Positions 1 to 64,000 of a stretch of 64,000 bases of DNA are shown piece by piece (position 1 is the stretch's first letter; each line of letters starts with the position of its first letter). The stretch comes from an uncultured Aquimarina sp. (lineage in GTDB: Bacteria > Bacteroidota > Bacteroidia > Flavobacteriales > Flavobacteriaceae), in the NCBI GenBank assembly GCA_947499005.1, contig CANMML010000002.1, forward strand, positions 1 to 64,000, in the 5' to 3' direction. The notes beneath the pieces are model-generated. The model had not been told where the DNA came from. It did not search any database and saw only the letters and a list, made by a program, of their open reading frames with translations. Position numbers and translations under genes: made by a program.

Positions 1-240
1 CATTCAATTGGCTTTACTTCTTTTCCCCTTATAATAGGTCTGATGTAGTTTTTAGCAATACTTACAATACGGTTAGTGGGTTTTATGCCTTCATAAAACC
101 AAAGGTACTGTTGTTCATAAAGTTTGCTTATGGTAGCAACACGTTTAAAGTATCCTTCTATAAAAGAGAGCTGAGCATAGTTCTTTCGTAATGCTTCTTC
201 AATGGCTATAAACTTCTTTAGCAATCGCATCCAGATCGCT
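1..240 (-). pseudogene. IS5/IS1182-like transposase fragment, cut by the window edge
   Basis: Reading leftward, one frame stays open from about position 240 to the window edge. It translates to a piece resembling the C-terminal half of IS5-group (IS1182-like) transposases, with the segments LYEQQYLWFY, NRIVSIAKNYIRPIIRGKEV and KPIE. Such transposases typically carry a stretch reading 'RIVSI..P.IRPIVRGK..K..EFG', which is what I recognised. No start codon fits an N-terminal domain, and the frame to the right runs into a palindrome and non-coding sequence. I therefore read it as a 5'-truncated remnant rather than an intact insertion sequence. The rest lies outside the window, so a larger partial copy is possible. 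Confidence 0.55.
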
Positions 241-274
241 CGGAAATAAGTAATAAAAAACAAAGGTGATAGAG

Positions 275-289
275 CGGATTTGTAATCCG
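275..289. repeat. Short palindrome next to the transposase fragment
   Basis: CGGATT, three bases, then AATCCG forms a perfect 6-bp stem with a TGT loop. It lies just outside the broken 5' end of the transposase fragment. Palindromes of this GGATT/AATCC type are frequent at mobile-element edges and as REP-like repeats in Bacteroidota; that identity is inference. Confidence 0.4.
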
Positions 290-312
290 TTCCTACCTAG
301 TTGATAAAACAC

Positions 313-345
313 AGCTACTTGGTTGATAAATTGAGTAGCTTTTTT
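313..345 (+). terminator. Possible intrinsic terminator
   Basis: AGCTACT and AGTAGCT can pair (7 bp) around a 14-base loop, followed directly by a run of T. It stands between the transposase remnant and the M23 remnant, with no intact gene upstream on the plus strand within the window. Confidence 0.3.
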
Positions 346-471
346 GTTACTACGAAAATATGACAGGGAAGAAATACTTTCCGACTTTGCGCTTTTTTTA
401 TCAAAAGTGAAATCTTCAATTTAAAAAAAAATCATCAAAAAAAAGCTTTAGTTTTAATACCTTGTAGACAC

Positions 472-642
472 TCAAAGACAGGAGTCTTTGCGGAGCTAGT
501 GAAAGAAGGAGATAAGGTTACGACTAAGCAGAAAATTGGTAACGTTCATACCAATGCCAATACGGGGCAAACAGTAATGAAATTCTTGATTTTTGAAAAT
601 TCTAAGTTTGTTAATCCTCAGAAGTGGATATATAGGATGTAA
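472..642 (+). pseudogene. 3' remnant of an M23-family peptidase (EnvC-like)
   Basis: The frame ending at the TAA of 640-642 reads GVFAELVKEGDKVTTKQKIG and later GQTVMKFLIFENSKFVNPQK, then WIYRM. This matches the last 50 or so residues of the LytM/M23 domain in flavobacterial murein-hydrolase activators ('VKKGDKV.TKQ.IG ... F.I..N.K.LNP..WI'). The catalytic HxxxD and HxH parts and all N-terminal coiled coil are absent, and no start codon is available. It is a 5'-deleted gene lying next to the transposase remnant, consistent with an insertion or deletion event at about position 470. Function lost. Confidence 0.6.
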
Positions 643-663
643 CGGCTTAATTTGTTTGATTTA

Positions 664-1410
664 CTAGATAAACGCATTAGAGTACAGTATCCATTCGCCT
701 CGTGTTTTTATATCTAATTTTCTATTTATATTTCTTCTATGAGTAGTAACAGTTGCTTTAGAAATATGAATTCTAATGGCAATTTCCTCATTTGAGAAAC
801 CAGCACATATGAGAAAGAAAATTTCTCGTTCCCTAGAGGTAAGAAGGTTAAACTTTTTTTGATGATTTTTTTTAAATTGAAATTGATCCTTAAATTTTCC
901 TAGGTATTTTATAGCTTGAGAAAGGTTTTGAGGTTCTATATTGATCTTGATAGAGGCGTTTTTGATATTATCTTCTATTTCAATATCATTAAATGGAGAA
1001 TGTATTTCTTTTTGAGTCGACTTGTTCTTTTTACAAAAATCAAAAGCGGTTTCTTCTGTAAGAAAATAGTTAGGATAAATTAACTGATTAGGTTTATTGA
1101 AGAAATTAACCACACTCAAATTTACATATTGATCTTCAGGAATTGTAAAAGCTAACTTTCTTAAGCCCCAGTCGAATTGGGGGTTAATAATATTTTCAGT
1201 TACCCATTCATGTAGTTCCACAGGAACCCTTATGGGTAGCTTTTCTTGTAGCCATAAATTGGATGTTGGTTTTACTTTTTCAGATATCGAGAAGTACTTT
1301 TTTAATTCTTCTTGAAATACATTAGTCGTTAATGATTCTCCAGTCCATTCGGAAATAAGAACGTCTTTTCTTTTGTCAATCGTGAGGTATTTTGAGCGAT
1401 AAATATTCAT
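664..1410 (-). CDS. LuxR-type DNA-binding transcriptional regulator
   Basis: A 248-residue protein ending in a LuxR/GerE helix-turn-helix at residues 189-245 (LTSREREIFFLICAGFSNEE, then TVTTHRRNINRKL). The first ~185 residues resemble no receiver domain: there is no phospho-acceptor Asp pattern. They may be a PAS-like or other sensory region found in many flavobacterial solo LuxR regulators. The ATG at 1410 is the first in frame, and an AT-rich region lies upstream. It faces away from the GH16 gene that follows with about 270 bases between them, so it could regulate that divergent gene, though nothing seen proves it. Target and signal are unknown. Confidence 0.75.
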   Translation of the reverse strand: MNIYRSKYLTIDKRKDVLISEWTGESLTTNVFQEELKKYFSISEKVKPTSNLWLQEKLPIRVPVELHEWVTENIINPQFDWGLRKLAFTIPEDQYVNLSVVNFFNKPNQLIYPNYFLTEETAFDFCKKNKSTQKEIHSPFNDIEIEDNIKNASIKINIEPQNLSQAIKYLGKFKDQFQFKKNHQKKFNLLTSREREIFFLICAGFSNEEIAIRIHISKATVTTHRRNINRKLDIKTRGEWILYSNAFI

Positions 1411-1679
1411 TGTTGGTTGGTTATACTCAATATTACATAAAAAACAAAGAGGGAATACAATAATATAGTGTTTTTTGTAGTGCTCTTTTGGATTCTTTGG
1501 GAAGAATAAATGGGAAGTATCTCCCCTTATGGTTCTAGTGTGTCAGGTTTTGTAAAGTTTTTTTACAATTTTTGGTCATTTTCTTTTAGAGCTAATTTTT
1601 CGATTATTTTGTGATCAAATTTAATTCTCGAAGAGAAGAATTGATTTTTTTTAGCCTTTAAATCGAAACAGCTTTATAC

Positions 1680-2630
1680 ATGAAAACTATTAAATACTCC
1701 TTGTTAGCACCACTTTGGCTCATTTTATCATGTGGTGGGAATAACACAAAAAAAATGGCAGTTAATGAAGAATTGACTCCAGCGAAAGACGAGAAGTTTG
1801 GCTTTAAAAATTTTGATGCTACTAAACCCTCATTTGTATCTATAGATGATAAAGCTCCAGAGGGTATGAAGTGGGTGAAGGTTGAAAAGCTATCAGATGA
1901 GTTTAACGGGACATTTGATACAGATAAGTGGGTGAAAACTTTTTGGAATTATGGGAATACCCCAGTTTTCATGCAAGAAGAGAATTCAGGAGTATCAAAC
2001 GGTAACCTTTGGATCAAAGCAACACTCAATGAAGAAAGAGGAGATCAATGGTTTGAAACGAGTAGAGTACGGTCAAAGAATGCAATTAGATTTCCAATGT
2101 ATACGGAGTGTAGTGTAAAGGCTGCTAATATCTCAGCTTTTACAACATTTTGGTTAAATAATGGAAATAGTGTTACTCGAGATGAAATTGATATTATTGA
2201 AAACAATCCAAAGCCAAGTATAAAAGAAAATGTAGGGGAGTTTACAATATTGGATTATCCGTGGCAGATGAATTCTCAGTTTTTTATAGTTAAAGATAGT
2301 GACGAAGAAAGAAATAAAGGGAATTTCGATAATAGACGTTTATCGGATAAGAATCCATTGAAAGGTGTCAAGTGGAATGAAGCTTATCACATTGTTGGTG
2401 CTTGGTGGAAAGATGAGAATACGGTGCAGTTTTATTTGGATGGAGAACCAGCAGGAAAAGTGACAGCCAAAGAAAAGAAATTTACCCTTAAACAGTTTAT
2501 TATCTGGGATCTTTGGACCCAGGATACTCCCTGGGTAGGAGGAGAAGCTATTAAATCAGATTTATTGGATAATTCAATGAACACGATGAAAGTAGATTGG
2601 GTACGAACTTGGAAATTGAAAAAAGAGTAA
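1680..2630 (+). CDS. GH16 family glycoside hydrolase lipoprotein (agarase/porphyranase-like)
   Basis: 316 residues. The N-terminus is a lipoprotein signal with lipobox ending at Cys18 (ILSC), so the enzyme is predicted to be membrane-anchored. The GH16 catalytic signature DEIDIIE is present at residues 168-174, giving nucleophile Glu169, Asp171 and acid/base Glu174. FWLNN before it and the C-terminal NTMKVDWVRTWKL are typical of the beta-agarase/porphyranase/carrageenase branch rather than of laminarinases. Family members cleave galactan backbones of red-algal cell walls; the exact substrate cannot be read from the sequence. It stands alone rather than in a recognisable polysaccharide-utilisation locus (no SusC/SusD nearby). 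Start chosen at the ATG directly before the signal peptide. Confidence 0.82.
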   Translation: MKTIKYSLLAPLWLILSCGGNNTKKMAVNEELTPAKDEKFGFKNFDATKPSFVSIDDKAPEGMKWVKVEKLSDEFNGTFDTDKWVKTFWNYGNTPVFMQEENSGVSNGNLWIKATLNEERGDQWFETSRVRSKNAIRFPMYTECSVKAANISAFTTFWLNNGNSVTRDEIDIIENNPKPSIKENVGEFTILDYPWQMNSQFFIVKDSDEERNKGNFDNRRLSDKNPLKGVKWNEAYHIVGAWWKDENTVQFYLDGEPAGKVTAKEKKFTLKQFIIWDLWTQDTPWVGGEAIKSDLLDNSMNTMKVDWVRTWKLKKE

Positions 2631-2713
2631 TCAAAGCTGATCTGTACTTTTAATATGAGTTTGTGAGATGAGTTTCATTATGCATCTCATATTGTATGCT
2701 AGTTTTAAGGTGT

Positions 2714-2752
2714 TTTATTACTAGAGTTTCTCTTAGAAGCTTTAGTAATAAA
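2714..2752. terminator. Shared hairpin between convergent genes
   Basis: TTTATTACTA (2714-2723) and TAGTAATAAA (2743-2752) are perfect reverse complements, and the stem can extend 3 bp inward with one wobble pair. It lies between the ends of the rightward GH16 gene and the leftward GT9 gene. The T-run is weak, so it may act as a bidirectional terminator or only as an mRNA 3' end stabiliser. Confidence 0.45.
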
Positions 2753-2768
2753 TTGCTTTAGTTATGAC

Positions 2769-3902
2769 TTATTGTAGTGTAAAAGTTATCTTTTCGATGA
2801 TTTGATTTTGATCAATACTAGCAGCAGCCACTTCGTAACCTTCAGGAAATTTGTTTCCATAAATAGAAGTAGGAATTAATGGAAATTGTTCAAGATCGGG
2901 AATTAAGGAATTCTCTAAAGATTGCCCAAATGGCATGAATCCAGTATACGGATGGGTAACCCCCCATATGGTAATTACAGAAATACCAAAAAGAGCTGCA
3001 AGGTGACCATTTCCGCTATCCATAGAAAGCATAAGATCTAGGTTAGAAATGAGTGCTAATTCTTCTGAAAAAGAAACTTGACCAGCAATGTTGGTTACAT
3101 TAGAAAAGGCATTAGCTGTTTTTTTTAAGATGCTTACCTCTTTTTTACCTCCTCCGAATAAAAAAATATCATATTCATTAGTGCTATCTAGTTGCTCTAT
3201 GATAGCTTCTATTTTTTTATAAGGATACATTTTTCCTTGATGTTGAGCGAATGGAGCAATACCGATCCATTTTTTCGTGTTTTGACTAATGAATTCTTGA
3301 GTATCAGTAGAGAGTTTCTTTTTAGGTAAAACATCATCCGCTTGAAGTTCCACTTTAAAGCTAAGAGTAGTTAATACGTCTATATAACGTTGGTGACTAC
3401 TTTTAAGAGGTTTGAAAATTTTATTCTTACTTCGAGTAAGTGCTTTTTTTTCTGTACGGCCTTTATCGATTTGTGCAAAAGGTATGTTAGAAAAGCGAAG
3501 TAAATTCTTTAGGATATTAGTGCGAAGTACTCCGTGAAAATCAGCAATTGCATCTATGCCCAAGCTTTTAATTTCATTAGAAAGCTTTTTTAGACCCAAA
3601 AAGCCTTTATGTTTCCCTTTTTTATCTAAGCTTATTACTGTAACATTAGGAATGGTTTCAAAAAAAGGAGAAAAAAAAGAATTGGTTAATACGGTGACTT
3701 TTAAATCTGGATAAGCATTAGTTAATGCAATAATAGGATGAACAGCCATTGCAACATCACCCATTGCGGAGGAACGAATGATTAATAGGTGTTTGATTGT
3801 TGTAGATTTTTCCAAAATGACAGCATCTAAGTTACCGTCATTCTGAACTTGTTTCAGAATCTCCTCACTAGTCAGGAAGCTTATGATGAGACCTTGAAAC
3901 AA
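2769..3902 (-). CDS. Glycosyltransferase family 9 (heptosyltransferase-like)
   Basis: Contains LLIIRSSAMGDVAMAV, the N-terminal motif of GT9/ADP-heptose:LPS heptosyltransferase-like enzymes, and the C-terminal nucleotide-sugar site with SMDSGNGHLAAL and ITIWGVTHPYTGF. Role: adds a sugar to lipopolysaccharide or a related surface glycan on the cytoplasmic face of the inner membrane; donor and acceptor are not readable. The full open frame has a 35-40 residue N-terminal extension (with LKQVQND) that is encoded by a dispersed inverted repeat, not by family sequence. A more natural start would be the TTG ending at 3815 (giving LEKSTTIKHLLII). It is followed upstream by the DUF4254 gene in the same direction, a pairing common in flavobacteria. 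Confidence 0.8.
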   Translation of the reverse strand: MFQGLIISFLTSEEILKQVQNDGNLDAVILEKSTTIKHLLIIRSSAMGDVAMAVHPIIALTNAYPDLKVTVLTNSFFSPFFETIPNVTVISLDKKGKHKGFLGLKKLSNEIKSLGIDAIADFHGVLRTNILKNLLRFSNIPFAQIDKGRTEKKALTRSKNKIFKPLKSSHQRYIDVLTTLSFKVELQADDVLPKKKLSTDTQEFISQNTKKWIGIAPFAQHQGKMYPYKKIEAIIEQLDSTNEYDIFLFGGGKKEVSILKKTANAFSNVTNIAGQVSFSEELALISNLDLMLSMDSGNGHLAALFGISVITIWGVTHPYTGFMPFGQSLENSLIPDLEQFPLIPTSIYGNKFPEGYEVAAASIDQNQIIEKITFTLQ

Positions 3903-3915
3903 GTTCAGGGTGACG
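3836..3915. repeat. Dispersed inverted repeat overlapping the GT9 5' end
   Basis: Two 28-base arms (3836-3863 and 3888-3915) are imperfect reverse complements around the core CTGAACTTGTTTCA / TGAAACAAGTTCAG. This element type is a frequent intergenic repeat in flavobacterial genomes (from memory of the family, not a search). Here it supplies an apparent extension of the GT9 reading frame and separates GT9 from DUF4254. Confidence 0.7.
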
Positions 3916-3934
3916 TAATTTTGTTAGTGTAAAA

Positions 3935-4543
3935 TTACTTTTGCGCCCTTAATACAGGATTCAATTCATCGTCATTATACATTTTCATCTGCTTATATAC
4001 TTTCATGTATTTATCACCAGTTTCGATATCTCCCAATAATTGTTCAATTGCAGTAGATAAGTCAACACGCTGTTCTAATAAAACATCCAGTTTTTTCTGG
4101 CATGCAGCTCTATGAGTGTCCGAAGCATCGGTTCGAGTAGCTTCTTCATTCATATGATAAATCTTCAATGCTAAAATAGAAAGGCGGTCAAAAGCCCAAG
4201 CAGGACTTTCCGAATTAATAGTAGCAGTTTCATTAGGAGTTACTGTTTTAAATTTCTCTAAAAAATAACCATCTAAATATTCTACCATATCAGTACGCTC
4301 TTGGTTAGAAGCATCAATTTTACGTTTTAAAGTCAATGCTGCTACAGGATCAATTTGAGGATCACGTATGATATCTTCAAAGTGCCATTGTACGGTATCA
4401 ATCCAACATTTTTTGTAAAGTAAGTGATTCCAAAGGTCGGTATCACTAGAATATGGGTTTTCAAAAGACTGATCGACGCTATCGATAACGTGATATTTTT
4501 TAATAACCTCTTGAAATAATGTATTTGCGTTTTCAGTAATCAT
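3935..4543 (-). CDS. DUF4254 family protein
   Basis: 202 residues matching the Bacteroidota DUF4254 family from end to end: all-helical, with SDTDLWNHLLYKKCWIDTVQWH near the N-terminus (residues about 33-54) and a central WAFDRLSILALKIYHM. No catalytic motif is recognised and no function is established. The family is usually found next to GT9 glycosyltransferases, as here, suggesting a link to surface glycan synthesis, which is inference from neighbourhood only. No signal peptide, so probably cytoplasmic. The ATG at 4543 is the only reasonable start. It is probably cotranscribed with the GT9 gene across the inverted repeat. Confidence 0.75.
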   Translation of the reverse strand: MITENANTLFQEVIKKYHVIDSVDQSFENPYSSDTDLWNHLLYKKCWIDTVQWHFEDIIRDPQIDPVAALTLKRKIDASNQERTDMVEYLDGYFLEKFKTVTPNETATINSESPAWAFDRLSILALKIYHMNEEATRTDASDTHRAACQKKLDVLLEQRVDLSTAIEQLLGDIETGDKYMKVYKQMKMYNDDELNPVLRAQK

Positions 4544-4690
4544 GATCGAAATAAAATAGTTATTAAGTTTGGTTACTCTGTTTTTGGAAAGGCTTTATAT
4601 TCCAATAACAAATAACCAATAACAATACTTCGCAAATATAACTTTTTTGCAAGCATCCTTAAATTCTACATAATAAATCATCATTAAGAC

Positions 4691-4721
4691 TTGCTTAGGC
4701 AAAAGTTGTGAATTACTTTTG
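4691..4721 (+). promoter_or_regulatory. Bacteroidota-type promoter for the DUF6341 gene
   Basis: TTG at 4691-4693, 20 bases, then TACTTTTG at 4714-4721 matches the TTTG/TTG - N19-20 - TAnnTTTG promoter of the primary sigma factor in this phylum. The expected transcript start is about 15 bases before the ATG at 4741. Confidence 0.6.
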
Positions 4722-4740
4722 CATCATAATTAAGAAGATT

Positions 4741-4998
4741 ATGGCTTTAAAAGATATTTGGAACGGTATTGCGTATGTAGTTGAAGAGATTGCATTTTTA
4801 CCATTAAATTTTTTAAGAGATTTAGAATTAGAAAGCTGGTTTGCTGCTAACTTCTTAAACTGGTTCTTTATGCTAATTGGTTTTGTAGCTTTTGTATATT
4901 GGATGAAGCAGTTGAAATCGTTTAATGACAATAACGAAGAAAATAGAAAAGTAGTTTCACATTCGTTCTTAGCGGAAAACGTACAGGGAGATAAGTAA
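4741..4998 (+). CDS. DUF6341 family small membrane protein (intact copy)
   Basis: 85 residues starting at the ATG of 4741 (MALKDIWNGIAYVVEE). The frame is open further upstream, but that part lies over the promoter and is not family-like. One hydrophobic segment at about residues 40-55 (NWFFMLIGFVAFVYW) followed by a charged tail suggests a single-pass inner-membrane protein. It corresponds to the conserved flavobacterial DUF6341 family, which has at times been labelled as uracil phosphoribosyltransferase although no such domain is visible. Function unknown. The 3' two thirds of this gene are repeated at 7362-7547 on the far side of the beta-helix gene. Confidence 0.75.
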   Translation: MALKDIWNGIAYVVEEIAFLPLNFLRDLELESWFAANFLNWFFMLIGFVAFVYWMKQLKSFNDNNEENRKVVSHSFLAENVQGDK

Positions 4999-5022
4999 TC
5001 ACTTTTCAATCATAATATTTTA

Positions 5023-5053
5023 AAACCTTCACTTGCTAAGTGGAGGTTTTTTG
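5023..5053 (+). terminator. Intrinsic terminator after DUF6341
   Basis: AACCTTCACTT pairs with AGTGGAGGTT across a short loop and is followed by a T-run. A cognate hairpin follows the duplicated copy at 7575. Confidence 0.75.
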
Positions 5054-5190
5054 TTTGTCCTCATTATAAGTAAGTAGTAAATCACATTTGTTGTTATATT
5101 AAATTATTTTAAACGCATAAAATATTCATTTTAAGTCAATTAGAAATTTAATGTTTTCTTAATTTTGTATGTGAATGTAATATTTAATTT

Positions 5191-7362
5191 ATGAAACAAT
5201 TTTACTTTTCTATATTCTGGAGCTTATTATGTGTTTCTATTACTGCTCAAACAGTCTTATACGTCAATCCAAATATAGCTGATGCTACTAATGCGGATGG
5301 TAGTTTAGGTAATCCCTATAATGATATTGCCGTAGCGGTAGAATTAGCTGCAGCAAATGGAGGAGGCGAGGTTGTAGTTATTGATGGAGAATATGATATG
5401 ACCAATAAGGCAGTCTCAATTTCAACATCCGCAACGGTTTTAACACCAGTTATTATAAAACCTCAGACTAAAGCAGGAGTAATATTAAATTTTAATGGAC
5501 GATTTGGATTTGAGTTCCAGAATGATTCAAGATATATCACCCTTGAAGGATTTGAATTAAATGGTCAAACAGATAACATAGATTATTGGCCAATCGTTTC
5601 AAAAGCTTTTTGGGGAGATACTTCGATTCCAAGAAATGGAGGACTTGCAGTAATATTAGATGGTCAACATATCACCATAAAGGATAATTACATACATGAT
5701 TGGTATCAAAAAGGAGTTGAAATTAGAGATGCACGTTATGTTGTAGTAGAGGGTAATATAATTGAAAATATAGCAATAACTTCTCTAACAGGTGGGCATG
5801 GTATAATGCGACAACAAAAAGGGCAAGAATTTTTTGATGATGATTTAATGAATGTATACAGATGGGACATTAAAGAAAATTTAGTTTTTAATGTGCAGCA
5901 AACGATTTATTCTTGGGTGCCTAATAAAGGGTTTATTGAGATGGTTATTGATGAGGGTAAATCAATTCTTATAGATGATCCCAAAGATACCGATGGTACA
6001 CAGGAACATATGAGTGCTAGAATTAAAAACAACATTATTGCTTTTGGAAGTGTAGATCATATACGATTAAAAAGTACTCCTAATTTAGAAGTAAGTCATA
6101 ATAGTATCTATACTGAAGGCATCAATGCAGATGGTATTAGTGATAAGCAAGGAGATACCGATACAGCTCAATTTATTAATTTTAAGTGCCATAATAATGC
6201 TTCACAAACGGTAACCACAGTTTCAGCCATAGAAATTGATAAAGCAGTAGAGCAAACGATTAATGGAGGTGGAATACCAGAGGTTAGTGGAAACTATGCT
6301 ATGGATGGTAGAATTAAGCCTAACAATCAATCTGGTCTAACAAAGCTTACCAACTCACAGTTATTTATTAACCCGAACTCTGGAAACTTTAGAATTAATC
6401 CATCATTGAATCTTCCCGCTTTAACAGGTGTCGAAACTTTTGTTTTAGATAATTTAGATCAAAAAATAATAGATTTTAATGTGCTAGTTGCACCTTCTGT
6501 AAGGAAAGTTGATCATTTGAGGTTAACACAAACGATCTTAGATAATATTCCAGGGCTTAATGATGGAATTGTGAATAATGAAAGTGTTTTTACGGATTAT
6601 GGAATGATGTCAACGAACCATCATACGATAACTTTTAATGTTGTAGATGGTGCTTGGAAAACAGACACAAATTCACCTGCACAACAGAATTTTGAACTCA
6701 ATCCTGTATATTATGAATGGTATGATCAAGTGGCTACGAATTACCTAAATAATATGGGGGCAGAATATGAACGCATTCGTTGGGGGAATAGTGAAGTCAT
6801 GCAAAATCAAAATTTTGATGAAGACTGGCTAACGGTTAGTCAGATTACGAGTGATTCAAATACTGTGATTAATGGTTACGATAATGATTTTGTATTAGAT
6901 GGTGATATTTTAATAGATTTTGAGAACTATATCCCAGAAATTGGAGATGAATTTGATTTGATTTTTGCAAAGACTATTACTTCTGCTAATAATACAGGAG
7001 ATTTATTTGACAGAGTGCTTTTTAAAGGCTTTACACCTGAAAATTATATGTTAGACATCGTAAATAAAGATGAAGGGCAGGCAGTAAGGCTAACTATAAA
7101 TGCTACTTTATCTAATACATCAGGATTTGATAAAAACGATGACATCCAAATTATACCTAATCCAGCAAGTGAAAATTTTAAGATTCATACAGATAAGCGT
7201 TTAGATAGTATTAAGCTATATGATTTATTAGGAAGGGAAATAAATATTCAATCAAAAGTAACACGATTCAATCAAGGTTATATAGTGAATATAGCTTCCT
7301 TTGACCCTGGGGTCTATTTTGTGAAAATCAAGAATGAAGTTATAAGACTTATCGTTAATTAA
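5191..7362 (+). CDS. Secreted right-handed beta-helix protein with T9SS sorting domain
   Basis: 723 residues. A signal peptide (residues 1-19, ending ...SITAQ) is followed by YVNPNIADATNADGSLGNPY, the usual entry of parallel beta-helix (pectate-lyase / chondroitinase-B-like) proteins. Repeated strand-turn patterns follow to about residue 330 (ITLEGFELNG, ITIKDNYIHDW, YVVVEGNIIENI, LEVSHNSIYTEG). The C-terminal ~75 residues (IQIIPNPASENF, LYDLLGREI, GVYFVKIKNEVIRLIVN) are a type A sorting domain for type IX secretion, so the protein is exported to the surface or medium. It may be a polysaccharide lyase or a glycan-binding protein; catalytic residues cannot be assigned with confidence. It lies between an intact and a truncated DUF6341 gene, showing a recent insertion. 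Confidence 0.78.
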   Translation: MKQFYFSIFWSLLCVSITAQTVLYVNPNIADATNADGSLGNPYNDIAVAVELAAANGGGEVVVIDGEYDMTNKAVSISTSATVLTPVIIKPQTKAGVILNFNGRFGFEFQNDSRYITLEGFELNGQTDNIDYWPIVSKAFWGDTSIPRNGGLAVILDGQHITIKDNYIHDWYQKGVEIRDARYVVVEGNIIENIAITSLTGGHGIMRQQKGQEFFDDDLMNVYRWDIKENLVFNVQQTIYSWVPNKGFIEMVIDEGKSILIDDPKDTDGTQEHMSARIKNNIIAFGSVDHIRLKSTPNLEVSHNSIYTEGINADGISDKQGDTDTAQFINFKCHNNASQTVTTVSAIEIDKAVEQTINGGGIPEVSGNYAMDGRIKPNNQSGLTKLTNSQLFINPNSGNFRINPSLNLPALTGVETFVLDNLDQKIIDFNVLVAPSVRKVDHLRLTQTILDNIPGLNDGIVNNESVFTDYGMMSTNHHTITFNVVDGAWKTDTNSPAQQNFELNPVYYEWYDQVATNYLNNMGAEYERIRWGNSEVMQNQNFDEDWLTVSQITSDSNTVINGYDNDFVLDGDILIDFENYIPEIGDEFDLIFAKTITSANNTGDLFDRVLFKGFTPENYMLDIVNKDEGQAVRLTINATLSNTSGFDKNDDIQIIPNPASENFKIHTDKRLDSIKLYDLLGREINIQSKVTRFNQGYIVNIASFDPGVYFVKIKNEVIRLIVN

Positions 7363-7547
7363 ATTTTTTAAGAGAATTAGAAAGCTGGTTCGCGGCGAAT
7401 TTCTTAAACTGGTTTTTTATGCTAATCGGTTTTGTTGCTTTTGTATATTGGATGAAGCAGTTAAAGTCTTTTAATGATAATAACGAAGAAAATAGAAAAG
7501 TAGTTTCGCATTCTTTCTTGGCAGAAAACGTACAAGGAGATAAGTAA
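7362..7547 (+). pseudogene. Truncated duplicate of DUF6341 (3' 61 codons)
   Basis: The frame AAT TTT TTA AGA ... TAA reproduces residues 23-85 of the 4741-4998 gene. The protein differs only in one two-residue deletion (DLELES becomes ELES), whereas many third codon positions differ. The first 22 codons, start codon and promoter are missing, so it is not expressed as a protein. It begins at the stop codon of the beta-helix gene and is followed by its own matching terminator. The silent divergence means the copy was brought in from a related strain together with the beta-helix gene, not copied locally. Confidence 0.85.
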
Positions 7548-7574
7548 TTACTTTTTGATATCACTATATTTTAG

Positions 7575-7607
7575 AACCTTCACTTATGATTAAGTGAAGG
7601 TTTTTTT
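7575..7607 (+). terminator. Intrinsic terminator, duplicate of the one at 5023
   Basis: AACCTTCACTTA and TAAGTGAAGGTT form a perfect 12-bp stem with loop TGAT, followed by seven T. It probably now terminates the beta-helix transcript. Confidence 0.8.
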
Positions 7608-7660
7608 ATTTTTTATACAAGACGTTGTTTTTAGTATTTTCGAGAAACATAAAAAGTGTT

Positions 7661-8137
7661 ATGAAAAAATTAAGATTACTATTTATTATAATTTCAGGAT
7701 GCTTAATCGTGAGTTGTAAAAATGAAAGTTTGATTACTACTGGAACTGGAGGGGCGGAATTTTTAGTTGGTAATTGGAAGTTGATAAACTATAGGGCTGA
7801 TGAAGGGGATGGAATTAAGGTGTTTATAGATGATTGTGAGCAAGAAAGTACATTGCATATTACGTTAGATAATTACAAACTAGTTCCATTCTTTGAAGGA
7901 GGCGATTATGGAGCTTGTACTGAGGGGTTGATAAATAAAGGGGAACATACTGTATTGGATAATCGTATAAGCTTTAATGGGAAGTTTACTTTGTTTAGTT
8001 TTACTGAGAATGTAACTTTTACAGCAAATGAAAACAGCCTTGTTTTAGTTTCAGTTCATAATACTTCTTCAAAAAATGCAGTAGCGGCTGAGAGTTCAAT
8101 ATTTATAGAAGAATATACCTTTACTAGAGTTAAATAA
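7661..8137 (+). CDS. Lipocalin-like lipoprotein
   Basis: 158 residues from the ATG at 7661 (MKKLRLLFIIISGCLIVSCK), a clear lipoprotein signal with lipobox Cys near residue 19. The upstream extension of the frame lacks family sense. The mature part begins FLVGNWKLINYRADEGDG and ends with beta-strand-rich sequence, the pattern of the small 'lipocalin family' or DUF-type lipoproteins of Bacteroidota, which start with a (L)xGxWxL motif. Two Cys (DDCEQES, GACTEG) could form a disulfide. No ligand or role can be assigned. It stands alone downstream of the DUF6341 duplication. Confidence 0.6.
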   Translation: MKKLRLLFIIISGCLIVSCKNESLITTGTGGAEFLVGNWKLINYRADEGDGIKVFIDDCEQESTLHITLDNYKLVPFFEGGDYGACTEGLINKGEHTVLDNRISFNGKFTLFSFTENVTFTANENSLVLVSVHNTSSKNAVAAESSIFIEEYTFTRVK

Positions 8138-8205
8138 TTCCTTACATAAGGGATTTACTTTTAGCAGTTGTTTTTTTCATGCTGTATTTTCTTCTAATTA
8201 ACGAA

Positions 8206-8985
8206 CTAATTAATACTAAAGAGATCCCGATCATCTAAGAAAGGAAATCGATCTCTAGTTTGAGTAACTTCTTTTTTAAATAAAGTAGCTTTCAATAGTG
8301 CTTCTTTTTCTGAAATTTCTGTCAAAGAGTTTCCTAAAGGATCAATAGTAATAGAGTGTCCAATGTAGGTAAGTTGATTTTCATCTTTCCCAACTCTATT
8401 AACACCTATAACATAACATTGATTTTCAATCGCTCTAGCCTTCAGTAACGTGTCCCATGCACTTACTCTTTTATCAGGCCAATTGGCTACACAAACCAGT
8501 AAATCGTAGTCTTCTACATTTCTTATGGCAACAGGAAAACGTAAATCATAACAGATGATAGGTTTTATTTTCCAGCCATTTATATCAAAAATCTTAATTT
8601 CATTTCCCGAAGTAAAGCAACGATTTTCGCCACCATAAGCGAATAAATGCTTTTTGTCATAGTATTGAATAGTTCCATTAGAGCTTACTAAAAGCATTCG
8701 GTTGTAAACGTTAGTATCTTCTTTGATCATGATGCTGCCCATTAAGTGAGTACCTGTTTGAGCTGCCATTTTTTCCATCCATTTTACCGTAGGTCCAGTC
8801 ATGGTTTCGGCTAAGTGCGTGTCAAAACAAAATCCTGTAGAAAATAACTCTGGTAAGACAATTAAATCAACGTTTTTAGTGTCAGCTATTTTTGATGCAA
8901 TGCGCACTAAATTTTGATCAGGTTGTTGCCATAACAGATCTATCTGTAGCAATAAGCAAGAGAGTGTTTCAGAGACATTTTTCAT
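8206..8985 (-). CDS. Carbon-nitrogen hydrolase, omega-amidase (YafV/Nit2-like)
   Basis: 259 residues with the nitrilase-superfamily triad: Glu46 in LPELFSTGF, Lys112 in YDKKHLFAYGGE and Cys145 in IICYDLRFP. The overall length and the LFAYGGE and NWPDKR motifs fit the YafV/Nit2 branch. These enzymes hydrolyse alpha-ketoglutaramate or alpha-ketosuccinamate in the methionine-salvage/glutamine-transamination route. No signal peptide, so cytoplasmic. Start ATG at 8985. Single gene, divergent from ileS. Confidence 0.85.
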   Translation of the reverse strand: MKNVSETLSCLLLQIDLLWQQPDQNLVRIASKIADTKNVDLIVLPELFSTGFCFDTHLAETMTGPTVKWMEKMAAQTGTHLMGSIMIKEDTNVYNRMLLVSSNGTIQYYDKKHLFAYGGENRCFTSGNEIKIFDINGWKIKPIICYDLRFPVAIRNVEDYDLLVCVANWPDKRVSAWDTLLKARAIENQCYVIGVNRVGKDENQLTYIGHSITIDPLGNSLTEISEKEALLKATLFKKEVTQTRDRFPFLDDRDLFSIN

Positions 8986-9193
8986 GAATATTGTTTAGGA
9001 ATAATTAAGTTACATAAATTCAGGCACTGCTTATGATTGAAGGGCAAAGATTTTTTAAAAAATGCCTATTTTCGCACATTGAAAGTAAATTACTTTGAGG
9101 CAAGCCCTTGAGGTGTTTACAAGAGACAAAATTTTGATTTCAAGGTAAGCCTAGGTATTAAACCCTATGGCAGTGCCAATAAAGCCATTACAC

Positions 9194-12100
9194 ATGAGCA
9201 CTAAGTTTGCAAGTTACAAGGGGTTAGATTTACCTAAAGTAGCAGAGGATATATTAGATTTTTGGAAAGCGGAGCAAATTTTTGAAAAAAGTATAGAAAC
9301 TCGTGAAGGGCACGAACCTTTTGTGTTTTTCGAAGGCCCACCTTCTGCAAACGGAATGCCTGGTATTCACCACGTAATGGCACGTGCTATTAAAGATATT
9401 TTTTGTCGTTATAAAACCCAAAAAGGATTCCAAGTAAAGCGTAAAGCGGGTTGGGATACTCATGGATTACCGGTAGAATTAGGTGTTGAGAAACAACTTG
9501 GGATCACGAAAGAGGATATTGGTAAGAAAATTACCATTGAAGAATACAACCAAGCATGTCGCGAAGCGGTAATGAAATATACCGATGTTTGGAACGATCT
9601 TACTGAAAAGATAGGGTATTGGGTAGATATGGAAGACCCATATATTACATACAAGCCTAAATACATGGAGTCGGTTTGGTGGTTGCTAAGTGAGTTGTAT
9701 AAAAAAGACTTGATCTATAAAGGATATACGATCCAGCCTTATTCTCCAAAAGCAGGGACAGGATTAAGTTCTCATGAATTGAATCAACCAGGAACGTATC
9801 AAGATGTTACCGATACTACAATTGTAGCCCAGTTTAAAGCTGTTGCCGATTCGCTTCCTGCATTTTTAAATGGATTTGGAACGATTCATTTCTTGGCTTG
9901 GACGACTACTCCTTGGACACTTCCAAGTAATACGGCGTTGACTGTTGGCCCAAAGATTGATTATGTATTAGTCGATACTTACAATCAATATACTTTCGAG
10001 CCAATAAAAGTAATTTTGGCTAAAAACTTAGTAGGAAAACAATTCGCTGGGAAAAAATTCCAACAAGTTGAAGAAGCATCAGCAGTAGAAGCATACAAAG
10101 AAGGCGATAAGGTAATTCCTTATTTGATTTTGACAGAATGTAAAGGAACTGATTTAGCTGGAATAAGATATGAGCAGTTATTAGATTATACCTTACCAGC
10201 TAATAATCCTGAAAATGCATTCAGAGTTATTTTAGGAGATTTCGTTACTACGGAAGATGGAACAGGTATTGTGCATACCGCGCCTACTTTTGGGGCAGAT
10301 GATGCTTTGGTAGCGAAACAAGCTACACCAGAAGTGCCACCGATGTTGGTGAAAGATGCCAATGATAACTTAGTGCCATTAGTAGATCTTCAAGGGAAGT
10401 TTACTTCTCATATGGGAGAATTTGCTGGTAAGTATGTGAAAAATGCATACTACAATGAAGGAGAGGCTCCTGATAAATCTGTAGATGTAGAAATCGCTAT
10501 TAAGCTTAAGATAGAAAATAAAGCATTTAAGGTAGAGAAGTATGTGCACAGTTATCCAAACTGCTGGCGTACTGATAAGCCTATTTTGTATTACCCATTA
10601 GATTCATGGTTTATAAAAGTGACGGATGTTAAAAACCGTATGCATGAATTGAATTTAGGAATCAATTGGAAGCCAAAAGCGACTGGGGAAGGACGTTTTG
10701 GAAATTGGTTAGCCAATGCTAATGACTGGAACTTATCACGTTCTCGTTATTGGGGAATTCCATTACCGATTTGGCGTACTGAAGACAAAACCGAGGAAAT
10801 TTGTATTGGTTCTGTGGCTGAATTAAAGGCAGAAATTACAAAAGCATTAGCTGCTGGGGTAATGTCTACAGATCCTTTTGCTGATTTTGAGGCAGGAGAT
10901 ATGTCTGAAGACAACTATGCGAAGATCGATTTACATAAAAATATTGTAGATGAAATAACATTAGTTTCGTCTTCAGGTCAACCCATGAAACGTGAAAGTG
11001 ATTTGATCGATGTGTGGTTCGATAGTGGTTCGATGCCTGTAGCACAATGGCATTATCCTTTTGAAAATAAAGAGAAAGTTGAAGCAGGTGATCGCAAAGC
11101 AGATTTTATTGCAGAGGGAGTAGATCAAACGCGTGGATGGTTTTATACCCTTCATGCCATAGCGACTATGATTTTTGATGATGTAGCCTACAAAAACGTA
11201 GTGTCTAATGGATTGGTTTTAGATAAGAATGGCCAGAAAATGTCTAAGCGTTTAGGAAATGCTGTAGATCCATTTTCGACTTTAGATAAATTTGGGCCCG
11301 ATGCTACGCGTTGGTATATGATTAGCAATGCAAATCCTTGGGATAATTTGAAATTTGATCTAGAAGGTATTGCAGAAGTGCGTCGTAAGTTCTTTGGAAC
11401 GCTTTACAATACGTATTCATTCTTTTCATTATATGCTAATATTGATGGCTTCAATTATAGTGAAGCTGAAATTCCTTTAGAAGAGCGTCCAGAAATTGAT
11501 CAGTGGATTTTAAGTGAATTAAATACATTGATTTCTAAAGTTGATGTTTTTTATTCAGAATACGAGCCAACGAAAGCAACTCGTGCTATTTCAGATTTTG
11601 TACAAGAAAATTTGAGTAACTGGTACGTGCGTTTATGTCGTCGCCGTTTTTGGAAAGGAGAATATGCTCAAGATAAAATTTCTGCATATCAAACCTTATA
11701 TACCTGTATGTTAACGGTTGCGAAATTAGGAGCTCCTGTAGCACCATTTTATATGGATCGTTTGTACAAAGATTTAGTAGCTACAACAGGAATTGAAAGT
11801 TTCGAAAGTGTGCATTTGGCTGAATTCCCAAAAGCAAATTCAGCTTATGTGAATGAAAGCTTAGAGCAAAAAATGCAGAAGGCACAATTGGTATCTTCAT
11901 TGGTGCTTTCATTACGTCAAAAGGAGAAAATCAAAGTGCGTCAGCCATTGCAACGTATTATGATTCCGGTACTAAATGAAAGAGAAAGACAAGAAATTGA
12001 AGCGGTAGCAGATTTAATAAAAAGTGAGGTAAACGTTAAAGATATTGAACTTTTAGATGATGCTTCTGGTATTTTAGTGAAGCAAATTAAGCCAAACTTT

Positions 12101-12598
12101 AAGGCATTAGGCCCTCGATTTGGGAAGGATATGAAATTGATTGCGAATGAAATACAAAAGTTCGATCAAGATCAGATTAATGCTTTAGAACGAAGCGGAG
12201 AATACCCTTTAGAAATTAACGAGAAAAGTATTACATTGCAGCTGAGCGATGTAGTGATTTCGTCTCAAGATATAGAAGGCTGGTTGGTAGCTAATGCTAG
12301 TGGAATGACGGTAGCACTTGATGTGACGTTAACACCAGTATTGAAAAATGAAGGTGTTGCAAGAGAGCTTGTAAATCGTATCCAAAACATCCGTAAGGAT
12401 AGTGATTTTGAAGTAACAGATAATATTAAAGTTACTTTCGAAAACAACACAGAAGTAGAATTAGCCGTAGCAGAAAATGCGGACTATATCAAAGCGGAGA
12501 CGTTGGCAACTAGCATCGGTTTTGAAGGAGAATTAAATGAAGGAATTGAAATAGAATTTGATGAAGTAAAAACTAGAATTAACATTCAAAAAATATAA
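9194..12598 (+). CDS. ileS: Isoleucine--tRNA ligase
   Basis: About 1134 residues from the ATG at 9194 (MSTKFASYKGLDLPKVAE), the usual flavobacterial start. The frame is open from an ATG 27 bases earlier, but those nine residues are not family-like. Class I synthetase: HIGH-type motif as PGIHH around residues 55-60, editing-domain motif TTPWTLPSNTAL, and KMSKR at about residues 682-686 in NGQKMSKRLGN. The anticodon-binding domain follows (LSNWYVRLCRRRFWKGEY). The GIHH/KMSKR combination is typical of the second, eukaryote-like IleRS clade, which tends to be less sensitive to mupirocin; that is family knowledge only. Charges tRNA-Ile in the cytoplasm. The dksA-like gene follows after 6 bases. 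Confidence 0.97.
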   Translation: MSTKFASYKGLDLPKVAEDILDFWKAEQIFEKSIETREGHEPFVFFEGPPSANGMPGIHHVMARAIKDIFCRYKTQKGFQVKRKAGWDTHGLPVELGVEKQLGITKEDIGKKITIEEYNQACREAVMKYTDVWNDLTEKIGYWVDMEDPYITYKPKYMESVWWLLSELYKKDLIYKGYTIQPYSPKAGTGLSSHELNQPGTYQDVTDTTIVAQFKAVADSLPAFLNGFGTIHFLAWTTTPWTLPSNTALTVGPKIDYVLVDTYNQYTFEPIKVILAKNLVGKQFAGKKFQQVEEASAVEAYKEGDKVIPYLILTECKGTDLAGIRYEQLLDYTLPANNPENAFRVILGDFVTTEDGTGIVHTAPTFGADDALVAKQATPEVPPMLVKDANDNLVPLVDLQGKFTSHMGEFAGKYVKNAYYNEGEAPDKSVDVEIAIKLKIENKAFKVEKYVHSYPNCWRTDKPILYYPLDSWFIKVTDVKNRMHELNLGINWKPKATGEGRFGNWLANANDWNLSRSRYWGIPLPIWRTEDKTEEICIGSVAELKAEITKALAAGVMSTDPFADFEAGDMSEDNYAKIDLHKNIVDEITLVSSSGQPMKRESDLIDVWFDSGSMPVAQWHYPFENKEKVEAGDRKADFIAEGVDQTRGWFYTLHAIATMIFDDVAYKNVVSNGLVLDKNGQKMSKRLGNAVDPFSTLDKFGPDATRWYMISNANPWDNLKFDLEGIAEVRRKFFGTLYNTYSFFSLYANIDGFNYSEAEIPLEERPEIDQWILSELNTLISKVDVFYSEYEPTKATRAISDFVQENLSNWYVRLCRRRFWKGEYAQDKISAYQTLYTCMLTVAKLGAPVAPFYMDRLYKDLVATTGIESFESVHLAEFPKANSAYVNESLEQKMQKAQLVSSLVLSLRQKEKIKVRQPLQRIMIPVLNERERQEIEAVADLIKSEVNVKDIELLDDASGILVKQIKPNFKALGPRFGKDMKLIANEIQKFDQDQINALERSGEYPLEINEKSITLQLSDVVISSQDIEGWLVANASGMTVALDVTLTPVLKNEGVARELVNRIQNIRKDSDFEVTDNIKVTFENNTEVELAVAENADYIKAETLATSIGFEGELNEGIEIEFDEVKTRINIQKI

Positions 12599-12604
12599 AA
12601 TATT

Positions 12605-12994
12605 ATGGCGCAAAAAGACATGAAGGTTCGTTTTTCAGATGAACACCTAGAGGAGTTTAAACAAATCATTTTAGGTAAAATTGAGCAAGCTAAGCGAGAT
12701 TTAGAAATGTTAAAGAGTGCCTATTTGAATGATAAAAATAATGGTACCGATGATACCTCTCCAACATTTAAAGCGTTTGAAGAGGGTAGTGAAACTATGT
12801 CAAAAGAAGCTAATGCACAATTAGCAATCCGTCAAGAAAAATTTATCCGTGATTTGAAAAATGCCTTAAATCGCATCGAGAATAAGACTTACGGGATTTG
12901 TCGTGTTACAGGAGAATTAATTAATCCTGAACGTTTAAAGCTTGTGCCTCATGCTACACTTAGCATTAAGGCAAAGAACATGCAAAAAAAATAA
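12605..12994 (+). CDS. TraR/DksA-family protein with a degenerate zinc finger
   Basis: 129 residues, starting 6 bases after ileS and probably in the same transcript. An N-terminal coiled-coil region (EHLEEFKQIILGKIEQAKRD) is followed by TYGICRVTGELINPERLKLV, the DksA C4 zinc-finger position. Only the first Cys of the canonical set remains. This cysteine loss is usual in the Bacteroidota branch of the family, so I do not read it as decay. DksA proteins bind in the RNA-polymerase secondary channel and modulate rRNA and stress promoters with ppGpp; whether this branch does so is inference. The C-terminus is Lys-rich (AKNMQKK). Confidence 0.82.
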   Translation: MAQKDMKVRFSDEHLEEFKQIILGKIEQAKRDLEMLKSAYLNDKNNGTDDTSPTFKAFEEGSETMSKEANAQLAIRQEKFIRDLKNALNRIENKTYGICRVTGELINPERLKLVPHATLSIKAKNMQKK

Positions 12995-13080
12995 CATATT
13001 TTTTTGATCACGTATTTAATTCTTTTGCAAAATTCAAAGGGATTGTAATGGTATGATCGGAATAACGCCAAGCAAATATA

Positions 13081-13119
13081 GGCTCGAGGTAGTAATTTTT
13101 ACGATCTCGAGTCTTTTTT
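13081..13119 (+). terminator. Intrinsic terminator downstream of ileS-dksA-like
   Basis: GGCTCGAG (13081-13088) pairs with CTCGAGTC (13106-13113, one G-T pair), with further pairing of GTA/TAC inside, followed by TTTTTT. Confidence 0.7.
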
Positions 13120-13163
13120 GTATAAAGCCTTCTATGGTCGAATTGCAAATTTGTAGAATATAG

Positions 13164-13313
13164 TATGAACCTGAGTTTAAGTTGAGGTACATTGAAAAAA
13201 CAGGAGAATTTATTAATCTACAATTTGCCGTCACACCCGAGAAATCAGGTGTCCCCCAAAAGAAAAGTAAGTTTCCAGTTTTACTTGATCGATTTGCAGT
13301 TCTAGTGATGTAA
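13164..13313 (+). pseudogene. Possible gene remnant without a start codon
   Basis: This 49-codon frame follows a stop and has no ATG/GTG/TTG near its beginning. It nevertheless reads with protein-like composition (EFKLRYIEKTGEFINLQFAV, then PVLLDRFAVLVM) and ordinary codon use. It could be the 3' end of a deleted gene; chance is also plausible. No family recognised. Confidence 0.25.
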
Positions 13314-13490
13314 TCCTATTGTTATTGCGGCTAGCCTTTGTGTTTGTTGGTTATAGAGTAAGGTATAAAGTAGCTTTTACAGAATGTAAGAATACACGGT
13401 TAAGATACTCCTATATTGCTTTTTTTCTGTAATTATCTATTTCTATTAGCGTATTTCAAACAGCTCATTGAGGTAATTTCCTTTTGCGTG

Positions 13491-13521
13491 TTTGGATATC
13501 TTCTTTTGAGAGTTATATTTG
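13491..13521 (+). promoter_or_regulatory. Bacteroidota-type promoter for lspA
   Basis: TTTG at 13491-13494, exactly 19 bases, then TATATTTG at 13514-13521. Both elements match the phylum consensus, and the ATG of lspA lies 26 bases further on. Confidence 0.75.
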
Positions 13522-13547
13522 AAGTTAAATAAATGAAGTAGCGCCTA

Positions 13548-14156
13548 ATGACATTAAAGAAATCGGTATTCCTAATTTTAATAGTGCTTATTATTGATCA
13601 GTGGTCAAAAATTTACATTAAAACTCATTTCCAATTAGGTCAATCTATTGAAGTTTTCGAATGGTTTAAGATTCATTTCATCGAGAATGAAGGTATGGCT
13701 TGGGGTAAAAAAATACCTGGTAGTTATGGGAAATTATTTCTTAGTTTATTTCGTTTAGTTGCTATCGCTGGTATAGGTTACTGGCTGTGGGATAGTATTA
13801 GGAAAAATGCTTCTTCGATCCTTATTGTCAGTATTTCGTTAATCTTTGCAGGAGCTGTAGGTAATATTCTAGATTCTGTATTCTATGGTTTATTTTTTGA
13901 TCATAGTGTTGGGCAAGTAGCTGGTTTTTTACCAGAATCTGGAGGCTATGCATCTATTTTTTATGGGAAGGTGGTAGATATGCTTTATTTTCCAATTTGG
14001 GAGGGTGTTTTGCCGAGTTGGATACCGTTTTATGGAGGAAAGCATTTTCTGTTTTTTAATGCTATTTTCAACGTAGCAGATTCTGCGATCTCAATTGCAG
14101 TGATGTTGCTGATTCTATTTAATAAGAGAGTCTTTCCTAAAGAGGCATCAAATTAA
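13548..14156 (+). CDS. lspA: Signal peptidase II (lipoprotein signal peptidase)
   Basis: 202 residues, four predicted membrane segments. The two catalytic aspartates are visible as Asp109 in AGAVGNILDS and Asp178 in FNVADSAI; the conserved DQWSK near the N-terminus and NEGMAWG are also present. It cleaves the signal peptide of diacylglyceryl-modified prolipoproteins in the inner membrane, and the window itself encodes several predicted lipoproteins. A Bacteroidota-specific loop (about residues 113-165) makes it longer than the 160-residue E. coli enzyme, as usual in this phylum. Transcribed from its own promoter. Confidence 0.95.
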   Translation: MTLKKSVFLILIVLIIDQWSKIYIKTHFQLGQSIEVFEWFKIHFIENEGMAWGKKIPGSYGKLFLSLFRLVAIAGIGYWLWDSIRKNASSILIVSISLIFAGAVGNILDSVFYGLFFDHSVGQVAGFLPESGGYASIFYGKVVDMLYFPIWEGVLPSWIPFYGGKHFLFFNAIFNVADSAISIAVMLLILFNKRVFPKEASN

Positions 14157-14384
14157 TTTTGTTTAAAGAAAAAGTTTGAATGCTTGTTTATGTTAAGTGA
14201 GTAAATAGTATTGATAATATGTACTTAAAAAGCATTCAACCATCATATTGGATCAATAACAATAGCTATTGGGTTTAGTTCTAGAATTTATTAGTGTACA
14301 GTGTGATGGATCATGTTTTGTATGATCTAAATTTAACTTTTTAGCGCTTTTGTTAAAAAGAGTGTTTTGTAAATTAGTTTATTG

Positions 14385-14795
14385 CTAGCAAGCCGTATTA
14401 AAGATTTGGTCGAAAGTACTCATAGAGACAGGTTTAGATAAATAACCGTCTACGAGCTCTATATCGTTTGCTTTCTTGAAATCCATAGGGTCTATAGATG
14501 AACTTACGACGTATAGTGACAATTTGTTTTCAATATCTTCTCGAATATCTTTAAACTCATTTAAAAATTCCCAGCCATTCATGATAGGCATATTAATGTC
14601 TAGAAAAATAAGTTCAGGGATATTTTTTCTTTTCTCTGTAGGAGATAAATTTTGAAAATATTCTATCGCTTCTTTTCCGTTTTTGAAAACAAGGATATTG
14701 GTACAGAGCTTTTTCAGTCTGAGCAGTTTTATTAAAAGTTTTGTGTATATCGTGTCATCATCGATTATACATGTCAACTTGGGAGTGGGGGTCAT
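14385..14795 (-). CDS. Single-domain response regulator (CheY-like receiver)
   Basis: 136 residues consisting only of a receiver domain. Acidic pocket IDDD (residues 11-14), phospho-acceptor Asp66 in LIFLDINMPIMNGWEF, the Ser/Thr switch region VVSSS (97-101) and Lys121 in LSKPV. No output domain, so it acts by protein contact; it may relay phosphate from a hybrid kinase, which is not encoded nearby. The C-terminus ends at Cys136, within normal family length. It is oriented with the rodA-mreB operon but separated from it by about 145 bases. Confidence 0.88.
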   Translation of the reverse strand: MTPTPKLTCIIDDDTIYTKLLIKLLRLKKLCTNILVFKNGKEAIEYFQNLSPTEKRKNIPELIFLDINMPIMNGWEFLNEFKDIREDIENKLSLYVVSSSIDPMDFKKANDIELVDGYLSKPVSMSTFDQIFNTAC

Positions 14796-14940
14796 CTAGT
14801 AAGATTGCATGTTGTTACTATTGCATAGAAACGAAAAATACACCTAAGATTGAAATTAAATAGATGAAATACATCTAAACTCGAAGAAAAACACACTTGA
14901 AGGATGGTACTTTTAAGACGACATACAATTTAGCACCTAT

Positions 14941-16191
14941 CTAACGTTTATTTCTGTCGGCATCCATCTTAAGAAAGACAAATAATAGAATGGTAAAAGC
15001 CCATAAACTAGATCCTCCATAACTTAAAAATGGGAGCGGAATACCAACGGTAGGTAAAAGCCCAATTACCATTCCGATATTGATTAAGAAATGAAAAAAC
15101 AAGATAGATACAACACCATAGCCATAGACTCTACTAAATTGACTTTTTTGTCTTTCGGCAAGATGTAATACACGAAGACATAGCCCTAGAAAAGCAATTA
15201 TGAAAGCAAGACTTCCGATAAATCCCCATTCTTCTCCTGCGGCACTGAAAATATAATCTGTATGTTGTTCTGGGACAAAATTCCCTTGAGTTTGAGAGCC
15301 TTCAGTCCATCCTTTTCCAAACCATCGACCATTACCAATAGCGATTTCACTTTGATTAGTATTGTACCCTATACCCCTAGTGTCTTTCGTTTTTCCTAAA
15401 ACAATATTGAATCGATCTCTATGATGTTGTTTGAAAACATTGTGAAATACAAAATCTACAGAATAGCAATAAGCCGACATAGCTGCAAATCCCCCCAAAA
15501 GGAATAAAAGGATTCCTCGTTGTTTTTTAAGGAAGTAATAAATGATGATACCCAGGATAAAAAGACTACCAACAACCCAGTTAACACCAAAGAGTAATGT
15601 TAGGATAAAGAGTGATGCAATTGTAAAAAGAATGAAAAGAATATAGCCTGTTAATCCTTCTCTATGCAATGGAAATAGAAAAGCAGCAAAAATCATAGCA
15701 CTTCCAGCATCAGGTTGGGCAAGAATAAGTAAAGCAGGAATGGCAATGATAAGGGCTATATAGCCTAGGGATTTTAAGTTTTTTAAATCAGTTTGTATGT
15801 CGCTGATGTATTTCGATAAAGCGAGAGCGGTGCCAATCTTAGCAAATTCGGAAGGTTGTAATGTAAATGATCCGATACTATACCAAGAAGTGGCTCCTGA
15901 GATTGTTTTTCCAAATGGAAATAAGCCAACTAAAAGTAATAGTGAAGCCAAATAAATAATACTAGAAAAGCGTTCAAAGAATCTAGTGTCAGTACTTATA
16001 ATTACTATAATAAGCGCCAAGCTTGCCCCAATCCATAAAAACTGTTTTCCAGAATATTGAGCTAAGTCAAAGAAGGCAGGGGTATCTGGATTATAGGTGG
16101 TCGAATAGATGTTTACCCAGCCAAAAGCAAGTAAAAACAAAAAGAAAAGAATACTTAGCCAATCGATGGCGCCAATACTCGATTTTGACAT
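14941..16191 (-). CDS. rodA: Rod-shape determining protein RodA (SEDS glycosyltransferase)
   Basis: 416 residues with about ten membrane segments. SEDS-family features: GATSWYSIGSFTLQPSEFAK (about residues 99-118) and the C-terminal PTVGIPLPFLSYGGSSLWAF. It polymerises lipid II into glycan strands for lateral wall growth and works with the transpeptidase encoded immediately upstream, mrdA. The gap between the mrdA stop and the rodA ATG is 3 bases, a tight operon. ATG at 16191. Last gene of the mreBCD-mrdA-rodA unit. Confidence 0.95.
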   Translation of the reverse strand: MSKSSIGAIDWLSILFFLFLLAFGWVNIYSTTYNPDTPAFFDLAQYSGKQFLWIGASLALIIVIISTDTRFFERFSSIIYLASLLLLVGLFPFGKTISGATSWYSIGSFTLQPSEFAKIGTALALSKYISDIQTDLKNLKSLGYIALIIAIPALLILAQPDAGSAMIFAAFLFPLHREGLTGYILFILFTIASLFILTLLFGVNWVVGSLFILGIIIYYFLKKQRGILLFLLGGFAAMSAYCYSVDFVFHNVFKQHHRDRFNIVLGKTKDTRGIGYNTNQSEIAIGNGRWFGKGWTEGSQTQGNFVPEQHTDYIFSAAGEEWGFIGSLAFIIAFLGLCLRVLHLAERQKSQFSRVYGYGVVSILFFHFLINIGMVIGLLPTVGIPLPFLSYGGSSLWAFTILLFVFLKMDADRNKR

Positions 16192-16194
16192 ACA

Positions 16195-18060
16195 TTAATT
16201 ATTAATAGTAAAAGGAAGCCCGCTTAAGGGTTTAGCATATTCTTCCTCTAAGCTATGGTTTAATACCCAATTTTCTAAATGGGTTGCTGTAATGGAGCGG
16301 CGAATATATTTTTCGATCATCAAACTTGCTATTCGTCCAGCATATCGAGCTCCCCAATATCCGTTTTCAACGAAAACAGCCAAAGCAATTTGAGGATCAT
16401 CTTTAGGGGCAAAAGCTATAAAAATAGAATGGTCGGTCAATTGAGTGCGTTTTCCATCAATTTTAGTAAAGTTTTCAGCGGTTCCCGTTTTACCACAAAT
16501 AGGTATTCCAGGAATCTGTAAGAAAGCAGCTGTACCTTGAGTGAAAACTTTTCGCATTCCATTGATTACAGGTTCAAAGTGAATAGAATCGATAGTGGTT
16601 TGTTTTCGTTGCGTATATCTTGGGTTTTTGTTGTATTCGTTGTCAATGCCTTTTACTACGTGTGGAGTGTAGAAATATCCTCTATTGGCAATAGCAGCAG
16701 TCATATTAGCCAATTGTATAGGAGTACACAATACTTCTCCTTGTCCAATGGCATTGGATAGCGTAGTAATTCCTTTCCATCGTTTGCTAGGATATATAGC
16801 ATCGTAGTATTTAGAGGTCGGGATCTTTCCAGGTCTTCCAATGGGTAAGTCGTATCCTAAAAAGCCGCCAAGCCCAAAGCTTCTTAAGTGTCTTCTCCAA
16901 TTATCTATTCCGTCTTGAGGAGTCGCTTCTTTTTCTACAATTTTACGATAAGTTTGCGCAAAGTACGAATTGCAAGATACTGCAGTGGCGTATTCAAGGC
17001 TTAAGGGACTTGCATGAGGGTGACACCCCATTTTTCGACCTCTAACTCCATAGTAATATCCATTAGAACAAGAAAAACGTTGTTTGGTATTAATAACGCC
17101 TTCTTGTAGTGCAATTAATGCGTTTAGTGTTTTAAATGGAGATCCAGGAGGGTACTCTGCTAATAACCCACGATCGTACATTGGGTTATTAATAGAATCG
17201 TAATGCATTTTAGTGAAATTAGCAGATCGTTTTCTTCCTACTAATAATTCTGGGGCATATGAAGGGGCGGTCACTAGAGCTAAGACTTCTCCTGTTTTAG
17301 GTTCTAAAGCTATTATCCCACCGCGTTTGCCTATCATTAATTCTTCGCCATATTCTTGAAGTTCAATGTCGATACTTAGCTTTATGTCTTTTCCTTTTAC
17401 GGCAAGGGTATCCAGTTTTCCTTCACGGTAAGGGCCAATTTCTCTGTTAAATCGATCTTTTTGGTAATATCGAACCCCTTTACTACCTCTTAGTTCTTTT
17501 TCATATTGTTCTTCGACTCCTTGTTTTCCTATTAAGTCACCAGAATGATAATAATCATCTTTTCTTAAGATTCGGTTATTGACTTCTGTGATGAATCCTA
17601 GTACATTGGCCGCACATTTCGTTTTATAGCTTCTAAGGGAACGTTTTTGAATGTAAAACCCTTCGTATTTGTGCATTTTCTCTTGAAGAAAAGCATATTC
17701 TTCTTTGCTTAATTGAGGCACAACAACGTATTGTAATCTTGTGGAATAATTTCTTGCCCTTTTTAACTGCTTTTTTAATTTCTCTTTGGTGATTCCAAGT
17801 AAAGAACAAAACTCTAAGGTGTCAAAAGGTTTTAATTCTCTTGGGATGACCATTACATCGTAAGAAGGCTGATTAGATACCAATAATTTGCCATTTCTAT
17901 CGAAAATATTACCTCGCTGTGGGTATTCAAAAACTGTTTTGACGGCGTTATTTCTAGAAAGGTTGGTGTAAGATGTGTCGTATATCTGAAGATAAAATAA
18001 TCTTCCTAAGTAGATAAGACCTACAAGAATAATAATGATATGTAAAAGGTACCTGCGCAT
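16195..18060 (-). CDS. mrdA: Penicillin-binding protein 2 (peptidoglycan transpeptidase)
   Basis: 621 residues. One N-terminal membrane anchor (residues about 5-22), a PBP dimerisation domain, then the transpeptidase domain with Ser307-x-x-Lys310 (GSPFK), SCN in TAVSCNSYF and KTG in CGKTGTAEN. Class B PBP that cross-links peptidoglycan during elongation together with RodA and MreC. It sits three bases from mreD. All active-site motifs are intact. Start ATG at 18060 gives the short cytoplasmic head usual in the family. Confidence 0.95.
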   Translation of the reverse strand: MRRYLLHIIIILVGLIYLGRLFYLQIYDTSYTNLSRNNAVKTVFEYPQRGNIFDRNGKLLVSNQPSYDVMVIPRELKPFDTLEFCSLLGITKEKLKKQLKRARNYSTRLQYVVVPQLSKEEYAFLQEKMHKYEGFYIQKRSLRSYKTKCAANVLGFITEVNNRILRKDDYYHSGDLIGKQGVEEQYEKELRGSKGVRYYQKDRFNREIGPYREGKLDTLAVKGKDIKLSIDIELQEYGEELMIGKRGGIIALEPKTGEVLALVTAPSYAPELLVGRKRSANFTKMHYDSINNPMYDRGLLAEYPPGSPFKTLNALIALQEGVINTKQRFSCSNGYYYGVRGRKMGCHPHASPLSLEYATAVSCNSYFAQTYRKIVEKEATPQDGIDNWRRHLRSFGLGGFLGYDLPIGRPGKIPTSKYYDAIYPSKRWKGITTLSNAIGQGEVLCTPIQLANMTAAIANRGYFYTPHVVKGIDNEYNKNPRYTQRKQTTIDSIHFEPVINGMRKVFTQGTAAFLQIPGIPICGKTGTAENFTKIDGKRTQLTDHSIFIAFAPKDDPQIALAVFVENGYWGARYAGRIASLMIEKYIRRSITATHLENWVLNHSLEEEYAKPLSGLPFTINN

Positions 18061-18063
18061 TTA

Positions 18064-18576
18064 TCAAGCATAACGAGGTTGATTCCTAAATATGGCAATA
18101 CAAAGGATTAAAATGATAAAGGTAAACAAGCTATTCCATAAAGTGTATTCGAGGATTGATTTCCAAAAAGAAATATCATAAAACTCTAGAGAGAATAGTA
18201 CGATATGGTGGCAGAAAATCAAACAAATTAAAACGGCAATTAGTAAAAAAGGCTTTTCTTTAGTAAGATAAAGATCTCTTACAGCTTCATCACTTTGGTA
18301 GAATAATTTGATAAAAAAGGGTTTTAGGTAGATAGCGACTATGCAAGCAGCAGCATGGGCTCCACCCGAATTTTCAAAAAAGTCTATCGTTAATCCCAGT
18401 AAAAAACAAGCTAAAATTTGAATCCATTTTTCCAAAGCTACAGGAAGTGAAATGATGAAAAATAATGCAATGTATGGTGTTATAATATCCCAGAGTAATA
18501 TTCGATTTGCTACAAGCACTTGTAGTAAAACCAGTACGATAAACTGAAAGCAATAAGTCAAAATACTATTTCTCAT
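18064..18576 (-). CDS. mreD: Rod-shape determining protein MreD
   Basis: 170 residues, hydrophobic, with five to six predicted membrane segments (e.g. FQFIVLVLLQVLVANRILLW and ILACFLLGLTIDFFE). The motif LTIDFFENSGGAHAAAC resembles the conserved MreD 'G...D...G...G' region. It links MreC to the elongation machinery in the inner membrane. Its start overlaps the end of mreC by 11 bases. Identification rests on hydropathy, that motif and operon position. Confidence 0.9.
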   Translation of the reverse strand: MRNSILTYCFQFIVLVLLQVLVANRILLWDIITPYIALFFIISLPVALEKWIQILACFLLGLTIDFFENSGGAHAAACIVAIYLKPFFIKLFYQSDEAVRDLYLTKEKPFLLIAVLICLIFCHHIVLFSLEFYDISFWKSILEYTLWNSLFTFIILILCIAIFRNQPRYA

Positions 18577-19378
18577 TAGAATGCTCTTTTTCTAATTCTT
18601 GGATCTCGTTTGCATTTTGGTTTTCTATTATTTGTACAAAACCAATATCAGTCATATCATTAAATAATGTAATGTCAATATCAAAAAAGTTAGCATTATC
18701 ATCTAAGGTGTAATTAGTGATGCTGCCAATCGGTATTCCTTTTGGGAAAATGGTAGATCTTCCTCCTGTAATAATAGTATCATTGATGGCAATCGGTGCA
18801 AACCTAGGAACATCGTGAAGTTGCATGATATTAGGGTACTTGCCATCCCATTTTAAGGAGCCAAAATGATTTGTTTTCTTTAATTGAGCGTTGATGCTAG
18901 ATCTATGGTTTAAGATAGAAATAACAGTTGCATAATTAGAAGAGGTTTTTTCTACAACTCCTACAATTCCTTTATCGGTTATCACTCCCATATCTGCATG
19001 AATGCTGTCATTAATTCCAGCATCTATAGTTAGATAATTGTTGGTTTTGTGATAGGTGTTATTGATCACCGAGGCAGGGTAGTATTTGAAGTTTAAAATT
19101 TTATCAGAAGTAATGCTATCTGTTTGGAAATTTGATATCCGTGTTTTTAGTAATGCGTTTTCTTCTAGTAGTCGTTGGTTGTAGCTTTTTAATTTGAAAT
19201 AATTGCTAATATCTGTTTGGTATTTAAAAAGGCCACCAGTGATTGCTCCTGTCGAATTGATAAATTTACTACGATGATAGCTATGAGACTGTACTGTTAG
19301 AGCGTAAGATATTATCATCAGTAACAAGAACAGCAAAGGATTTCTTTTGCGGATAAGAAAATCTAAAATTTGCTGCAT
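18566..19378 (-). CDS. mreC: Rod-shape determining protein MreC
   Basis: 270 residues: N-terminal membrane segment (FLLLMIISYALTV), a coiled-coil stretch (about residues 58-90), and a periplasmic beta domain with the family motifs VINNTYHKTNNYLTIDAG, GVVEKTSSNYATVISILNH and TGGRSTIFPKGIPIG. It is the periplasmic scaffold that activates PBP2-RodA. It begins 12 bases after mreB. The slightly acidic C-terminal tail (IQELEKEHSNEK) is unremarkable. Confidence 0.93.
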   Translation of the reverse strand: MQQILDFLIRKRNPLLFLLLMIISYALTVQSHSYHRSKFINSTGAITGGLFKYQTDISNYFKLKSYNQRLLEENALLKTRISNFQTDSITSDKILNFKYYPASVINNTYHKTNNYLTIDAGINDSIHADMGVITDKGIVGVVEKTSSNYATVISILNHRSSINAQLKKTNHFGSLKWDGKYPNIMQLHDVPRFAPIAINDTIITGGRSTIFPKGIPIGSITNYTLDDNANFFDIDITLFNDMTDIGFVQIIENQNANEIQELEKEHSNEK

Positions 19379-19390
19379 GACGAGTTATGC

Positions 19391-20419
19391 TTACTTGCTT
19401 AATACGGTTTTGTATCTTTCTAAACTTTTAAGTGCTATACCGGTACCACGTACTACAGCACGTAATGGATCTTCGGCAATATATACAGGTAGATCCGTCT
19501 TTTGAGAAAGTCTTTTGTCTAAACCTCTTAACATCGATCCACCTCCAGCTAAATAAATACCGGTATTGTAGATATCTGCCGCTAATTCGGGAGGTGTTTG
19601 AGATAAGGTTTCCATAACAGCATCTTCAATACGAAGGATAGACTTGTCTAAAGCCTTTGCAATTTCACGGAATGAAATTTGAACCTGCTTTGGTTTTCCA
19701 GTTAACAAGTCACGTCCTTGAACGCTCATGTCTTCAGGAGGAGTTTCCAAATCTTCTGTTGCAGCTCCTATTTGAATTTTTATTTTTTCAGCAGTGCGTT
19801 CACCAACATGTAAGTTGTGTTGTGTACGCATGTAATAGATAATATCGTTGGTAAATACATCCCCTGCAATTTTAACAGACTTGTCACAAACAATACCACC
19901 TAAAGCGATAACTGCGATTTCTGTTGTACCACCTCCTATATCTACGATCATGTTTCCTTTAGGTTGCATGATGTCTACCCCGATACCAATAGCTGCTGCC
20001 ATAGGTTCATGGATTAAATAGACTTCTTTACCATTAACACGTTGTGCGCTTTCGCGTACCGCTCGTGTTTCCACTTCTGTAATTCCCGAGGGAATACAGA
20101 TAACCATACGAAGTGCGGGAGTAATTAATTTCTTTTTTAAAGCTGGAATTTCTCGAATAAAACGATTGATCATTTCTTCACTAGCAGCAAAATCAGCAAT
20201 AACACCATCTTTTAAAGGACGAATCGTCTTTATATTTTCGTGTGTTTTTCCTTGCATCATTGCAGCCTCTTTACCGACGGCAACGATTTTTCCAGTAGTA
20301 CGATCACGGGCGACGATAGAAGGACTGTCTACCACAACTTTGTCATTGTGAATAATCAAAGTATTAGCAGTACCTAAATCGATAGCGATTTCTTCGGTAA
20401 GGAAATCAAAAAATCCCAT
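19391..20419 (-). CDS. mreB: Rod-shape determining actin-like protein MreB
   Basis: 342 residues with the actin/HSP70 ATPase motifs: phosphate-1 IAIDLGTANTLI near the N-terminus, phosphate-2 IVDIGGGTTEIAVI, and adenosine motif IYLAGGGSMLRGL. The N-terminal MGFFDFLTEE is the usual membrane-binding stretch in this phylum. It forms membrane-bound filaments guiding wall elongation, and the presence of the full operon suggests a rod-shaped cell. First gene of the leftward mreB-rodA operon, about 220 bases from purH. Confidence 0.97.
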   Translation of the reverse strand: MGFFDFLTEEIAIDLGTANTLIIHNDKVVVDSPSIVARDRTTGKIVAVGKEAAMMQGKTHENIKTIRPLKDGVIADFAASEEMINRFIREIPALKKKLITPALRMVICIPSGITEVETRAVRESAQRVNGKEVYLIHEPMAAAIGIGVDIMQPKGNMIVDIGGGTTEIAVIALGGIVCDKSVKIAGDVFTNDIIYYMRTQHNLHVGERTAEKIKIQIGAATEDLETPPEDMSVQGRDLLTGKPKQVQISFREIAKALDKSILRIEDAVMETLSQTPPELAADIYNTGIYLAGGGSMLRGLDKRLSQKTDLPVYIAEDPLRAVVRGTGIALKSLERYKTVLSK

Positions 20420-20518
20420 GGATGATCAAGTGTTATATATTGTTGTTGTTATTCGAACTGCCGAAATAAGAAAGTATTAAATCGACAACTATAAAAATAT
20501 TAGAATTTAAACAAAAAT

Positions 20519-20587
20519 AAAGGTTCTAAGTGACACTTTTTTCGATAAAATGTATTCGAAAACAAGATAACGTTACTTAGAACCTTT
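20519..20587 (-). terminator. Long-loop hairpin after purH
   Basis: AAAGGTTCTAAGT (20519-20531) and ACTTAGAACCTTT (20575-20587) are perfect 13-bp reverse complements separated by 43 bases. On the minus strand the second arm is followed by TTTATTTTTG. It fits termination of purH, though the long loop is unusual. Confidence 0.5.
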
Positions 20588-20637
20588 TATTGTGCTTTGT
20601 ATGAGGTTTTTACCACGTAAAAACCAAATGATTATTT

Positions 20638-22173
20638 TTAGTGTTTGAAATGACGAGTGCCTGTCATTACCATTGCCACGCCGTTTTCATTGCAATAATC
20701 AATACTCAATTGGTCTTTGATAGAGCCTCCTGGTTGAATTACAGCAGTGATTCCTGCTTTATCAGCTAACTCTACACAGTCAGGAAATGGGAAAAAGGCA
20801 TCACTTGCCATTACAGCTCCTTTCAAGTCAAAGTTAAATGCGGCAGCTTTTTCAATAGAGTGTTTCAAAGCATCTACACGAGAAGTTTGACCACAACCAC
20901 TAGCTAATAATTGTCCGTCCTTAGCAAAAACAATAGTATTTGATTTTGTATGCTTACAGATTTTAGAAGCAAATAATAAGTCTTTTATCTCTTGAGCTGT
21001 TGGAGCTTTCTCCGTAGCAACTTTTAAATCACCTTCAGCATCTGTAATAAAGTCTTTGTCTTGTACCAATAAGCCATTTAAACAAGTACGTACTTGCTCA
21101 GAAGGTAATGCAACGTCATTTTGTACTAAAATGATACGATTTTTCTTCCCTTTTAAAATTTCTAAGGCATCAGCATCAAATGCAGGAGCAATAACTACTT
21201 CACAGAATAATTTGTGAATTTCTTCAGCAGTAGCAGCATCGATTGTAGTGTTGCTAATTAAAACACCACCAAATGCAGAAATAGGGTCACCAGCTAAGGC
21301 ATCTAAGTATGCTTGTTTTACGGTGTCGCGTTGTGCAAAACCACAGGCATTATTATGTTTAAGGATGGCAAATGTTGGTGCTTCCCCTTTAAATTCTCCA
21401 ATTAAGTTTACAGCAGCGTCAACATCTAATAAGTTGTTGTACGAAAGCTCTTTTCCGTGAAGCTTGTCAAACATTCCTTCAAAATCACCAAAGAAAGTCC
21501 CTTTTTGGTGAGGGTTTTCTCCGTAACGTAATGTTTTACCTTCTGTAATACTTGTTTTGAATACAACCTCTTCTTTTTCTTCAGCATTAAAATAGTTAAA
21601 GATTGCAGTATCGTAATGCGAAGAAACATTGAAAGACTTTGCAGCAAAACGCTTGCGATCTTTTAATGAAATTTCTCCATTATTGGCAGAGATAATATCT
21701 AAAAATTCAGCGTAATCATTTACTGAAGATACACAGGTAACATCAGCGAAATTCTTAGCTGCTGCACGAATTAGAGAAATTCCTCCGATATCAATTTTCT
21801 CGATAATGTCTTGTTCACTAGCACCAGAAGCTACTGTTTTTTCAAAAGGATATAAGTCTACAATTACGACATCAATTTGAGGGATTTCGTATTGTTCGAT
21901 TTCCGCCTTGTCGCTTTCAACATTTTGACGATTCAAAATTCCTCCAAAAACTTTTGGGTGTAATGTTTTTACACGACCTCCAAGAATAGAAGGATAACTT
22001 GTAACATCTTCTACAGGAACTACATTGATACCTAAGTCCTTAATAAACTTTTCGGTACCTCCTGTTGAATAAATTGTTACTCCTAATTCGTTCATTTTCT
22101 CTACGATAGGAGCTAGACCATCTTTACTAAAAACAGAAATTAAAGCCGATTGAATTTTTTTTGAATCGCTCAT
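20638..22173 (-). CDS. purH: Bifunctional AICAR transformylase / IMP cyclohydrolase
   Basis: 511 residues. N-terminal IMP cyclohydrolase (MGS-like) domain with ALISVFSKDGLAPIVE, STGGTEKFI and GGRVKTLHPKVFGGIL; C-terminal AICARFT domain with KTLRYGENPHQKGTFF, FAILKHNNACGFA and SDAFFPFPDCVELA. The final motif VAMVMTGTRHFKH is the normal PurH terminus. It catalyses the last two steps of de novo IMP synthesis. Full length. Position upstream of mreB is common in Bacteroidota. Confidence 0.97.
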   Translation of the reverse strand: MSDSKKIQSALISVFSKDGLAPIVEKMNELGVTIYSTGGTEKFIKDLGINVVPVEDVTSYPSILGGRVKTLHPKVFGGILNRQNVESDKAEIEQYEIPQIDVVIVDLYPFEKTVASGASEQDIIEKIDIGGISLIRAAAKNFADVTCVSSVNDYAEFLDIISANNGEISLKDRKRFAAKSFNVSSHYDTAIFNYFNAEEKEEVVFKTSITEGKTLRYGENPHQKGTFFGDFEGMFDKLHGKELSYNNLLDVDAAVNLIGEFKGEAPTFAILKHNNACGFAQRDTVKQAYLDALAGDPISAFGGVLISNTTIDAATAEEIHKLFCEVVIAPAFDADALEILKGKKNRIILVQNDVALPSEQVRTCLNGLLVQDKDFITDAEGDLKVATEKAPTAQEIKDLLFASKICKHTKSNTIVFAKDGQLLASGCGQTSRVDALKHSIEKAAAFNFDLKGAVMASDAFFPFPDCVELADKAGITAVIQPGGSIKDQLSIDYCNENGVAMVMTGTRHFKH

Positions 22174-22362
22174 AAATTGGGTGCTAGAATTTAAAAATGC
22201 AAAATTACATATTTGATCTTTAACATTGCATTAATAATTTTTTAATATTGAATTCGTCTGGACTTATTCGATGAAAGTTTTTAAAAATAATTGATAAGAT
22301 TAGTCTAAATTAGAGAGTATTCTAAAAACGAATAAATATTTTAGCGGAACACATATATTATT

Positions 22363-22893
22363 ATGAAAAAGATATTGATATTACTAACTGTGGGAATGTT
22401 TGTATTTAGTTGCAAAAATGAACCTAAACATAAAGTAGCTCCTGCTCAGGAGCATAATAAAGATTTAAATGTAACTAAGAAAACAGCTGCTGCTAATTTT
22501 TCTAGTCCAGAAGCAACTCAATTATATCAAGATTACTTAGCCGTGAAAGCCGCTTTAGTGAATACAAATATGGCTTCAACAAAAAAAGCAGCACGTAAGC
22601 TAGCTAAAAACCTTGAGGGAAAAGAAGCTTATAAAAATGTACGTATGGTTGCTACCTTGATTGTAGATGCCAAGGATGTTGAAAAACAGCGCGAATTTTT
22701 TGTAGGCCTTAATGAGCAAACAACTGCAGTGTTGAAAGATGCTTTAGATTCAGGGAAAATATACCAACAGTATTGTCCAATGGCTTTTGATGGAAAAGGA
22801 GGGTATTGGTTATCGAATAGTGATGAGGTTCGCAATCCCTATTTTGGTGATGTAATGTTAGTTTGTGGAGAGGTTACTAAGGAGATTAACTAG
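22363..22893 (+). CDS. DUF3347 domain lipoprotein
   Basis: 176 residues. Lipoprotein signal MKKILILLTVGMFVFSCK with lipobox Cys17. The mature part contains LYQDYLAVKAALVNTN and QYCPMAFDGKGGYWLSNSDE, then RNPYFGDVMLVCGEV, the signature of DUF3347. The family occurs alone or at the end of CusB-type efflux adaptors and is suspected of binding copper through its Cys and Met residues (Cys-Pro-Met here). No efflux genes are nearby. A small gene follows ten bases after the stop. Confidence 0.8.
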   Translation: MKKILILLTVGMFVFSCKNEPKHKVAPAQEHNKDLNVTKKTAAANFSSPEATQLYQDYLAVKAALVNTNMASTKKAARKLAKNLEGKEAYKNVRMVATLIVDAKDVEKQREFFVGLNEQTTAVLKDALDSGKIYQQYCPMAFDGKGGYWLSNSDEVRNPYFGDVMLVCGEVTKEIN

Positions 22894-22903
22894 TTCGTGG
22901 ATT

Positions 22904-23266
22904 ATGAAAAAAATACTTGTTGTATTCTTGTTTTTGGTTTATGGAGTGATATTTAGCCAAGAGACTAACTCAATTTATCAAGAAAGTAAAGAGATTGTTT
23001 TAGCATATTTTAAGAAAGAAACAATTGGAGGTAAGCTCGATTTTGCTAAAAACATGAAAGATGATAAATCTCCATTTTACTTATTAGAGAAAACACTTTA
23101 TAACAGAAAAGATTTTTCTGTTTTATTGTGGGCTCAAGCTATAAAGAAGACAGGAAAGTTTCAAAAGAAAGAAGCTATGTTTTTATGGGAACAGATAAAA
23201 AACAGAAACCTGACAAAGTCTGAAAAAAAAGCGTTTACCAAAGGATATAAGATGTCATTAGATTAA
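22904..23266 (+). CDS. Small secreted hypothetical protein
   Basis: 120 residues from the ATG at 22904 (MKKILVVFLFLVYGVIFSQ), a clear Sec signal peptide. An earlier start inside the preceding gene would destroy that signal. The mature part is Lys-rich and helical (FAKNMKDDKSPFYLLEKTLY, LWEQIKNRNLTKSEKKAFTK). No family recognised. It lies 10 bases after the DUF3347 gene and 22 bases before the next one, so the three are probably cotranscribed. Confidence 0.65.
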   Translation: MKKILVVFLFLVYGVIFSQETNSIYQESKEIVLAYFKKETIGGKLDFAKNMKDDKSPFYLLEKTLYNRKDFSVLLWAQAIKKTGKFQKKEAMFLWEQIKNRNLTKSEKKAFTKGYKMSLD

Positions 23267-23288
23267 ATTTTTCAATATGTTTTAGCTA

Positions 23289-23507
23289 ATGAATAAAGAA
23301 ATTCGTGAAAAAATAGTAACCGTTTGCGACGAAAAAATAAGTAAGAAAGGTGAAAATGTAGGATTATCGTTCTATGCCTTTTTTGCAAATAAGAATAATA
23401 ACCCTACATTATTAATGGAAGTTGCAACTTGGTGGATTATGACCCATAAATTGGATCATTTTGAGAAGGCAACAAAAATTAAAAAGATGATTTTGGAAGG
23501 GGTGTGA
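23289..23507 (+). CDS. Small conserved protein (DUF6500-like)
   Basis: 72 residues, no signal peptide. The sequence MNKEIREKIVTVCDEKISKK, VGLSFYAFFANKNNNPTLLM and WWIMTHKLDHFEKA resembles the short DUF6500 proteins as I remember them; the assignment is from memory and not certain. Predicted helical and cytoplasmic. No function known. Confidence 0.6.
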   Translation: MNKEIREKIVTVCDEKISKKGENVGLSFYAFFANKNNNPTLLMEVATWWIMTHKLDHFEKATKIKKMILEGV

Positions 23508-23606
23508 TACCAATTCCATCATAAAATGTAGAAAATCGTACCATTGATTACATTTTATAGTCGATTAGGTACAAGAGTCAATTTAAATTTTAAAAAACAA
23601 CGAATC

Positions 23607-23828
23607 ATGTCAGAATCAGGATACACAAAAATATTTACAGGTAATTTTATCATGGCTCAAAAGATTGTGAGTTTATTGAAAGATCAGGATATTCAGGTAA
23701 TCATAAAAGATGAAAGTGAGTCTGCTCGTTTAGCAGGTTTTGGAGCATCTATTGAAGGATTGCAAGACGTTTATGTAGAGCATACAGTTGCTGAAAAAGC
23801 AAAAGAAATAATAGGAGATTTAATTTAG
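23607..23828 (+). CDS. DUF2007 family putative signal-transducing protein
   Basis: 73 residues from the ATG at 23607 (MSESGYTKIFTGNFIMAQKI); the open frame upstream is non-coding spacer. The DUF2007 pattern is present: an aliphatic strand, a helix with LLKDQDIQVIIKDESES, a loop with AGFGASIEGLQDVYV and a final helix AEKAKEIIGDLI. The fold is a ferredoxin-like PII relative; the role is unproven. It is followed 16 bases later by the LD-carboxypeptidase gene. Confidence 0.75.
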   Translation: MSESGYTKIFTGNFIMAQKIVSLLKDQDIQVIIKDESESARLAGFGASIEGLQDVYVEHTVAEKAKEIIGDLI

Positions 23829-23844
23829 GAAGTATTTATAATTC

Positions 23845-24747
23845 ATGCATCAACCTCCATTTCTTAAAGCTGGGGATACGGTAGCGATTCTTTCTACAGC
23901 GAGAAAAATAGAAAAGAGCGCACTTACTTTAGTTAAAGAGTCCCTAGAGACACAAGGATATAAGGTCATTTTTGGAAATAGTATCGGCCAAGAATATCAT
24001 CAATTTGCAGGGACTGATATGCAGCGAGCTCAAGATTTTCAAGAAGCCTTAGACGATCATAATATAAAGGCAATTTGGTGTGCTAGGGGAGGTTACGGAA
24101 CAGTTAGAATTATAGATCATATTGATTTTAGTGTTTTACAGAACAACCCTAAATGGATTATAGGATATTCCGATATTACAGTTTTACATGCTGCTTTACA
24201 TCGTTTAGGAGTCAACTCGATACACGGGCCGATGGCTTTTGATATTAATAAGTGTACTGCGGAGGTGCAACATAATTTCTACGATCTTCTAAAAGGGAAT
24301 TTACCATTCTTAACATTTCAAACAACTCATCATAATAAATTAGGAGTAGCCAAAGGGGAAGCAATCGGGGGTAATCTATCCGTAATTTATAGCCTTTGTG
24401 GTTCGCCCGAAGCCATGGATGCAAAAGGGAAAATACTTTTTCTGGAAGACCTAGATGAGTATTTGTATCATATTGATCGAATGGTGCAAAACCTAAAACG
24501 CAACGGTTACCTAGAGCATCTAGCAGGATTGGTGGTAGGAGGAATGACGCATATGCACGATAACAATATTCCCTTCGGATATACGGCAGAAGAAATTATC
24601 CTTGAAGCCACAAAAGACTATGATTATCCAGTAGTCTTTAACGCTCCATTTGGTCATATAAAAGAAAATCAACCTGTAGTTTTGGGACAAACTTATTGTA
24701 TAGACGTTACCGAAGAAAAAGTAATAATAAAAGCTGATAACCAATAG
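23845..24747 (+). CDS. LD-carboxypeptidase (S66 family, LdcA/MccF-like)
   Basis: 300 residues. Serine nucleophile Ser109 in WIIGYSDITVLHAALH, Glu201 in KILFLEDLDEY and His271 in NAPFGHIKEN form the S66 triad. The N-terminal LKAGDTVAILSTARKIEKS is also typical. It removes the terminal D-Ala from murein tetrapeptides for peptidoglycan recycling; MccF-like members instead act on microcin C. No signal peptide, so cytoplasmic. YraN follows after 22 bases, a common flavobacterial pairing. The last codons and the gap to yraN carry a short AGCTGATA-type repeat. Confidence 0.88.
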   Translation: MHQPPFLKAGDTVAILSTARKIEKSALTLVKESLETQGYKVIFGNSIGQEYHQFAGTDMQRAQDFQEALDDHNIKAIWCARGGYGTVRIIDHIDFSVLQNNPKWIIGYSDITVLHAALHRLGVNSIHGPMAFDINKCTAEVQHNFYDLLKGNLPFLTFQTTHHNKLGVAKGEAIGGNLSVIYSLCGSPEAMDAKGKILFLEDLDEYLYHIDRMVQNLKRNGYLEHLAGLVVGGMTHMHDNNIPFGYTAEEIILEATKDYDYPVVFNAPFGHIKENQPVVLGQTYCIDVTEEKVIIKADNQ

Positions 24748-24769
24748 CTGACAGCTGATACCCTAAAAT

Positions 24770-25129
24770 ATGGCTCAACACAATCAATTAGGAAAAGAAG
24801 GAGAAAAAGCCGCTTGCGATTATTTAATCCAGAAAGGATATACCATTTTAGAACGCAATTATCGCTTTCATCGAAACGAAGTTGATATCATAGCTACTTT
24901 TAATGATGAATTGATTGCCGTAGAAGTAAAATCTAGAAGTAGTGCTTTTTTTGGAAGCCCAGAAGAGTTTATAAAGTCTACACAAATTCAAACTATTGTA
25001 AAAGCAGTAGATGCTTATATTCAACAACGTGATTTGGATATGGAAGTGCGTTTTGATGTGATTAGTGTTACTAAAAACAATGAAAATTTAGAGATTAATC
25101 ACATAGAAGATGCTTTTTATAGCTTTTAA
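24770..25129 (+). CDS. YraN/UPF0102 family nuclease-fold protein
   Basis: 119 residues. N-terminal HNQLGKEGEKAACDYLIQKG and the core RFHRNEVDIIATFNDELIAV, then EVKSRSS, match UPF0102. The D-ExK pattern of the restriction-endonuclease-like fold is intact (Asp in NEVDII, then EVK). The family is widely conserved; its nuclease activity and cellular role are not settled. Follows LD-carboxypeptidase in the same direction. Confidence 0.88.
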   Translation: MAQHNQLGKEGEKAACDYLIQKGYTILERNYRFHRNEVDIIATFNDELIAVEVKSRSSAFFGSPEEFIKSTQIQTIVKAVDAYIQQRDLDMEVRFDVISVTKNNENLEINHIEDAFYSF

Positions 25130-25318
25130 TCTATAAGAATTGCCATTGATAGATTTTTTGGTCTTAAAAAAAAGTGCAATTGTTGTAGTGGCTGAAAAAA
25201 TTTCATTTTTGTCACCGTTGTTAAGAAAATAACACGGGTTAGTAATAGTTAGTACAGAAAAATATTGAGGCAGTTTTTTTCATAGTTTACTGCTTCATGG
25301 TTTTGGGGCTTGTCTAAA

Positions 25319-25347
25319 AGAGTTAAGTGTTAACTTAGCTCTTTTTG
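25319..25347 (+). terminator. Intrinsic terminator 190 bases after yraN
   Basis: AGAGTTAAGT (25319-25328) pairs with ACTTAGCTCT (25333-25342) around GTTA (10 bp, one wobble), followed by a T-run. The distance from yraN leaves 190 bases that could be a long 3' end or a separate small transcript; no RNA family was recognised there. Confidence 0.65.
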
Positions 25348-25405
25348 CATTTATAAGTATAAAAAATAACAGTAACTTTATTTTATAATATAAACCTAAA
25401 TTATC

Positions 25406-25615
25406 ATGAGAAAATTAGTAATATTTTGCTTTTCAGTTCTTTGCGCTTTGTTTTTGAGCTGTGGGGATAAGAAAAAGAAAGAGGCAGATCAGGTAGTAGA
25501 GAAGACACAAATAGAAGTAGAAAAGATCGAAGAGTCTTTAGAAAAGATAGCAAAAGAAGTTGAAATGAAGTCAAAGGAGCTTGATAGTGCTCTTGATGCT
25601 TTGGATGACTTATAA
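25406..25615 (+). CDS. Small Lys/Glu-rich lipoprotein
   Basis: 69 residues. Lipoprotein signal MRKLVIFCFSVLCALFLSCG with lipobox Cys19, then a purely charged helix (KKKKEADQ, EKIEESLEKIAKEVEMKSKE) likely to form a coiled coil. No family recognised. The composition recalls small outer-membrane lipoproteins such as Lpp, without its heptad length or terminal Lys. The neighbour downstream is likewise Lys/Glu-rich, so the two may act together; that is inference. Confidence 0.6.
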   Translation: MRKLVIFCFSVLCALFLSCGDKKKKEADQVVEKTQIEVEKIEESLEKIAKEVEMKSKELDSALDALDDL

Positions 25616-25662
25616 AGGTAAAGTCTAATTTAAATTCTTTTTATAATCTTAAAAAATATATC

Positions 25663-26334
25663 ATGAAAAATATCATTCTATCCATAGCGCTTTTTATCGG
25701 GTTTTCTACTGTAGCTACAGCTCAAGGAAAATCAGCAGAAGCGAAATTAAAAAAAGAACAAAAGGCAATAGAGCGTGAAGCTAAAAAAGCCGAAAAGCAT
25801 CTTGATAAAAAAGAGCATAAAATAAAAGAAAAGGCTCTAGAGAAGAAAGGTGAAGTAGAAAAAAATGTTAAAGAGAAAAAGGATAAAGCTTTAGAGAAAG
25901 CTGAAAAAGCTAAAGAGAAATTAAACGACAAAGTTTCAAAAGGAAAAGATGTTGAAGATGGATTAAAAGAAGCAAAAGTAAAAGCTGAAAAGAAACAAGG
26001 ATATGTAAAAGAAAGTGGTTTAACAGGGCGTGAATATGGTCAGCAAAGGGCTGAAGCAGCTAGAAATAAACTAAAGGAAGAAAAGAAAGTGCTTTCCGAA
26101 GAGGAAAATCATATTGCAAAAGGAAAAGATAAAATTAAGGCTGCGAAGGAACGCCTTGAAAAGATAAAATCTAAAAAAGGAAAGGATGCTCCATCAGTAG
26201 AAGAAATTAATAAAAAAGAAGAAGCGATCCGAAAAGCAGAAGAAAAATTAAATGAGCTTGATAAGACTATAAAGCAAGGAAAGGAGCGATTAAAGAAGAA
26301 TGAAGAGAAATTGAAAGGGATCGGAATAGAATAA
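25663..26334 (+). CDS. Exported Lys/Glu-rich coiled-coil protein
   Basis: 223 residues: a Sec signal peptide (MKNIILSIALFIGFSTVATA, cleavage about residue 20), then nearly continuous charged helix made of Lys, Glu and Ala with recurring KKAEK / EKAKEKL / KEKKDKA units to the C-terminus. No globular domain or catalytic motif. Proteins of this look are often annotated only by composition. It may be a periplasmic spacer or a DNA- or peptidoglycan-binding polycation, but none of this is shown. The frame and signal peptide are convincing despite the low complexity. Follows the small lipoprotein by 48 bases. Confidence 0.6.
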   Translation: MKNIILSIALFIGFSTVATAQGKSAEAKLKKEQKAIEREAKKAEKHLDKKEHKIKEKALEKKGEVEKNVKEKKDKALEKAEKAKEKLNDKVSKGKDVEDGLKEAKVKAEKKQGYVKESGLTGREYGQQRAEAARNKLKEEKKVLSEEENHIAKGKDKIKAAKERLEKIKSKKGKDAPSVEEINKKEEAIRKAEEKLNELDKTIKQGKERLKKNEEKLKGIGIE

Positions 26335-26338
26335 ATTT

Positions 26339-26434
26339 AAATATAGAGGGTTTGGCTTTTTTAAGTTAAACGACACTATCCCGTAAAGTGTGTAAGTTTA
26401 AAATATAGAGGGTTTGACTTTTTTAAAGTTGAAC
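26339..26434. repeat. Direct repeat at the 3' end of the Lys-rich gene
   Basis: A segment of about 33 bases with core ATATAGAGGGTTTG occurs at 26339-26371 and again at 26401-26434 with few changes. Short TCCCGTAAA copies follow each. The second copy contains a strong terminator hairpin; in the first copy the 3' arm has decayed. Confidence 0.7.
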
Positions 26435-26441
26435 CCTTTTT
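26409..26441 (+). terminator. Intrinsic terminator
   Basis: AGGGTTTGACTTT (26409-26421) pairs with AAAGTTGAACCCT (26425-26437), 13 bp with two wobbles, loop TTT, and continues into a T-run. It ends the transcript of the Lys-rich genes. Confidence 0.8.
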
Positions 26442-26530
26442 CATTTATAGGTGTCTCTAGTCCCGTAAATTTATTCATGAGCTGGGATCTATTTAAAAGA
26501 TAGAGGATGGGGTGTGAACAAATCTTTGGT

Positions 26531-27454
26531 TTAAGGATTAAAAGGCGAAAAATCTTCAAACTGCCAATTCCCATAGTGTTGGTTTTCTGTTCGAATCCAA
26601 GTTTCAATTTCGAATGTCCAAAACCGTCCAGTATCACCAGATGCTTCTAGATCTTCTTCGCTGTCTTGATAAAAAAGTATAGAAGCTTTTCCATTCAGTT
26701 GTAGCGTGCTATTATTCTCAAAATCTATAAATAAAAGCCCTGCATTAGGGTGTTCGACAAAATTACCCAGTGTATTGTACATATTGTTTCCTGTATAATC
26801 AGGAATCTTTAATGTGTTACTATCTATGAATTTCACAAAACCACTATTCCCTCCTCGGTGAGAAGCATCGAGGTGATTGTTTTTATTTGAGCTTCCAACG
26901 AAAAAAGTATCAGCATTAATGATAATATTGCTTTCAACTGTTGTTAACTGTGAGCCTCTATATTCATTTACGTTACTTTTAGTTGAAACACCCTTAGTGC
27001 GATTTAATACTCTTCGTTGAATGTATTTAGGGCAATTACCGTAGGCTTGCCCCACAGCTATGGTTATCTGGTTTTCATTGTCCCAGCTTAATGTTCCATT
27101 TACTCTAAACCTTCTACGAGTTCCTAGCTCCATAAAAAGCATCCCGATATTTGGATTATGCTTGATATTATTAAAAAAGAGTGCATCTTTTGAGCTAATA
27201 ATTGTAGAAGTATTCAAACGAATGGTAGCTGCATCAATAATTTCGACACAGCTACCCGAACACACTAACAATGAAATCCAAACGCTATTATTCTCATCAA
27301 GGCTACTGATGTATACCATTGATTGATTACGAATAAATTGTTGGGCAATAGGCATTAATTCATTAGAAATACCTCGCTCTAAACGATTGGCTAAATGATC
27401 GACACCAATCATTTTTTGAATGAATAATTCTCCTTGATGAAATGTTGTTTCCAT
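26531..27454 (-). CDS. Pyridoxamine-5'-phosphate-oxidase-like flavoprotein
   Basis: 307 residues with two copies of the split-barrel PNPOx fold. The first has VYISSLDENNSVWISLLV and NPNIGMLFMELGTRRRFRVN; the second has DTFFVGSSN, then HPNAGLLFIDFENNSTLQLN. These are the FMN/F420-type 'x-P-x-I-G-L-L-F-...-R-V-N-G' elements. GNCPKYIQRR between the two halves is typical of the longer Bacteroidota/Proteobacteria subfamily. Substrate unknown. Start ATG at 27454. Oriented away from the TetR-DsrE unit with 200 bases between; no operon partner. Confidence 0.78.
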   Translation of the reverse strand: METTFHQGELFIQKMIGVDHLANRLERGISNELMPIAQQFIRNQSMVYISSLDENNSVWISLLVCSGSCVEIIDAATIRLNTSTIISSKDALFFNNIKHNPNIGMLFMELGTRRRFRVNGTLSWDNENQITIAVGQAYGNCPKYIQRRVLNRTKGVSTKSNVNEYRGSQLTTVESNIIINADTFFVGSSNKNNHLDASHRGGNSGFVKFIDSNTLKIPDYTGNNMYNTLGNFVEHPNAGLLFIDFENNSTLQLNGKASILFYQDSEEDLEASGDTGRFWTFEIETWIRTENQHYGNWQFEDFSPFNP

Positions 27455-27553
27455 GATTATAATATTGCGTAAGTATTTATCTGAAACCCCTTATTTGACA
27501 AGGAATCTTATTGCAGATTATATTCTTAGAAGGTCAGTTTGTGTTTTCAATAA

Positions 27554-27578
27554 CACCCTTCGGCTTCGCTCAGGGTTC
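27554..27578. repeat. Half copy of the inverted repeat found at 49012
   Basis: This 25-base stretch is identical to the left arm and adjoining bases at 49012-49036 (core CCCTTCGGCTTCGCTCAGGG). Here the right arm is missing. A dispersed flavobacterial intergenic repeat. Confidence 0.7.
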
Positions 27579-27652
27579 GATTTACTTTCGAACATCAAGT
27601 ATTTCCTTCTGCATACTTAATTGGTATAAATTAAAGTATGGCTAATGAGCAT

Positions 27653-28018
27653 TTAAAAAACAACAACTCCAAAGCCTTCTGACTGTAGTTGACCAATAGA
27701 TGGCAAGCCAACTTCATTAGGTAGTGGATTTCCTTTTAAAAGGTCGACACCAGAAGGTTCTGCATTCCATAGATCGGAGCATGAAGCAGAGGCGCCAACA
27801 ATGTTTTTTTCTACTTTTTTGTAAAGTTTATGTGCCATATGGTCTTCCTTTTCTAAAATAGAAGGCCATCGCGTTCCAGTTCCTTGAAAAATAATTTTCA
27901 CTTGATTTCCTGCTTGGTCAGCATCATGGGCAGCAACTAATCCGTTTAAGGCTTTTCCGATAGATTCTTCATTACCCGACTTAGGGTCTGACATGATAAT
28001 AATGGCTGTTTTACTCAT
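27653..28018 (-). CDS. DsrE-family protein
   Basis: 121 residues with the small alpha/beta DsrE/DsrF-like fold pattern: KTAIIIMSDPKSGNEESIGK, NQVKIIFQGTGTRWPSIL, IVGASASCSDLW and a hydrophobic end FGVVVF. A Cys in ASCSDLW corresponds to the position used for sulfur relay in some members. The start overlaps the preceding TetR gene by 8 bases, so the two are translated from one mRNA and DsrE is the likely target of that repressor. A sulfur-transfer or stress role is inference. Confidence 0.72.
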   Translation of the reverse strand: MSKTAIIIMSDPKSGNEESIGKALNGLVAAHDADQAGNQVKIIFQGTGTRWPSILEKEDHMAHKLYKKVEKNIVGASASCSDLWNAEPSGVDLLKGNPLPNEVGLPSIGQLQSEGFGVVVF

Positions 28019-28571
28019 AACGATATAATTTTTTAATGGTTTCTAAAGCATTTTGAAATGGAGTAGGCGTATCAGTAGCTCGACTGACGACAATACCTCC
28101 TTGGATTAAGATTAATGTTTGTTCGGAAGTGCTTTTGGCCTTCTCGTCAGTAAATCCAAAGTCTTTACCAAGGGTATGGAAAGCATCGAACCATAATTGA
28201 GTATTGGCTTTTAATCCTTCTTTAAACTTTGAGTGATTGGTGTCCAATGCGATGCTTCCTAAAAGACAGTTTTCTTCTCCATTTCTGTAAAAAAGAGAGA
28301 GGTTTTTCACTACTTGTGATAAACGTGCTTTGGGAGTAGCTTCAGGATTCGTTAAGACATTATAAATACTTTTTTTAGTTTGCTCATTCATAAAAGCAAT
28401 GGTTGTTTGAGCAATTTGCTCTTTCCCTTGAGGAAAATGGTGATATAAAGATGCTTTCTTTAATCCTGCTGCTTCAGCCAAGTCATTTAAGCTTACTCCT
28501 GCATAGCCATTATTTCTAAAGGCTTGAAATAGCGGAAGTATTAACTCCTTTTTATAATGTTGTAATTCCAT
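28011..28571 (-). CDS. TetR/AcrR-family transcriptional repressor
   Basis: 186 residues with a TetR N-terminal HTH (residues about 9-55: LILPLFQAFRNNGYAGVSLN, then LAEAAGLKKASLYHHFPQGK). The C-terminal ligand domain is of the YxaF/AcrR_C type, with ENCLLGSIALDTNH. It overlaps dsrE by 8 bases. A near-palindrome ACCGAACGTTTGGT lies six bases before the ATG at 28571, a fitting operator for autoregulation. Ligand unknown. Confidence 0.88.
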   Translation of the reverse strand: MELQHYKKELILPLFQAFRNNGYAGVSLNDLAEAAGLKKASLYHHFPQGKEQIAQTTIAFMNEQTKKSIYNVLTNPEATPKARLSQVVKNLSLFYRNGEENCLLGSIALDTNHSKFKEGLKANTQLWFDAFHTLGKDFGFTDEKAKSTSEQTLILIQGGIVVSRATDTPTPFQNALETIKKLYRYE

Positions 28572-28576
28572 AAACT

Positions 28577-28590
28577 ACCGAACGTTTGGT
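28577..28590. promoter_or_regulatory. Putative TetR operator
   Basis: ACCGAACGTTTGGT is a 14-bp palindrome with one mismatch pair, directly upstream of the tetR-dsrE start. Size, symmetry and place fit a TetR-family operator. Confidence 0.6.
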
Positions 28591-28841
28591 TGGTTTGACG
28601 TACAATACATTTTATGATTACAAGGAAGTGGTGTTTTTGTGAAAATTTTAAGAGTTAGCTTTAATAGAAAGGGTAATGCAAATTCTCCTTTTGAAGGGAA
28701 TTAAAAGGATGTTTTTATGTCTGAATGATAGATGATGAGTCAATCTTTCGATACAACTTTATTCTAAGTTTTGATAATTGTTGTAATGATTCATAGAAAA
28801 AGCTCATATGATATCTAATATTCATTTAGTACCTTCCAACT

Positions 28842-29648
28842 ATGAATTTATTACGATCCATTTTTTTATGTTTCTGTTGTTTTGGTTGTAAAAAAACACC
28901 GTTAAAGATAATTACGATGATCCCCAAAGAAATCGTAGAGTCTTCGGGAATTGCTTTTGATGCAGCGCGAAACCTTTTTTGGACGATTCAAGATTCTAAT
29001 AATGGACCATTATTGTATGCTTTTGATGAAGAAGGGAAACTAACGCATAAGACTTTGGTCGAAAACATAAAAAACAAGGATTGGGAAGATGTGTTGATAG
29101 ATGCTAAAGGAGACCTGTATATCGGTGATTTTGGAAATAATGATAAGAAGCGAGATCACTATAAAATTTATAAAGTTTCATCAGCAAATGTGCTATCCCC
29201 TAAAGCCACAGCAACGGTAATTTCATTTGAATTAGAAGGGAAAAAAGAGAAAGACTTTGAGGCCTTCATTCTAAAAGATGAGATGTTTTATTTGTTTTCG
29301 AAAGAAGAACATAAGACCGTGGTATATAAAATCCCCAATCAAGAAGGAAAGCATGAAGCGCAAAAAGTAACTACCTATAAATTTGATACCAATGGAGAGC
29401 ACAGGATTACCTCTGCGGCTTTGAGCAAAGACCAAAAAACGATTGTTTTATTGAATCACTCAAAATTATGGAAGCTTTCCCGTTTCGAAGGAGATCAATT
29501 CTTTTCGGGGAATATAGATATCCAGGAATTTAAACATACTTCTCAAAAAGAAGGTATTTGTTTTAAAAATGAGCATAGTGTCTACATTACCGATGAAAAT
29601 GAGGATAATCGAGGAGGTAAATTATACGAGTTAGAAATCGAACCCTAA
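28842..29648 (+). CDS. Beta-propeller-like lipoprotein
   Basis: 268 residues; the N-terminus MNLLRSIFLCFCCFGCKKTP is a lipoprotein signal ending at Cys16. The mature part has repeated strands with IVESSGIAFDAARNLFWTIQ, YIGDFGNNDKKRDHYKIYKV, DFEAFILKDEMFYLFSK and EGICFKNEHSVYITDENED, a pattern seen in SdiA-regulated/NHL-like six-bladed propellers. The acidic loops (DSNN, DENEDN) could bind Ca2+. Role unknown, probably surface or periplasmic. Its 3' end overlaps the convergent phosphoesterase gene by 18 bases. Confidence 0.65.
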   Translation: MNLLRSIFLCFCCFGCKKTPLKIITMIPKEIVESSGIAFDAARNLFWTIQDSNNGPLLYAFDEEGKLTHKTLVENIKNKDWEDVLIDAKGDLYIGDFGNNDKKRDHYKIYKVSSANVLSPKATATVISFELEGKKEKDFEAFILKDEMFYLFSKEEHKTVVYKIPNQEGKHEAQKVTTYKFDTNGEHRITSAALSKDQKTIVLLNHSKLWKLSRFEGDQFFSGNIDIQEFKHTSQKEGICFKNEHSVYITDENEDNRGGKLYELEIEP

Positions 29649-32600
29649 TCGAAAGGCTACTCGAATATCTTCTTGCCCTTTAAAAACAGATAAATTGGCT
29701 ACGGCTAATTTGGCAGTATTGATAAATATTCCGCCTCCCACACTATTATTCCATTTGTTTTCATCGAGTTGATCTACCCAAACTCGTCCATAATCAAAGC
29801 CCGTAAAAAGGCCTAAACTCATAGGGATAATCCCTGTTCTAAATTGTTTGAATTGGAAGCGTAAATCTGTTGATTGGTAAAAAGCATGTGCTCCGGCGAA
29901 ACGCTCGTTTCGATATCCGCGAAGTCCTGTTTTTGCACCAAGGTTTGCGGCTTGATAAAATTCAAAATTAGTATTGAAATTGTGTTGCGCTCCAAATGCT
30001 GTAGCCAATACAAGATCTCCACTAGGGATAAGTTTGTGATCAAAAGTTAGTTTCGTATTTAAATAAGGAACTCCTTGATTGTTTGATAAATTATGACGGT
30101 AACCCCCTTCTCCTTCAAAGGACATACCTAAAGTAGTAAAGGCCTTACGGTCTGCATTTTCAAAATGATACTTTATCGATGTGTTCAAAAAATCATTAGC
30201 ACGTGCCGAAGGATTATTTTGAAGGATTAAAGTTGAAAATCTATTTGCTGTTTTTTGTATACGATAGTTTTCATATCCAATTCCTAGAGCAAGTTCACTG
30301 CCCAATTTTCCATACCTTACTAAATGAGTACTCGCAATAAATTGTTGAATACGTACCCGGTTAAAATCTAAACTAGTATCATTTTCATGATTAGGGTTTA
30401 TCGTTTTATTTCCAAACCCAAAGAAGTTTCGACTATAATTGGGGCTTGTAAACAGTGTATTGAAGTCTAGATTCCATCCTTCGATGAAGTGGGCAAAGCT
30501 ACCTTTGTACGAAACGTCAAATCCATTGGTAGCAAAATAATATCCCGCTTTTATTTGATGTCTACTGCTGTATGGATTGCGTTCAAAACCGTATTTAGTA
30601 AACGTATTGGTAACCCCAAGTAATAGTCCGTCATCGGGATTGACAGCCACTCTTGGAATTAACTGATTGATATTGTTTTTTAATTTTTTGTAGTCATAAG
30701 TATTCGTCTTGTAGTCGTCAGTAAGTTTTAATTTTCTTTTGACCCCTGTAAATGTATTCTTCTTGGTGGCAAAGTCATAAATAGAAACTCGCTTTTTATC
30801 CTGCAGCATAAACGTATCATTATTCTGCCCTCCAACAATTCGAACAGGAATACAGCCTGTACCATTTCCCTCAATCGTAAAATAATCATCACCGTCTAAG
30901 CCATAAACCCATATTTCTCGAGTAAATTCTTTTGTATATATTTTTGAAAAATAGGGGGACTTACTATCCTTGTTTTTATAGATGCTTACACAAGTATGGC
31001 CTTTTTGAGTACGATCGATCTTGATATAATCACTTTTATCCGTTGCTTTTACAACAGCATAAATGGATAAATGCTTATGGTAGCTATTCACAATTTCTTG
31101 TAAGTTGCTTAGCCTTGCGATCAATTTTTGTTTGATGATTGCAATCTTTTGTTGATCTATTTCAGAAGGAAAATTTTCAAAAGCGATATCGATAACCTCC
31201 TCGGTGATATTTTTCTGTAATGTAGCAACTTGTTTATCCCAAATATCTTTGCCAGAGCGATTTGCTAAAGCGATGTCTAAAGGATAAGGTGAAGTATTGA
31301 ACCATTTGGGTTTCTTTAATGTTCCTTTGTAACTTCTTAATACTCGAGTAGTAGGTTCGATAGTGGTCGCAGCTTTTAGTAGCCACCCATCATCCATAAT
31401 GGAGAATGCTTGATCTCTATCTCTAGGGATGGCTTTGTATATAGTTTTATGATCTTCCTTAAAAACACCCCAACGCCATTGATCTTCGTGTCGATCCCAA
31501 TCGCCAATTAACATGTCAAAAATACGAGCTCTGATATAGGTTTCTTCATCAACCTGATGTTTGTGGCTTTTACGCAGTTTCATGAGCATATCATGAGTAC
31601 TAATGATTTTATCGGTGTTTCCAAAAGAACTGACTTCCTCATGATTAGAAGATACTCGTTCTTCAATCATGTATAATTCATCTCCGAAATCAAGATTAAA
31701 GTCACCTAATGCCTTTTGCTTAGGTACATAATATAATGTTGGATTACTGTGATATACCTTTGCTACATCGGCTAATGGGCCAATAACAAAAGGAGCGTAA
31801 GGATGCGAACCCGTAAAACCGTCTTTTAGAACATTTTCGGCAAATGTATTTTTATATAAGCTATTTAAATATTGATCTTTAAAGGCCGTAGCTTGTAGAA
31901 ATTGTAATGGATTTTTACGCAATGCACGCATGACATATTCTTTGCCTTCAGGGTTTTTCAATCGTAATGATTTGGACTGATTTCCACCTCCTTTTCGAAC
32001 AGGACTTAAGCCTCCAAATAGTGTGTCGAGTAATATGGTAGGCGCTTTAACGGATACTCCATAATCTTTTCGATAACGCTCTCCCCAAATTTTAGTATAT
32101 AACTTGCTTTTAGTGACTTCTTTTTGAGTGTAAATAGAAGCTTGAAAAGTATCGGGGAAAGAAAGGGCGTATTGAGGCAGTTGAGGTTGTTTTTGTTTTT
32201 CGAAAACCGAAGTTTGAAATACTATTTTGTTATTGTTTCCATCGTAATAGCGAACAAAAGAGGAGCCATCTTCGAAAATGTCTAATCTAGCGAAACCCGA
32301 AATTCCATAAGAAAATTGAGTATTGCCAATACATCGCGTAGGGCTTGTTTTGCTTCCAGATCCGCTTACGATTTGTGCGATATTATTATGCCTAGTGTAT
32401 TGTAAACTATGCTCGTGCCCAGAAACAAAAATTACTTCATCTTCTTGTTTTGCAAGACTTATCAGTCTTCGTTGAAGTGCAATGTAACGCTTATGACTAA
32501 GGTCTGCATGAGAAATTCCACTAGTTTTTCTAATTAGGTTTTTGATAGATCCAATGATTGGTAGTGGTTTTAAGTAGTCAACAAAAGAATACTGTCCACC

Positions 32601-33293
32601 ATGCGGCCCAACGGTAAAAAGAGGATGGTGCAGGGCAACAATTACTTTTTTTCCTTGAGATTTTTTTAATAGACTTTTAAATTCATCGAAAAACTGCTCT
32701 CTATTCGTAATGTCACAATCATCATTGATTGTTGGATGTTTGTCCCAATCGGTAATAAACCATTGCGAATCGATAGTAATTAATACCAGTTGATCATTAA
32801 TTTTTACTCGATCGATTGGGCAACCGTTTTTAGGAAAAAAACTATCTTGACCTAACTGCTTTTCGATATATTTCTCTTGCCTACGCAAACCTTTCAATCC
32901 ATGATACCAATCATGATTTCCTGGGATGAAAACACTAGTGCCCTTGAAATTTTTTGTGGTATTGATTTGGGTATCTAGTCGGTATTCTGCGGATGTATGA
33001 TTTTTGTGATTTTTCTTGGGGAACCCTTTAGGATATATATTATCTCCTAAAAATACTGCAGTACTGCTTTGATCTGCATCTGTAAGTGCCTTTTGAAAGT
33101 TTTTTAACGTTAAAGGGACAGAATCTATGGGAGTATCACCCGCATCTCCAATAAGGAAAAAACTATGAGCGATTTTTTTATTATTGGGAAAATCGGTAAC
33201 GAAACTTTCTTGTTTATATTGAGGTTTATAGGTCGCACAACCGCTTAAAAAAAGGATATTTAATAGGTAAAACAGTTTTAAGAGGAACCTCAT
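29631..33293 (-). CDS. Calcineurin-like phosphoesterase fused to an outer-membrane barrel
   Basis: 1220 residues. Lipoprotein signal with lipobox LSGC (Cys19). The metallophosphoesterase domain spans about 45-360, with metal motifs FLIGDAGDT, FLGDNIYPKG, IPGNHDWYHG, ALHHPLF and SGHEHSLQYT, all intact. A middle region (about 430-800) has kinase-like words such as YVMRALRKNP and DMLIGDWDRHEDQWRW. The C-terminal ~350 residues are an Omp85/BamA-like surface-antigen barrel ending in RVAFRLGFDF, with a terminal Phe as expected. The fusion suggests an enzyme displayed at the outer membrane, or a barrel exporting its own domain. Substrate unknown. The architecture recurs in Bacteroidota. Confidence 0.78.
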   Translation of the reverse strand: MRFLLKLFYLLNILFLSGCATYKPQYKQESFVTDFPNNKKIAHSFFLIGDAGDTPIDSVPLTLKNFQKALTDADQSSTAVFLGDNIYPKGFPKKNHKNHTSAEYRLDTQINTTKNFKGTSVFIPGNHDWYHGLKGLRRQEKYIEKQLGQDSFFPKNGCPIDRVKINDQLVLITIDSQWFITDWDKHPTINDDCDITNREQFFDEFKSLLKKSQGKKVIVALHHPLFTVGPHGGQYSFVDYLKPLPIIGSIKNLIRKTSGISHADLSHKRYIALQRRLISLAKQEDEVIFVSGHEHSLQYTRHNNIAQIVSGSGSKTSPTRCIGNTQFSYGISGFARLDIFEDGSSFVRYYDGNNNKIVFQTSVFEKQKQPQLPQYALSFPDTFQASIYTQKEVTKSKLYTKIWGERYRKDYGVSVKAPTILLDTLFGGLSPVRKGGGNQSKSLRLKNPEGKEYVMRALRKNPLQFLQATAFKDQYLNSLYKNTFAENVLKDGFTGSHPYAPFVIGPLADVAKVYHSNPTLYYVPKQKALGDFNLDFGDELYMIEERVSSNHEEVSSFGNTDKIISTHDMLMKLRKSHKHQVDEETYIRARIFDMLIGDWDRHEDQWRWGVFKEDHKTIYKAIPRDRDQAFSIMDDGWLLKAATTIEPTTRVLRSYKGTLKKPKWFNTSPYPLDIALANRSGKDIWDKQVATLQKNITEEVIDIAFENFPSEIDQQKIAIIKQKLIARLSNLQEIVNSYHKHLSIYAVVKATDKSDYIKIDRTQKGHTCVSIYKNKDSKSPYFSKIYTKEFTREIWVYGLDGDDYFTIEGNGTGCIPVRIVGGQNNDTFMLQDKKRVSIYDFATKKNTFTGVKRKLKLTDDYKTNTYDYKKLKNNINQLIPRVAVNPDDGLLLGVTNTFTKYGFERNPYSSRHQIKAGYYFATNGFDVSYKGSFAHFIEGWNLDFNTLFTSPNYSRNFFGFGNKTINPNHENDTSLDFNRVRIQQFIASTHLVRYGKLGSELALGIGYENYRIQKTANRFSTLILQNNPSARANDFLNTSIKYHFENADRKAFTTLGMSFEGEGGYRHNLSNNQGVPYLNTKLTFDHKLIPSGDLVLATAFGAQHNFNTNFEFYQAANLGAKTGLRGYRNERFAGAHAFYQSTDLRFQFKQFRTGIIPMSLGLFTGFDYGRVWVDQLDENKWNNSVGGGIFINTAKLAVANLSVFKGQEDIRVAFRLGFDF

Positions 33294-33327
33294 AAGGAAT
33301 ATTTAATTAACTATTTTAGCAAAAATA

Positions 33328-34509
33328 ATGCTTTTTCGTATGAATCATCTTTTAATTGAAGTAGAAGAATTTGTAGTACAATTATTCGAGAAAGAATTGA
33401 GTGCACAATTTCTATATCACAGTTTAGAACATACTCGTAATGTGGTTGCAGCAGTAAAAGAGATTGCTGATGCCTCGGAGATTGAAGAAAAAGCAAAGGA
33501 ACTCTTGTTATTAGCAGCATGGTTTCATGATACAGGATATGTAAAGAGTATTGAAAACCATGAAGATGAAAGTATCCTAATTGCTGAAGGTTTTTTTAAG
33601 TCTAAAGGGGTTTCGAAGGAAGATATCGATACGATTTCCAAATTGATTTTAGCAACTCGAATGGAAGCTCGACCTGCTACTCCGTTAGAGAAAATTATCC
33701 GAGATGCAGATTGTGCTCATTTTGGTAGTAAAGATTATGAGCTTATCAGTGATTTACTTCGTGCCGAGTGGGAGTTGACGTTACATAAGAAATACACAGA
33801 TTTAGAATGGGTAGAAGAGAACATTCAATTTTGTAATAATTTCCATCAATTTTACACGGAATATGCAAGGAAAGAATGGTCAAAGCGAAAATTGAAAAAC
33901 TTAGGGAAGCTTGTTAAAAATGCTCAAGCTCTTCGACAAGAACAGCAAAATAATAAAGTTCCAAAGAAGAAAGGAAATTTGCCAGAGCGAGGCGTAGAAA
34001 CCATGTTTCGCGTGACTTTGCGTAATCATATTACATTAAGCGATATTGCAGATACGAAAGCGAATATTTTACTCTCTGTAAATGCAATTATTGTTTCCTT
34101 GGTCTTATCCAATTTAATCCCCAAGTTGGATAATCCTTCTAATGGGTATCTAATTTATCCTACAGTAGTTTTTGTGTTATTTACAGTGGCTTCCATGATT
34201 CTTTCCGTGATTGCCACACGTCCCAATGTGACTAGTGGAGAGTTTACTAGAGAGGATGTCGCTAAAAAGAAAATCAACTTATTATTCTTTGGAAATTTTC
34301 ATAAAATGCCCTTAGAAGATTTCGAATGGGGCATGAATGAAATGATGCAAGACAGAGATTATCTGTACAATTCGATGATTAAAGATTTGTACTTTTTGGG
34401 TAAAGTATTGCATCGAAAATATAGTATTCTTCGTTGGACCTATGCCATCTTCATTATCGGAATTGTAGTGAGTGTCATTTCATTTTCAATTGCTTTTCAG
34501 ACGTTGTAG
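33328..34509 (+). CDS. HD-domain phosphohydrolase fused to a Pycsar-effector-like (PycTM/DUF5706) membrane domain
   Basis: 393 residues. HD domain at about 25-180, with His31/His35, the HD pair His67-Asp68 in AAWFHDTGYV and Asp126 in IIRDADCAHFG, all metal ligands present. After a basic linker, the C-terminal part (about 225-393) has FRVTLRNHITLSDIADTKAN followed by hydrophobic segments at about 247-264, 276-297 and 370-391. This is the DUF5706/PycTM arrangement, which in Pycsar antiphage systems depolarises the membrane on sensing cCMP or cUMP. No cyclase gene is adjacent. A second ATG at 33340 is an equally possible start. Whether it is a defence effector or a housekeeping membrane phosphohydrolase is open. 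Confidence 0.75.
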   Translation: MLFRMNHLLIEVEEFVVQLFEKELSAQFLYHSLEHTRNVVAAVKEIADASEIEEKAKELLLLAAWFHDTGYVKSIENHEDESILIAEGFFKSKGVSKEDIDTISKLILATRMEARPATPLEKIIRDADCAHFGSKDYELISDLLRAEWELTLHKKYTDLEWVEENIQFCNNFHQFYTEYARKEWSKRKLKNLGKLVKNAQALRQEQQNNKVPKKKGNLPERGVETMFRVTLRNHITLSDIADTKANILLSVNAIIVSLVLSNLIPKLDNPSNGYLIYPTVVFVLFTVASMILSVIATRPNVTSGEFTREDVAKKKINLLFFGNFHKMPLEDFEWGMNEMMQDRDYLYNSMIKDLYFLGKVLHRKYSILRWTYAIFIIGIVVSVISFSIAFQTL

Positions 34510-34600
34510 GTTGAAATAATCATTTAAAATAATAATATACAGGAGGCGTAGTAAAAATTATAATATTTACATTCGTTATTATTCAAAATGAAGTTTCTAA

Positions 34601-35365
34601 ATGGCTAATAAGTATTTAAGTTTTATATCTGATGAGCATTTATTGTTTTGTATTGAAAATCTTCACAAATCATATTTGAGAGCTAAGGAAGATGTAAGCA
34701 AGAAGAAGTTTTATAAAAATAAAATAGATACTATTAAACTTACTTTTGATGCTAAGTTCAACGATTTAGACGAAGAAACACTCATAAAGACAGAAATAAA
34801 TCGTTAAATAGATAAGTCGATTAATAATTCTATAGGAACTTTTCACGAACAGATTTTAGGAGGAATTAATGACTATGAGATTGGTAATTTAAGCGGCTTT
34901 GATATTAAAGCAACAGATAATACGTTGTTTGCAGATATTAAGAATAAGCATAATACGATGAATAGTAGTTCTTCTGAAAGTTTATTTCAAAAATTGGCAA
35001 AATATGCAGATACATACAAGCAAGCAAAATGCTATTGGGTACAGGTTTTAGCCAAAAGTAGCTTTAACGAAAAATGGTTTGGAGAAATTAATGGTAAAGA
35101 ATATAGTCATAGTAGAGTTTACAAAATTTCGGGAGATCAATTTTATAAATTGCTATCGGGACGTGATAATGCTCTTTTCGAATTGTATGAAGTTTTACCT
35201 CGAGCCATTTCGGATTATTTAAGTAAGTATGAGAGTGCAGGTGTACAAAGTAACTCAGCACTTCAAGAGATTACTAATAGTGCATCACTATCTAAGAGAA
35301 GTATATTAGATGAAATTACTTTTGAGAATTATGGTTACTATTTGGGTTTTGATAAGTTAGAGTAA
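34601..35365 (+). pseudogene. Eco47II-family type II restriction endonuclease, interrupted by one stop codon
   Basis: A single frame runs from the ATG at 34601 (MANKYLSFISDEHLLFCIEN) to the TAA at 35363-35365, broken only by TAA at 34805-34807 (codon 69). Both sides match the Eco47II/Sau96I family: IDKSINNSIGTFHEQILGG, NLSGFDIKATDNTLFADIK and the catalytic-type DIKNKHNTMNSSSSE follow the stop. Family members cut GGNCC/GGWCC-like sites. The stop falls where a Gln (CAA) would be natural between EINR and IDKS, so one C-to-T change explains it. The rest is undamaged, so loss is recent; reinitiation or readthrough cannot be excluded. Converges on and overlaps the methyltransferase gene by 28 bases. 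Confidence 0.85.
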
Positions 35366-36582
35366 TACTTATTTAAAAGCTCAATTACTGAATACCCTAT
35401 TTCTTGACCTAAATTACACGGAACAGCATTTCCTATTTGTTTATAACGTTGAGAGATAGAACCCATAAATTTCCAGCTATCAGGAAAAGTCTGTATTCTA
35501 GCATATTCACGTACTGTAAAAGGTCTAGTTTCTTCAGGGTGGCATCTTTCAGTCTGTTTTTGAGCAGGGCTACAAGTAAGTGTTAGGCTAGGCTCATCCC
35601 AACCGATTCTTCGAGCAATACCTGTTTTTCCGCCGCCTAGATAAAAGCTTTTACCCATATATTCTTTTTGAATATCTAAAGGCAAATTTCTCCAATATCC
35701 TTTTTGAGGAACTAAATCCAAAACTAAGCGCTTATGGTCGGGGTATTTAGATCCTTCGGATATTGGAACATCGCAGTCATATAATTCACCCTTTTTGAGG
35801 GCGTCTATTAAATTGTAAATTTTGTTATGTGGTTTAGGGTACTGATATTGAAGATGAATATCTTTTCGTACTCCTACCAAAATGACACGTTCTCTTTTCT
35901 GAGGGACTTTATAATTAATGGCTTTCAAAACTTTTACAGGAACTACATTATAACCGATTTCATCTAATATTGAAATCATTCCTTGTATAGTCTTTCCCTT
36001 TTCGTGAGATAATAGTCCTTTCACATTTTCTCCAATACAAATAAGAGGGTTAACTTCTTTAACAACCCTAGCGAATTCGTAAAATAAAGTACCCCTAGCA
36101 TCTTTAAAACCAAGTTTTTTGCCAGCATAACTAAAAGCTTGGCAAGGAAAGCCTCCAGTAACTATATCAACATTGTTATGGTATTTTTTAAAATCATATA
36201 ATTTTATATCCCCTTCCAAAACATTCCAATGAGGTCTATTTTCTCTTAGGGTCTGGCAAGCCCATTTATCAATTTCATTTAGAGCCACACATTTTATTCC
36301 CGATTTTTCTAATCCAACTGCTAGCCCACCTGCACCAGCAAATAATTCAATAACCTTAAATTCTTTAATAGGTTTTACACTATTATCAATGCTGTCTTCG
36401 TAATCAATAGAAAGTTGCTCTAATAAAGTGTTTATTTGTTCTTTTTTGTATATTCTATACTGACTAATTGGTTCTCGAACCGCGGTAAGTTTACCATCTC
36501 TATCCCATCTTCTTAGCGTTTCTTTACTTTTTCCCAATATCTCAGAAGCCTCATTTAAAGAATAGTAATCTTTTGTAACCAT
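35338..36582 (-). CDS. DNA cytosine-5 methyltransferase with N-terminal MerR-like HTH
   Basis: 414 residues from the ATG at 36582 (MVTKDYYSLNEASEILGKSK); an upstream ATG adds 12 residues unlike the family. Residues 5-55 are a MerR/excisionase-type helix-turn-helix (ETLRRWDRDGKLTAVREP, then YRIYKKEQI). The C5-methyltransferase follows: motif I FAGAGGLAVGLE, motif IV GGFPCQAFS with catalytic Cys147, motif VI ENVKGLLSHE, motif VIII PQKRERVILVG and motif X QIGNAVPCNLGQEIG. Partner of the broken Eco47II-like nuclease, hence probably a GGNCC/GGWCC-type methylase that now acts alone. The HTH fusion implies autoregulation, and a 12-bp inverted repeat covers its start region. Confidence 0.92.
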   Translation of the reverse strand: MVTKDYYSLNEASEILGKSKETLRRWDRDGKLTAVREPISQYRIYKKEQINTLLEQLSIDYEDSIDNSVKPIKEFKVIELFAGAGGLAVGLEKSGIKCVALNEIDKWACQTLRENRPHWNVLEGDIKLYDFKKYHNNVDIVTGGFPCQAFSYAGKKLGFKDARGTLFYEFARVVKEVNPLICIGENVKGLLSHEKGKTIQGMISILDEIGYNVVPVKVLKAINYKVPQKRERVILVGVRKDIHLQYQYPKPHNKIYNLIDALKKGELYDCDVPISEGSKYPDHKRLVLDLVPQKGYWRNLPLDIQKEYMGKSFYLGGGKTGIARRIGWDEPSLTLTCSPAQKQTERCHPEETRPFTVREYARIQTFPDSWKFMGSISQRYKQIGNAVPCNLGQEIGYSVIELLNKYYSNLSKPK

Positions 36583-36615
36583 ATTATTCAACCTTATACA
36601 ATGGTTACAAAAATA
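36571..36615 (-). promoter_or_regulatory. Inverted repeat overlapping promoter and start codon of the methyltransferase
   Basis: TTTTGTAACCAT (36571-36582) and ATGGTTACAAAA (36601-36612) are perfect 12-bp reverse complements with an 18-bp spacer. On the minus strand TATTTTTG (36615-36608) matches the TAnnTTTG -7 element and overlaps the distal arm; the proximal arm holds the ATG and codons 2-4. This places a dimer site where binding would block transcription. The fused MerR-like HTH is the obvious candidate binder (inference). A clear -33 element was not found. Confidence 0.65.
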
Positions 36616-36703
36616 CAATAATAGAGATAAGAAAAAAGAGAAGATTAAAAAAATTCTAGATTAGCCTTTCAAATATTAAATGAGACTTTAATTTACAAAT
36701 AAA

Positions 36704-39082
36704 TCACTCCCCCAACACCTGCATCAAATCATTATAAGTATATAGTTTGTCGGCATCCAAATGTTTTTGATAAAGGATCGGTACTCGAATGGCTTTTAGA
36801 CCAGTAACAGCTTGCAAGTCTTCTAACTCTAAAATTTCAATATCTTGATCTAGATAATTTTTAGCCTGTAAAAAAGAGATGTAATTAAGATATTCCTTTT
36901 CATCTTGCTTTTGCGAATAGACGATTGTTAATTTCCCTTTCTGGGTAATTCGTTCATTAGTGCCTTTTATATGTGCTTTATCGACACGCTTTTTTACGAT
37001 TTCGTAACGAGCATTATAAGTACCATCTACGTCAAATTGCTTTTCATCCATTCTAAAGCTTATGGTTAAAGGTGAATTGAATACCAAAACCATTGAAGCG
37101 ACATCCAGACCAATTTCAAAACTAGGTTGCATTTGGTAGTAGGTGTTTTCCATTTCGCACATTACTTGAAGTTGCCAAAGCCTTAGATTGCTCAAATAGA
37201 GTGGGTCAAAAGGGCGGTTTTCAGCAATGGAAGCACCTATATACATATTATGTTCTACGCCATCTGTTTTAAAACGTTCAAAAAAATGAGGATACATGGC
37301 TTGGGCTTCTACTTGTTTTTTATCTAAAAGCCCAGCCATTTTTTTGTTGACTTGTGCAATTGTTTTGTCATAAGCCTTTCGATTTTCGTAAAGGATTTCC
37401 AATTTTGGATCAATTTTATCGAAATAGGTATTGACAATTTTTAAAAGACGAGGAGTGTTTTTTAAGTGTTCAAATAAAGGATGAATATTTTTTTTCAGAG
37501 AAGAAGTAATCACTTGTTCGCTATCTACCTGAAAGCTTTCTTCTATTTCCTTTAGACAGTTATCTAATTGAAATAAATGTTGCTCGTAAATAGGTAAAGG
37601 ATTCAACGATTGTACCTCTAATAATACACCTTTTGCTGTTTCAATTTGTAAGGTCAAATCTTGTTTTGTAGCCCAGTTTCTAGCTTCGGAAGAACCTTTA
37701 ATATCGATTTGCCCATATAAAGGATATACATTTTTAAAGGCGATCTTTCTAAAAACAGGATTTTCATTGAGGATCTGGCGACGTAAAAAACGTTTGGCTT
37801 CATTTTTAAATTTCCAGAATACACTAGGATGAATTGAAGTACACTCATGTTGAATGATAGCTTCGATTATATTTTCCTCTTCTTCCTGAGAACGTTCCAC
37901 AGCCGAAACTATAAATGGCATTACATCATTAAGTTTGTTGGCATTGATGCTATTAAGCACTTTAGGAGTTTTCGAAACTAGTTCTAAAACGCCCAAGAAA
38001 GTGTCTGCATTGGCAATCGGAGCTAGAATACAGCTTTTTATACCTTGATTTTTTAAGCTATTTAATAAAGGAGACTTGCCTTTTGCTTGGTCGAAAGCTT
38101 GGTCTATATTAGCAAAAGAAACATAATTATTTTTATTGAAAATACGATCAAAAGACCACCCACAAAGACAATTCATGCAATCGTCATAATCTTTTTGATC
38201 TAGTAAAAAGCTTTTGATTTGTTGTCCATGAATCGTTTCAAGCTTATTACTGTCTTTATTAAAAACTGTAAAACCTACCTCGACATCGGCAATGTTTAAT
38301 AAAGATCTAAAGACGTGATGAAAGTTTTCGACCATCGCTGTATCAGATGGTTTTTCTTTAGAAATCAAAGTCGATTTTAAATTCGAAATAGATTGACTGT
38401 CTGTGATGTCAAAAATGTTCGAGATGATAAAGCCTTTAAAAATATACGAATTAGGAGGGAATTTCTCTTTCCATAATTCTATATCGTCAAAATTATCTAG
38501 GAGTAAGTCTACATCAGCCGAGGTAATTTCAGGCGTATTTTCTTTTTTGTGAATCTCTACAAAATTTGCATTAAATAATACTTTGTAGTAACGAATGATT
38601 TTATTCTGATCGGGAATTTGATATAAAAATGGACGTTTAAAATTTACTTCATATCCGTAAAAGAAAGTCAATACGATGCTACACGCAATAATGTACCGTT
38701 CTTCATCTGACGAATACGCAATATAGGGTTGAAAATCATCCCCAGCATTTTTAATAATATTTTCAAACCGAGTAGAAGTATTAAAAATAAAATCATAAAA
38801 AGGTACAGATGCTGTTTTAATTTCATTTGTTGTTAATACATCACTAAACGCATCTTGAAGAATAAATTTTATTTCATCTTTATATGTATCTAAAAGATTA
38901 AGATCCGAAAAGCCATTTTTCAATTCGGGGTGCTTCTCAACTACAGCAAGAATTTCTTCTGCCTTAGAAACTTGAAATTTTGAATTACTATGAAGCATTT
39001 GTTCGTAGTTCTTCAAAAACTTGTCAAAGCCTACATATATTTCAAATGGAGCAAAAATGTCTGTTGAGTAATGTTTCTTCAT
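36704..39082 (-). CDS. Large GAF-domain protein
   Basis: 792 residues, soluble, no signal peptide. A GAF-like region at about residues 250-400 contains LNIADVEVGFTVFNKDSNKL, KSCILAPIANADTFLGVLEL and VSKTPKVLN, the usual end strands of a GAF domain. The flanking N- and C-terminal regions are helical and belong to a Bacteroidota-specific family that I can only name by its GAF part. No kinase, cyclase or HTH output domain is visible. It probably senses a small molecule or acts as a scaffold. Stands alone, about 80 bases from the DUF5777 operon. Confidence 0.68.
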   Translation of the reverse strand: MKKHYSTDIFAPFEIYVGFDKFLKNYEQMLHSNSKFQVSKAEEILAVVEKHPELKNGFSDLNLLDTYKDEIKFILQDAFSDVLTTNEIKTASVPFYDFIFNTSTRFENIIKNAGDDFQPYIAYSSDEERYIIACSIVLTFFYGYEVNFKRPFLYQIPDQNKIIRYYKVLFNANFVEIHKKENTPEITSADVDLLLDNFDDIELWKEKFPPNSYIFKGFIISNIFDITDSQSISNLKSTLISKEKPSDTAMVENFHHVFRSLLNIADVEVGFTVFNKDSNKLETIHGQQIKSFLLDQKDYDDCMNCLCGWSFDRIFNKNNYVSFANIDQAFDQAKGKSPLLNSLKNQGIKSCILAPIANADTFLGVLELVSKTPKVLNSINANKLNDVMPFIVSAVERSQEEEENIIEAIIQHECTSIHPSVFWKFKNEAKRFLRRQILNENPVFRKIAFKNVYPLYGQIDIKGSSEARNWATKQDLTLQIETAKGVLLEVQSLNPLPIYEQHLFQLDNCLKEIEESFQVDSEQVITSSLKKNIHPLFEHLKNTPRLLKIVNTYFDKIDPKLEILYENRKAYDKTIAQVNKKMAGLLDKKQVEAQAMYPHFFERFKTDGVEHNMYIGASIAENRPFDPLYLSNLRLWQLQVMCEMENTYYQMQPSFEIGLDVASMVLVFNSPLTISFRMDEKQFDVDGTYNARYEIVKKRVDKAHIKGTNERITQKGKLTIVYSQKQDEKEYLNYISFLQAKNYLDQDIEILELEDLQAVTGLKAIRVPILYQKHLDADKLYTYNDLMQVLGE

Positions 39083-39164
39083 GAGCCTTCATCTTTTATG
39101 GAATACAAAATTAACAATAGCTCTCTAATTGGTACTACTCCTTAACAAAGCCTTAAGTGGAATT

Positions 39165-40013
39165 CTAGAAAACGCGAACAACGTTAAACCCAAAGAAAAT
39201 TTTCCCTTCGGCCCAATCTCCCTCGGCATTACTAATAAAACCAGGTTCGTTAGCAGATTGTGCATTCGTAAATAACAACTGAAATACGTGACCTCCAGTT
39301 TCAATATCTACACCAATAGTCAAAGGGTTAACAAAAGCCGAATTGCTAGCTCGATTGAAATGAGGTACGTAATCAATATTTAAAGAGAATCGTTTGCTTA
39401 ATTTTAAACGCCCACCTATTCCCAATGCAAATTGATTATTGTCTTGAGCAGCTTCTAATACTGCATTTTGACGAACAAATGAAGGAGCAATTAGTAAAGA
39501 AAGACGCTCATTAATTCTTCGAGAAACTAATAATTGCGTTGCGTAGCTTAAGCGATCTTTGAATTCTAGCCCAGGAAATTGGACACCACTTACCTCGCTA
39601 TTTCCATTAATCGTAGAATATAAAGCTAGATTAAAAGGGAAAGATTTGGATTGGTTGGTAAGACCATATTTTGCTGACAATGCATATGTTTTTCTAAGAG
39701 ATTCTCGACTAGCGCCAATTTGAAGACGATCTGTAACTCCGTAAATCAATTGAATTTTGGTATTGGCATTATCCAAACCAAAGAACGTATCGAACCCTTC
39801 ATCCAAAGAACCAAATCGATGCGAAAGATAGAGGTATAGCTCTTTCTTCTTGGCCAATTTTGTAGACTGAAGATTTCCAACTTTAAAAGCTTTAAAAGCA
39901 GGAGCCGAAAAAGTACTCTCTTCAGCTTTAGCTTCTAGTTCGTCTAATAATTCACTTTGCGACCAAATCAATGAAGTGAATGCTAAAAAAAATAGGGTGC
40001 TTAATAGTTTCAT
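39165..40013 (-). CDS. DUF5777 family outer-membrane beta-barrel protein
   Basis: 282 residues with a signal peptide (MKLLSTLFFLAFTSLIWSQ). YLYLSHRFGSLDEGFDTFFG followed by alternating strands (LQIGASRESLRKTYALSAKY, SYATQLLVSRRINERLSLLI, GIGGRLKLSKRFSLNIDYVP) and final aromatic GFNVVRVF indicate a barrel of the DUF5777 family. It starts 4 bases after the YceI-like gene and completes a cytochrome - YceI - DUF5777 operon, an arrangement seen in other Bacteroidota. Function unknown. Confidence 0.78.
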   Translation of the reverse strand: MKLLSTLFFLAFTSLIWSQSELLDELEAKAEESTFSAPAFKAFKVGNLQSTKLAKKKELYLYLSHRFGSLDEGFDTFFGLDNANTKIQLIYGVTDRLQIGASRESLRKTYALSAKYGLTNQSKSFPFNLALYSTINGNSEVSGVQFPGLEFKDRLSYATQLLVSRRINERLSLLIAPSFVRQNAVLEAAQDNNQFALGIGGRLKLSKRFSLNIDYVPHFNRASNSAFVNPLTIGVDIETGGHVFQLLFTNAQSANEPGFISNAEGDWAEGKIFFGFNVVRVF

Positions 40014-40017
40014 GAAG

Positions 40018-40524
40018 CTAGTTTTTTGGTTGTAAGCTATAGTTAAAAGAGACTGTGATTTCTTCTGCCATTTTGCGGCTTATAATTTTAGGAACTTTTA
40101 TGTTGAAATCTTCTGAATGTATTTTAAATGTACCTAACAGATCGATTGTTTCATTTTTGAGAAATGTTATAGGCGTTTCGATGTTTTTAGAAATTCCTTT
40201 TATAGTTAATACTCCTTTTATTGTATTATGATCTATTATTCTTCCTTGGAAGAAAGCCTTTGGGTAACTTTCTGTTTCCATATAATTTTCATTAAAATGC
40301 TCTTGCATTAGAGGTATTTTAAATTCAAAATCAATAATATAAACTAAGATTGCGATTTCCTCTGTCGTTACATCAAAAATAACTTTCGACGCATTATTAT
40401 TTGCCTTCACAGGAATCAGTGTAGGCAGAGAAGCTTCAAATTTGGTGGTACCCGTATTGGTGGAATAACGTTGTCCAAAAGCAGAAATGCTGAAGCAAAG
40501 CAATAGGTAAAAGAGAGTTCTCAT
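40018..40524 (-). CDS. YceI-like secreted lipid-binding protein
   Basis: 168 residues from the ATG at 40524 (MRTLFYLLLCFSISAFGQ), a Sec signal; the longer frame begins inside the cytochrome gene. The mature part shows the YceI lipocalin-like fold: TGTTKFEASLPTLIPV, VDIEFK-type strand ILVYIIDFEFKIPLMQEHF, ESYPKAFFQGRI and GVLTIKGISKNIETPI. YceI proteins bind polyisoprenoids or similar lipids in the periplasm. It lies between the cytochrome gene, 2 bases away, and the DUF5777 gene. Confidence 0.82.
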   Translation of the reverse strand: MRTLFYLLLCFSISAFGQRYSTNTGTTKFEASLPTLIPVKANNNASKVIFDVTTEEIAILVYIIDFEFKIPLMQEHFNENYMETESYPKAFFQGRIIDHNTIKGVLTIKGISKNIETPITFLKNETIDLLGTFKIHSEDFNIKVPKIISRKMAEEITVSFNYSLQPKN

Positions 40525-40526
40525 AA

Positions 40527-40889
40527 TTATTCGGTTTCTAAGAATCCATCTTCTTGCCACTTTAATACCAATTGAATTTCTTGTGGCGTAAGTCTAGGCT
40601 TTTGGGCGGGAGGCATGGTTCCATTTTCTATCCTTGTAATAGAAGTTCCATTTCTGTAAGAATTGAGTACCTGTTGAAAATTTGTTAGTAATAGCCCTCC
40701 ATCTGGAGTATTACCCCTATGGCAAGCGATGCAATGTTTTTCATTGATCGCCATAATGTCCGATTCGAAAGTTACGGTTCGCATAATATCGGTTAAATTA
40801 TCTTGTACTGCTTGGGGGTCAATATTAGTTTCCGAGCAACTTATACAAAAAATGAATATGGTAGTGGTAATAAAAAAATGTTTTATCAT
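40527..40889 (-). CDS. Monohaem cytochrome c-type lipoprotein
   Basis: 120 residues. Lipoprotein signal (MIKHFFITTTIFIFCISCS, lipobox Cys18). One haem c site CIACH at about residues 53-57 with downstream Met in ENGTMPPAQKPRLTPQEIQL as possible sixth ligand. GGLLLTNF and VLKWQEDGFL are typical of Bacteroidota 'cytochrome c domain' lipoproteins. Probable electron carrier at the periplasmic face. First gene of the three-gene operon. Confidence 0.82.
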   Translation of the reverse strand: MIKHFFITTTIFIFCISCSETNIDPQAVQDNLTDIMRTVTFESDIMAINEKHCIACHRGNTPDGGLLLTNFQQVLNSYRNGTSITRIENGTMPPAQKPRLTPQEIQLVLKWQEDGFLETE

Positions 40890-41263
40890 AATATAAAGTC
40901 CATTTAAGTCTTGTCGAAGATACCTTGCTAAACTTTCAATAGCTGTTAATTTTTTTTTATTAATTTATGTAATTGACGCTTTTTGAGAAGTCTATAATCG
41001 ACAAATGTTAAATTTTTATAGATTTGGTGAATGCCAACTTGTCTATTTTTCCTGAAATATAGATTTTAAAAGTATCGCTATTGGTTGAAATCATTGTTAA
41101 AGTAAGGCTTTTGGATATAAACCCAGTTATGTAAGAATCTTCACACATAAAATTTTGAATTTAGCTGTGTAATAAAAAAACAAATTTTCTAAATTTCCAT
41201 TAATCAATACTTTACCCCCTCCAAAGGTATTGACCCAAGTAACCAACTTAATACATCTAACCC
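40890..41263. other. 374-base divergent gap upstream of the injection-system operon
   Basis: It separates the leftward cytochrome operon from the rightward eCIS operon and must hold both promoters. TAGATTTG at 41019-41026 fits a plus-strand -7 element but has no good -33 partner and lies about 240 bases before the first gene. No RNA gene or operator was recognised. Confidence 0.4.
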
Positions 41264-41854
41264 TTGATATTTGAAACTTTACAAATCATAAGTGAAGAGG
41301 CAAATGCGTACCTTAAAAGTGTAGGAGGAACTCCAGATATCACTTTAAATAACGTAGCGACTCTAGACCAACCTGACAATGAAAATGGAGGTGGGGTCTC
41401 AAGTAACATTCTGTGTTCGCTTGTTAATATTCAAGAAGAATTTGCTTTAAAAAATAATATAAACCACCGTACGGTTAAAGACACGGTCGATTATAGAAAC
41501 CCTAAAGTATTTCTCAATTTATATGCCTTGTACTCCTTTACACATACTACCTATACAGAAGCATTAAAGGGTTTAAACCGTATTGTGCAATTTTATCAAG
41601 GTAAGAGGGTTTTTACCCAATCGAATACGAGTTTTAAAAGAGAAGTAGAGCTTAGTAATATTAGCAGTTTTAGATTTGTAGTAGACCTGTATACTCCTTC
41701 TTTTGAAGAGCTTAACTACATATGGGGAACACTAGGAGGAAAACAATATCCTTCTGTAATGTATAAGATATCAGTACTAGAGATCGAAAGAGATCATAGT
41801 CTTAGTAAGAGTGGTACTGTCGTTGGTTTAACAAGTGATCTAAATAATAATTAG
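41264..41854 (+). CDS. eCIS DUF4255 (Pvc16/Afp16-like) tube/sheath terminator
   Basis: 196 residues. The start is TTG at 41264 (read MIFETLQIISEEANAYLKSV): no in-frame ATG precedes the conserved N-terminus, and family members begin 'MI..TL..I..E.N.YL'. Features of DUF4255: VSSNILCSLVNIQEEFALKN, FLNLYALYSFTHTTYTEALK, then LNRIVQFYQGKRVF and FEELNYIWGTLGGKQYPSVM. In PVC/Afp particles this family caps the distal end of the tube and sheath and helps set tube termination. First gene of the operon; the next starts 2 bases after its stop. Confidence 0.88.
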   Translation: MIFETLQIISEEANAYLKSVGGTPDITLNNVATLDQPDNENGGGVSSNILCSLVNIQEEFALKNNINHRTVKDTVDYRNPKVFLNLYALYSFTHTTYTEALKGLNRIVQFYQGKRVFTQSNTSFKREVELSNISSFRFVVDLYTPSFEELNYIWGTLGGKQYPSVMYKISVLEIERDHSLSKSGTVVGLTSDLNNN

Positions 41855-41856
41855 TC

Positions 41857-42876
41857 ATGAGTTACAAGTCTCTTTTCGAAATACAGTTTTTTCATCACTA
41901 CTTTCTTGATCATGGACAGGCTGTCTTTGATGCCCAAAATCCATTAGTAAATAATGTTGGGTACAATGTGAAGCAGTTTTTAGAAATTATACCATTACCG
42001 AAGACGCAACTGTTATTTAAAAATCATCGCTATTTATTTAAGAAAACCTCTCTTGGTATTTCTATACTTACAAAAACGATCGAAGAAACTGTTAATAGAA
42101 ATGTAAGAGAAAAACCATTAATAACTCCTTCTTCAAAGGATAAAGCAGTTTTTGCAATTCGAGTAACAGATCCAATGTTTTATAATTATACGGATGTTAC
42201 TGAGCTTAACGAATTACAGCTATATCACTTTTCGAATGATGCTTTAGGAGCAGAGGGCAATATTTTTGATAATTCGGGAGCCAATGATGTTGATAATAAT
42301 TATTTGCTAAACGAATCTGATAGCCGCGATTTATTAGAAAATATAGCACCGCAAGAGACTGGGGCAAGTGCTTTTGATGTAGAGACAGCACTTGATTTAT
42401 TATCGGAAGACACTTCAATTCCAGATTTAGCTGTAGCGAAGCATACTTTTTTAAGCGGTGAAGTAAAAAGAAGGAGAAGACAAGGCATTATTGGATATAT
42501 CGTATTGAATTTTTCTAATAACCAAGTAGGTAATCGCATACTGGAATATGATAGTAAAGGACCTCGATACTTAACAGGGAATACACTATCATTTCAATTA
42601 ACTTTTCAAAGCAAGAAAACATTTTGGCGTTATCAAATGCTTAAAAAAGGGAATACTTATGCTTTAGAGACGCAATCTCAAAAGCAATTTTCCTTGAATG
42701 GATACACAGATATTGATTCGGAAGTAGACTTAGATGCCTCTAACCAATTACCCCAAAATGATCCAGATGCACCAACGGCAAATGAGCTATCAACATTTGT
42801 TTTTCCTAGTCCCAATCCGAAAGTATTGAAATACGAAAACAATAAAATTTATTCAGAAATATATATAACCATTTAA
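41857..42876 (+). CDS. Conserved eCIS-associated protein of unknown function
   Basis: 339 residues, no signal peptide. Between DUF4255 and sheath genes, so probably structural. Visible features: N-terminal LFEIQFFHHYFLDHGQAVFD, a basic patch KRRRRQ at about residue 204, beta-rich middle (GIIGYIVLNFSNNQVGNRIL, LSFQLTFQSKKTFWRYQMLK) and an acidic C-terminal third. I do not recognise a phage-tail homologue. In AlgoCIS-type loci unassigned genes near the terminator encode cap or cap-adaptor components; assigning this one to such a role would be inference. Confidence 0.65.
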   Translation: MSYKSLFEIQFFHHYFLDHGQAVFDAQNPLVNNVGYNVKQFLEIIPLPKTQLLFKNHRYLFKKTSLGISILTKTIEETVNRNVREKPLITPSSKDKAVFAIRVTDPMFYNYTDVTELNELQLYHFSNDALGAEGNIFDNSGANDVDNNYLLNESDSRDLLENIAPQETGASAFDVETALDLLSEDTSIPDLAVAKHTFLSGEVKRRRRQGIIGYIVLNFSNNQVGNRILEYDSKGPRYLTGNTLSFQLTFQSKKTFWRYQMLKKGNTYALETQSQKQFSLNGYTDIDSEVDLDASNQLPQNDPDAPTANELSTFVFPSPNPKVLKYENNKIYSEIYITI

Positions 42877-42898
42877 CTTAAAATCAAACTTTTAAACT

Positions 42899-44842
42899 AT
42901 GGCATCATACAAAACACCAGGAGTTTACGTTGAGGAAATTGTAAAATTCCCTCCTTCGGTGGCGCAAGTTGAGACTGCGATACCAGCCTTTATTGGGTAC
43001 ACCGAAACGGCAAAAAAGAAAATCAAAGATGATCTAATCATGGAACCGGTTAGAATCACTTCTTTGTTAGAGTATGTGTCCTACTTTGGGCGTGCTCATC
43101 AAGAGACCACAATTAGTGTTGACATTTTAAATGCAGGTAAAGCAAGCGAAGAAATTATTGTTTCTCAGCCAAGTTCGCCGTCTCCATTTGGGATGTATTA
43201 CCATTTGCAAATGTACTTTGCTAATGGTGGAGGGCCTTGTTTCATCGTTTCGACAGGAACTTACGAAACCGCTTTAGCAAACAACAGCAGCGATCCAGTA
43301 ATATTACAGGAAGTTGGTGGTAATGGAGCAATGGGGCTTAATGATGGTTTAACAAAAATTAGAGCTGTAGATGAGGTGACATTAATTGTTTTTCCTGATG
43401 CGACTTCACTTCCAGCAGCAGGAGATTTTTATGGATTGTATAAAAATGCATTGATCCAATGTAAAGAATTACAAGACAGATTTACAATCATTGATACTTA
43501 CGAAAACTCACAAGCAGGTGTTGATGTATTAAGGAATAGTATCGATTTAGGGAAAAATTTCTTGAAATATGGTGCTGCTTATTATCCATATGTAGATACT
43601 ATTTTGGACTTCGCCTATGATGAAAGTACCGTAATCGTTAATGGTATTGATGGAGAAGACGTCGGAACCTTGGCTACAACAGTCAAAAATGGTATTGATG
43701 TAGATGTATTAGAAACGATCTTAACAGATGTCAAAACTTCAAAAGATGATATCGCGGGAGCAGCTAATAAAACTGCAGCAATAGCATTAAAAGGAACCGC
43801 TATTTTAAATGTAAATAAAGCTATTGATTATCTAAAAAATCAAGCAGCTGCACTAAACAATCTTATTGACAATGCGATAAAATTAAACGATACAGATACT
43901 ACTGTAGCGGCTAATGCTTTATCGGCTTGGGTTGATACAGACATAGAAGCTAAGATTTCAGATTTATTAGGCTTGGTATTCAAATTAGATCAAGATGATA
44001 CTAAAGCAAAGTTATCTGCTTCGATGACAGGTGTAGAAACCGCTTTAGGGTTAAATGCGACTATAACAGATTCAACGATTTATGTAAAATTGAATAAGTT
44101 AAAAACAGAACATGCAGATGAACCTCAACTGAAGGATTTAATTGCCGAATTGCCAGCAGGTTCAGCAAAACCTACGCTTGAAGATTTGAATGATGCTTCG
44201 CATTCTTCTTACCATAATGGACGTTATAACCAGATCAAAACAGAGATTGGTTTGATGCCTATAAAATTACCACCAAGTGCTACTATCGCCGGAGTATATG
44301 CTCGTGTCGATTCAGACCGAGGCGTTTGGAAAGCACCTGCAAATGTGGGCTTAAATTATGTAACAAAACCAACGATTCAAGTCACTCACGAAGAGCAGCA
44401 AAACTTTAATGTAGATACTGTTGCAGGAAAGTCGATAAATGTAATTCGCGCTTTTGTTGGAAAAGGAAACTTAGTTTGGGGAGCACGTACGTTAGCAGGA
44501 AACGATAACGAGTGGCGTTATGTATCGGTGCGTCGTTTCTTTAATATGGCAGAAGAATCAATTAAAAAAGCATCCGAGCAATTTGTTTTCGAACCTAATG
44601 ACCGTAATACATGGGTACGTGTAAAAGCGATGATTGATAACTTTTTGACATTGCAATGGCGAGCAGGAGCATTGGCAGGTCCAACACCAGAAAGTGCATT
44701 CTATGTAAAAGTAGGATTGGGAGAAACCATGACTGCTCAAGATATTTTAGAGGGAAATATGATTTTAGAAATTGGGATGGCGGTAGTTCGCCCAGCAGAA
44801 TTTATCATATTGAAGTTCTCTCATAAAATGCAGGAAGCATAA
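42899..44842 (+). CDS. eCIS contractile sheath protein with inserted domain
   Basis: 647 residues. Canonical sheath ends: N-terminal YKTPGVYVEEIVKFPPSVAQ and TAIPAFIGYTE, and C-terminal part with PPSATIAGVYARVDSDRGVW, APANVGLNYV, then VWGARTLAGNDNEWRYVSVR, RRFFNMAEESI, and NFLTLQWRAGALAGPTPESA. Between about residues 240 and 453 lies an extra, helix-rich, Ala/Asp/Leu-rich domain that breaks the usual core (typical eCIS sheaths are roughly 350-500 residues). It should project from the sheath surface. Forms the outer contractile cylinder. The gap to the first tube gene is 150 bases and holds an inverted repeat. Confidence 0.93.
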   Translation: MASYKTPGVYVEEIVKFPPSVAQVETAIPAFIGYTETAKKKIKDDLIMEPVRITSLLEYVSYFGRAHQETTISVDILNAGKASEEIIVSQPSSPSPFGMYYHLQMYFANGGGPCFIVSTGTYETALANNSSDPVILQEVGGNGAMGLNDGLTKIRAVDEVTLIVFPDATSLPAAGDFYGLYKNALIQCKELQDRFTIIDTYENSQAGVDVLRNSIDLGKNFLKYGAAYYPYVDTILDFAYDESTVIVNGIDGEDVGTLATTVKNGIDVDVLETILTDVKTSKDDIAGAANKTAAIALKGTAILNVNKAIDYLKNQAAALNNLIDNAIKLNDTDTTVAANALSAWVDTDIEAKISDLLGLVFKLDQDDTKAKLSASMTGVETALGLNATITDSTIYVKLNKLKTEHADEPQLKDLIAELPAGSAKPTLEDLNDASHSSYHNGRYNQIKTEIGLMPIKLPPSATIAGVYARVDSDRGVWKAPANVGLNYVTKPTIQVTHEEQQNFNVDTVAGKSINVIRAFVGKGNLVWGARTLAGNDNEWRYVSVRRFFNMAEESIKKASEQFVFEPNDRNTWVRVKAMIDNFLTLQWRAGALAGPTPESAFYVKVGLGETMTAQDILEGNMILEIGMAVVRPAEFIILKFSHKMQEA

Positions 44843-44859
44843 TTTTTAGTTGTCAGTTA

Positions 44860-44980
44860 TGAGTTGTCTGTTGTCAGTAGCTCAAAACTGATTTGCAATT
44901 AATTATCAATTTTAGATTAAAACTAAAAGGGTTGCAATTAGAAGTATATAGATTTCTGAAAACTGACAACCCTCAACTCA
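44860..44980. repeat. Inverted repeat between sheath and tube genes
   Basis: Arms 44860-44878 (TGAGTTGTCTGTTGTCAGT) and 44962-44980 (ACTGACAACCCTCAACTCA) pair over 16 of 19 positions, enclosing 83 bases of AT-rich sequence. It could slow transcription or stabilise the sheath mRNA, or be a dispersed repeat. Confidence 0.65.
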
Positions 44981-44992
44981 AAAAATAAGAAA

Positions 44993-45436
44993 ATGTCAAC
45001 ATACGCATTACCAAAGTTTCACTTCCAAGTAATTTATGGGGGTGTCGAGTTCAATTGTACCGAAGTGTCAGGATTGGATTTTGAAACAGAGATTATAGAG
45101 TACCGTGCTGGTGCTGATAATGAGTACCACAAAACAAAACAACCAGGTCTTAAGAAATACAGTAACATCACTATCAAACGCGGAACATTTGCAGATAAAA
45201 GCAAACAGTTTTATGACGAGTGGGCAAAGACTGTATTTTTTCAAGAAGGAGGTGAAGAGTTTCGTGGAGATCTTACCATTAGCATGCTTGATGAAAGTCA
45301 TGAAGCGATCATTACTTGGAAAGCTACAAATGCTTTTGTTTCTAAACTTCAGTCAACCGATTTTAAGGCTGACGGGAATGAAATTGCTATTGAAACAGCA
45401 GAGTTTGTTCATGAAAAACTAGTGATTCAAGACTAA
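44993..45436 (+). CDS. eCIS tube protein 1 (gp19-like)
   Basis: 147 residues. T4-gp19/Hcp-like tube fold with FHFQVIYGGVEFNCTEVSGL, EIIEYRAGADNEYHKTKQPG, YSNITIKRGTFADKSKQFYD and the closing strand IAIETAEFVHEKLVIQD. Proteins of this group stack as hexamers to form the inner tube. In PVC/Afp particles most of the tube is one such protein; the first and best-matched copy here is the likely major tube subunit. No lumen-facing feature predicting cargo is readable. Confidence 0.9.
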   Translation: MSTYALPKFHFQVIYGGVEFNCTEVSGLDFETEIIEYRAGADNEYHKTKQPGLKKYSNITIKRGTFADKSKQFYDEWAKTVFFQEGGEEFRGDLTISMLDESHEAIITWKATNAFVSKLQSTDFKADGNEIAIETAEFVHEKLVIQD

Positions 45437-45457
45437 TAGGAAACTAAATAAGTACTA

Positions 45458-45943
45458 ATGGGTAAAGGAGATGCCAATTATTACCCTCCAGTAGCTTTCC
45501 ACTTTGCGGTGTATTTTAATACAGGTAGTGGAGAAGAGAGCAATAGCGAGCTGCATTTTCAATCGGTTTCTGGGTTGTCAGTCGATCTAGAAACCGAAGA
45601 AATTGCAGAAGGAGGGGAAAATAGATTTAAACATAAGATTCCAGTACGCACCAAGTATCCAAACTTGGTGCTAAAGAGAGGTATGGTAATGGATTCGAAC
45701 ATCATAGAGTGGTGTAAAGAAGCCATATTTAATGCCAATTACTCTCCTGTAGATCTTACGATTCATCTATTAGATATACCAAAACCAGACGACCCAGAGA
45801 ATAAAAACTCACGAACACTTAGAAGTTGGAATGTTGTACATGCATATCCTGTAAAATGGTCGGTAGCCGACTTCAACGCAGAGGAGAGCAAAGTACTTAT
45901 CGAAACCTTAGAATTGACCTATAACTATTTCACAGTAAGCTAA
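45458..45943 (+). CDS. eCIS tube protein 2 (gp19-like, likely tube initiator)
   Basis: 161 residues, distant paralogue of the preceding gene. YYPPVAFHFAVYFNTG, ELHFQSVSGLSVDLETEEIA, KYPNLVLKRGMVMDSNIIEW and the final strand KVLIETLELTYNYFTVS retain the gp19 pattern. The extra length lies in an insertion with DIPKPDDPENKNSR. In related systems the second gp19-type gene forms the ring joining tube and baseplate. The stop codon overlaps the next start (TAATG). Confidence 0.88.
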   Translation: MGKGDANYYPPVAFHFAVYFNTGSGEESNSELHFQSVSGLSVDLETEEIAEGGENRFKHKIPVRTKYPNLVLKRGMVMDSNIIEWCKEAIFNANYSPVDLTIHLLDIPKPDDPENKNSRTLRSWNVVHAYPVKWSVADFNAEESKVLIETLELTYNYFTVS

Positions 45944-46101
45944 TGCCGATAGAGATTAAAGAGCTTCATATTAAGATTAATGTCACAGAAAAAGCAGACA
46001 GTAATGCAGCGCCGCCTAATAAAAGAGAAACGGAGCAAAATACTACTGCCGATACGATAGAAGCTGTCATGAGTTTGTTAAATCAGAAAAAGGAGAGATG
46101 A
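45943..46101 (+). CDS. DUF5908 small eCIS protein
   Basis: 52 residues, too short for ordinary ORF calling. ATG at 45943 shares one base with the preceding stop. The sequence begins MPIEIKELHIKINV, exactly the N-terminal signature of DUF5908, whose members occur only in CIS operons between tube and LysM genes. The rest is a hydrophilic linker and a final short helix (IEAVMSLLNQKKER). Role not established; possibly a baseplate or tube-assembly peptide. Confidence 0.85.
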   Translation: MPIEIKELHIKINVTEKADSNAAPPNKRETEQNTTADTIEAVMSLLNQKKER

Positions 46102-46187
46102 TTTGGCAACGAGTTCCCAGCTTCTAGCGACGAGCAATCAATCGTTGTGTAATAGAAATTACCAAAGGAGTGTTAGACGTAAATAAA

Positions 46188-46262
46188 TAATCAGACTGCT
46201 TGCAGTCGTAAAAAGCTGATAGCTCGTGGCTGATAGCCCGAAGCTTTTGGCGAGGCCAAAAA
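46188..46262 (+). promoter_or_regulatory. Two-hairpin leader, copy A (before the LysM gene)
   Basis: Hairpin 1: GACTG (46194-46198), loop CTTG, CAGTC (46203-46207). Hairpin 2: TTTTGGC (46245-46251), loop GAG, GCCAAAA (46255-46261), ending one base before the ATG at 46263. Between them lies an AGCTGATAGC-type spacer. Copies B and C precede the next two genes. Hairpin 1 differs from theirs by a compensated A-T for G-C pair. Confidence 0.65.
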
Positions 46263-47036
46263 ATGAGTACCGAAAGTTTTCAAAAATTAGAAATACGCTG
46301 TTATAGCAAAGACACTTTTGCAGAATCCGATGAATTAAAGGATTTGAAGTATACCGCATTGCTAAATCCTGATAAGTATTCCCAAACATGGAAGACGGAA
46401 TATATCACTAAAAAAGCAGCGGGAAGTAGTGGTGATGACCCAGGATTTAAAGCTTCAATTCCATCCGAATTGAGTTTAGAATTTCTATTCGATCGTACAG
46501 GAGTTATCCCGCATTTTGGGAAGGACAAGCATTATAATAAAATGAAGACTGAGGGAAAACTCAGTGATAAAAACAAAGCTAAAGGAGACAAATTCTACGC
46601 AGATATTGACGATAAAGGTATTGAAGAAGATCTTAAGAATTTCAAAGCAGCAGTTTTCGATTATGACGGACAATCGCATAAGCCCAATTATCTAAAAGTA
46701 ATTTGGGGGCATTTGGTATTCGACGGAATTTTAACGGATTTGACGTTCGAGTATAAAATGTTCAAACCCAATGGAAGTCCATTGCGAGCAATCGCTAAAG
46801 TGAAGTTCATTTCTTATGTAGAAGCTGAAAAACGAGCTAAGGAAGAAGATAAAAAATCTCCAGATTTAACCCACTTAAGGACTGTTAAAGCAGGAGATAC
46901 TTTAAGCCTAATGACACATAAGATTTACGGAGATCCTAAATATTATCTAGAAGTAGCGAAAGTCAACAACCTAACCAATTTTAGAAAACTAACTCCTGGG
47001 CAAGAATTGATTTTTCCGCCTTTGTCTAAGACGTAA
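46263..47036 (+). CDS. eCIS LysM/CIS-tube adaptor protein (Afp7/gp53-like)
   Basis: 257 residues. The N-terminal ~190 residues are the CIS tube-adaptor domain, with KYTALLNPDKYSQTWKTEYI, PSELSLEFLFDRTGVIP and YLKVIWGHLVFDGILTDLTF. The C-terminus (about 205-255) is a LysM domain: HLRTVKAGDTLSLMTHKIYG, YYLEVAKVNNLTNFRKLTPG, QELIFPPL. It connects the spike hub to the tube and baseplate. Preceded directly by leader copy A. Confidence 0.9.
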   Translation: MSTESFQKLEIRCYSKDTFAESDELKDLKYTALLNPDKYSQTWKTEYITKKAAGSSGDDPGFKASIPSELSLEFLFDRTGVIPHFGKDKHYNKMKTEGKLSDKNKAKGDKFYADIDDKGIEEDLKNFKAAVFDYDGQSHKPNYLKVIWGHLVFDGILTDLTFEYKMFKPNGSPLRAIAKVKFISYVEAEKRAKEEDKKSPDLTHLRTVKAGDTLSLMTHKIYGDPKYYLEVAKVNNLTNFRKLTPGQELIFPPLSKT

Positions 47037-47130
47037 GTCTTAGGCTACGAGCAGCGAGCTACCAGCTTCGAGCTCTTAAAATGACTCTGTGAGCCATTTT
47101 ATTTCAGGTTTTCAGGTTTGAATGAATTAA

Positions 47131-47206
47131 AATAAGGCTGCTTGCAGCCACAAAAAAGCTGATAGCTGGAGGCTAGTTGCCCGAAGCTTTTGGCAAAGCC
47201 AAAAAA
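47131..47206 (+). promoter_or_regulatory. Two-hairpin leader, copy B (before the VgrG gene)
   Basis: Hairpin 1: GGCTG (47136-47140), loop CTTG, CAGCC (47145-47149). Hairpin 2: TTTTGGC (47188-47194), loop AAA, GCCAAAA (47198-47204), two bases before the ATG at 47207. The loop sequence differs from copies A and C while the stem is unchanged. Confidence 0.65.
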
Positions 47207-48955
47207 ATGAGTAACAATTCTGGAGTAATAGAAACATCACAAAGTGCCGATTTGGTAACCTATAAAGTACTTTCCGAAGGAGAGGAACTTTCGGGGGTAT
47301 ATCAAATAAAAGGAATTAGTGTGCGCCAAGAGGCAAATCGTATTCCAACGGCAACAATCATTGTATCTGATGGTGATGTAGCTACGCAGGATTTTGGATT
47401 GAGTAATGAAGCTTTTTTTCAACCAGGCAAGGAGATAGAGATTACAGCAGGCTATCATTCGGATGAAGAAACCATATTTAAGGGAATTGTCATCAAACAC
47501 AGTCTTAAGATTCGAAGCAACGCGTTGAATCTTATCGTAGAATGTAAAGACAAAGCCGTCAAAATGACCGTAGGTTGTAAAAGTAAATACTATTACGATA
47601 GTAAGGATAGTGACATTTTTGAAGAATTAATAGGAGCTGCAGGACTAGAAAAAGACGTAGAAGCTACTAATACAGAGCATCCGTCTTTGGTACAATACAA
47701 TGCCACCGATTGGGATTTCATGTTATCAAGAGCTCAAGCCAATGGGAAATTGTGTTTTACCGAAAATGGCAAAGTCACTATTGCAGCTCCTAATTTAGAT
47801 CAAGAAGAAGTAGAGACCATTGCTTTTGGGGCGACAATGTTAGATTTTGATGCAGAAATTGATGCACGCCATCAAGTATCAAAAGTATCGTCTTATTCCT
47901 GGAATGCAGCAGATCAAGAACTCTTAGAAATTGAAGGAAGCGATCCTTCGGTAAGTCTTAATGGAAATCTAAGTGCAGGAGACCTTAATAGTGTTATTGG
48001 CTTAGACAATATGGAATTACGTCATGGAGGTAATATCCCTGATAGTGTGTTACAGGATTGGGCCGATTCCAAATGGTTATTTCAACAATTAGCAAAAGTA
48101 CGAGGTCGTGTCAAGTTTCAAGGAATTCCGGGAGTAAAACCCAATACAATTCTCAATCTAGAAGGAGTTGGAGATCGCTTTAATGGAAAAGTATATGTGT
48201 CGGCGGTTCAGCATTTATTAACCGAAGGTGCTTGGACATTAGATGTGCAATTTGGGATTAATCCAGAATGGTTTTCCGAAACTTTTGAGATTCATACTCC
48301 CGATGCATCGGGGTTACTACCTGCGATTAAAGGACTGCATATTGGTATTGTTTCTCAATTGGAAGAAGATCCAGATGGAGAAGATCGAATACTGGTACAA
48401 ATACCAATCATCAATCACGAAGAACAAGGTATTTGGTGCCGAGTAGCTTCATTAGATGCTGGTGAGAATAGAGGTTTTTTCTTTAGACCAGAAATTGAAG
48501 ATGAGGTTATTGTAGGATTTATTAATGATGATCCTAATGAAGCAGTAGTCTTGGGGATGTTGCACAGTAGTGCAAAACCTGCTCCGATTACAGCGGCTGA
48601 TGACAACCACGAAAAAGGATTGGTTACTAGAAGCGAGATGAAAGTCTTATTCGATGATGATAAAAAAATAATGACGCTTTCTACCCCAGCAGGAAAACAA
48701 ATTGTAATGGATGAAGATGCAGGAACCATAGTCATAGAAGATGAAAACTCAAATGTTGTGACGATGGATAGTAGTGGAATCGTTATGGAAAGCGCCGGAA
48801 ATATAGAGATAAAAGCCAGTGGGGATGTAGCGATTGAGGGGACTAATATAGAGCTAAAAGCAAATGCTGAATTTAAAGCAGAAGGTTCGGCAGGAGCAGA
48901 AGTTTCTACCAGTGCTATAGCTGTATTGAAAGGTTCGTTGGTGCAGATTAATTAG
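47207..48955 (+). CDS. eCIS VgrG-like spike hub protein
   Basis: 582 residues from the ATG at 47207 (MSNNSGVIETSQSADLVTYK). An earlier TTG start would run through the leader hairpin and adds ten residues with no family counterpart. gp27-like hub domain at about 1-340 (SGVYQIKGISVRQEANRIPT, YHSDEETIFKGIVIKHSLKI, WDFMLSRAQANGKLCF). gp5-like OB fold at about 375-460: LHIGIVSQLEEDPDGEDRIL, VQIPIINHEEQGIWCRVASL, FRPEIEDEVIVGFINDDPNE. The C-terminal beta-prism repeats follow (NIEIKASGDVAIEGTNIELK). No effector extension after the prism. It forms the trimeric spike on which the PAAR tip sits. Confidence 0.94.
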   Translation: MSNNSGVIETSQSADLVTYKVLSEGEELSGVYQIKGISVRQEANRIPTATIIVSDGDVATQDFGLSNEAFFQPGKEIEITAGYHSDEETIFKGIVIKHSLKIRSNALNLIVECKDKAVKMTVGCKSKYYYDSKDSDIFEELIGAAGLEKDVEATNTEHPSLVQYNATDWDFMLSRAQANGKLCFTENGKVTIAAPNLDQEEVETIAFGATMLDFDAEIDARHQVSKVSSYSWNAADQELLEIEGSDPSVSLNGNLSAGDLNSVIGLDNMELRHGGNIPDSVLQDWADSKWLFQQLAKVRGRVKFQGIPGVKPNTILNLEGVGDRFNGKVYVSAVQHLLTEGAWTLDVQFGINPEWFSETFEIHTPDASGLLPAIKGLHIGIVSQLEEDPDGEDRILVQIPIINHEEQGIWCRVASLDAGENRGFFFRPEIEDEVIVGFINDDPNEAVVLGMLHSSAKPAPITAADDNHEKGLVTRSEMKVLFDDDKKIMTLSTPAGKQIVMDEDAGTIVIEDENSNVVTMDSSGIVMESAGNIEIKASGDVAIEGTNIELKANAEFKAEGSAGAEVSTSAIAVLKGSLVQIN

Positions 48956-49011
48956 CAAAGCTATGCTTTGCTGCTACCAGCCACCAGCCACGAGCTTTGG
49001 ATAAAAATAAT

Positions 49012-49073
49012 CACCCTTCGGCTTCGCTCAGGGTTCAATACCGTAGCTGAATCATGAGCGGAGCCGAAGGGTG
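49012..49073. repeat. Strong inverted repeat in the VgrG-PAAR gap
   Basis: CACCCTTCGGCTTCGCTCA (49012-49030) and TGAGCGGAGCCGAAGGGTG (49055-49073) pair at 18 of 19 positions around a 24-base loop. The left arm with its flank recurs at 27554. GC-rich against an AT-rich background. It may act as an attenuator or mRNA stabiliser within the operon; it is also a dispersed repeat. Confidence 0.8.
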
Positions 49074-49092
49074 TATTAAAGAATAATAAAAA

Positions 49093-49172
49093 ATAATCAG
49101 GCTGCTTGCAGCCATAAAAAAAGCCGATAGCCCGTAGCTCGAAGCCCGAGGCTTTTGGCGCAGCCAAAAAAT
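49093..49172 (+). promoter_or_regulatory. Two-hairpin leader, copy C (before the PAAR gene)
   Basis: Hairpin 1: GGCTG (49100-49104), loop CTTG, CAGCC (49109-49113). Hairpin 2: TTTTGGC (49153-49159), loop GCA, GCCAAAA (49163-49169), three bases before the ATG at 49173. The order, spacing and AGCTCGAAGCC-type spacer match copies A and B. Confidence 0.65.
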
Positions 49173-49466
49173 ATGGGACAACCAGCCGCAAGAATAAATG
49201 ATATGCATGTTTGCCCAATGCAAAACCCAGGGCCTGTACCTCATGTAGGAGGACCAATATTACCTGCTGGAGAGCCAACGGTATTAATTGGTGGAATGCC
49301 TGCTGCAAGAGTCGGTGATATGGCCGTATGTACAGGTCCACCAGATAGTATTGTTGCAGGATCAGGGACGGTATTAATTGGTGGAATGCCTGCCGCTCGC
49401 ATGGGAGATAGTACGGCACATGGAGGTACCATTGTCGCTGGAGAACCAACAGTTTTAATAGGATAG
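49173..49466 (+). CDS. eCIS PAAR-repeat spike tip protein
   Basis: 97 residues from the ATG at 49173 (MGQPAARINDMHVCPMQNPG). A PAAR protein with VPHVGGPILPAGEPTVLIGG, MPAARVGDMAVCTGPPDSIV and a second PTVLIGG/MPAARMGDSTAH unit. His and Cys residues in the loops (HVC, VPH, AVC, AHGG) are candidate metal ligands that hold the cone together. It sharpens the VgrG trimer. Single domain, no toxin fused. The next gene starts directly after the stop. Confidence 0.93.
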   Translation: MGQPAARINDMHVCPMQNPGPVPHVGGPILPAGEPTVLIGGMPAARVGDMAVCTGPPDSIVAGSGTVLIGGMPAARMGDSTAHGGTIVAGEPTVLIG

Positions 49467-49880
49467 ATGTTTAAAGAAAAGTCATTTTTAGGAAGAGGTT
49501 GGGCTTTTCCTCCTGAATTTGTTAGGGGGCAAAAAGCAACTGTGATGGTGTCTGAGGAAGAAGATATCAAGCAAAGTCTACATATTTTACTGACTACTCG
49601 TCTAGGAGAACGAGTAATGTTACCTAATTATGGGTGCAACTTAGATGAATTACTTTTCGAAGATCTTTCTCGATCATTGATTAGTTATACGGTTGATTTA
49701 TTGAAAACAGCCATCATCTATCACGAACCTAGAATTAAAGTGATTAGCATCGATATTAATGAAACTGATCCTTTAGAAGGAAAATTGATTATACGAATAG
49801 ATTATTTCATAAAAACAACAAATTCAAGATCGAATGTAGTATTCCCTTTCTATAAAGAAGAAGGAACCGACATTAAATGA
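49467..49880 (+). CDS. eCIS baseplate wedge protein, gp25/GPW family
   Basis: 137 residues. gp25 signature: LGRGWAFPPEF near the N-terminus, EEDIKQSLHILLTTRLGERV, MLPNYGCNLDELLFED and a final beta segment LIIRIDYFIKTTNSRSNVVF. gp25-type proteins nucleate sheath assembly at the baseplate. Starts with no gap after PAAR and ends 8 bases before the next gene. Confidence 0.95.
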   Translation: MFKEKSFLGRGWAFPPEFVRGQKATVMVSEEEDIKQSLHILLTTRLGERVMLPNYGCNLDELLFEDLSRSLISYTVDLLKTAIIYHEPRIKVISIDINETDPLEGKLIIRIDYFIKTTNSRSNVVFPFYKEEGTDIK

Positions 49881-49888
49881 AGTGAACT

Positions 49889-52800
49889 ATGAGTGGATGT
49901 AACGAAAAAGCAACCGTATTAATGCGTGGAGGAACCAATCAATCGGATCGGTTTACAAAAGCATTAGATCCTAGCTATTTCCAGTTAATGGATTTGGATA
50001 TAGCAGATTGGATATTATTTGCCTATAATTTTGCCCAACACGTACATTTTTTTGATCAAAGCAATACCACTCCACAAGGAGATTGGCAGGACTTTTTTAA
50101 TCTTTTTGGAATTCAAAATACAAGTATACCCCTTCGTAATTCTAGGGATTATACTAAGTTAAAAGAGCATATTGATTCGGTATTAGAAGAATTTAAGAAT
50201 AGAGGAGAATTAACTTCTCATATGACGCTATTTATTAGTTTTTTAGAATTATTAGAAATTTCTAAAGAACGATTCAATAACCTAACACACCGTCATCTAG
50301 ATTTTTACTACAACGAAATTCTTGGGGTACATAAAAAAGAAGCTCAGCCAGATAGTGTACATGTTGTTTTTGAATTGGCAAAGAAGGCTGTTAACGAAGC
50401 CATATTAGAAGGAACGGCATTGAATGGAAAAGTCGATGCCAATAATATTGCTAGGCATTATACCTTAGATAGCGAGTTAGTCATCAATCAATCTAAAGTT
50501 ACCCAACTAAAGACCTTGATACATGATGCCAATGCTAAAGAATTAAAAATAAGTACGAATGCCAAAACGTTTGATGGTCTAGAAGCTCCTTTGCCAGAAG
50601 ATCAACCTTTTTGGTTGCCTTTTGGGTATCCATCTACAGAAAAGAGTTTTACAGAGTTACCAGATGCTGAGGTCGGTTTTGCAATAGCTTCTCCGATGTT
50701 ACATTTAGCTGAAGGGACTAGAGTAGTCACTTTAAAATTGAGCTTTCAACAAGATGCAGATGTCAAATTCCCATTAGATGAAAGCATACAAAAAGTATTT
50801 AGTGTTTATGCGACAGGAAAGGAAAGTTGGCTTGGACCTTTTGAGTTGAATTCAGTCAATGAAGTACAGGAAACAATTAATGAAGGAAGTTCAACCGAAA
50901 CTACTTATGATGTATTAGAATTTAAGTTTACGATTAGCAAAGAAGAAAAAGCGATTTTACCTTTTGATTCTTCAATATTTCTAGAGCCTTTTCAAACGCA
51001 ATTTCCAGTAGCACAATTAAAAATTGATGTTACTAAGTTAGAAGGAGAAAGCAAGATTGGATATGAAGTATACAATGCATTGCGCCAACGAAAACTAGCC
51101 AAAATTAAAGTGCATGTAGATGTCAAAGAGATTCGATCGGTATATGTTGAAAATGATAATGGAGTGTTAAAAGCAAGTAAACCCTTCTTTCCATTTACAC
51201 CGCAACCCATAAAGGCTTCTAACTTTTTCGTGCAATATGATGAAGCTTTTGCTAAAAAATGGTCATCCATTAAAATCAATTTTGATTGGAAAGACACGCC
51301 AGATGATTTTGCTAAATGGTATAAAGCTTATGTAAAAGATATTGCAGTTACTCGAAAAGTAGATGCAGTGAATGAGGTGATATTAAATGCATCCTTTGGG
51401 AAAACAGCAGCAGAGTCATTAAAAAATGGTGTTACTGAAGCTCAAGTAGCAGCAGCTGTAGCAGCAGATGGGTTTGTCGATATTAATGGTGAAAAAATCA
51501 ATAAGAATACGAATGCCATCGTACGAACAAACCGATATTTTACTTCACGCTTAGAAATGTTAGATTCGAAAAATTGGTTGCCAATCGAACAAGATCTAAC
51601 ACTATTTAATAGTAAAACGGGGGGTGGTTTTAGTTGTAATATGAACATTACTAGAAGTAACTTTGCTAGTATTAATAATCCTACAGGGCCCTTTAGATTA
51701 AGGTTAAACAATTCACTATTGCATGATGTGTTTCCGAGATTATATGCTGTAGCCTTATCGAGTACTTCGGGCACAGTAGAAATTCCGAATCCACCTTATA
51801 CACCAATAGCAGAAAATATTTCTTTTGAATATATAGCCGAAGAAGAACGAGAAGTAACCAGTCAGATTTTTAATATAGAAACCCCTGAGATCAAATCTCA
51901 AAACACTCAAAAATCTTACCAAGAAGAGCGTATTCAGTTATTTCATCTAACAGGATTTGGAATAAGAGAAGAACATAATTATTTAAAAATAGCGGCACGT
52001 CAATTAGGGATAAAAACGGCTACAGAAACCATTGCAATAGATTCCTTTTTAGTATCCAAATATTGTATCGGTAGTGAATTGTATATCGGGTTGGAGCATA
52101 CCCATCCAAAAGATATGGTTTCATTATTAATTCAGGTATTAGAAGGAACTGAGAATACAGAATTAGAAGGGTTTTTATTTGGTGAAGAAATTCAATGGGA
52201 TGTACTGTGTAGTAATAGATGGAAAAGCGTTCAAGACCAAATTGTAGCAAACAATACAGACAATTTCTTGAAATCAGGGATTGTGCAATTTCCCATTCCA
52301 ACCGAGGCAACCAACGACAATACAGCATTTCCGTCGGGCTTTATTTGGGTAAGAGCTTCGATGGGGAAAGCATACAATGTGGTTTGTAAAGCTATTGATA
52401 TTCATGCGCAAGCTGGGATAGCAACCTTTACGGACCAGGGAAACGAATTATCTCATTTAGACAAAGGATTAGAAGCAAAAACGATAAAGAAATTAGTTAC
52501 GCGAATTCCAAAAGTAAAAGGGGTAAGTCAACCTTATAATTCATTTGGAGGGTATCCGAAAGAATCTGACGATAAATTCTATAGAAGAATTAGTGAACGT
52601 ATTCGCCACAAAAAAAGAGCAGTGACACTTTGGGATTATGAGCACTTGATTTTACAGCAATTCCCACAAGTATTCAAAGTAAAATGTTTGAATCACACTA
52701 AGATATCTATAGTAAATAATAGAGTAGTACCTAAGTATACAAGCGCTGGAGATGTTACGATTGTTGCTATTCCAGATATTATTAATAAAAATGTGTTTGA

Positions 52801-53320
52801 TCGCTTCGAACCTCGGTTAAGTAAAGCGACGCTAAATACTATTGAGCGATATATTAATACGTTAAATAGTTACCATGTTACGGCAAAGGTCATTAATCCA
52901 GTATACGAACCCGTAACGATAAAGTTAGACGTATCCTTCTATGAAGGTTTAGATGCTAATTTTTATGAAAAGCAGCTGAATGACGACATCATTCGATTGT
53001 TATCACCTTGGGCGAATGATGAGACACAGGAAGTTGTATTCGGAATTGAATTGCATCGTAGTGTGTTGGTTGACTATATAGAGAAACTGTCTTATGTCGA
53101 TTACATTCAAAATATCGTCATGACACAAGAGCTTACCGTATTGAAAGACCAAGAAAACTCGGAAGTACCTCTTGTAGAGAAGCAAACAAAAATAGAAGAA
53201 AGTCTCGTAAGTCCATCGACGCCGATTTCCATTTTGGTATCAGCAAAAGAGCATAGTATAAATCCAATATTAAATTCCTGTACGGAAACTAAAACCAAGC
53301 CGAATTTAGTATGTCAGTAG
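49889..53320 (+). CDS. eCIS baseplate J-like wedge protein (Afp11/gp6 type)
   Basis: 1143 residues, much longer than phage baseplate J proteins but in the usual range for eCIS and T6SS TssF-like forms. The C-terminal third carries the BaseplateJ pattern: TRIPKVKGVSQPYNSFGGYP, ESDDKFYRRISERIRHKKRA, VTLWDYEHLILQQFPQVFKV and a gp47-like end with VDYIEKLSYVDYIQNIVMTQ. The N-terminal part (about 1-160) is helical and precedes beta-rich insertions. Forms the iris of the wedge. Its last 10 bases overlap the next start. Confidence 0.9.
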   Translation: MSGCNEKATVLMRGGTNQSDRFTKALDPSYFQLMDLDIADWILFAYNFAQHVHFFDQSNTTPQGDWQDFFNLFGIQNTSIPLRNSRDYTKLKEHIDSVLEEFKNRGELTSHMTLFISFLELLEISKERFNNLTHRHLDFYYNEILGVHKKEAQPDSVHVVFELAKKAVNEAILEGTALNGKVDANNIARHYTLDSELVINQSKVTQLKTLIHDANAKELKISTNAKTFDGLEAPLPEDQPFWLPFGYPSTEKSFTELPDAEVGFAIASPMLHLAEGTRVVTLKLSFQQDADVKFPLDESIQKVFSVYATGKESWLGPFELNSVNEVQETINEGSSTETTYDVLEFKFTISKEEKAILPFDSSIFLEPFQTQFPVAQLKIDVTKLEGESKIGYEVYNALRQRKLAKIKVHVDVKEIRSVYVENDNGVLKASKPFFPFTPQPIKASNFFVQYDEAFAKKWSSIKINFDWKDTPDDFAKWYKAYVKDIAVTRKVDAVNEVILNASFGKTAAESLKNGVTEAQVAAAVAADGFVDINGEKINKNTNAIVRTNRYFTSRLEMLDSKNWLPIEQDLTLFNSKTGGGFSCNMNITRSNFASINNPTGPFRLRLNNSLLHDVFPRLYAVALSSTSGTVEIPNPPYTPIAENISFEYIAEEEREVTSQIFNIETPEIKSQNTQKSYQEERIQLFHLTGFGIREEHNYLKIAARQLGIKTATETIAIDSFLVSKYCIGSELYIGLEHTHPKDMVSLLIQVLEGTENTELEGFLFGEEIQWDVLCSNRWKSVQDQIVANNTDNFLKSGIVQFPIPTEATNDNTAFPSGFIWVRASMGKAYNVVCKAIDIHAQAGIATFTDQGNELSHLDKGLEAKTIKKLVTRIPKVKGVSQPYNSFGGYPKESDDKFYRRISERIRHKKRAVTLWDYEHLILQQFPQVFKVKCLNHTKISIVNNRVVPKYTSAGDVTIVAIPDIINKNVFDRFEPRLSKATLNTIERYINTLNSYHVTAKVINPVYEPVTIKLDVSFYEGLDANFYEKQLNDDIIRLLSPWANDETQEVVFGIELHRSVLVDYIEKLSYVDYIQNIVMTQELTVLKDQENSEVPLVEKQTKIEESLVSPSTPISILVSAKEHSINPILNSCTETKTKPNLVCQ

Positions 53321-56300
53321 TCAATGAACATATCAGTATTTCAAAAGAGATTGCTACGAAAGACGATCTCGATTTTGCTTATTTAAGAGCAAGAGGAATT
53401 GAATATATAGAAGCTTTTGCAGGGAATCTTTGGACCGATTATAACTCACACGATCCGGGGATCACCATGTTGGAGGTGTTGTGTTATGCCATTTCCGATT
53501 TAGGAATGCGTATTTCTATGCCAATTGAAAATCTATTGGCCTCCCCAGAGTTAGGGAAAGGATTAACGGGTCAATTTTATAAACCAGAACAGGTTTTCCC
53601 AACAGAACCTGTAACCGCATTAGATTATAGAAGCCTTTTTATCGATATTAAAGGGGTTAGAAATTGTTGGTTAAGAACCTACGATCATACGGTTCATGTA
53701 GATTTTTTAAATGACCGCCTTTCGTATAATGAATTTGCTTTTACGAGTGTTCCTACCGAGCAGAAGGATGAATATTTATTTAAAGGCCTGTATAAACTAC
53801 TAGTCGATTTTGAAGCCTTTGATGAAAATTATACCGACGAGCAAATCGCCAAAGCCAAAGAAGAGCTCATAGATAAAATATGGGAGAAATATCATGCGCA
53901 TCGTAATTTATGCGAAGACCTTATTACCATAGAAGAAGTAAAGGCCGAATGCATATCGGTATGTACCAATATAGAAGTACATCCCGAAGCAGATGAAGAA
54001 TGGGTAAAAGCGAAGATTATTAGAGAAATCAATCGTTACTTATCTACAGATATTAAACGCTACACGATAAAACAACTTCTAGATAGAGGATATACTACAG
54101 ATGAAATTTTCGAAGGTCCTTTGTTAGAAAATGGATTTATTGATCCAGCAGAATTGATTGAAGCGGAACTTCGTAAAGAGGTGCGTCTTTCAGATATCAT
54201 TCAGATAATAATGAACATTGAAGGAGTAAAACTCATTAAAGAGATTAGTATCAGTCAATGCAAGAAAACAAAAGATGGAAGTGACGAAAAGCAAACCCTA
54301 GTTTCTACAACAGAAGATTCTAAAAGCAATGCTTGGTTTATTTGTTTACCAGATGATTGCAAACCACAATTGTGTAAGAAAAGCGTCATGAATTTCTTTA
54401 AAGATGTGTTGCCCCTAAATATAAATGAAAAGAGAGTCGAGCGTTATTTAGATGAAATTAAAGAAGATGAAGAGCTTGCGGCAATCATAGATGATGAAGA
54501 TAAGCAATTACCATATCCGAGAAGTCAATATGTTTCGCCTTCAGAATACACAACGATTCAAAATGATTTCCCCGATACCTATGGAATTGGAGTTCATGGA
54601 TTGGTAACGAGAGTCACCGAAAAGCGTCGCATTCAGGCCAAACAATTGCAAGGATATTTATTGTTTTTCGATCAGATATTAGCGAGCTATTTTAAGCAAT
54701 TGTCGAAAGTACGCGAGTTATTTGCTTTAGATACCAATTTATCAAAAACATACTTTACACAAGTAGTTGAAGATATTCGTAATGTCGATTTGCTATTTGA
54801 TGATTATGAAGATCAGCCCGAAGAAGTTCTAACAGAATTGCTTTTCGAAGAATTAGATAATAATATCGATCGACGCAATGAAGTGTTGGATCATTTATTA
54901 GCACGTTTTGCAGAGCGCTTTTCAGAATACACGTTCTTAATGAAAGGCTTGTTTGGATCCGCTACGGAAGAGATCATTCTTCAGAATAAAGAACAGTTTT
55001 TAAAAGACTATGAGGAAGTTAGTAAAGAAAAAGGGAAGGCTTTTAATTACTATCAACAAGTTGATAAAAACAAAAAACCAATCAATCTCTGGGAAACGAA
55101 AAATGTATCGGGATTTCAGAAAAGAGCAGCACGCTTATTAGGAATAAAAGATTTCAAGCGTCGCTCTTTGAGCAGTTCATTTATTGATATTTATAATTAT
55201 AAAAGCGATTCGGGACAGCAAGTATTCCGCTGGCGTATTAAAGATCATAATGGCAATATAGTACTTTCAAGTTCCGATGATTATGCTTCAATACATGCAG
55301 CTAGTGAAGAGTTGCATTTTGCTGTATTTCAAATCATTCAAACTTCAGAAAGAGATATAGAAATAGGCTTGGCTAAAAATGATTTTGAAGAAAAAATCAT
55401 TGGCAACTTACGCATTCAAAAATCACCTACAGGTAAATTCTCCTTTGATGTAATTAATCCCGAAGCAAACCCAAACGGAGTAGATTATGTCGTTGCTATG
55501 CGTTTCAATTTTATTAGTGATATCGTAACCTTTAGAAAAATGGTGTTGCAAACGATTCAATTCATGAAATTTACGTTTAGCGAAGAAGGAATTTTCTTAG
55601 TAGAACATATGGTGTTGCGTCCCGACATAACCCAACCAAACAATGAGCCTTTCTTACCTATTTGTACGGATAAAGGAAAAGATTCGTGCAGTATCGATCC
55701 ATATTCATTTAGAGTAAGTGTCATTATCCCAGGGTATACATATCGTTTTGCAAACCCCGATTTTCGAAATTATATGGAAGAGGTTATTCGAAGAGAATTA
55801 CCAGCTCATATTTTACCTAAAATTTGTTGGGTAGGGCATCGAGATGGAAATCTAGAAAACGAAAATCAAGAGTTTATAATAAGGGCAGAAAGAGATAGAA
55901 ACAAGGCCATTGAAACTTTAAAAACAGAATTAGAGGAATTAGATCCAACCGCATTTAATTCTGAAATAGAAGCAGAAATTGCGAGCGCTGAAATCTTTAC
56001 CCAAATAGCCCAAGCTAAGTTAAATACAGAAAACACGATCGTTAGTTATTTAACAACGCTCGCCATTGAAGAGGTTGGTGTAAGCTCCGAAGATCAACAA
56101 CAATTAGACAAGCTTGTTGACGAGCGTACGAGTATCGAGCAAGAGTTTATTGTGAAAGAGAAGGCTATTGCAACGGGAGATTTATCACCAGAGAAATTAC
56201 AGCTCGAGTTATTGAAACTTCAAGAGAAATTCTACCTAAAAAGAACAGAGAAACAACAGGAGATTAAGGATTTCTTAAGCCCATTGGCTATAAAGAAAAA

Positions 56301-56526
56301 TGATCTTAAGGAATTTGAAATTGCTTATAAAGCTTATTTAGAAGCTAAGACTCAAGAGACCTTAATGGGGCAACAACAACCCTCAGAAGCATTGCAGGCA
56401 TTAATCGATGCGATGCAGCAATTGAATACGATTTATCCACAAGGGCGTTTACTGGATTGCGATGATGATTCGGATGCCTTAGATGGTAAAATAATACTAG
56501 GACGAACCAATATAGGAACCCTTTAA
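53311..56526 (+). CDS. eCIS second large baseplate protein (Afp12 position)
   Basis: 1071 residues. The N-terminal LWTDYNSHDPGITMLEVLCY, AISDLGMRI is the same motif found at the start of gp6/baseplate-J-type wedge proteins; the rest is alpha/beta without a named domain. The C-terminal ~200 residues (about 865-1045) form a long charged helical region (LKTELEELDPTAFNSEIEAE, IEQEFIVKEKAIATG) likely coiled coil. Overlaps the preceding gene by 10 bases, implying coupled translation, and fits the wedge heterodimer seen in related particles. Confidence 0.82.
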   Translation: MSVVNEHISISKEIATKDDLDFAYLRARGIEYIEAFAGNLWTDYNSHDPGITMLEVLCYAISDLGMRISMPIENLLASPELGKGLTGQFYKPEQVFPTEPVTALDYRSLFIDIKGVRNCWLRTYDHTVHVDFLNDRLSYNEFAFTSVPTEQKDEYLFKGLYKLLVDFEAFDENYTDEQIAKAKEELIDKIWEKYHAHRNLCEDLITIEEVKAECISVCTNIEVHPEADEEWVKAKIIREINRYLSTDIKRYTIKQLLDRGYTTDEIFEGPLLENGFIDPAELIEAELRKEVRLSDIIQIIMNIEGVKLIKEISISQCKKTKDGSDEKQTLVSTTEDSKSNAWFICLPDDCKPQLCKKSVMNFFKDVLPLNINEKRVERYLDEIKEDEELAAIIDDEDKQLPYPRSQYVSPSEYTTIQNDFPDTYGIGVHGLVTRVTEKRRIQAKQLQGYLLFFDQILASYFKQLSKVRELFALDTNLSKTYFTQVVEDIRNVDLLFDDYEDQPEEVLTELLFEELDNNIDRRNEVLDHLLARFAERFSEYTFLMKGLFGSATEEIILQNKEQFLKDYEEVSKEKGKAFNYYQQVDKNKKPINLWETKNVSGFQKRAARLLGIKDFKRRSLSSSFIDIYNYKSDSGQQVFRWRIKDHNGNIVLSSSDDYASIHAASEELHFAVFQIIQTSERDIEIGLAKNDFEEKIIGNLRIQKSPTGKFSFDVINPEANPNGVDYVVAMRFNFISDIVTFRKMVLQTIQFMKFTFSEEGIFLVEHMVLRPDITQPNNEPFLPICTDKGKDSCSIDPYSFRVSVIIPGYTYRFANPDFRNYMEEVIRRELPAHILPKICWVGHRDGNLENENQEFIIRAERDRNKAIETLKTELEELDPTAFNSEIEAEIASAEIFTQIAQAKLNTENTIVSYLTTLAIEEVGVSSEDQQQLDKLVDERTSIEQEFIVKEKAIATGDLSPEKLQLELLKLQEKFYLKRTEKQQEIKDFLSPLAIKKNDLKEFEIAYKAYLEAKTQETLMGQQQPSEALQALIDAMQQLNTIYPQGRLLDCDDDSDALDGKIILGRTNIGTL

Positions 56527-56539
56527 AAAACCAACTTAG

Positions 56540-59500
56540 ATGAGCACAAAGTTAACCAATATTACTAACCAGTACAGCAAGTTTAGTGATAACCAAGTGC
56601 TAACAAAAGCACAGCTTAATCAGTTTTTAGATTATTTCGATGATCAAGATCGACTTTCGCGTATCGGACTTAGTGGTGTCGGTATCGTTTGTGGATTTGA
56701 AATTAAATGGGGCAATCCAAATGCCTCTAAAGACTTTATTACTTTTAGAAATGCAGAGGTCGTAACTAAAATAGACGCAGAAACAGACGGTTCTACAGAA
56801 GAGGTTTCTCTATTAAGGAAAAACCAAACGGGACAATATGTGGAAGTTAGTCAGGGTATTGCTGTTACTACTGATGGAGATTTGTTGAAATTTACGCGAC
56901 CTATTTCGGATAATAGCGATTTTAGAGAATTATTGTCTAAGGGAGTTAAGAAGAAGTTTACACACTATAGAGAATATGATAATAACGATGCTAGTTACCC
57001 TCCTTTCTACAACAATAAGGTACAAGTTGACCTTCTAGAATTGGCGGAAGCTTCGGAGGTGGGTAATGATAATCGTTACAAACCGCTTTCGGAAATTGAT
57101 ATTTCTAAAAAAGTAGTTTTCTTGTATTTGGAGAGCTATACCAAAAAAGGAGATTTGTGTACTGCCTTGGATTGTGATAGTCAAGGACAAGCTCAAGTTC
57201 GACAATTGAAAATGCTTCTATTGGATAATGATATTGCCCAGAGTATTGCACAAAACGATATCATCTATAATAAGCATAATTGGTATCTGTTTTTAGCTTC
57301 TGTAGCTCCTTTGAAAGGCAAGCGTGATATTATTACTTTTTTAGATTCGCAAGCAACAGATCTAGACGAAATAAAAAGCATTTATCTAAAGCTGATTGCC
57401 GATGAAAACTTGAAAGATAAACTGCGATTAGGGATTAATAAGGTTTTTGAAAAGTTTGGAAAACTAGAAATAAGTGCGCAACTTTTTGCCAATCTTTGGC
57501 CTTCAGATATTACAAAAGTAAGTGGAGACTTCCAGTATCGTTATGATTTCCTTAAAGATGTTATAGCAACCTATACTGAGATTAGAGGTTTGTTATTAAA
57601 AATAAATGTAGAATGCTGCCCTTTGATCAATGCTTTTCCAAAGCATATTATGTTGGGTTATGTGACAGATGAAGTTTCTGATGTCGAATTACGTCATCGT
57701 TTTTATGCGTCACCCATAGTTGGTCAACAAGAAGTATTGCTGAAAGAGTTAAATAGTCTTATTGAGCGACTTTATGATCAATTAACCAATTACCAAGCAT
57801 TGTCTTCAGATGCGGTTTTAAAAATTACTCCTTCTAAAACTCAAACAGCATTGGGTGAGAAGGCAATACCTGCCTATTATAAGGTGACCAATAATTCATT
57901 GATTGATCATTGGAATTATGAATTAACACAGCAGTTTGCTGCTAGTACAAATATTGGATATTATAATAATGATATTCCTAATAATACTTCTTTGGAATAC
58001 TGTTTCGAAGAATATGATTTTTTACGCATTGAAGGAGTACAAGGTAAAGTCTATACAAGAGCTTTAGAGAGTTTACAAACGTTGAAAAGTCAATATGGAC
58101 TCAATTTCGATATTAAAGTATTAAGCCTTGCGACTCAGGATACGGAAATCAATATCAATGACTATGATTGCGAATTTAGAGACCTCCGTATGCTATTGCA
58201 AGCTTGGCAGAGCGAACAAAATTGTGCTCTAAAAGCAGCTTCCGAATTATTGTCGGGGTTTACCACCAATACAGCAGGAGGTAACGTTTCGAGTACAGGA
58301 AATACAATTGCAGCCAATTCTGGAGCAACCTCTGCAACCTCTGCTACAGATAATCAACTTTCAGCAGAGGATGGTAGTAGCGACGTAGCTTCTTCAAATG
58401 ATAATAATGCTCCTTTCGATAAAGAATTAGCCAATGCTTTTAATGTGTTGGAAAGAGCAGGATTGGTGCAATCTAAAGGAGATGGTTCAACGGTTTCAAC
58501 TACGAAAGATGTTCCTAGTGATAGAGAAATTAAAAAAGCTCAAGAGGTAATAAAAGAAACATTAGGTGTAGAAGCCTTGGAAGGGGGTAATGTTAGTAAA
58601 CTAGGGGCTTTAGCAGGACAAAAAGTTGCAGTCGACGTAGGAAAAGGAATACCCTTGGCAAAAGGAGGTTTTGGAGGGAAGGTTTCGATACCCGTTTTTT
58701 CTGGTAAGACAACTAAAGAGCAAGTAGAAGAGAGTATCGTAACGGAGGATAATACATTGGGGCAAATTTTGGATGAATTTATCCAAGTGAACCCAGTTGC
58801 TTCTCCTGTAGAAATTGCGGCAGGAGTTGATGCTCAATTACAGCCCATTTTTGCTACTCCGGCTTGGCAAGGAAAAGAAGATGTACGAGAAGTACTAGAG
58901 GTGTCGGTAGATATTCTTGCGAATATTTACGATTATACTCGAATCGTTCCAGAAACTTTATTGGAGTTAGATCCTATAAAACTTGCAGCGATCAATACCT
59001 CGTTAGAAAATGTATGCGGTCTTGTAGATACATTGAAAGAAAAATATGATACAGCTGATCTTCAACCTCAATTGAAAAATGATATTAGCATTTTGATCAA
59101 TCAGCTTGCAGGAGTGTGTTGTTCGGGAGAGAAATTAGAATTACTGATCGCTGAAATTAATGGACGTAAGGCTAAAGTATTAGAGAATACGGTATTCAGA
59201 AATTTCGTAACCAAACATCCTGGAGTACGTCATCGAGCGGGGGTTCCTATTGGAGGAACATTTATTATGGTCTATCAATCAGAAAGTACTTTTGATGAAG
59301 ACATTATAGAGCCAATTACGTTAAGAATTCCATTTAAAAGTATCCCTAGACATAAAGACCAAGCACAGTTAGTTTTTATTAATCCAAAATTAAGTTCGAG
59401 TATTACCTTTTTATCAGGAAAAATAGGAATCGATGATCGATTCGATGGATTATTTGGGAATTCGAAAATTCCGGTAGATGATAAGCGTACTATTTTAGAT

Positions 59501-61693
59501 GGTTTTGCCATTGAAGATAAAGAAAAAGAGGCCTTCGAATTGGAAGCTATTGATCCAGGAAAAGCCAGATTTTTAGGTTTAGGAGAATCACCAAAATTTC
59601 TAGTAGAACAGCGTATAGATATTGTTGATGATTTAGAAGAAATGGTCGCGCAGATTGCTCGTTTATGGAATAACAACTGGGCTATAGCAGGAGCTTCAAA
59701 ATTTTTAAATGCTATAGCTAAAGGCACAGATATTTTTATTCAAGTACAAGACATAGCTCTTGAAAAGAAAGCAAATTACTTCCAAGTGTCAAACCCTAAT
59801 ATTATAGGGTCAAAAACGGGTCGCATTGATTTTGATGTAAATAAAGTCATCCCAGCAAATCCAACACCAAGTAATACCGTAGTTGCAGATTTTGCACTCC
59901 CTTATATCTGTTGTTCAGACTGTGCGCCCGTTAATTTTGTATTACCAAGAGAAGAGGTAAGTTTAGCAGTCAATAAACCCCAAATTTGTTTGACTTTAGA
60001 TGATGGGGTATTCCCAATCGCCAATTTTACAGTACAGCCAAAAAAGGGTGAAGTAAAAGCGCTAGTACCTGCTAATATAGTAGAACAAGGAGGTAGCGGA
60101 GTTGTCAAAAATGGAGAGGTGTATGAATTCGATACCGCTACGTTAGATCCTAGTTTATATGGTCGCCCAATTCGCTTTACGGTAAATGATCAGTCTACTT
60201 CGGCGAGTGTAACTGTTTACGAAGCGTTGGATGTGCAAGTATCGATTAAAGACCCTATAGATTATAATGATAAGAAAACAATAGCGCTAGTTACCTTCGA
60301 GGTGACAGGGAATTATAATGCCAATACTAAGTTTATTTGGAACTTTGGTAATGAAAAAGGAGAAGACAAACCCGTCAATAATATTGTAACTCAACGTTAT
60401 GAATTGCAACCAAGAGAGGGGGATGAAAATCCAAATATCTTCCAACCAACATTACAAGTAGCTAATGGCCCGTGTGCTTATCCTGTAACCATACCCGAAC
60501 TTATTTTAGATGAACCAATTCCAGAAGCAAGTTTAACGCTTGGTGCAGTACCGTGTGTTGATCCTAATGATGGCGAAGAAAAAGTGAGTGTTGAAATTGT
60601 TGAAGTACAACCACCAAATGCTACTATTGAGATAAGAACGGTCGATAAAGTAGTTCCTGTAGGGATTCATTTAGCAGGTGATAATTCTGAAATAGTGATT
60701 AATAAAGAATTATTTAGCCTTTATGATACCGATCTCTACTTCTGGGTTGATGGCACTTCATTGAATTCACCAGTATTGGTAATTCCTAATAAAAATAAAA
60801 TAGCCGAATTTGTAGCGAGTAAGTCTATAATTCGCATTCTACCAGGACAACCTGTTTCTGTAGATTTCTTAATTACAAATCTAACTGGTAGGCAAAAAGC
60901 TAGTGGAGATTATAGTTTCCTATGGGATTTTGGAGATGGTAAAACAAGTGAAGAAGTTTTACTAAGTAAAAACTTCGATACCATCCATGATTATAATACA
61001 GAAAAATTAGAAGAAGGAGAACATTCATTTACGGTGTCTTTAATCGTAAAAGGAGGCCCTTGTGAAGAAGCAGTGTATACGGAAACAATTACCATTATTG
61101 TTCAACAGAAACCAGGCAAGCTTTTAGAATGTATTCCAGAGTCTCAAGCATTAATTCAGACGACTCATGACGAAATAAAAAAGAAAACGGAAGAGGGTGA
61201 CGAAGTAAAGACTTTGGTTATAAATCCAACATTAGACCTTTACAAGAAATTAGATCAGCGAGATAATAAGAAAGATTACATCACTTATTTTGAAGGAGAA
61301 CAGAATGGAGCAGTCTTATCGATTTTCTTAGGAGACGAGTTTTTAACTTCAAATAAAGAGGGCTTATTAGACATCACGTTTAATTTGATTATTGACAGGA
61401 ATAAGGAAGGAAAACCTTTTGATGATCTTCGCAAATTTTACCTAGCTCAATTACAAGCTTTTTTCTTGGTGGTACGTTGCCAACGAGAGGATATATATGT
61501 AGAATTTGAAGAAATTATTTTACAAATTGTAGATAAAATAATAGCTCATTTAAAAGAATTCAACTTAAATGAAATTGCGATAGATGAAAAGCAGATTCTG
61601 AAAAAATTCTTTACAATTTATCTAAAATCGGATAGGCTTAACGCCACTTTGAAAAAGAAAATTGCCAACGAAATTATGACACTTTTTTCATAG
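56540..61693 (+). CDS. Giant PKD-domain eCIS-associated protein
   Basis: 1717 residues, no signal peptide. Conserved N-terminal block (about 1-60): SDNQVLTKAQLNQFLDYFDD, RLSRIGLSGVGIVCGFEIKW. A low-complexity Thr/Ser/Asn/Ala linker at about 575-630 separates it from a mixed middle region. Two PKD-type beta-sandwiches near the C-terminus: one at about 1235-1320 (KFIWNFGNEKGE), one at about 1435-1530 (DYSFLWDFGDGKTSEE, HDYNTEKLEEGEHSFTVSLI). A helical C-terminus follows (FKEFNLNEIAIDEKQILKKF type). Located between baseplate and tape-measure genes, so likely part of the particle. PKD domains usually mediate binding, so a fibre, shell or receptor-binding role is possible; not shown. Confidence 0.72.
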   Translation: MSTKLTNITNQYSKFSDNQVLTKAQLNQFLDYFDDQDRLSRIGLSGVGIVCGFEIKWGNPNASKDFITFRNAEVVTKIDAETDGSTEEVSLLRKNQTGQYVEVSQGIAVTTDGDLLKFTRPISDNSDFRELLSKGVKKKFTHYREYDNNDASYPPFYNNKVQVDLLELAEASEVGNDNRYKPLSEIDISKKVVFLYLESYTKKGDLCTALDCDSQGQAQVRQLKMLLLDNDIAQSIAQNDIIYNKHNWYLFLASVAPLKGKRDIITFLDSQATDLDEIKSIYLKLIADENLKDKLRLGINKVFEKFGKLEISAQLFANLWPSDITKVSGDFQYRYDFLKDVIATYTEIRGLLLKINVECCPLINAFPKHIMLGYVTDEVSDVELRHRFYASPIVGQQEVLLKELNSLIERLYDQLTNYQALSSDAVLKITPSKTQTALGEKAIPAYYKVTNNSLIDHWNYELTQQFAASTNIGYYNNDIPNNTSLEYCFEEYDFLRIEGVQGKVYTRALESLQTLKSQYGLNFDIKVLSLATQDTEININDYDCEFRDLRMLLQAWQSEQNCALKAASELLSGFTTNTAGGNVSSTGNTIAANSGATSATSATDNQLSAEDGSSDVASSNDNNAPFDKELANAFNVLERAGLVQSKGDGSTVSTTKDVPSDREIKKAQEVIKETLGVEALEGGNVSKLGALAGQKVAVDVGKGIPLAKGGFGGKVSIPVFSGKTTKEQVEESIVTEDNTLGQILDEFIQVNPVASPVEIAAGVDAQLQPIFATPAWQGKEDVREVLEVSVDILANIYDYTRIVPETLLELDPIKLAAINTSLENVCGLVDTLKEKYDTADLQPQLKNDISILINQLAGVCCSGEKLELLIAEINGRKAKVLENTVFRNFVTKHPGVRHRAGVPIGGTFIMVYQSESTFDEDIIEPITLRIPFKSIPRHKDQAQLVFINPKLSSSITFLSGKIGIDDRFDGLFGNSKIPVDDKRTILDGFAIEDKEKEAFELEAIDPGKARFLGLGESPKFLVEQRIDIVDDLEEMVAQIARLWNNNWAIAGASKFLNAIAKGTDIFIQVQDIALEKKANYFQVSNPNIIGSKTGRIDFDVNKVIPANPTPSNTVVADFALPYICCSDCAPVNFVLPREEVSLAVNKPQICLTLDDGVFPIANFTVQPKKGEVKALVPANIVEQGGSGVVKNGEVYEFDTATLDPSLYGRPIRFTVNDQSTSASVTVYEALDVQVSIKDPIDYNDKKTIALVTFEVTGNYNANTKFIWNFGNEKGEDKPVNNIVTQRYELQPREGDENPNIFQPTLQVANGPCAYPVTIPELILDEPIPEASLTLGAVPCVDPNDGEEKVSVEIVEVQPPNATIEIRTVDKVVPVGIHLAGDNSEIVINKELFSLYDTDLYFWVDGTSLNSPVLVIPNKNKIAEFVASKSIIRILPGQPVSVDFLITNLTGRQKASGDYSFLWDFGDGKTSEEVLLSKNFDTIHDYNTEKLEEGEHSFTVSLIVKGGPCEEAVYTETITIIVQQKPGKLLECIPESQALIQTTHDEIKKKTEEGDEVKTLVINPTLDLYKKLDQRDNKKDYITYFEGEQNGAVLSIFLGDEFLTSNKEGLLDITFNLIIDRNKEGKPFDDLRKFYLAQLQAFFLVVRCQREDIYVEFEEIILQIVDKIIAHLKEFNLNEIAIDEKQILKKFFTIYLKSDRLNATLKKKIANEIMTLFS

Positions 61694-61698
61694 GATAG

Positions 61699-64000
61699 AT
61701 GATTGAAGCACCTGCACATATCATTCATAGTTTGAAATTGGATATCGATACACGATCCAATGAAATCGCCCATCGATTGAAGGGAGAGGTGAGTGATTTT
61801 GTGAATAATGAACTTCAAGAATATCTAGAATCACTATTTACCGATTTAACAAATGATGAGTATCAATCTGTAATTAAAATAGAACAATTAATAATACCCG
61901 TTGAAACCTCAATAGAAGAATTAAAGTCGGTATTAAAAGAGGAAATAGGCAAGGAAATCAAGAATTGCGTCGAGAGGCCTTCGGCAAATGGGGGTGTACA
62001 TAAACAAACCCGTTCGCAAAGTGATGTAGCAGCTTTTTGGGAAGTGGTAGAAAAAGGGACATTGCCATGGTGGAAAGGCGCAAGTAATGGAATATCATTT
62101 TCTGAAGCGTCTTGGTTGAAGTTGATTTCCGAGCCAGCTTTTCAGATAGGTTTTAGTCAACGAATTGAAGATGCTTTTTTTAGAAAACAATTAGTACAGC
62201 AATGTACCAGTAGTGAGTTGCTGGATTTGGTAGATCAATTAGCCGTAATAAAAGCGCTTTTCAATTCACTATCAAGTGATATAAAACAACGAATCGAAAA
62301 GCTAAAAGGCATTGATAAAACGGTGTTTTGGTATTTTCTTTTAGAAGAATATATCCATAATAGGTTGGCGCAGTTTACTACAAATTATATGGGACTGGTA
62401 TTTGCCATAAAATCTGAAATATCGATTCAGCATCCGTTATTTAACTTAGGCTTATTGATTGCAGAAGAGGTTATAGCCCATCGTCCCAAAGATATAACTG
62501 GTATTGAGCATTTGATTTTAGGACAGTTTTCAAAGACTGAATTATTTACAGCCAAAGAAATTCAAGATTTAAATACGGTAAATAATAAAGCTAGTTCTTG
62601 GTTACTTGAAATTCATGAAAAGTTTCATAGAGCACACCATAAAGCATCTTACAATACAATTCATAAAGCTTTTCAAGGAATATCTCAAGAAACATCTGAG
62701 GCGACATCTGAAAAAAGTAAAAATACGTTAGATCATGACTTAACAAAAGCAGCATCTTCAGTATCAGAAATGGACAAGTTGTTAGTATCTAAGCATAATG
62801 AAGGGACACCATTTGAAAATAAAGAAGTAGGAGAAACTTCCAATTCAACACCCTATTTTTTAGATAGTAAAGCCCAAGAACAATCTTCTAAAGAAGAAAG
62901 CCTATTGGGAAATAATGAATCTAAATCTACCGAAAGTGAAATCAATGTTACTAAAAGTGTTGAGGTTTTAGTTTCTGGAACGGCGATTGATGCAATATCT
63001 GAACAAGAGAAAGACGAAGCATCTTTAAAAAATGAAGTCAGTAAAAATGCTTCAATTACAGAAACAAGTTCATTGTCTAAGAAAGACAAGGAAAAATCCT
63101 CGAAATCAAAAGAAGTATTTGTAAAAGAATCGTTTAACTCTAGTGAGGCTGCAACTAATTCTGATGAAGATATTTCTAAATGGACCTCCAGCAAAAATAT
63201 AGAAGCTGACAAAATAGCTGCAAAAGAAACTGAAGATAAAGCATCCTCAAATACAGTTAAAAAAACAGAAATCGGGGCTTTAGGTGATCAATCTAATGTG
63301 GCTACCGATCAAGTATTCAGTGAGCCTAAAGAAACGAAAGAGGATAACGAAAAGGAGTCAAAAGTTGACCAGGAAGCTATAGTAGCTCAAGAAACTATTG
63401 TGTTGCATAAGGGGGAAATTTCGGATCAGCACTTAGATGTAATTTCCAATAAAAATAAAGTAGCGAAAGACGAAATCGGATTCAAACAAGAAGTGGGTGA
63501 ATCGAATGTTTCTGAAGACGGAAAAAACAAAGACAATCAAAAGAAGTCTTTACTTCAAAATACAAATGCTAGAGTTTCCCAAGAGCACGTCGAAGAGAAT
63601 GATATAGCAAGACGTTATCGAGAGTATAAAAAACAACTTGCTGAAGGGTTTAGCAATATTGATCATCAAATTATAGAAACACCATTGAAAGAAGAAGATC
63701 AACAAGCTATTTTATCCAATGCAGGGTTAATATTGATTCATCCATACATAAAAATATTTTTTGATAATTGTGGTTTTTACGATAACGACTCGAAGGAAAT
63801 TGTAGAAAAATCAAAAGCAGTACATGCGCTACATTACATCGCAACGAAGACTGACTGCGATTGGAATGCAAACGTATCATTTGAAAAATTTTTATGTGGA
63901 ATTCCCTTAAATGTTTCAATCCCTAGAGAGGTCGAATTAGATGAAGAGGTAAAAAAACAGTCAGAAGAATTACTTAAGGCCGTTATAGAAAATTGGCCAG
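61699..64000 (+). CDS. Contractile injection system tape measure protein (3' end beyond window)
   Basis: At least 767 codons, open to the window end, ATG at 61699, five bases after the previous stop. N-terminal MIEAPAHIIHSLKLDIDTRS and the motif FWEVVEKGTLPWWKG (about 113-127) are the CIS tape-measure signature. About residues 315-630 form a disordered Ser/Glu/Lys/Asn-rich spacer (ESKSTESEINVTKSVEVLVS type). After it comes the conserved distal block ILSNAGLILIHPYIKIFFDN, VHALHYIATKTDCDW and KFLCGIPLNVSIP (from about 670). It sets tube length in the particle. The rest of the gene is outside the window. Confidence 0.9.
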   Translation, partial: MIEAPAHIIHSLKLDIDTRSNEIAHRLKGEVSDFVNNELQEYLESLFTDLTNDEYQSVIKIEQLIIPVETSIEELKSVLKEEIGKEIKNCVERPSANGGVHKQTRSQSDVAAFWEVVEKGTLPWWKGASNGISFSEASWLKLISEPAFQIGFSQRIEDAFFRKQLVQQCTSSELLDLVDQLAVIKALFNSLSSDIKQRIEKLKGIDKTVFWYFLLEEYIHNRLAQFTTNYMGLVFAIKSEISIQHPLFNLGLLIAEEVIAHRPKDITGIEHLILGQFSKTELFTAKEIQDLNTVNNKASSWLLEIHEKFHRAHHKASYNTIHKAFQGISQETSEATSEKSKNTLDHDLTKAASSVSEMDKLLVSKHNEGTPFENKEVGETSNSTPYFLDSKAQEQSSKEESLLGNNESKSTESEINVTKSVEVLVSGTAIDAISEQEKDEASLKNEVSKNASITETSSLSKKDKEKSSKSKEVFVKESFNSSEAATNSDEDISKWTSSKNIEADKIAAKETEDKASSNTVKKTEIGALGDQSNVATDQVFSEPKETKEDNEKESKVDQEAIVAQETIVLHKGEISDQHLDVISNKNKVAKDEIGFKQEVGESNVSEDGKNKDNQKKSLLQNTNARVSQEHVEENDIARRYREYKKQLAEGFSNIDHQIIETPLKEEDQQAILSNAGLILIHPYIKIFFDNCGFYDNDSKEIVEKSKAVHALHYIATKTDCDWNANVSFEKFLCGIPLNVSIPREVELDEEVKKQSEELLKAVIENWP

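Follow-up and report, generated by a model that had tools for sequence, protein, structure and literature searches.

The closest described system is AlgoCIS, the extracellular contractile injection system (eCIS) of Algoriphagus machipongonensis (PMC8894135, PMC13314943), which has a cap, a cap adaptor, a single long sheath, a LysM initiator, a spike, Alg11 and Alg12 wedges, an Alg19 fibre and two DUF4157 cargos. Alg19 is described as a trimeric receptor-binding fibre, and the particle is reported to bind to a bacterium and to fire on it (PMC13314943); among the bacteria reported as tested, none was sensitive to the particles (PMC8894135). The tCIS of Anabaena (PDB 7b5h, 7b5i) has related cap, adaptor, sheath, initiator, wedge and spike proteins, and a distant fibre/crown relative.

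All of the AlgoCIS-type parts named above, from cap to Alg19 fibre, were found in an operon of an uncultured Aquimarina sp. The window (the whole stretch analysed, 64,000 nucleotides) carries 14 genes on one strand between 41264 and 64000, as seen in the ORF list, and the operon continues beyond it. Coordinates above 64000 are contig coordinates that continue the window numbering.

41264..41854, +, cap (Alg16A / tail terminator, DUF4255); PF14065 E 5.7e-28; best PDB match AlgoCIS cap 7adz_0A, E 3.4e-49
41857..42876, +, cap adaptor (Alg16B); best PDB match AlgoCIS cap adaptor 7adz_1A, E 1.2e-10, residues 2-129
42899..44842, +, single sheath protein (Alg2); best PDB match AlgoCIS sheath 7adz_2A, E 6.3e-181, residues 1-646
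44993..45436, +, inner tube (Alg1-type gp19); PF06841 E 3.2e-35
45458..45943, +, second tube protein (Alg5-type gp19); PF06841 E 1.7e-37
45943..46101, +, DUF5908-like ORF of 52 aa, plug candidate (Alg6); from translation and position
46263..47036, +, tube initiator with LysM domain (Alg7); PF19266 E 1e-44; 7aeb_M E 9.5e-65
47207..48955, +, VgrG-like spike (Alg8); 7aef_q E 5.4e-247; ATG 47207 favoured over TTG 47177
49173..49466, +, PAAR spike tip (Alg10); PF05488 E 1.5e-29; ATG start
49467..49880, +, gp25 sheath initiator (Alg9); PF04965 E 2.8e-23
49889..53320, +, baseplate wedge (Alg11; spike-cage former in AlgoCIS); 7aeb_G E 7.4e-219, three stretches
53311..56526, +, baseplate wedge (Alg12); 7aeb_A E 2.6e-272
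56540..61693, +, tail fibre (Alg19), 1717 aa; 9wt0_a E 2.2e-132, four stretches between residues 1 and 1680
61699..64000 in the window (gene end 64194), +, tape measure (CIS_TMP); PF19268 E 3e-79, whole gene
64208-66439, cargo 1, eCIS_core (DUF4157), Pfam
66426-66905, lipoprotein-like gene, candidate immunity gene for cargo 1
66907-68227, membrane proteins between the cargos
68241-73034, cargo 2, eCIS_core (DUF4157), Pfam
73031-74083, candidate antidote gene for cargo 2
74096-75687, two-gene pair after the cargo 2 region (second ORF 74695-75687)
75924-77264, AAA ATPase, Pfam

The first-pass annotation had described fourteen same-strand genes with gaps mostly under 25 bases, and this description holds: nine of the 13 junctions are of 22 nt or less, or overlap. 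The remaining four measure 150, 161, 170 and 217 nt, assuming ATG starts at 46263, 47207 and 49173, and a repeat is present in three of them, so that repeats precede three genes. The cap gene starts with TTG, and its product was aligned to the AlgoCIS cap from residue 1. The Alg1 and Alg5 labels of the two tube genes follow gene order and are putative, and the Alg6 label of the 52-aa ORF, which has homologues at the same place in 8/8 relatives compared, was given by position. Pfam agrees with the parts proposed previously for Pvc16_N (DUF4255), the sheath, two gp19 tubes, CIS_tube, Phage_base_V, PAAR, gp25, Baseplate_J and the tape measure. The ATPase and effectors, expected to the right, were found there on extension: Pfam places the tape measure, the AAA ATPase and the two DUF4157 proteins within the operon.

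The product of the gene called a PKD giant at first pass can be aligned with Alg19 along most of the protein, which corrects the earlier name. In comparison with PDB sequences this fibre is far nearer Alg19 (E 2.2e-132) than All3314 (E 4.5e-31). A single-sequence structure model of its N-terminus was discarded (mean pLDDT 31.8). The fibre is longer in Aquimarina than in AlgoCIS (1717 aa vs 1443 aa), as is Alg12 (1071 aa vs 933 aa), and the Aquimarina operon differs further in its additional genes between and after the cargos and in the repeats before three genes.

As judged from its genes, the system is an AlgoCIS-type eCIS of an Aquimarina species, and the earlier assignment to this lineage is supported by the matches to solved AlgoCIS proteins. 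That assignment had also leaned on missing TssJLM genes. A PF06761 search for IcmF/TssM, the membrane-core protein that marks T6SS types i-iii, found no match in the genome, which is 98.8% complete, with a positive control in E. coli. However, the anchored relatives T6SSiv and tCIS cannot be told from an eCIS by missing TssJLM genes, and the Alg19-type fibre together with the AlgoCIS best matches is the better evidence for an eCIS.

Whether the machine might instead be membrane-anchored, in the manner of T6SSiv or tCIS, with the membrane proteins at 66907-68227 as a possible anchor, was weighed on the same data. Three points favour it: each of the eight proteins that have PDB matches finds its nearest non-AlgoCIS relative in tCIS, membrane proteins lie in the operon, and the peptidoglycan hydrolases encoded upstream of the ATPase in 39/78 loci were not found in the Aquimarina operon. 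The tCIS scores are below the AlgoCIS scores in 8/8 cases, and thylakoid anchoring is not applicable to Aquimarina. Against anchoring stand the fibre scores, the lack of a PF06761 match in the genome and the rarity of the membrane gene at 66907 in related loci (present in 14/46 and 1/33), and we regard an anchored system as quite unlikely. A degenerate or domesticated prophage tail would account for the tail-like genes, but the structural reading frames are open, the AlgoCIS-type set is present, the operon is conserved in many species, and a Pfam scan of nine flanking genes, four on the left and five on the right, found no phage capsid, portal or terminase, genes that the first-pass annotation had named as evidence against an eCIS. 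A prophage origin is thus very improbable. Within the operon there was one portal match below the cut-off (E 0.0058), on ORF 74695-75687.

We are fairly confident that the locus is best explained as an AlgoCIS-type eCIS carrying two polymorphic-toxin cargos with directly following protective genes. By analogy with AlgoCIS, we infer that particles would assemble in the cytoplasm, with the two DUF4157 proteins loaded into the tube, and be released, after which Alg19-type fibres would bind a bacterial surface and the particle fire. The cargos would act as polymorphic toxins, each with a conserved front end and a C-terminal domain that can be exchanged, and small genes directly after the cargo would protect the producer.

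The C-terminal domain of cargo 1 has a predicted VgrG2b-like metallopeptidase fold with HExxH (predicted structure, VIA-align, with the VgrG2b row interpreted), at 15% identity to VgrG2b over the aligned part. It shares with the VgrG2b / Tpe1 effectors and their PA0261 / Tpi1 immunity proteins (PMC6899460) the predicted fold, the HExxH and an envelope-type protein encoded directly downstream. Unlike VgrG2b, in which the domain is fused to a VgrG spike, this tip is preceded by a DUF4157 domain and a long helical part rich in W. The lipoprotein gene has weak similarity to its counterparts (E ~1e-6, in a small set). Cargo 1 would most likely act as a VgrG2b-like metallopeptidase in the target periplasm and be neutralised by the 66426-66905 lipoprotein. 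In AlgoCIS, toxicity of Cgo1 is reported to be independent of its metalloprotease motifs (PMC8894135). This pair would bring a VgrG2b-like fold into eCIS cargo.

Cargo 2 is probably a nuclease, with the 73031-74083 gene as its putative antidote. Its tip is a singleton family and the nuclease reading comes from a motif spotted by eye; Pfam gave no family supporting it, and one weak match was judged to be chance. When the candidates with most shared words were scored, three other proteins matching the C-terminal part shared the linker and CxxC part only. The genes at 74096-75687 were rejected as tip-specific immunity because the pair recurs with different tips and the same linker, following linker type in 3/3 loci. 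A holin reading of a 72-aa ORF with two TM segments was set aside because a metagenomic relative fuses a similar segment to a 74695-75687 homologue.

As a tape-measure scan of genome contigs gave no match, related loci were found with Alg12. Among 128 cargos a conserved front is followed by a variable C-terminal tip (81 tip families), and 69/128 have a candidate tip-specific gene directly downstream; in the Aquimarina operon this applies to cargo 1 only. These genes track the last 150 aa of the cargo and not the linker: those behind the same linker and a different tip were related in 3/120 pairs, and the count for different-tip pairs was 14/1038 after the set was enlarged (15 before, since E-values depend on set size). 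Presence or absence of a downstream candidate is uniform in 24 of 26 multi-member tip families and mixed in two; nine of the 26 are without any downstream candidate, and in five same-tip pairs one member only has one. A downstream candidate is lacking in 40/62 short and 19/66 long cargos. Sixteen tip/downstream-gene families are candidate toxin-antidote pairs. As tip and downstream gene adjoin, co-transfer as one DNA block could yield the same pattern without function. A limited literature search did not find this co-variation in print. The arrangement resembles the Bacteroidetes polymorphic toxins (TANFOR/BaCT with BaCTic immunity, PMC7073777) in that the C-terminal toxin is exchangeable and an immunity gene lies downstream of it, and BaCT domains fused to DUF4157 are listed there; the carrier is TANFOR in that study and an AlgoCIS-type cargo in two slots here.

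The counts exclude two cargos with <100 aa after the core and long cargo-slot proteins without a recognisable DUF4157 core (e.g. in G061, G063, G065, G092 and G010). Four of 46 loci had no cargo in the stretch covered (G075, G077, G010, G079). G336, G829 and G792 were omitted as repeats of first-set loci, L183 was too short, G561 is partial, L158 and L159 were swapped for L179 and L180, and L162 was left out. The Pfam scan covered all but 12/78 tips, those 12 being in families already represented; the downstream-gene scan left out 14/61, most for the same reason and a few simply omitted.

The same machine could carry cargo against eukaryotes (protists, algae, invertebrates), the downstream genes being tip-specific chaperones or loading factors and not antidotes. 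Up to 4/47 downstream genes encode TPR proteins (Pfam, the 25 most frequent of 44 families) and 3/47 match an LcrH/SycD-type chaperone model (NCBIfam, the 25 most frequent of 53 families), the linker-tracking 74096-75687 pair is loader-like, and four earlier eCISs are described as mediating invertebrate-host interactions (PMC8213781). Against this, downstream genes follow the tip, PG-binding and CdiA-type RNase domains (Pfam) occur among the tips beside the VgrG2b-like predicted fold of cargo 1, and AlgoCIS is described as firing on a bacterium (PMC13314943). We regard this alternative as unlikely; toxin-like cargo adjoining antidote-like small genes suggests a syringe aimed at other bacteria.

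For the lineage, there is a somewhat better than even chance that, across Bacteroidota, particles of the AlgoCIS type serve chiefly as weapons against bacteria. They would have two toxin slots exchanged independently of each other, many of them accompanied by a dedicated antidote gene, and antidote retention would be nearly fixed per family. If so, antidote retention would distinguish bacteria-directed cargos from the others. It would also answer, for this lineage, much of the question of the missing eCIS immunity genes, whose lack beside most eCIS toxins is termed an 'intriguing mystery' by Geller et al. 2021 (PMC8213781). The co-variation yields 16 families that could be tested as pairs of toxin and antidote, and it points to bacteria as targets.

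The operon extends beyond the window, from a TTG at 41264 to 77264 on a contig of 237,769 bases (genome 4.16 Mb), with 14 genes starting inside the window and 10 beyond it. The first-pass annotation predicted that an ATPase and effectors would lie to the right, and both an AAA+ ATPase and two DUF4157 (eCIS_core, PF13699) proteins, candidate toxins here termed cargo 1 (short) and cargo 2 (long), were located there:

64208-66439, + strand: cargo 1, 743 aa (PF13699, E 1.1e-33)
66426-66905, + strand: lipoprotein-like gene, candidate immunity, 14-nt overlap with cargo 1
66907-67650, + strand: membrane protein (two hydrophobic segments) of a kind that often follows the short cargo
67658-68227, + strand: protein with one hydrophobic segment
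68241-73034, + strand: cargo 2, 1597 aa (PF13699, E 1.4e-29)
73031-74083, + strand: propeller-like protein (sub-cut-off PF13360, E 0.00029), 4-nt overlap with cargo 2
74096-74695 and 74695-75687, + strand: paralogous gene pair
75692-75910, + strand: two-TM ORF, 72 aa
75924-77264, + strand: AAA+ ATPase (PF00004, E 1.5e-27)

The sequences of nine structural proteins were searched against the Protein Data Bank, and for eight (cap, cap adaptor, sheath, LysM initiator, spike, Alg11, Alg12 and Alg19) the best match was a protein of AlgoCIS, the eCIS of Algoriphagus machipongonensis, in agreement with the lineage proposed earlier. The tape measure had no match in this comparison and fits CIS_TMP in Pfam; the tubes, PAAR, gp25 and the ATPase were also identified from Pfam. 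The 1717-aa protein previously described as a 'PKD giant' is indeed present in the operon, and now aligns with the Alg19 fibre in four segments that fall within residues 1-1680. Alg19 is described as a trimeric fibre through which AlgoCIS attaches to Echinicola pacifica, with a shoulder resembling TssK (PMC13314943). No new explanation is needed for the machine. Alg12 has relatives in 29 of the 56 related genomes searched, many of them, judged by score, from other CIS lineages, and in 256 stretches of a wider genome-contig collection, of which 80 were kept.

The system is probably neither a T6SS nor a phage. A profile search of the window's genome for IcmF/TssM (PF06761), the control for which rang in E. 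coli, did not find it, and to this extent the earlier exclusion of a T6SS stands; as T6SSiv is not known to carry TssJ/L/M genes, this absence does not prove the extracellular mode. The flanking genes scanned are cytochrome-, YceI-, DUF5777- and GAF-like to the left, and of carbohydrate-binding, radical-SAM, methyltransferase, regulator and sulfatase types to the right, which agrees with the claim that this is not a prophage.

A repeat of ~85 nt with two small hairpins is present at 46182-46262, 47124-47206 and 49088-49172, and its copies stop 0-2 nt 5' of the ATG of the LysM, VgrG and PAAR genes, which follow one another. In the relatives read, none of the corresponding gaps exceeds 48 nt. 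When one copy was used to search the genome, one further long copy (47131-47206) was recovered, together with a 29-nt piece from a different contig; the search missed the copy at 46182 and so was not exhaustive.

AlgoCIS likewise has two DUF4157 cargos, which are reported to fill the tube (PMC8894135). The C-terminal 150 aa of every cargo (the tip) were compared with the directly downstream genes, as far as the next conserved gene, across 46 loci comprising 38 ATPase-adjacent regions from related genomes and eight loci already available, including that of the window. In the usual order, the fibre gene is followed by those for tape measure, short cargo and long cargo, then by one or more variable small genes, in many cases by a peptidoglycan hydrolase, and last by the ATPase. 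Eighty cargos were recognised in 42 of the 46 loci; in 78 of them the DUF4157 core is followed by 100 aa or more. Among the 47 with a candidate gene directly downstream, the downstream genes were homologous in 28/28 same-tip pairs (17/17 between genera) and in 15/1038 different-tip pairs (11/828 between genera), and a between-genus value as high as the observed one did not arise in any of 2000 label shuffles. Long cargos with a common linker but a different tip had homologous downstream genes in 3/120 pairs. Under identical rules, 33 regions from two wider genome searches gave homology in 17/17 new-old and 2/2 new-new same-tip pairs, and in 7/1017 and 1/225 different-tip pairs respectively. 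By family, directly matching pairs agree in all 16 tip families with at least two bearers.

Kinship does not explain this match, as it holds where the ATPases are <60% identical (same tip 12/12 vs different tip 4/1184). Against a functional link, neighbouring genes may be transferred as one block, which could likewise make tip and downstream gene co-vary. Identity of the downstream gene was correlated with that of the tip (Spearman 0.71, 47 non-independent pairs) and less with that of the ATPase (0.46). Only 2/23 same-tip long-cargo pairs also had a common short-cargo tip; the two slots are therefore exchanged separately.

A candidate was present for 69/128 cargos (22/62 short, 47/66 long), so part of the cargos have no adjoining antidote gene; such cargos may do the producer no harm or be directed at other targets. 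Of 26 multi-member tip families, 15 always had a candidate, nine never and two were mixed; at the level of same-tip pairs, five had it in one member only and 22 in neither.

In the 66 of 78 tips scanned, Pfam (E <=0.01, families overlapping) detected Endonuclea_NS_2 (18), PG_binding_1 (8), PG_binding_3 (5), OmpA (4) and HHH_3 (2), with RNAse_A_bac, Tox-REase-7, NAD1, APOBEC_N, Peptidase_M48 and BRCT in one tip each. The 47 of 61 downstream genes scanned gave 44 families, and the 25 commonest of these included TPR families (up to 4), SMI1_KNR4 (SUKH; 2) and ankyrin repeats (1); in polymorphic toxin systems, SUKH and ankyrin proteins occur as immunity proteins. Dokdonia short cargos (L130:18303-19511, L135:16978-19092) have a peptidoglycan-binding domain after DUF4157, indicating that cell-wall targeting occurs as cargo too.

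The C-terminal part of cargo 2 is common to three other proteins only up to a CxxC-containing stretch or slightly further, and their tips differ from its own. This tip contains a YDLTI...LEFKS stretch, which we take to resemble the PD-(D/E)xK motif; no Pfam family gave support to this likeness. The paralogous pair at 74096-75687 is restricted to one linker type, that of cargo 2 (3/3 loci, 0/76 others), and its members thus appear to be linker accessories.

Of 78 ATPase-bearing loci, 39 have a peptidoglycan-hydrolase-type gene upstream of the ATPase, in 35 of them within 263 nt. By best match to a single example of each type, 22 are CHAP-like, 16 N-acetylmuramidase and one has both; the muramidase example has a clear Pfam assignment, and the CHAP example exceeds the cut-off for PG_binding_1 and falls slightly under it for CHAP (24.7 vs 26 bits). 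The two types alternate in the slot 5' of the ATPase (e.g. L025:9644-10462, L029:2734-3576), and two catalytic types in a single slot suggest a common function, for instance release. For Afp, a lysis cassette has been described (PMC12961389). The window's genome had no match to the CHAP example; a PF11860 search also gave none, but no control rang and absence is not thereby established. Six loci encode a multi-TM protein of 152-162 aa between tape measure and cargo 1 (e.g. L120:12310-12768, L133:6224-6712), and all six also carry a hydrolase-type gene; it is possibly a holin-like partner.

Other CIS layouts were also seen. The window's genome has a second, different CIS operon (G000:C11, L022-L023, about 0.4-33.5 kb) in which BLAST detects no Alg19-like gene and four eCIS_core genes lie 3' of the ATPase, and three Aquimarina loci (L028-L033) combine one giant cargo 5' of the tape measure with a pair of Alg19-like fibre genes.

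Geller et al. 2021 report eCIS toxins that act on bacteria, along with the first toxin-immunity pairs of eCISs, and write that most of the toxins are without a nearby immunity gene (PMC8213781); Jana et al. 2020 report downstream immunity for BaCT as well as BaCT-DUF4157 fusions (PMC7073777); the pattern of cargo and downstream immunity as such was therefore foreseen. A literature search, with sources available in part, did not find it described in print as systematic in AlgoCIS-type loci.
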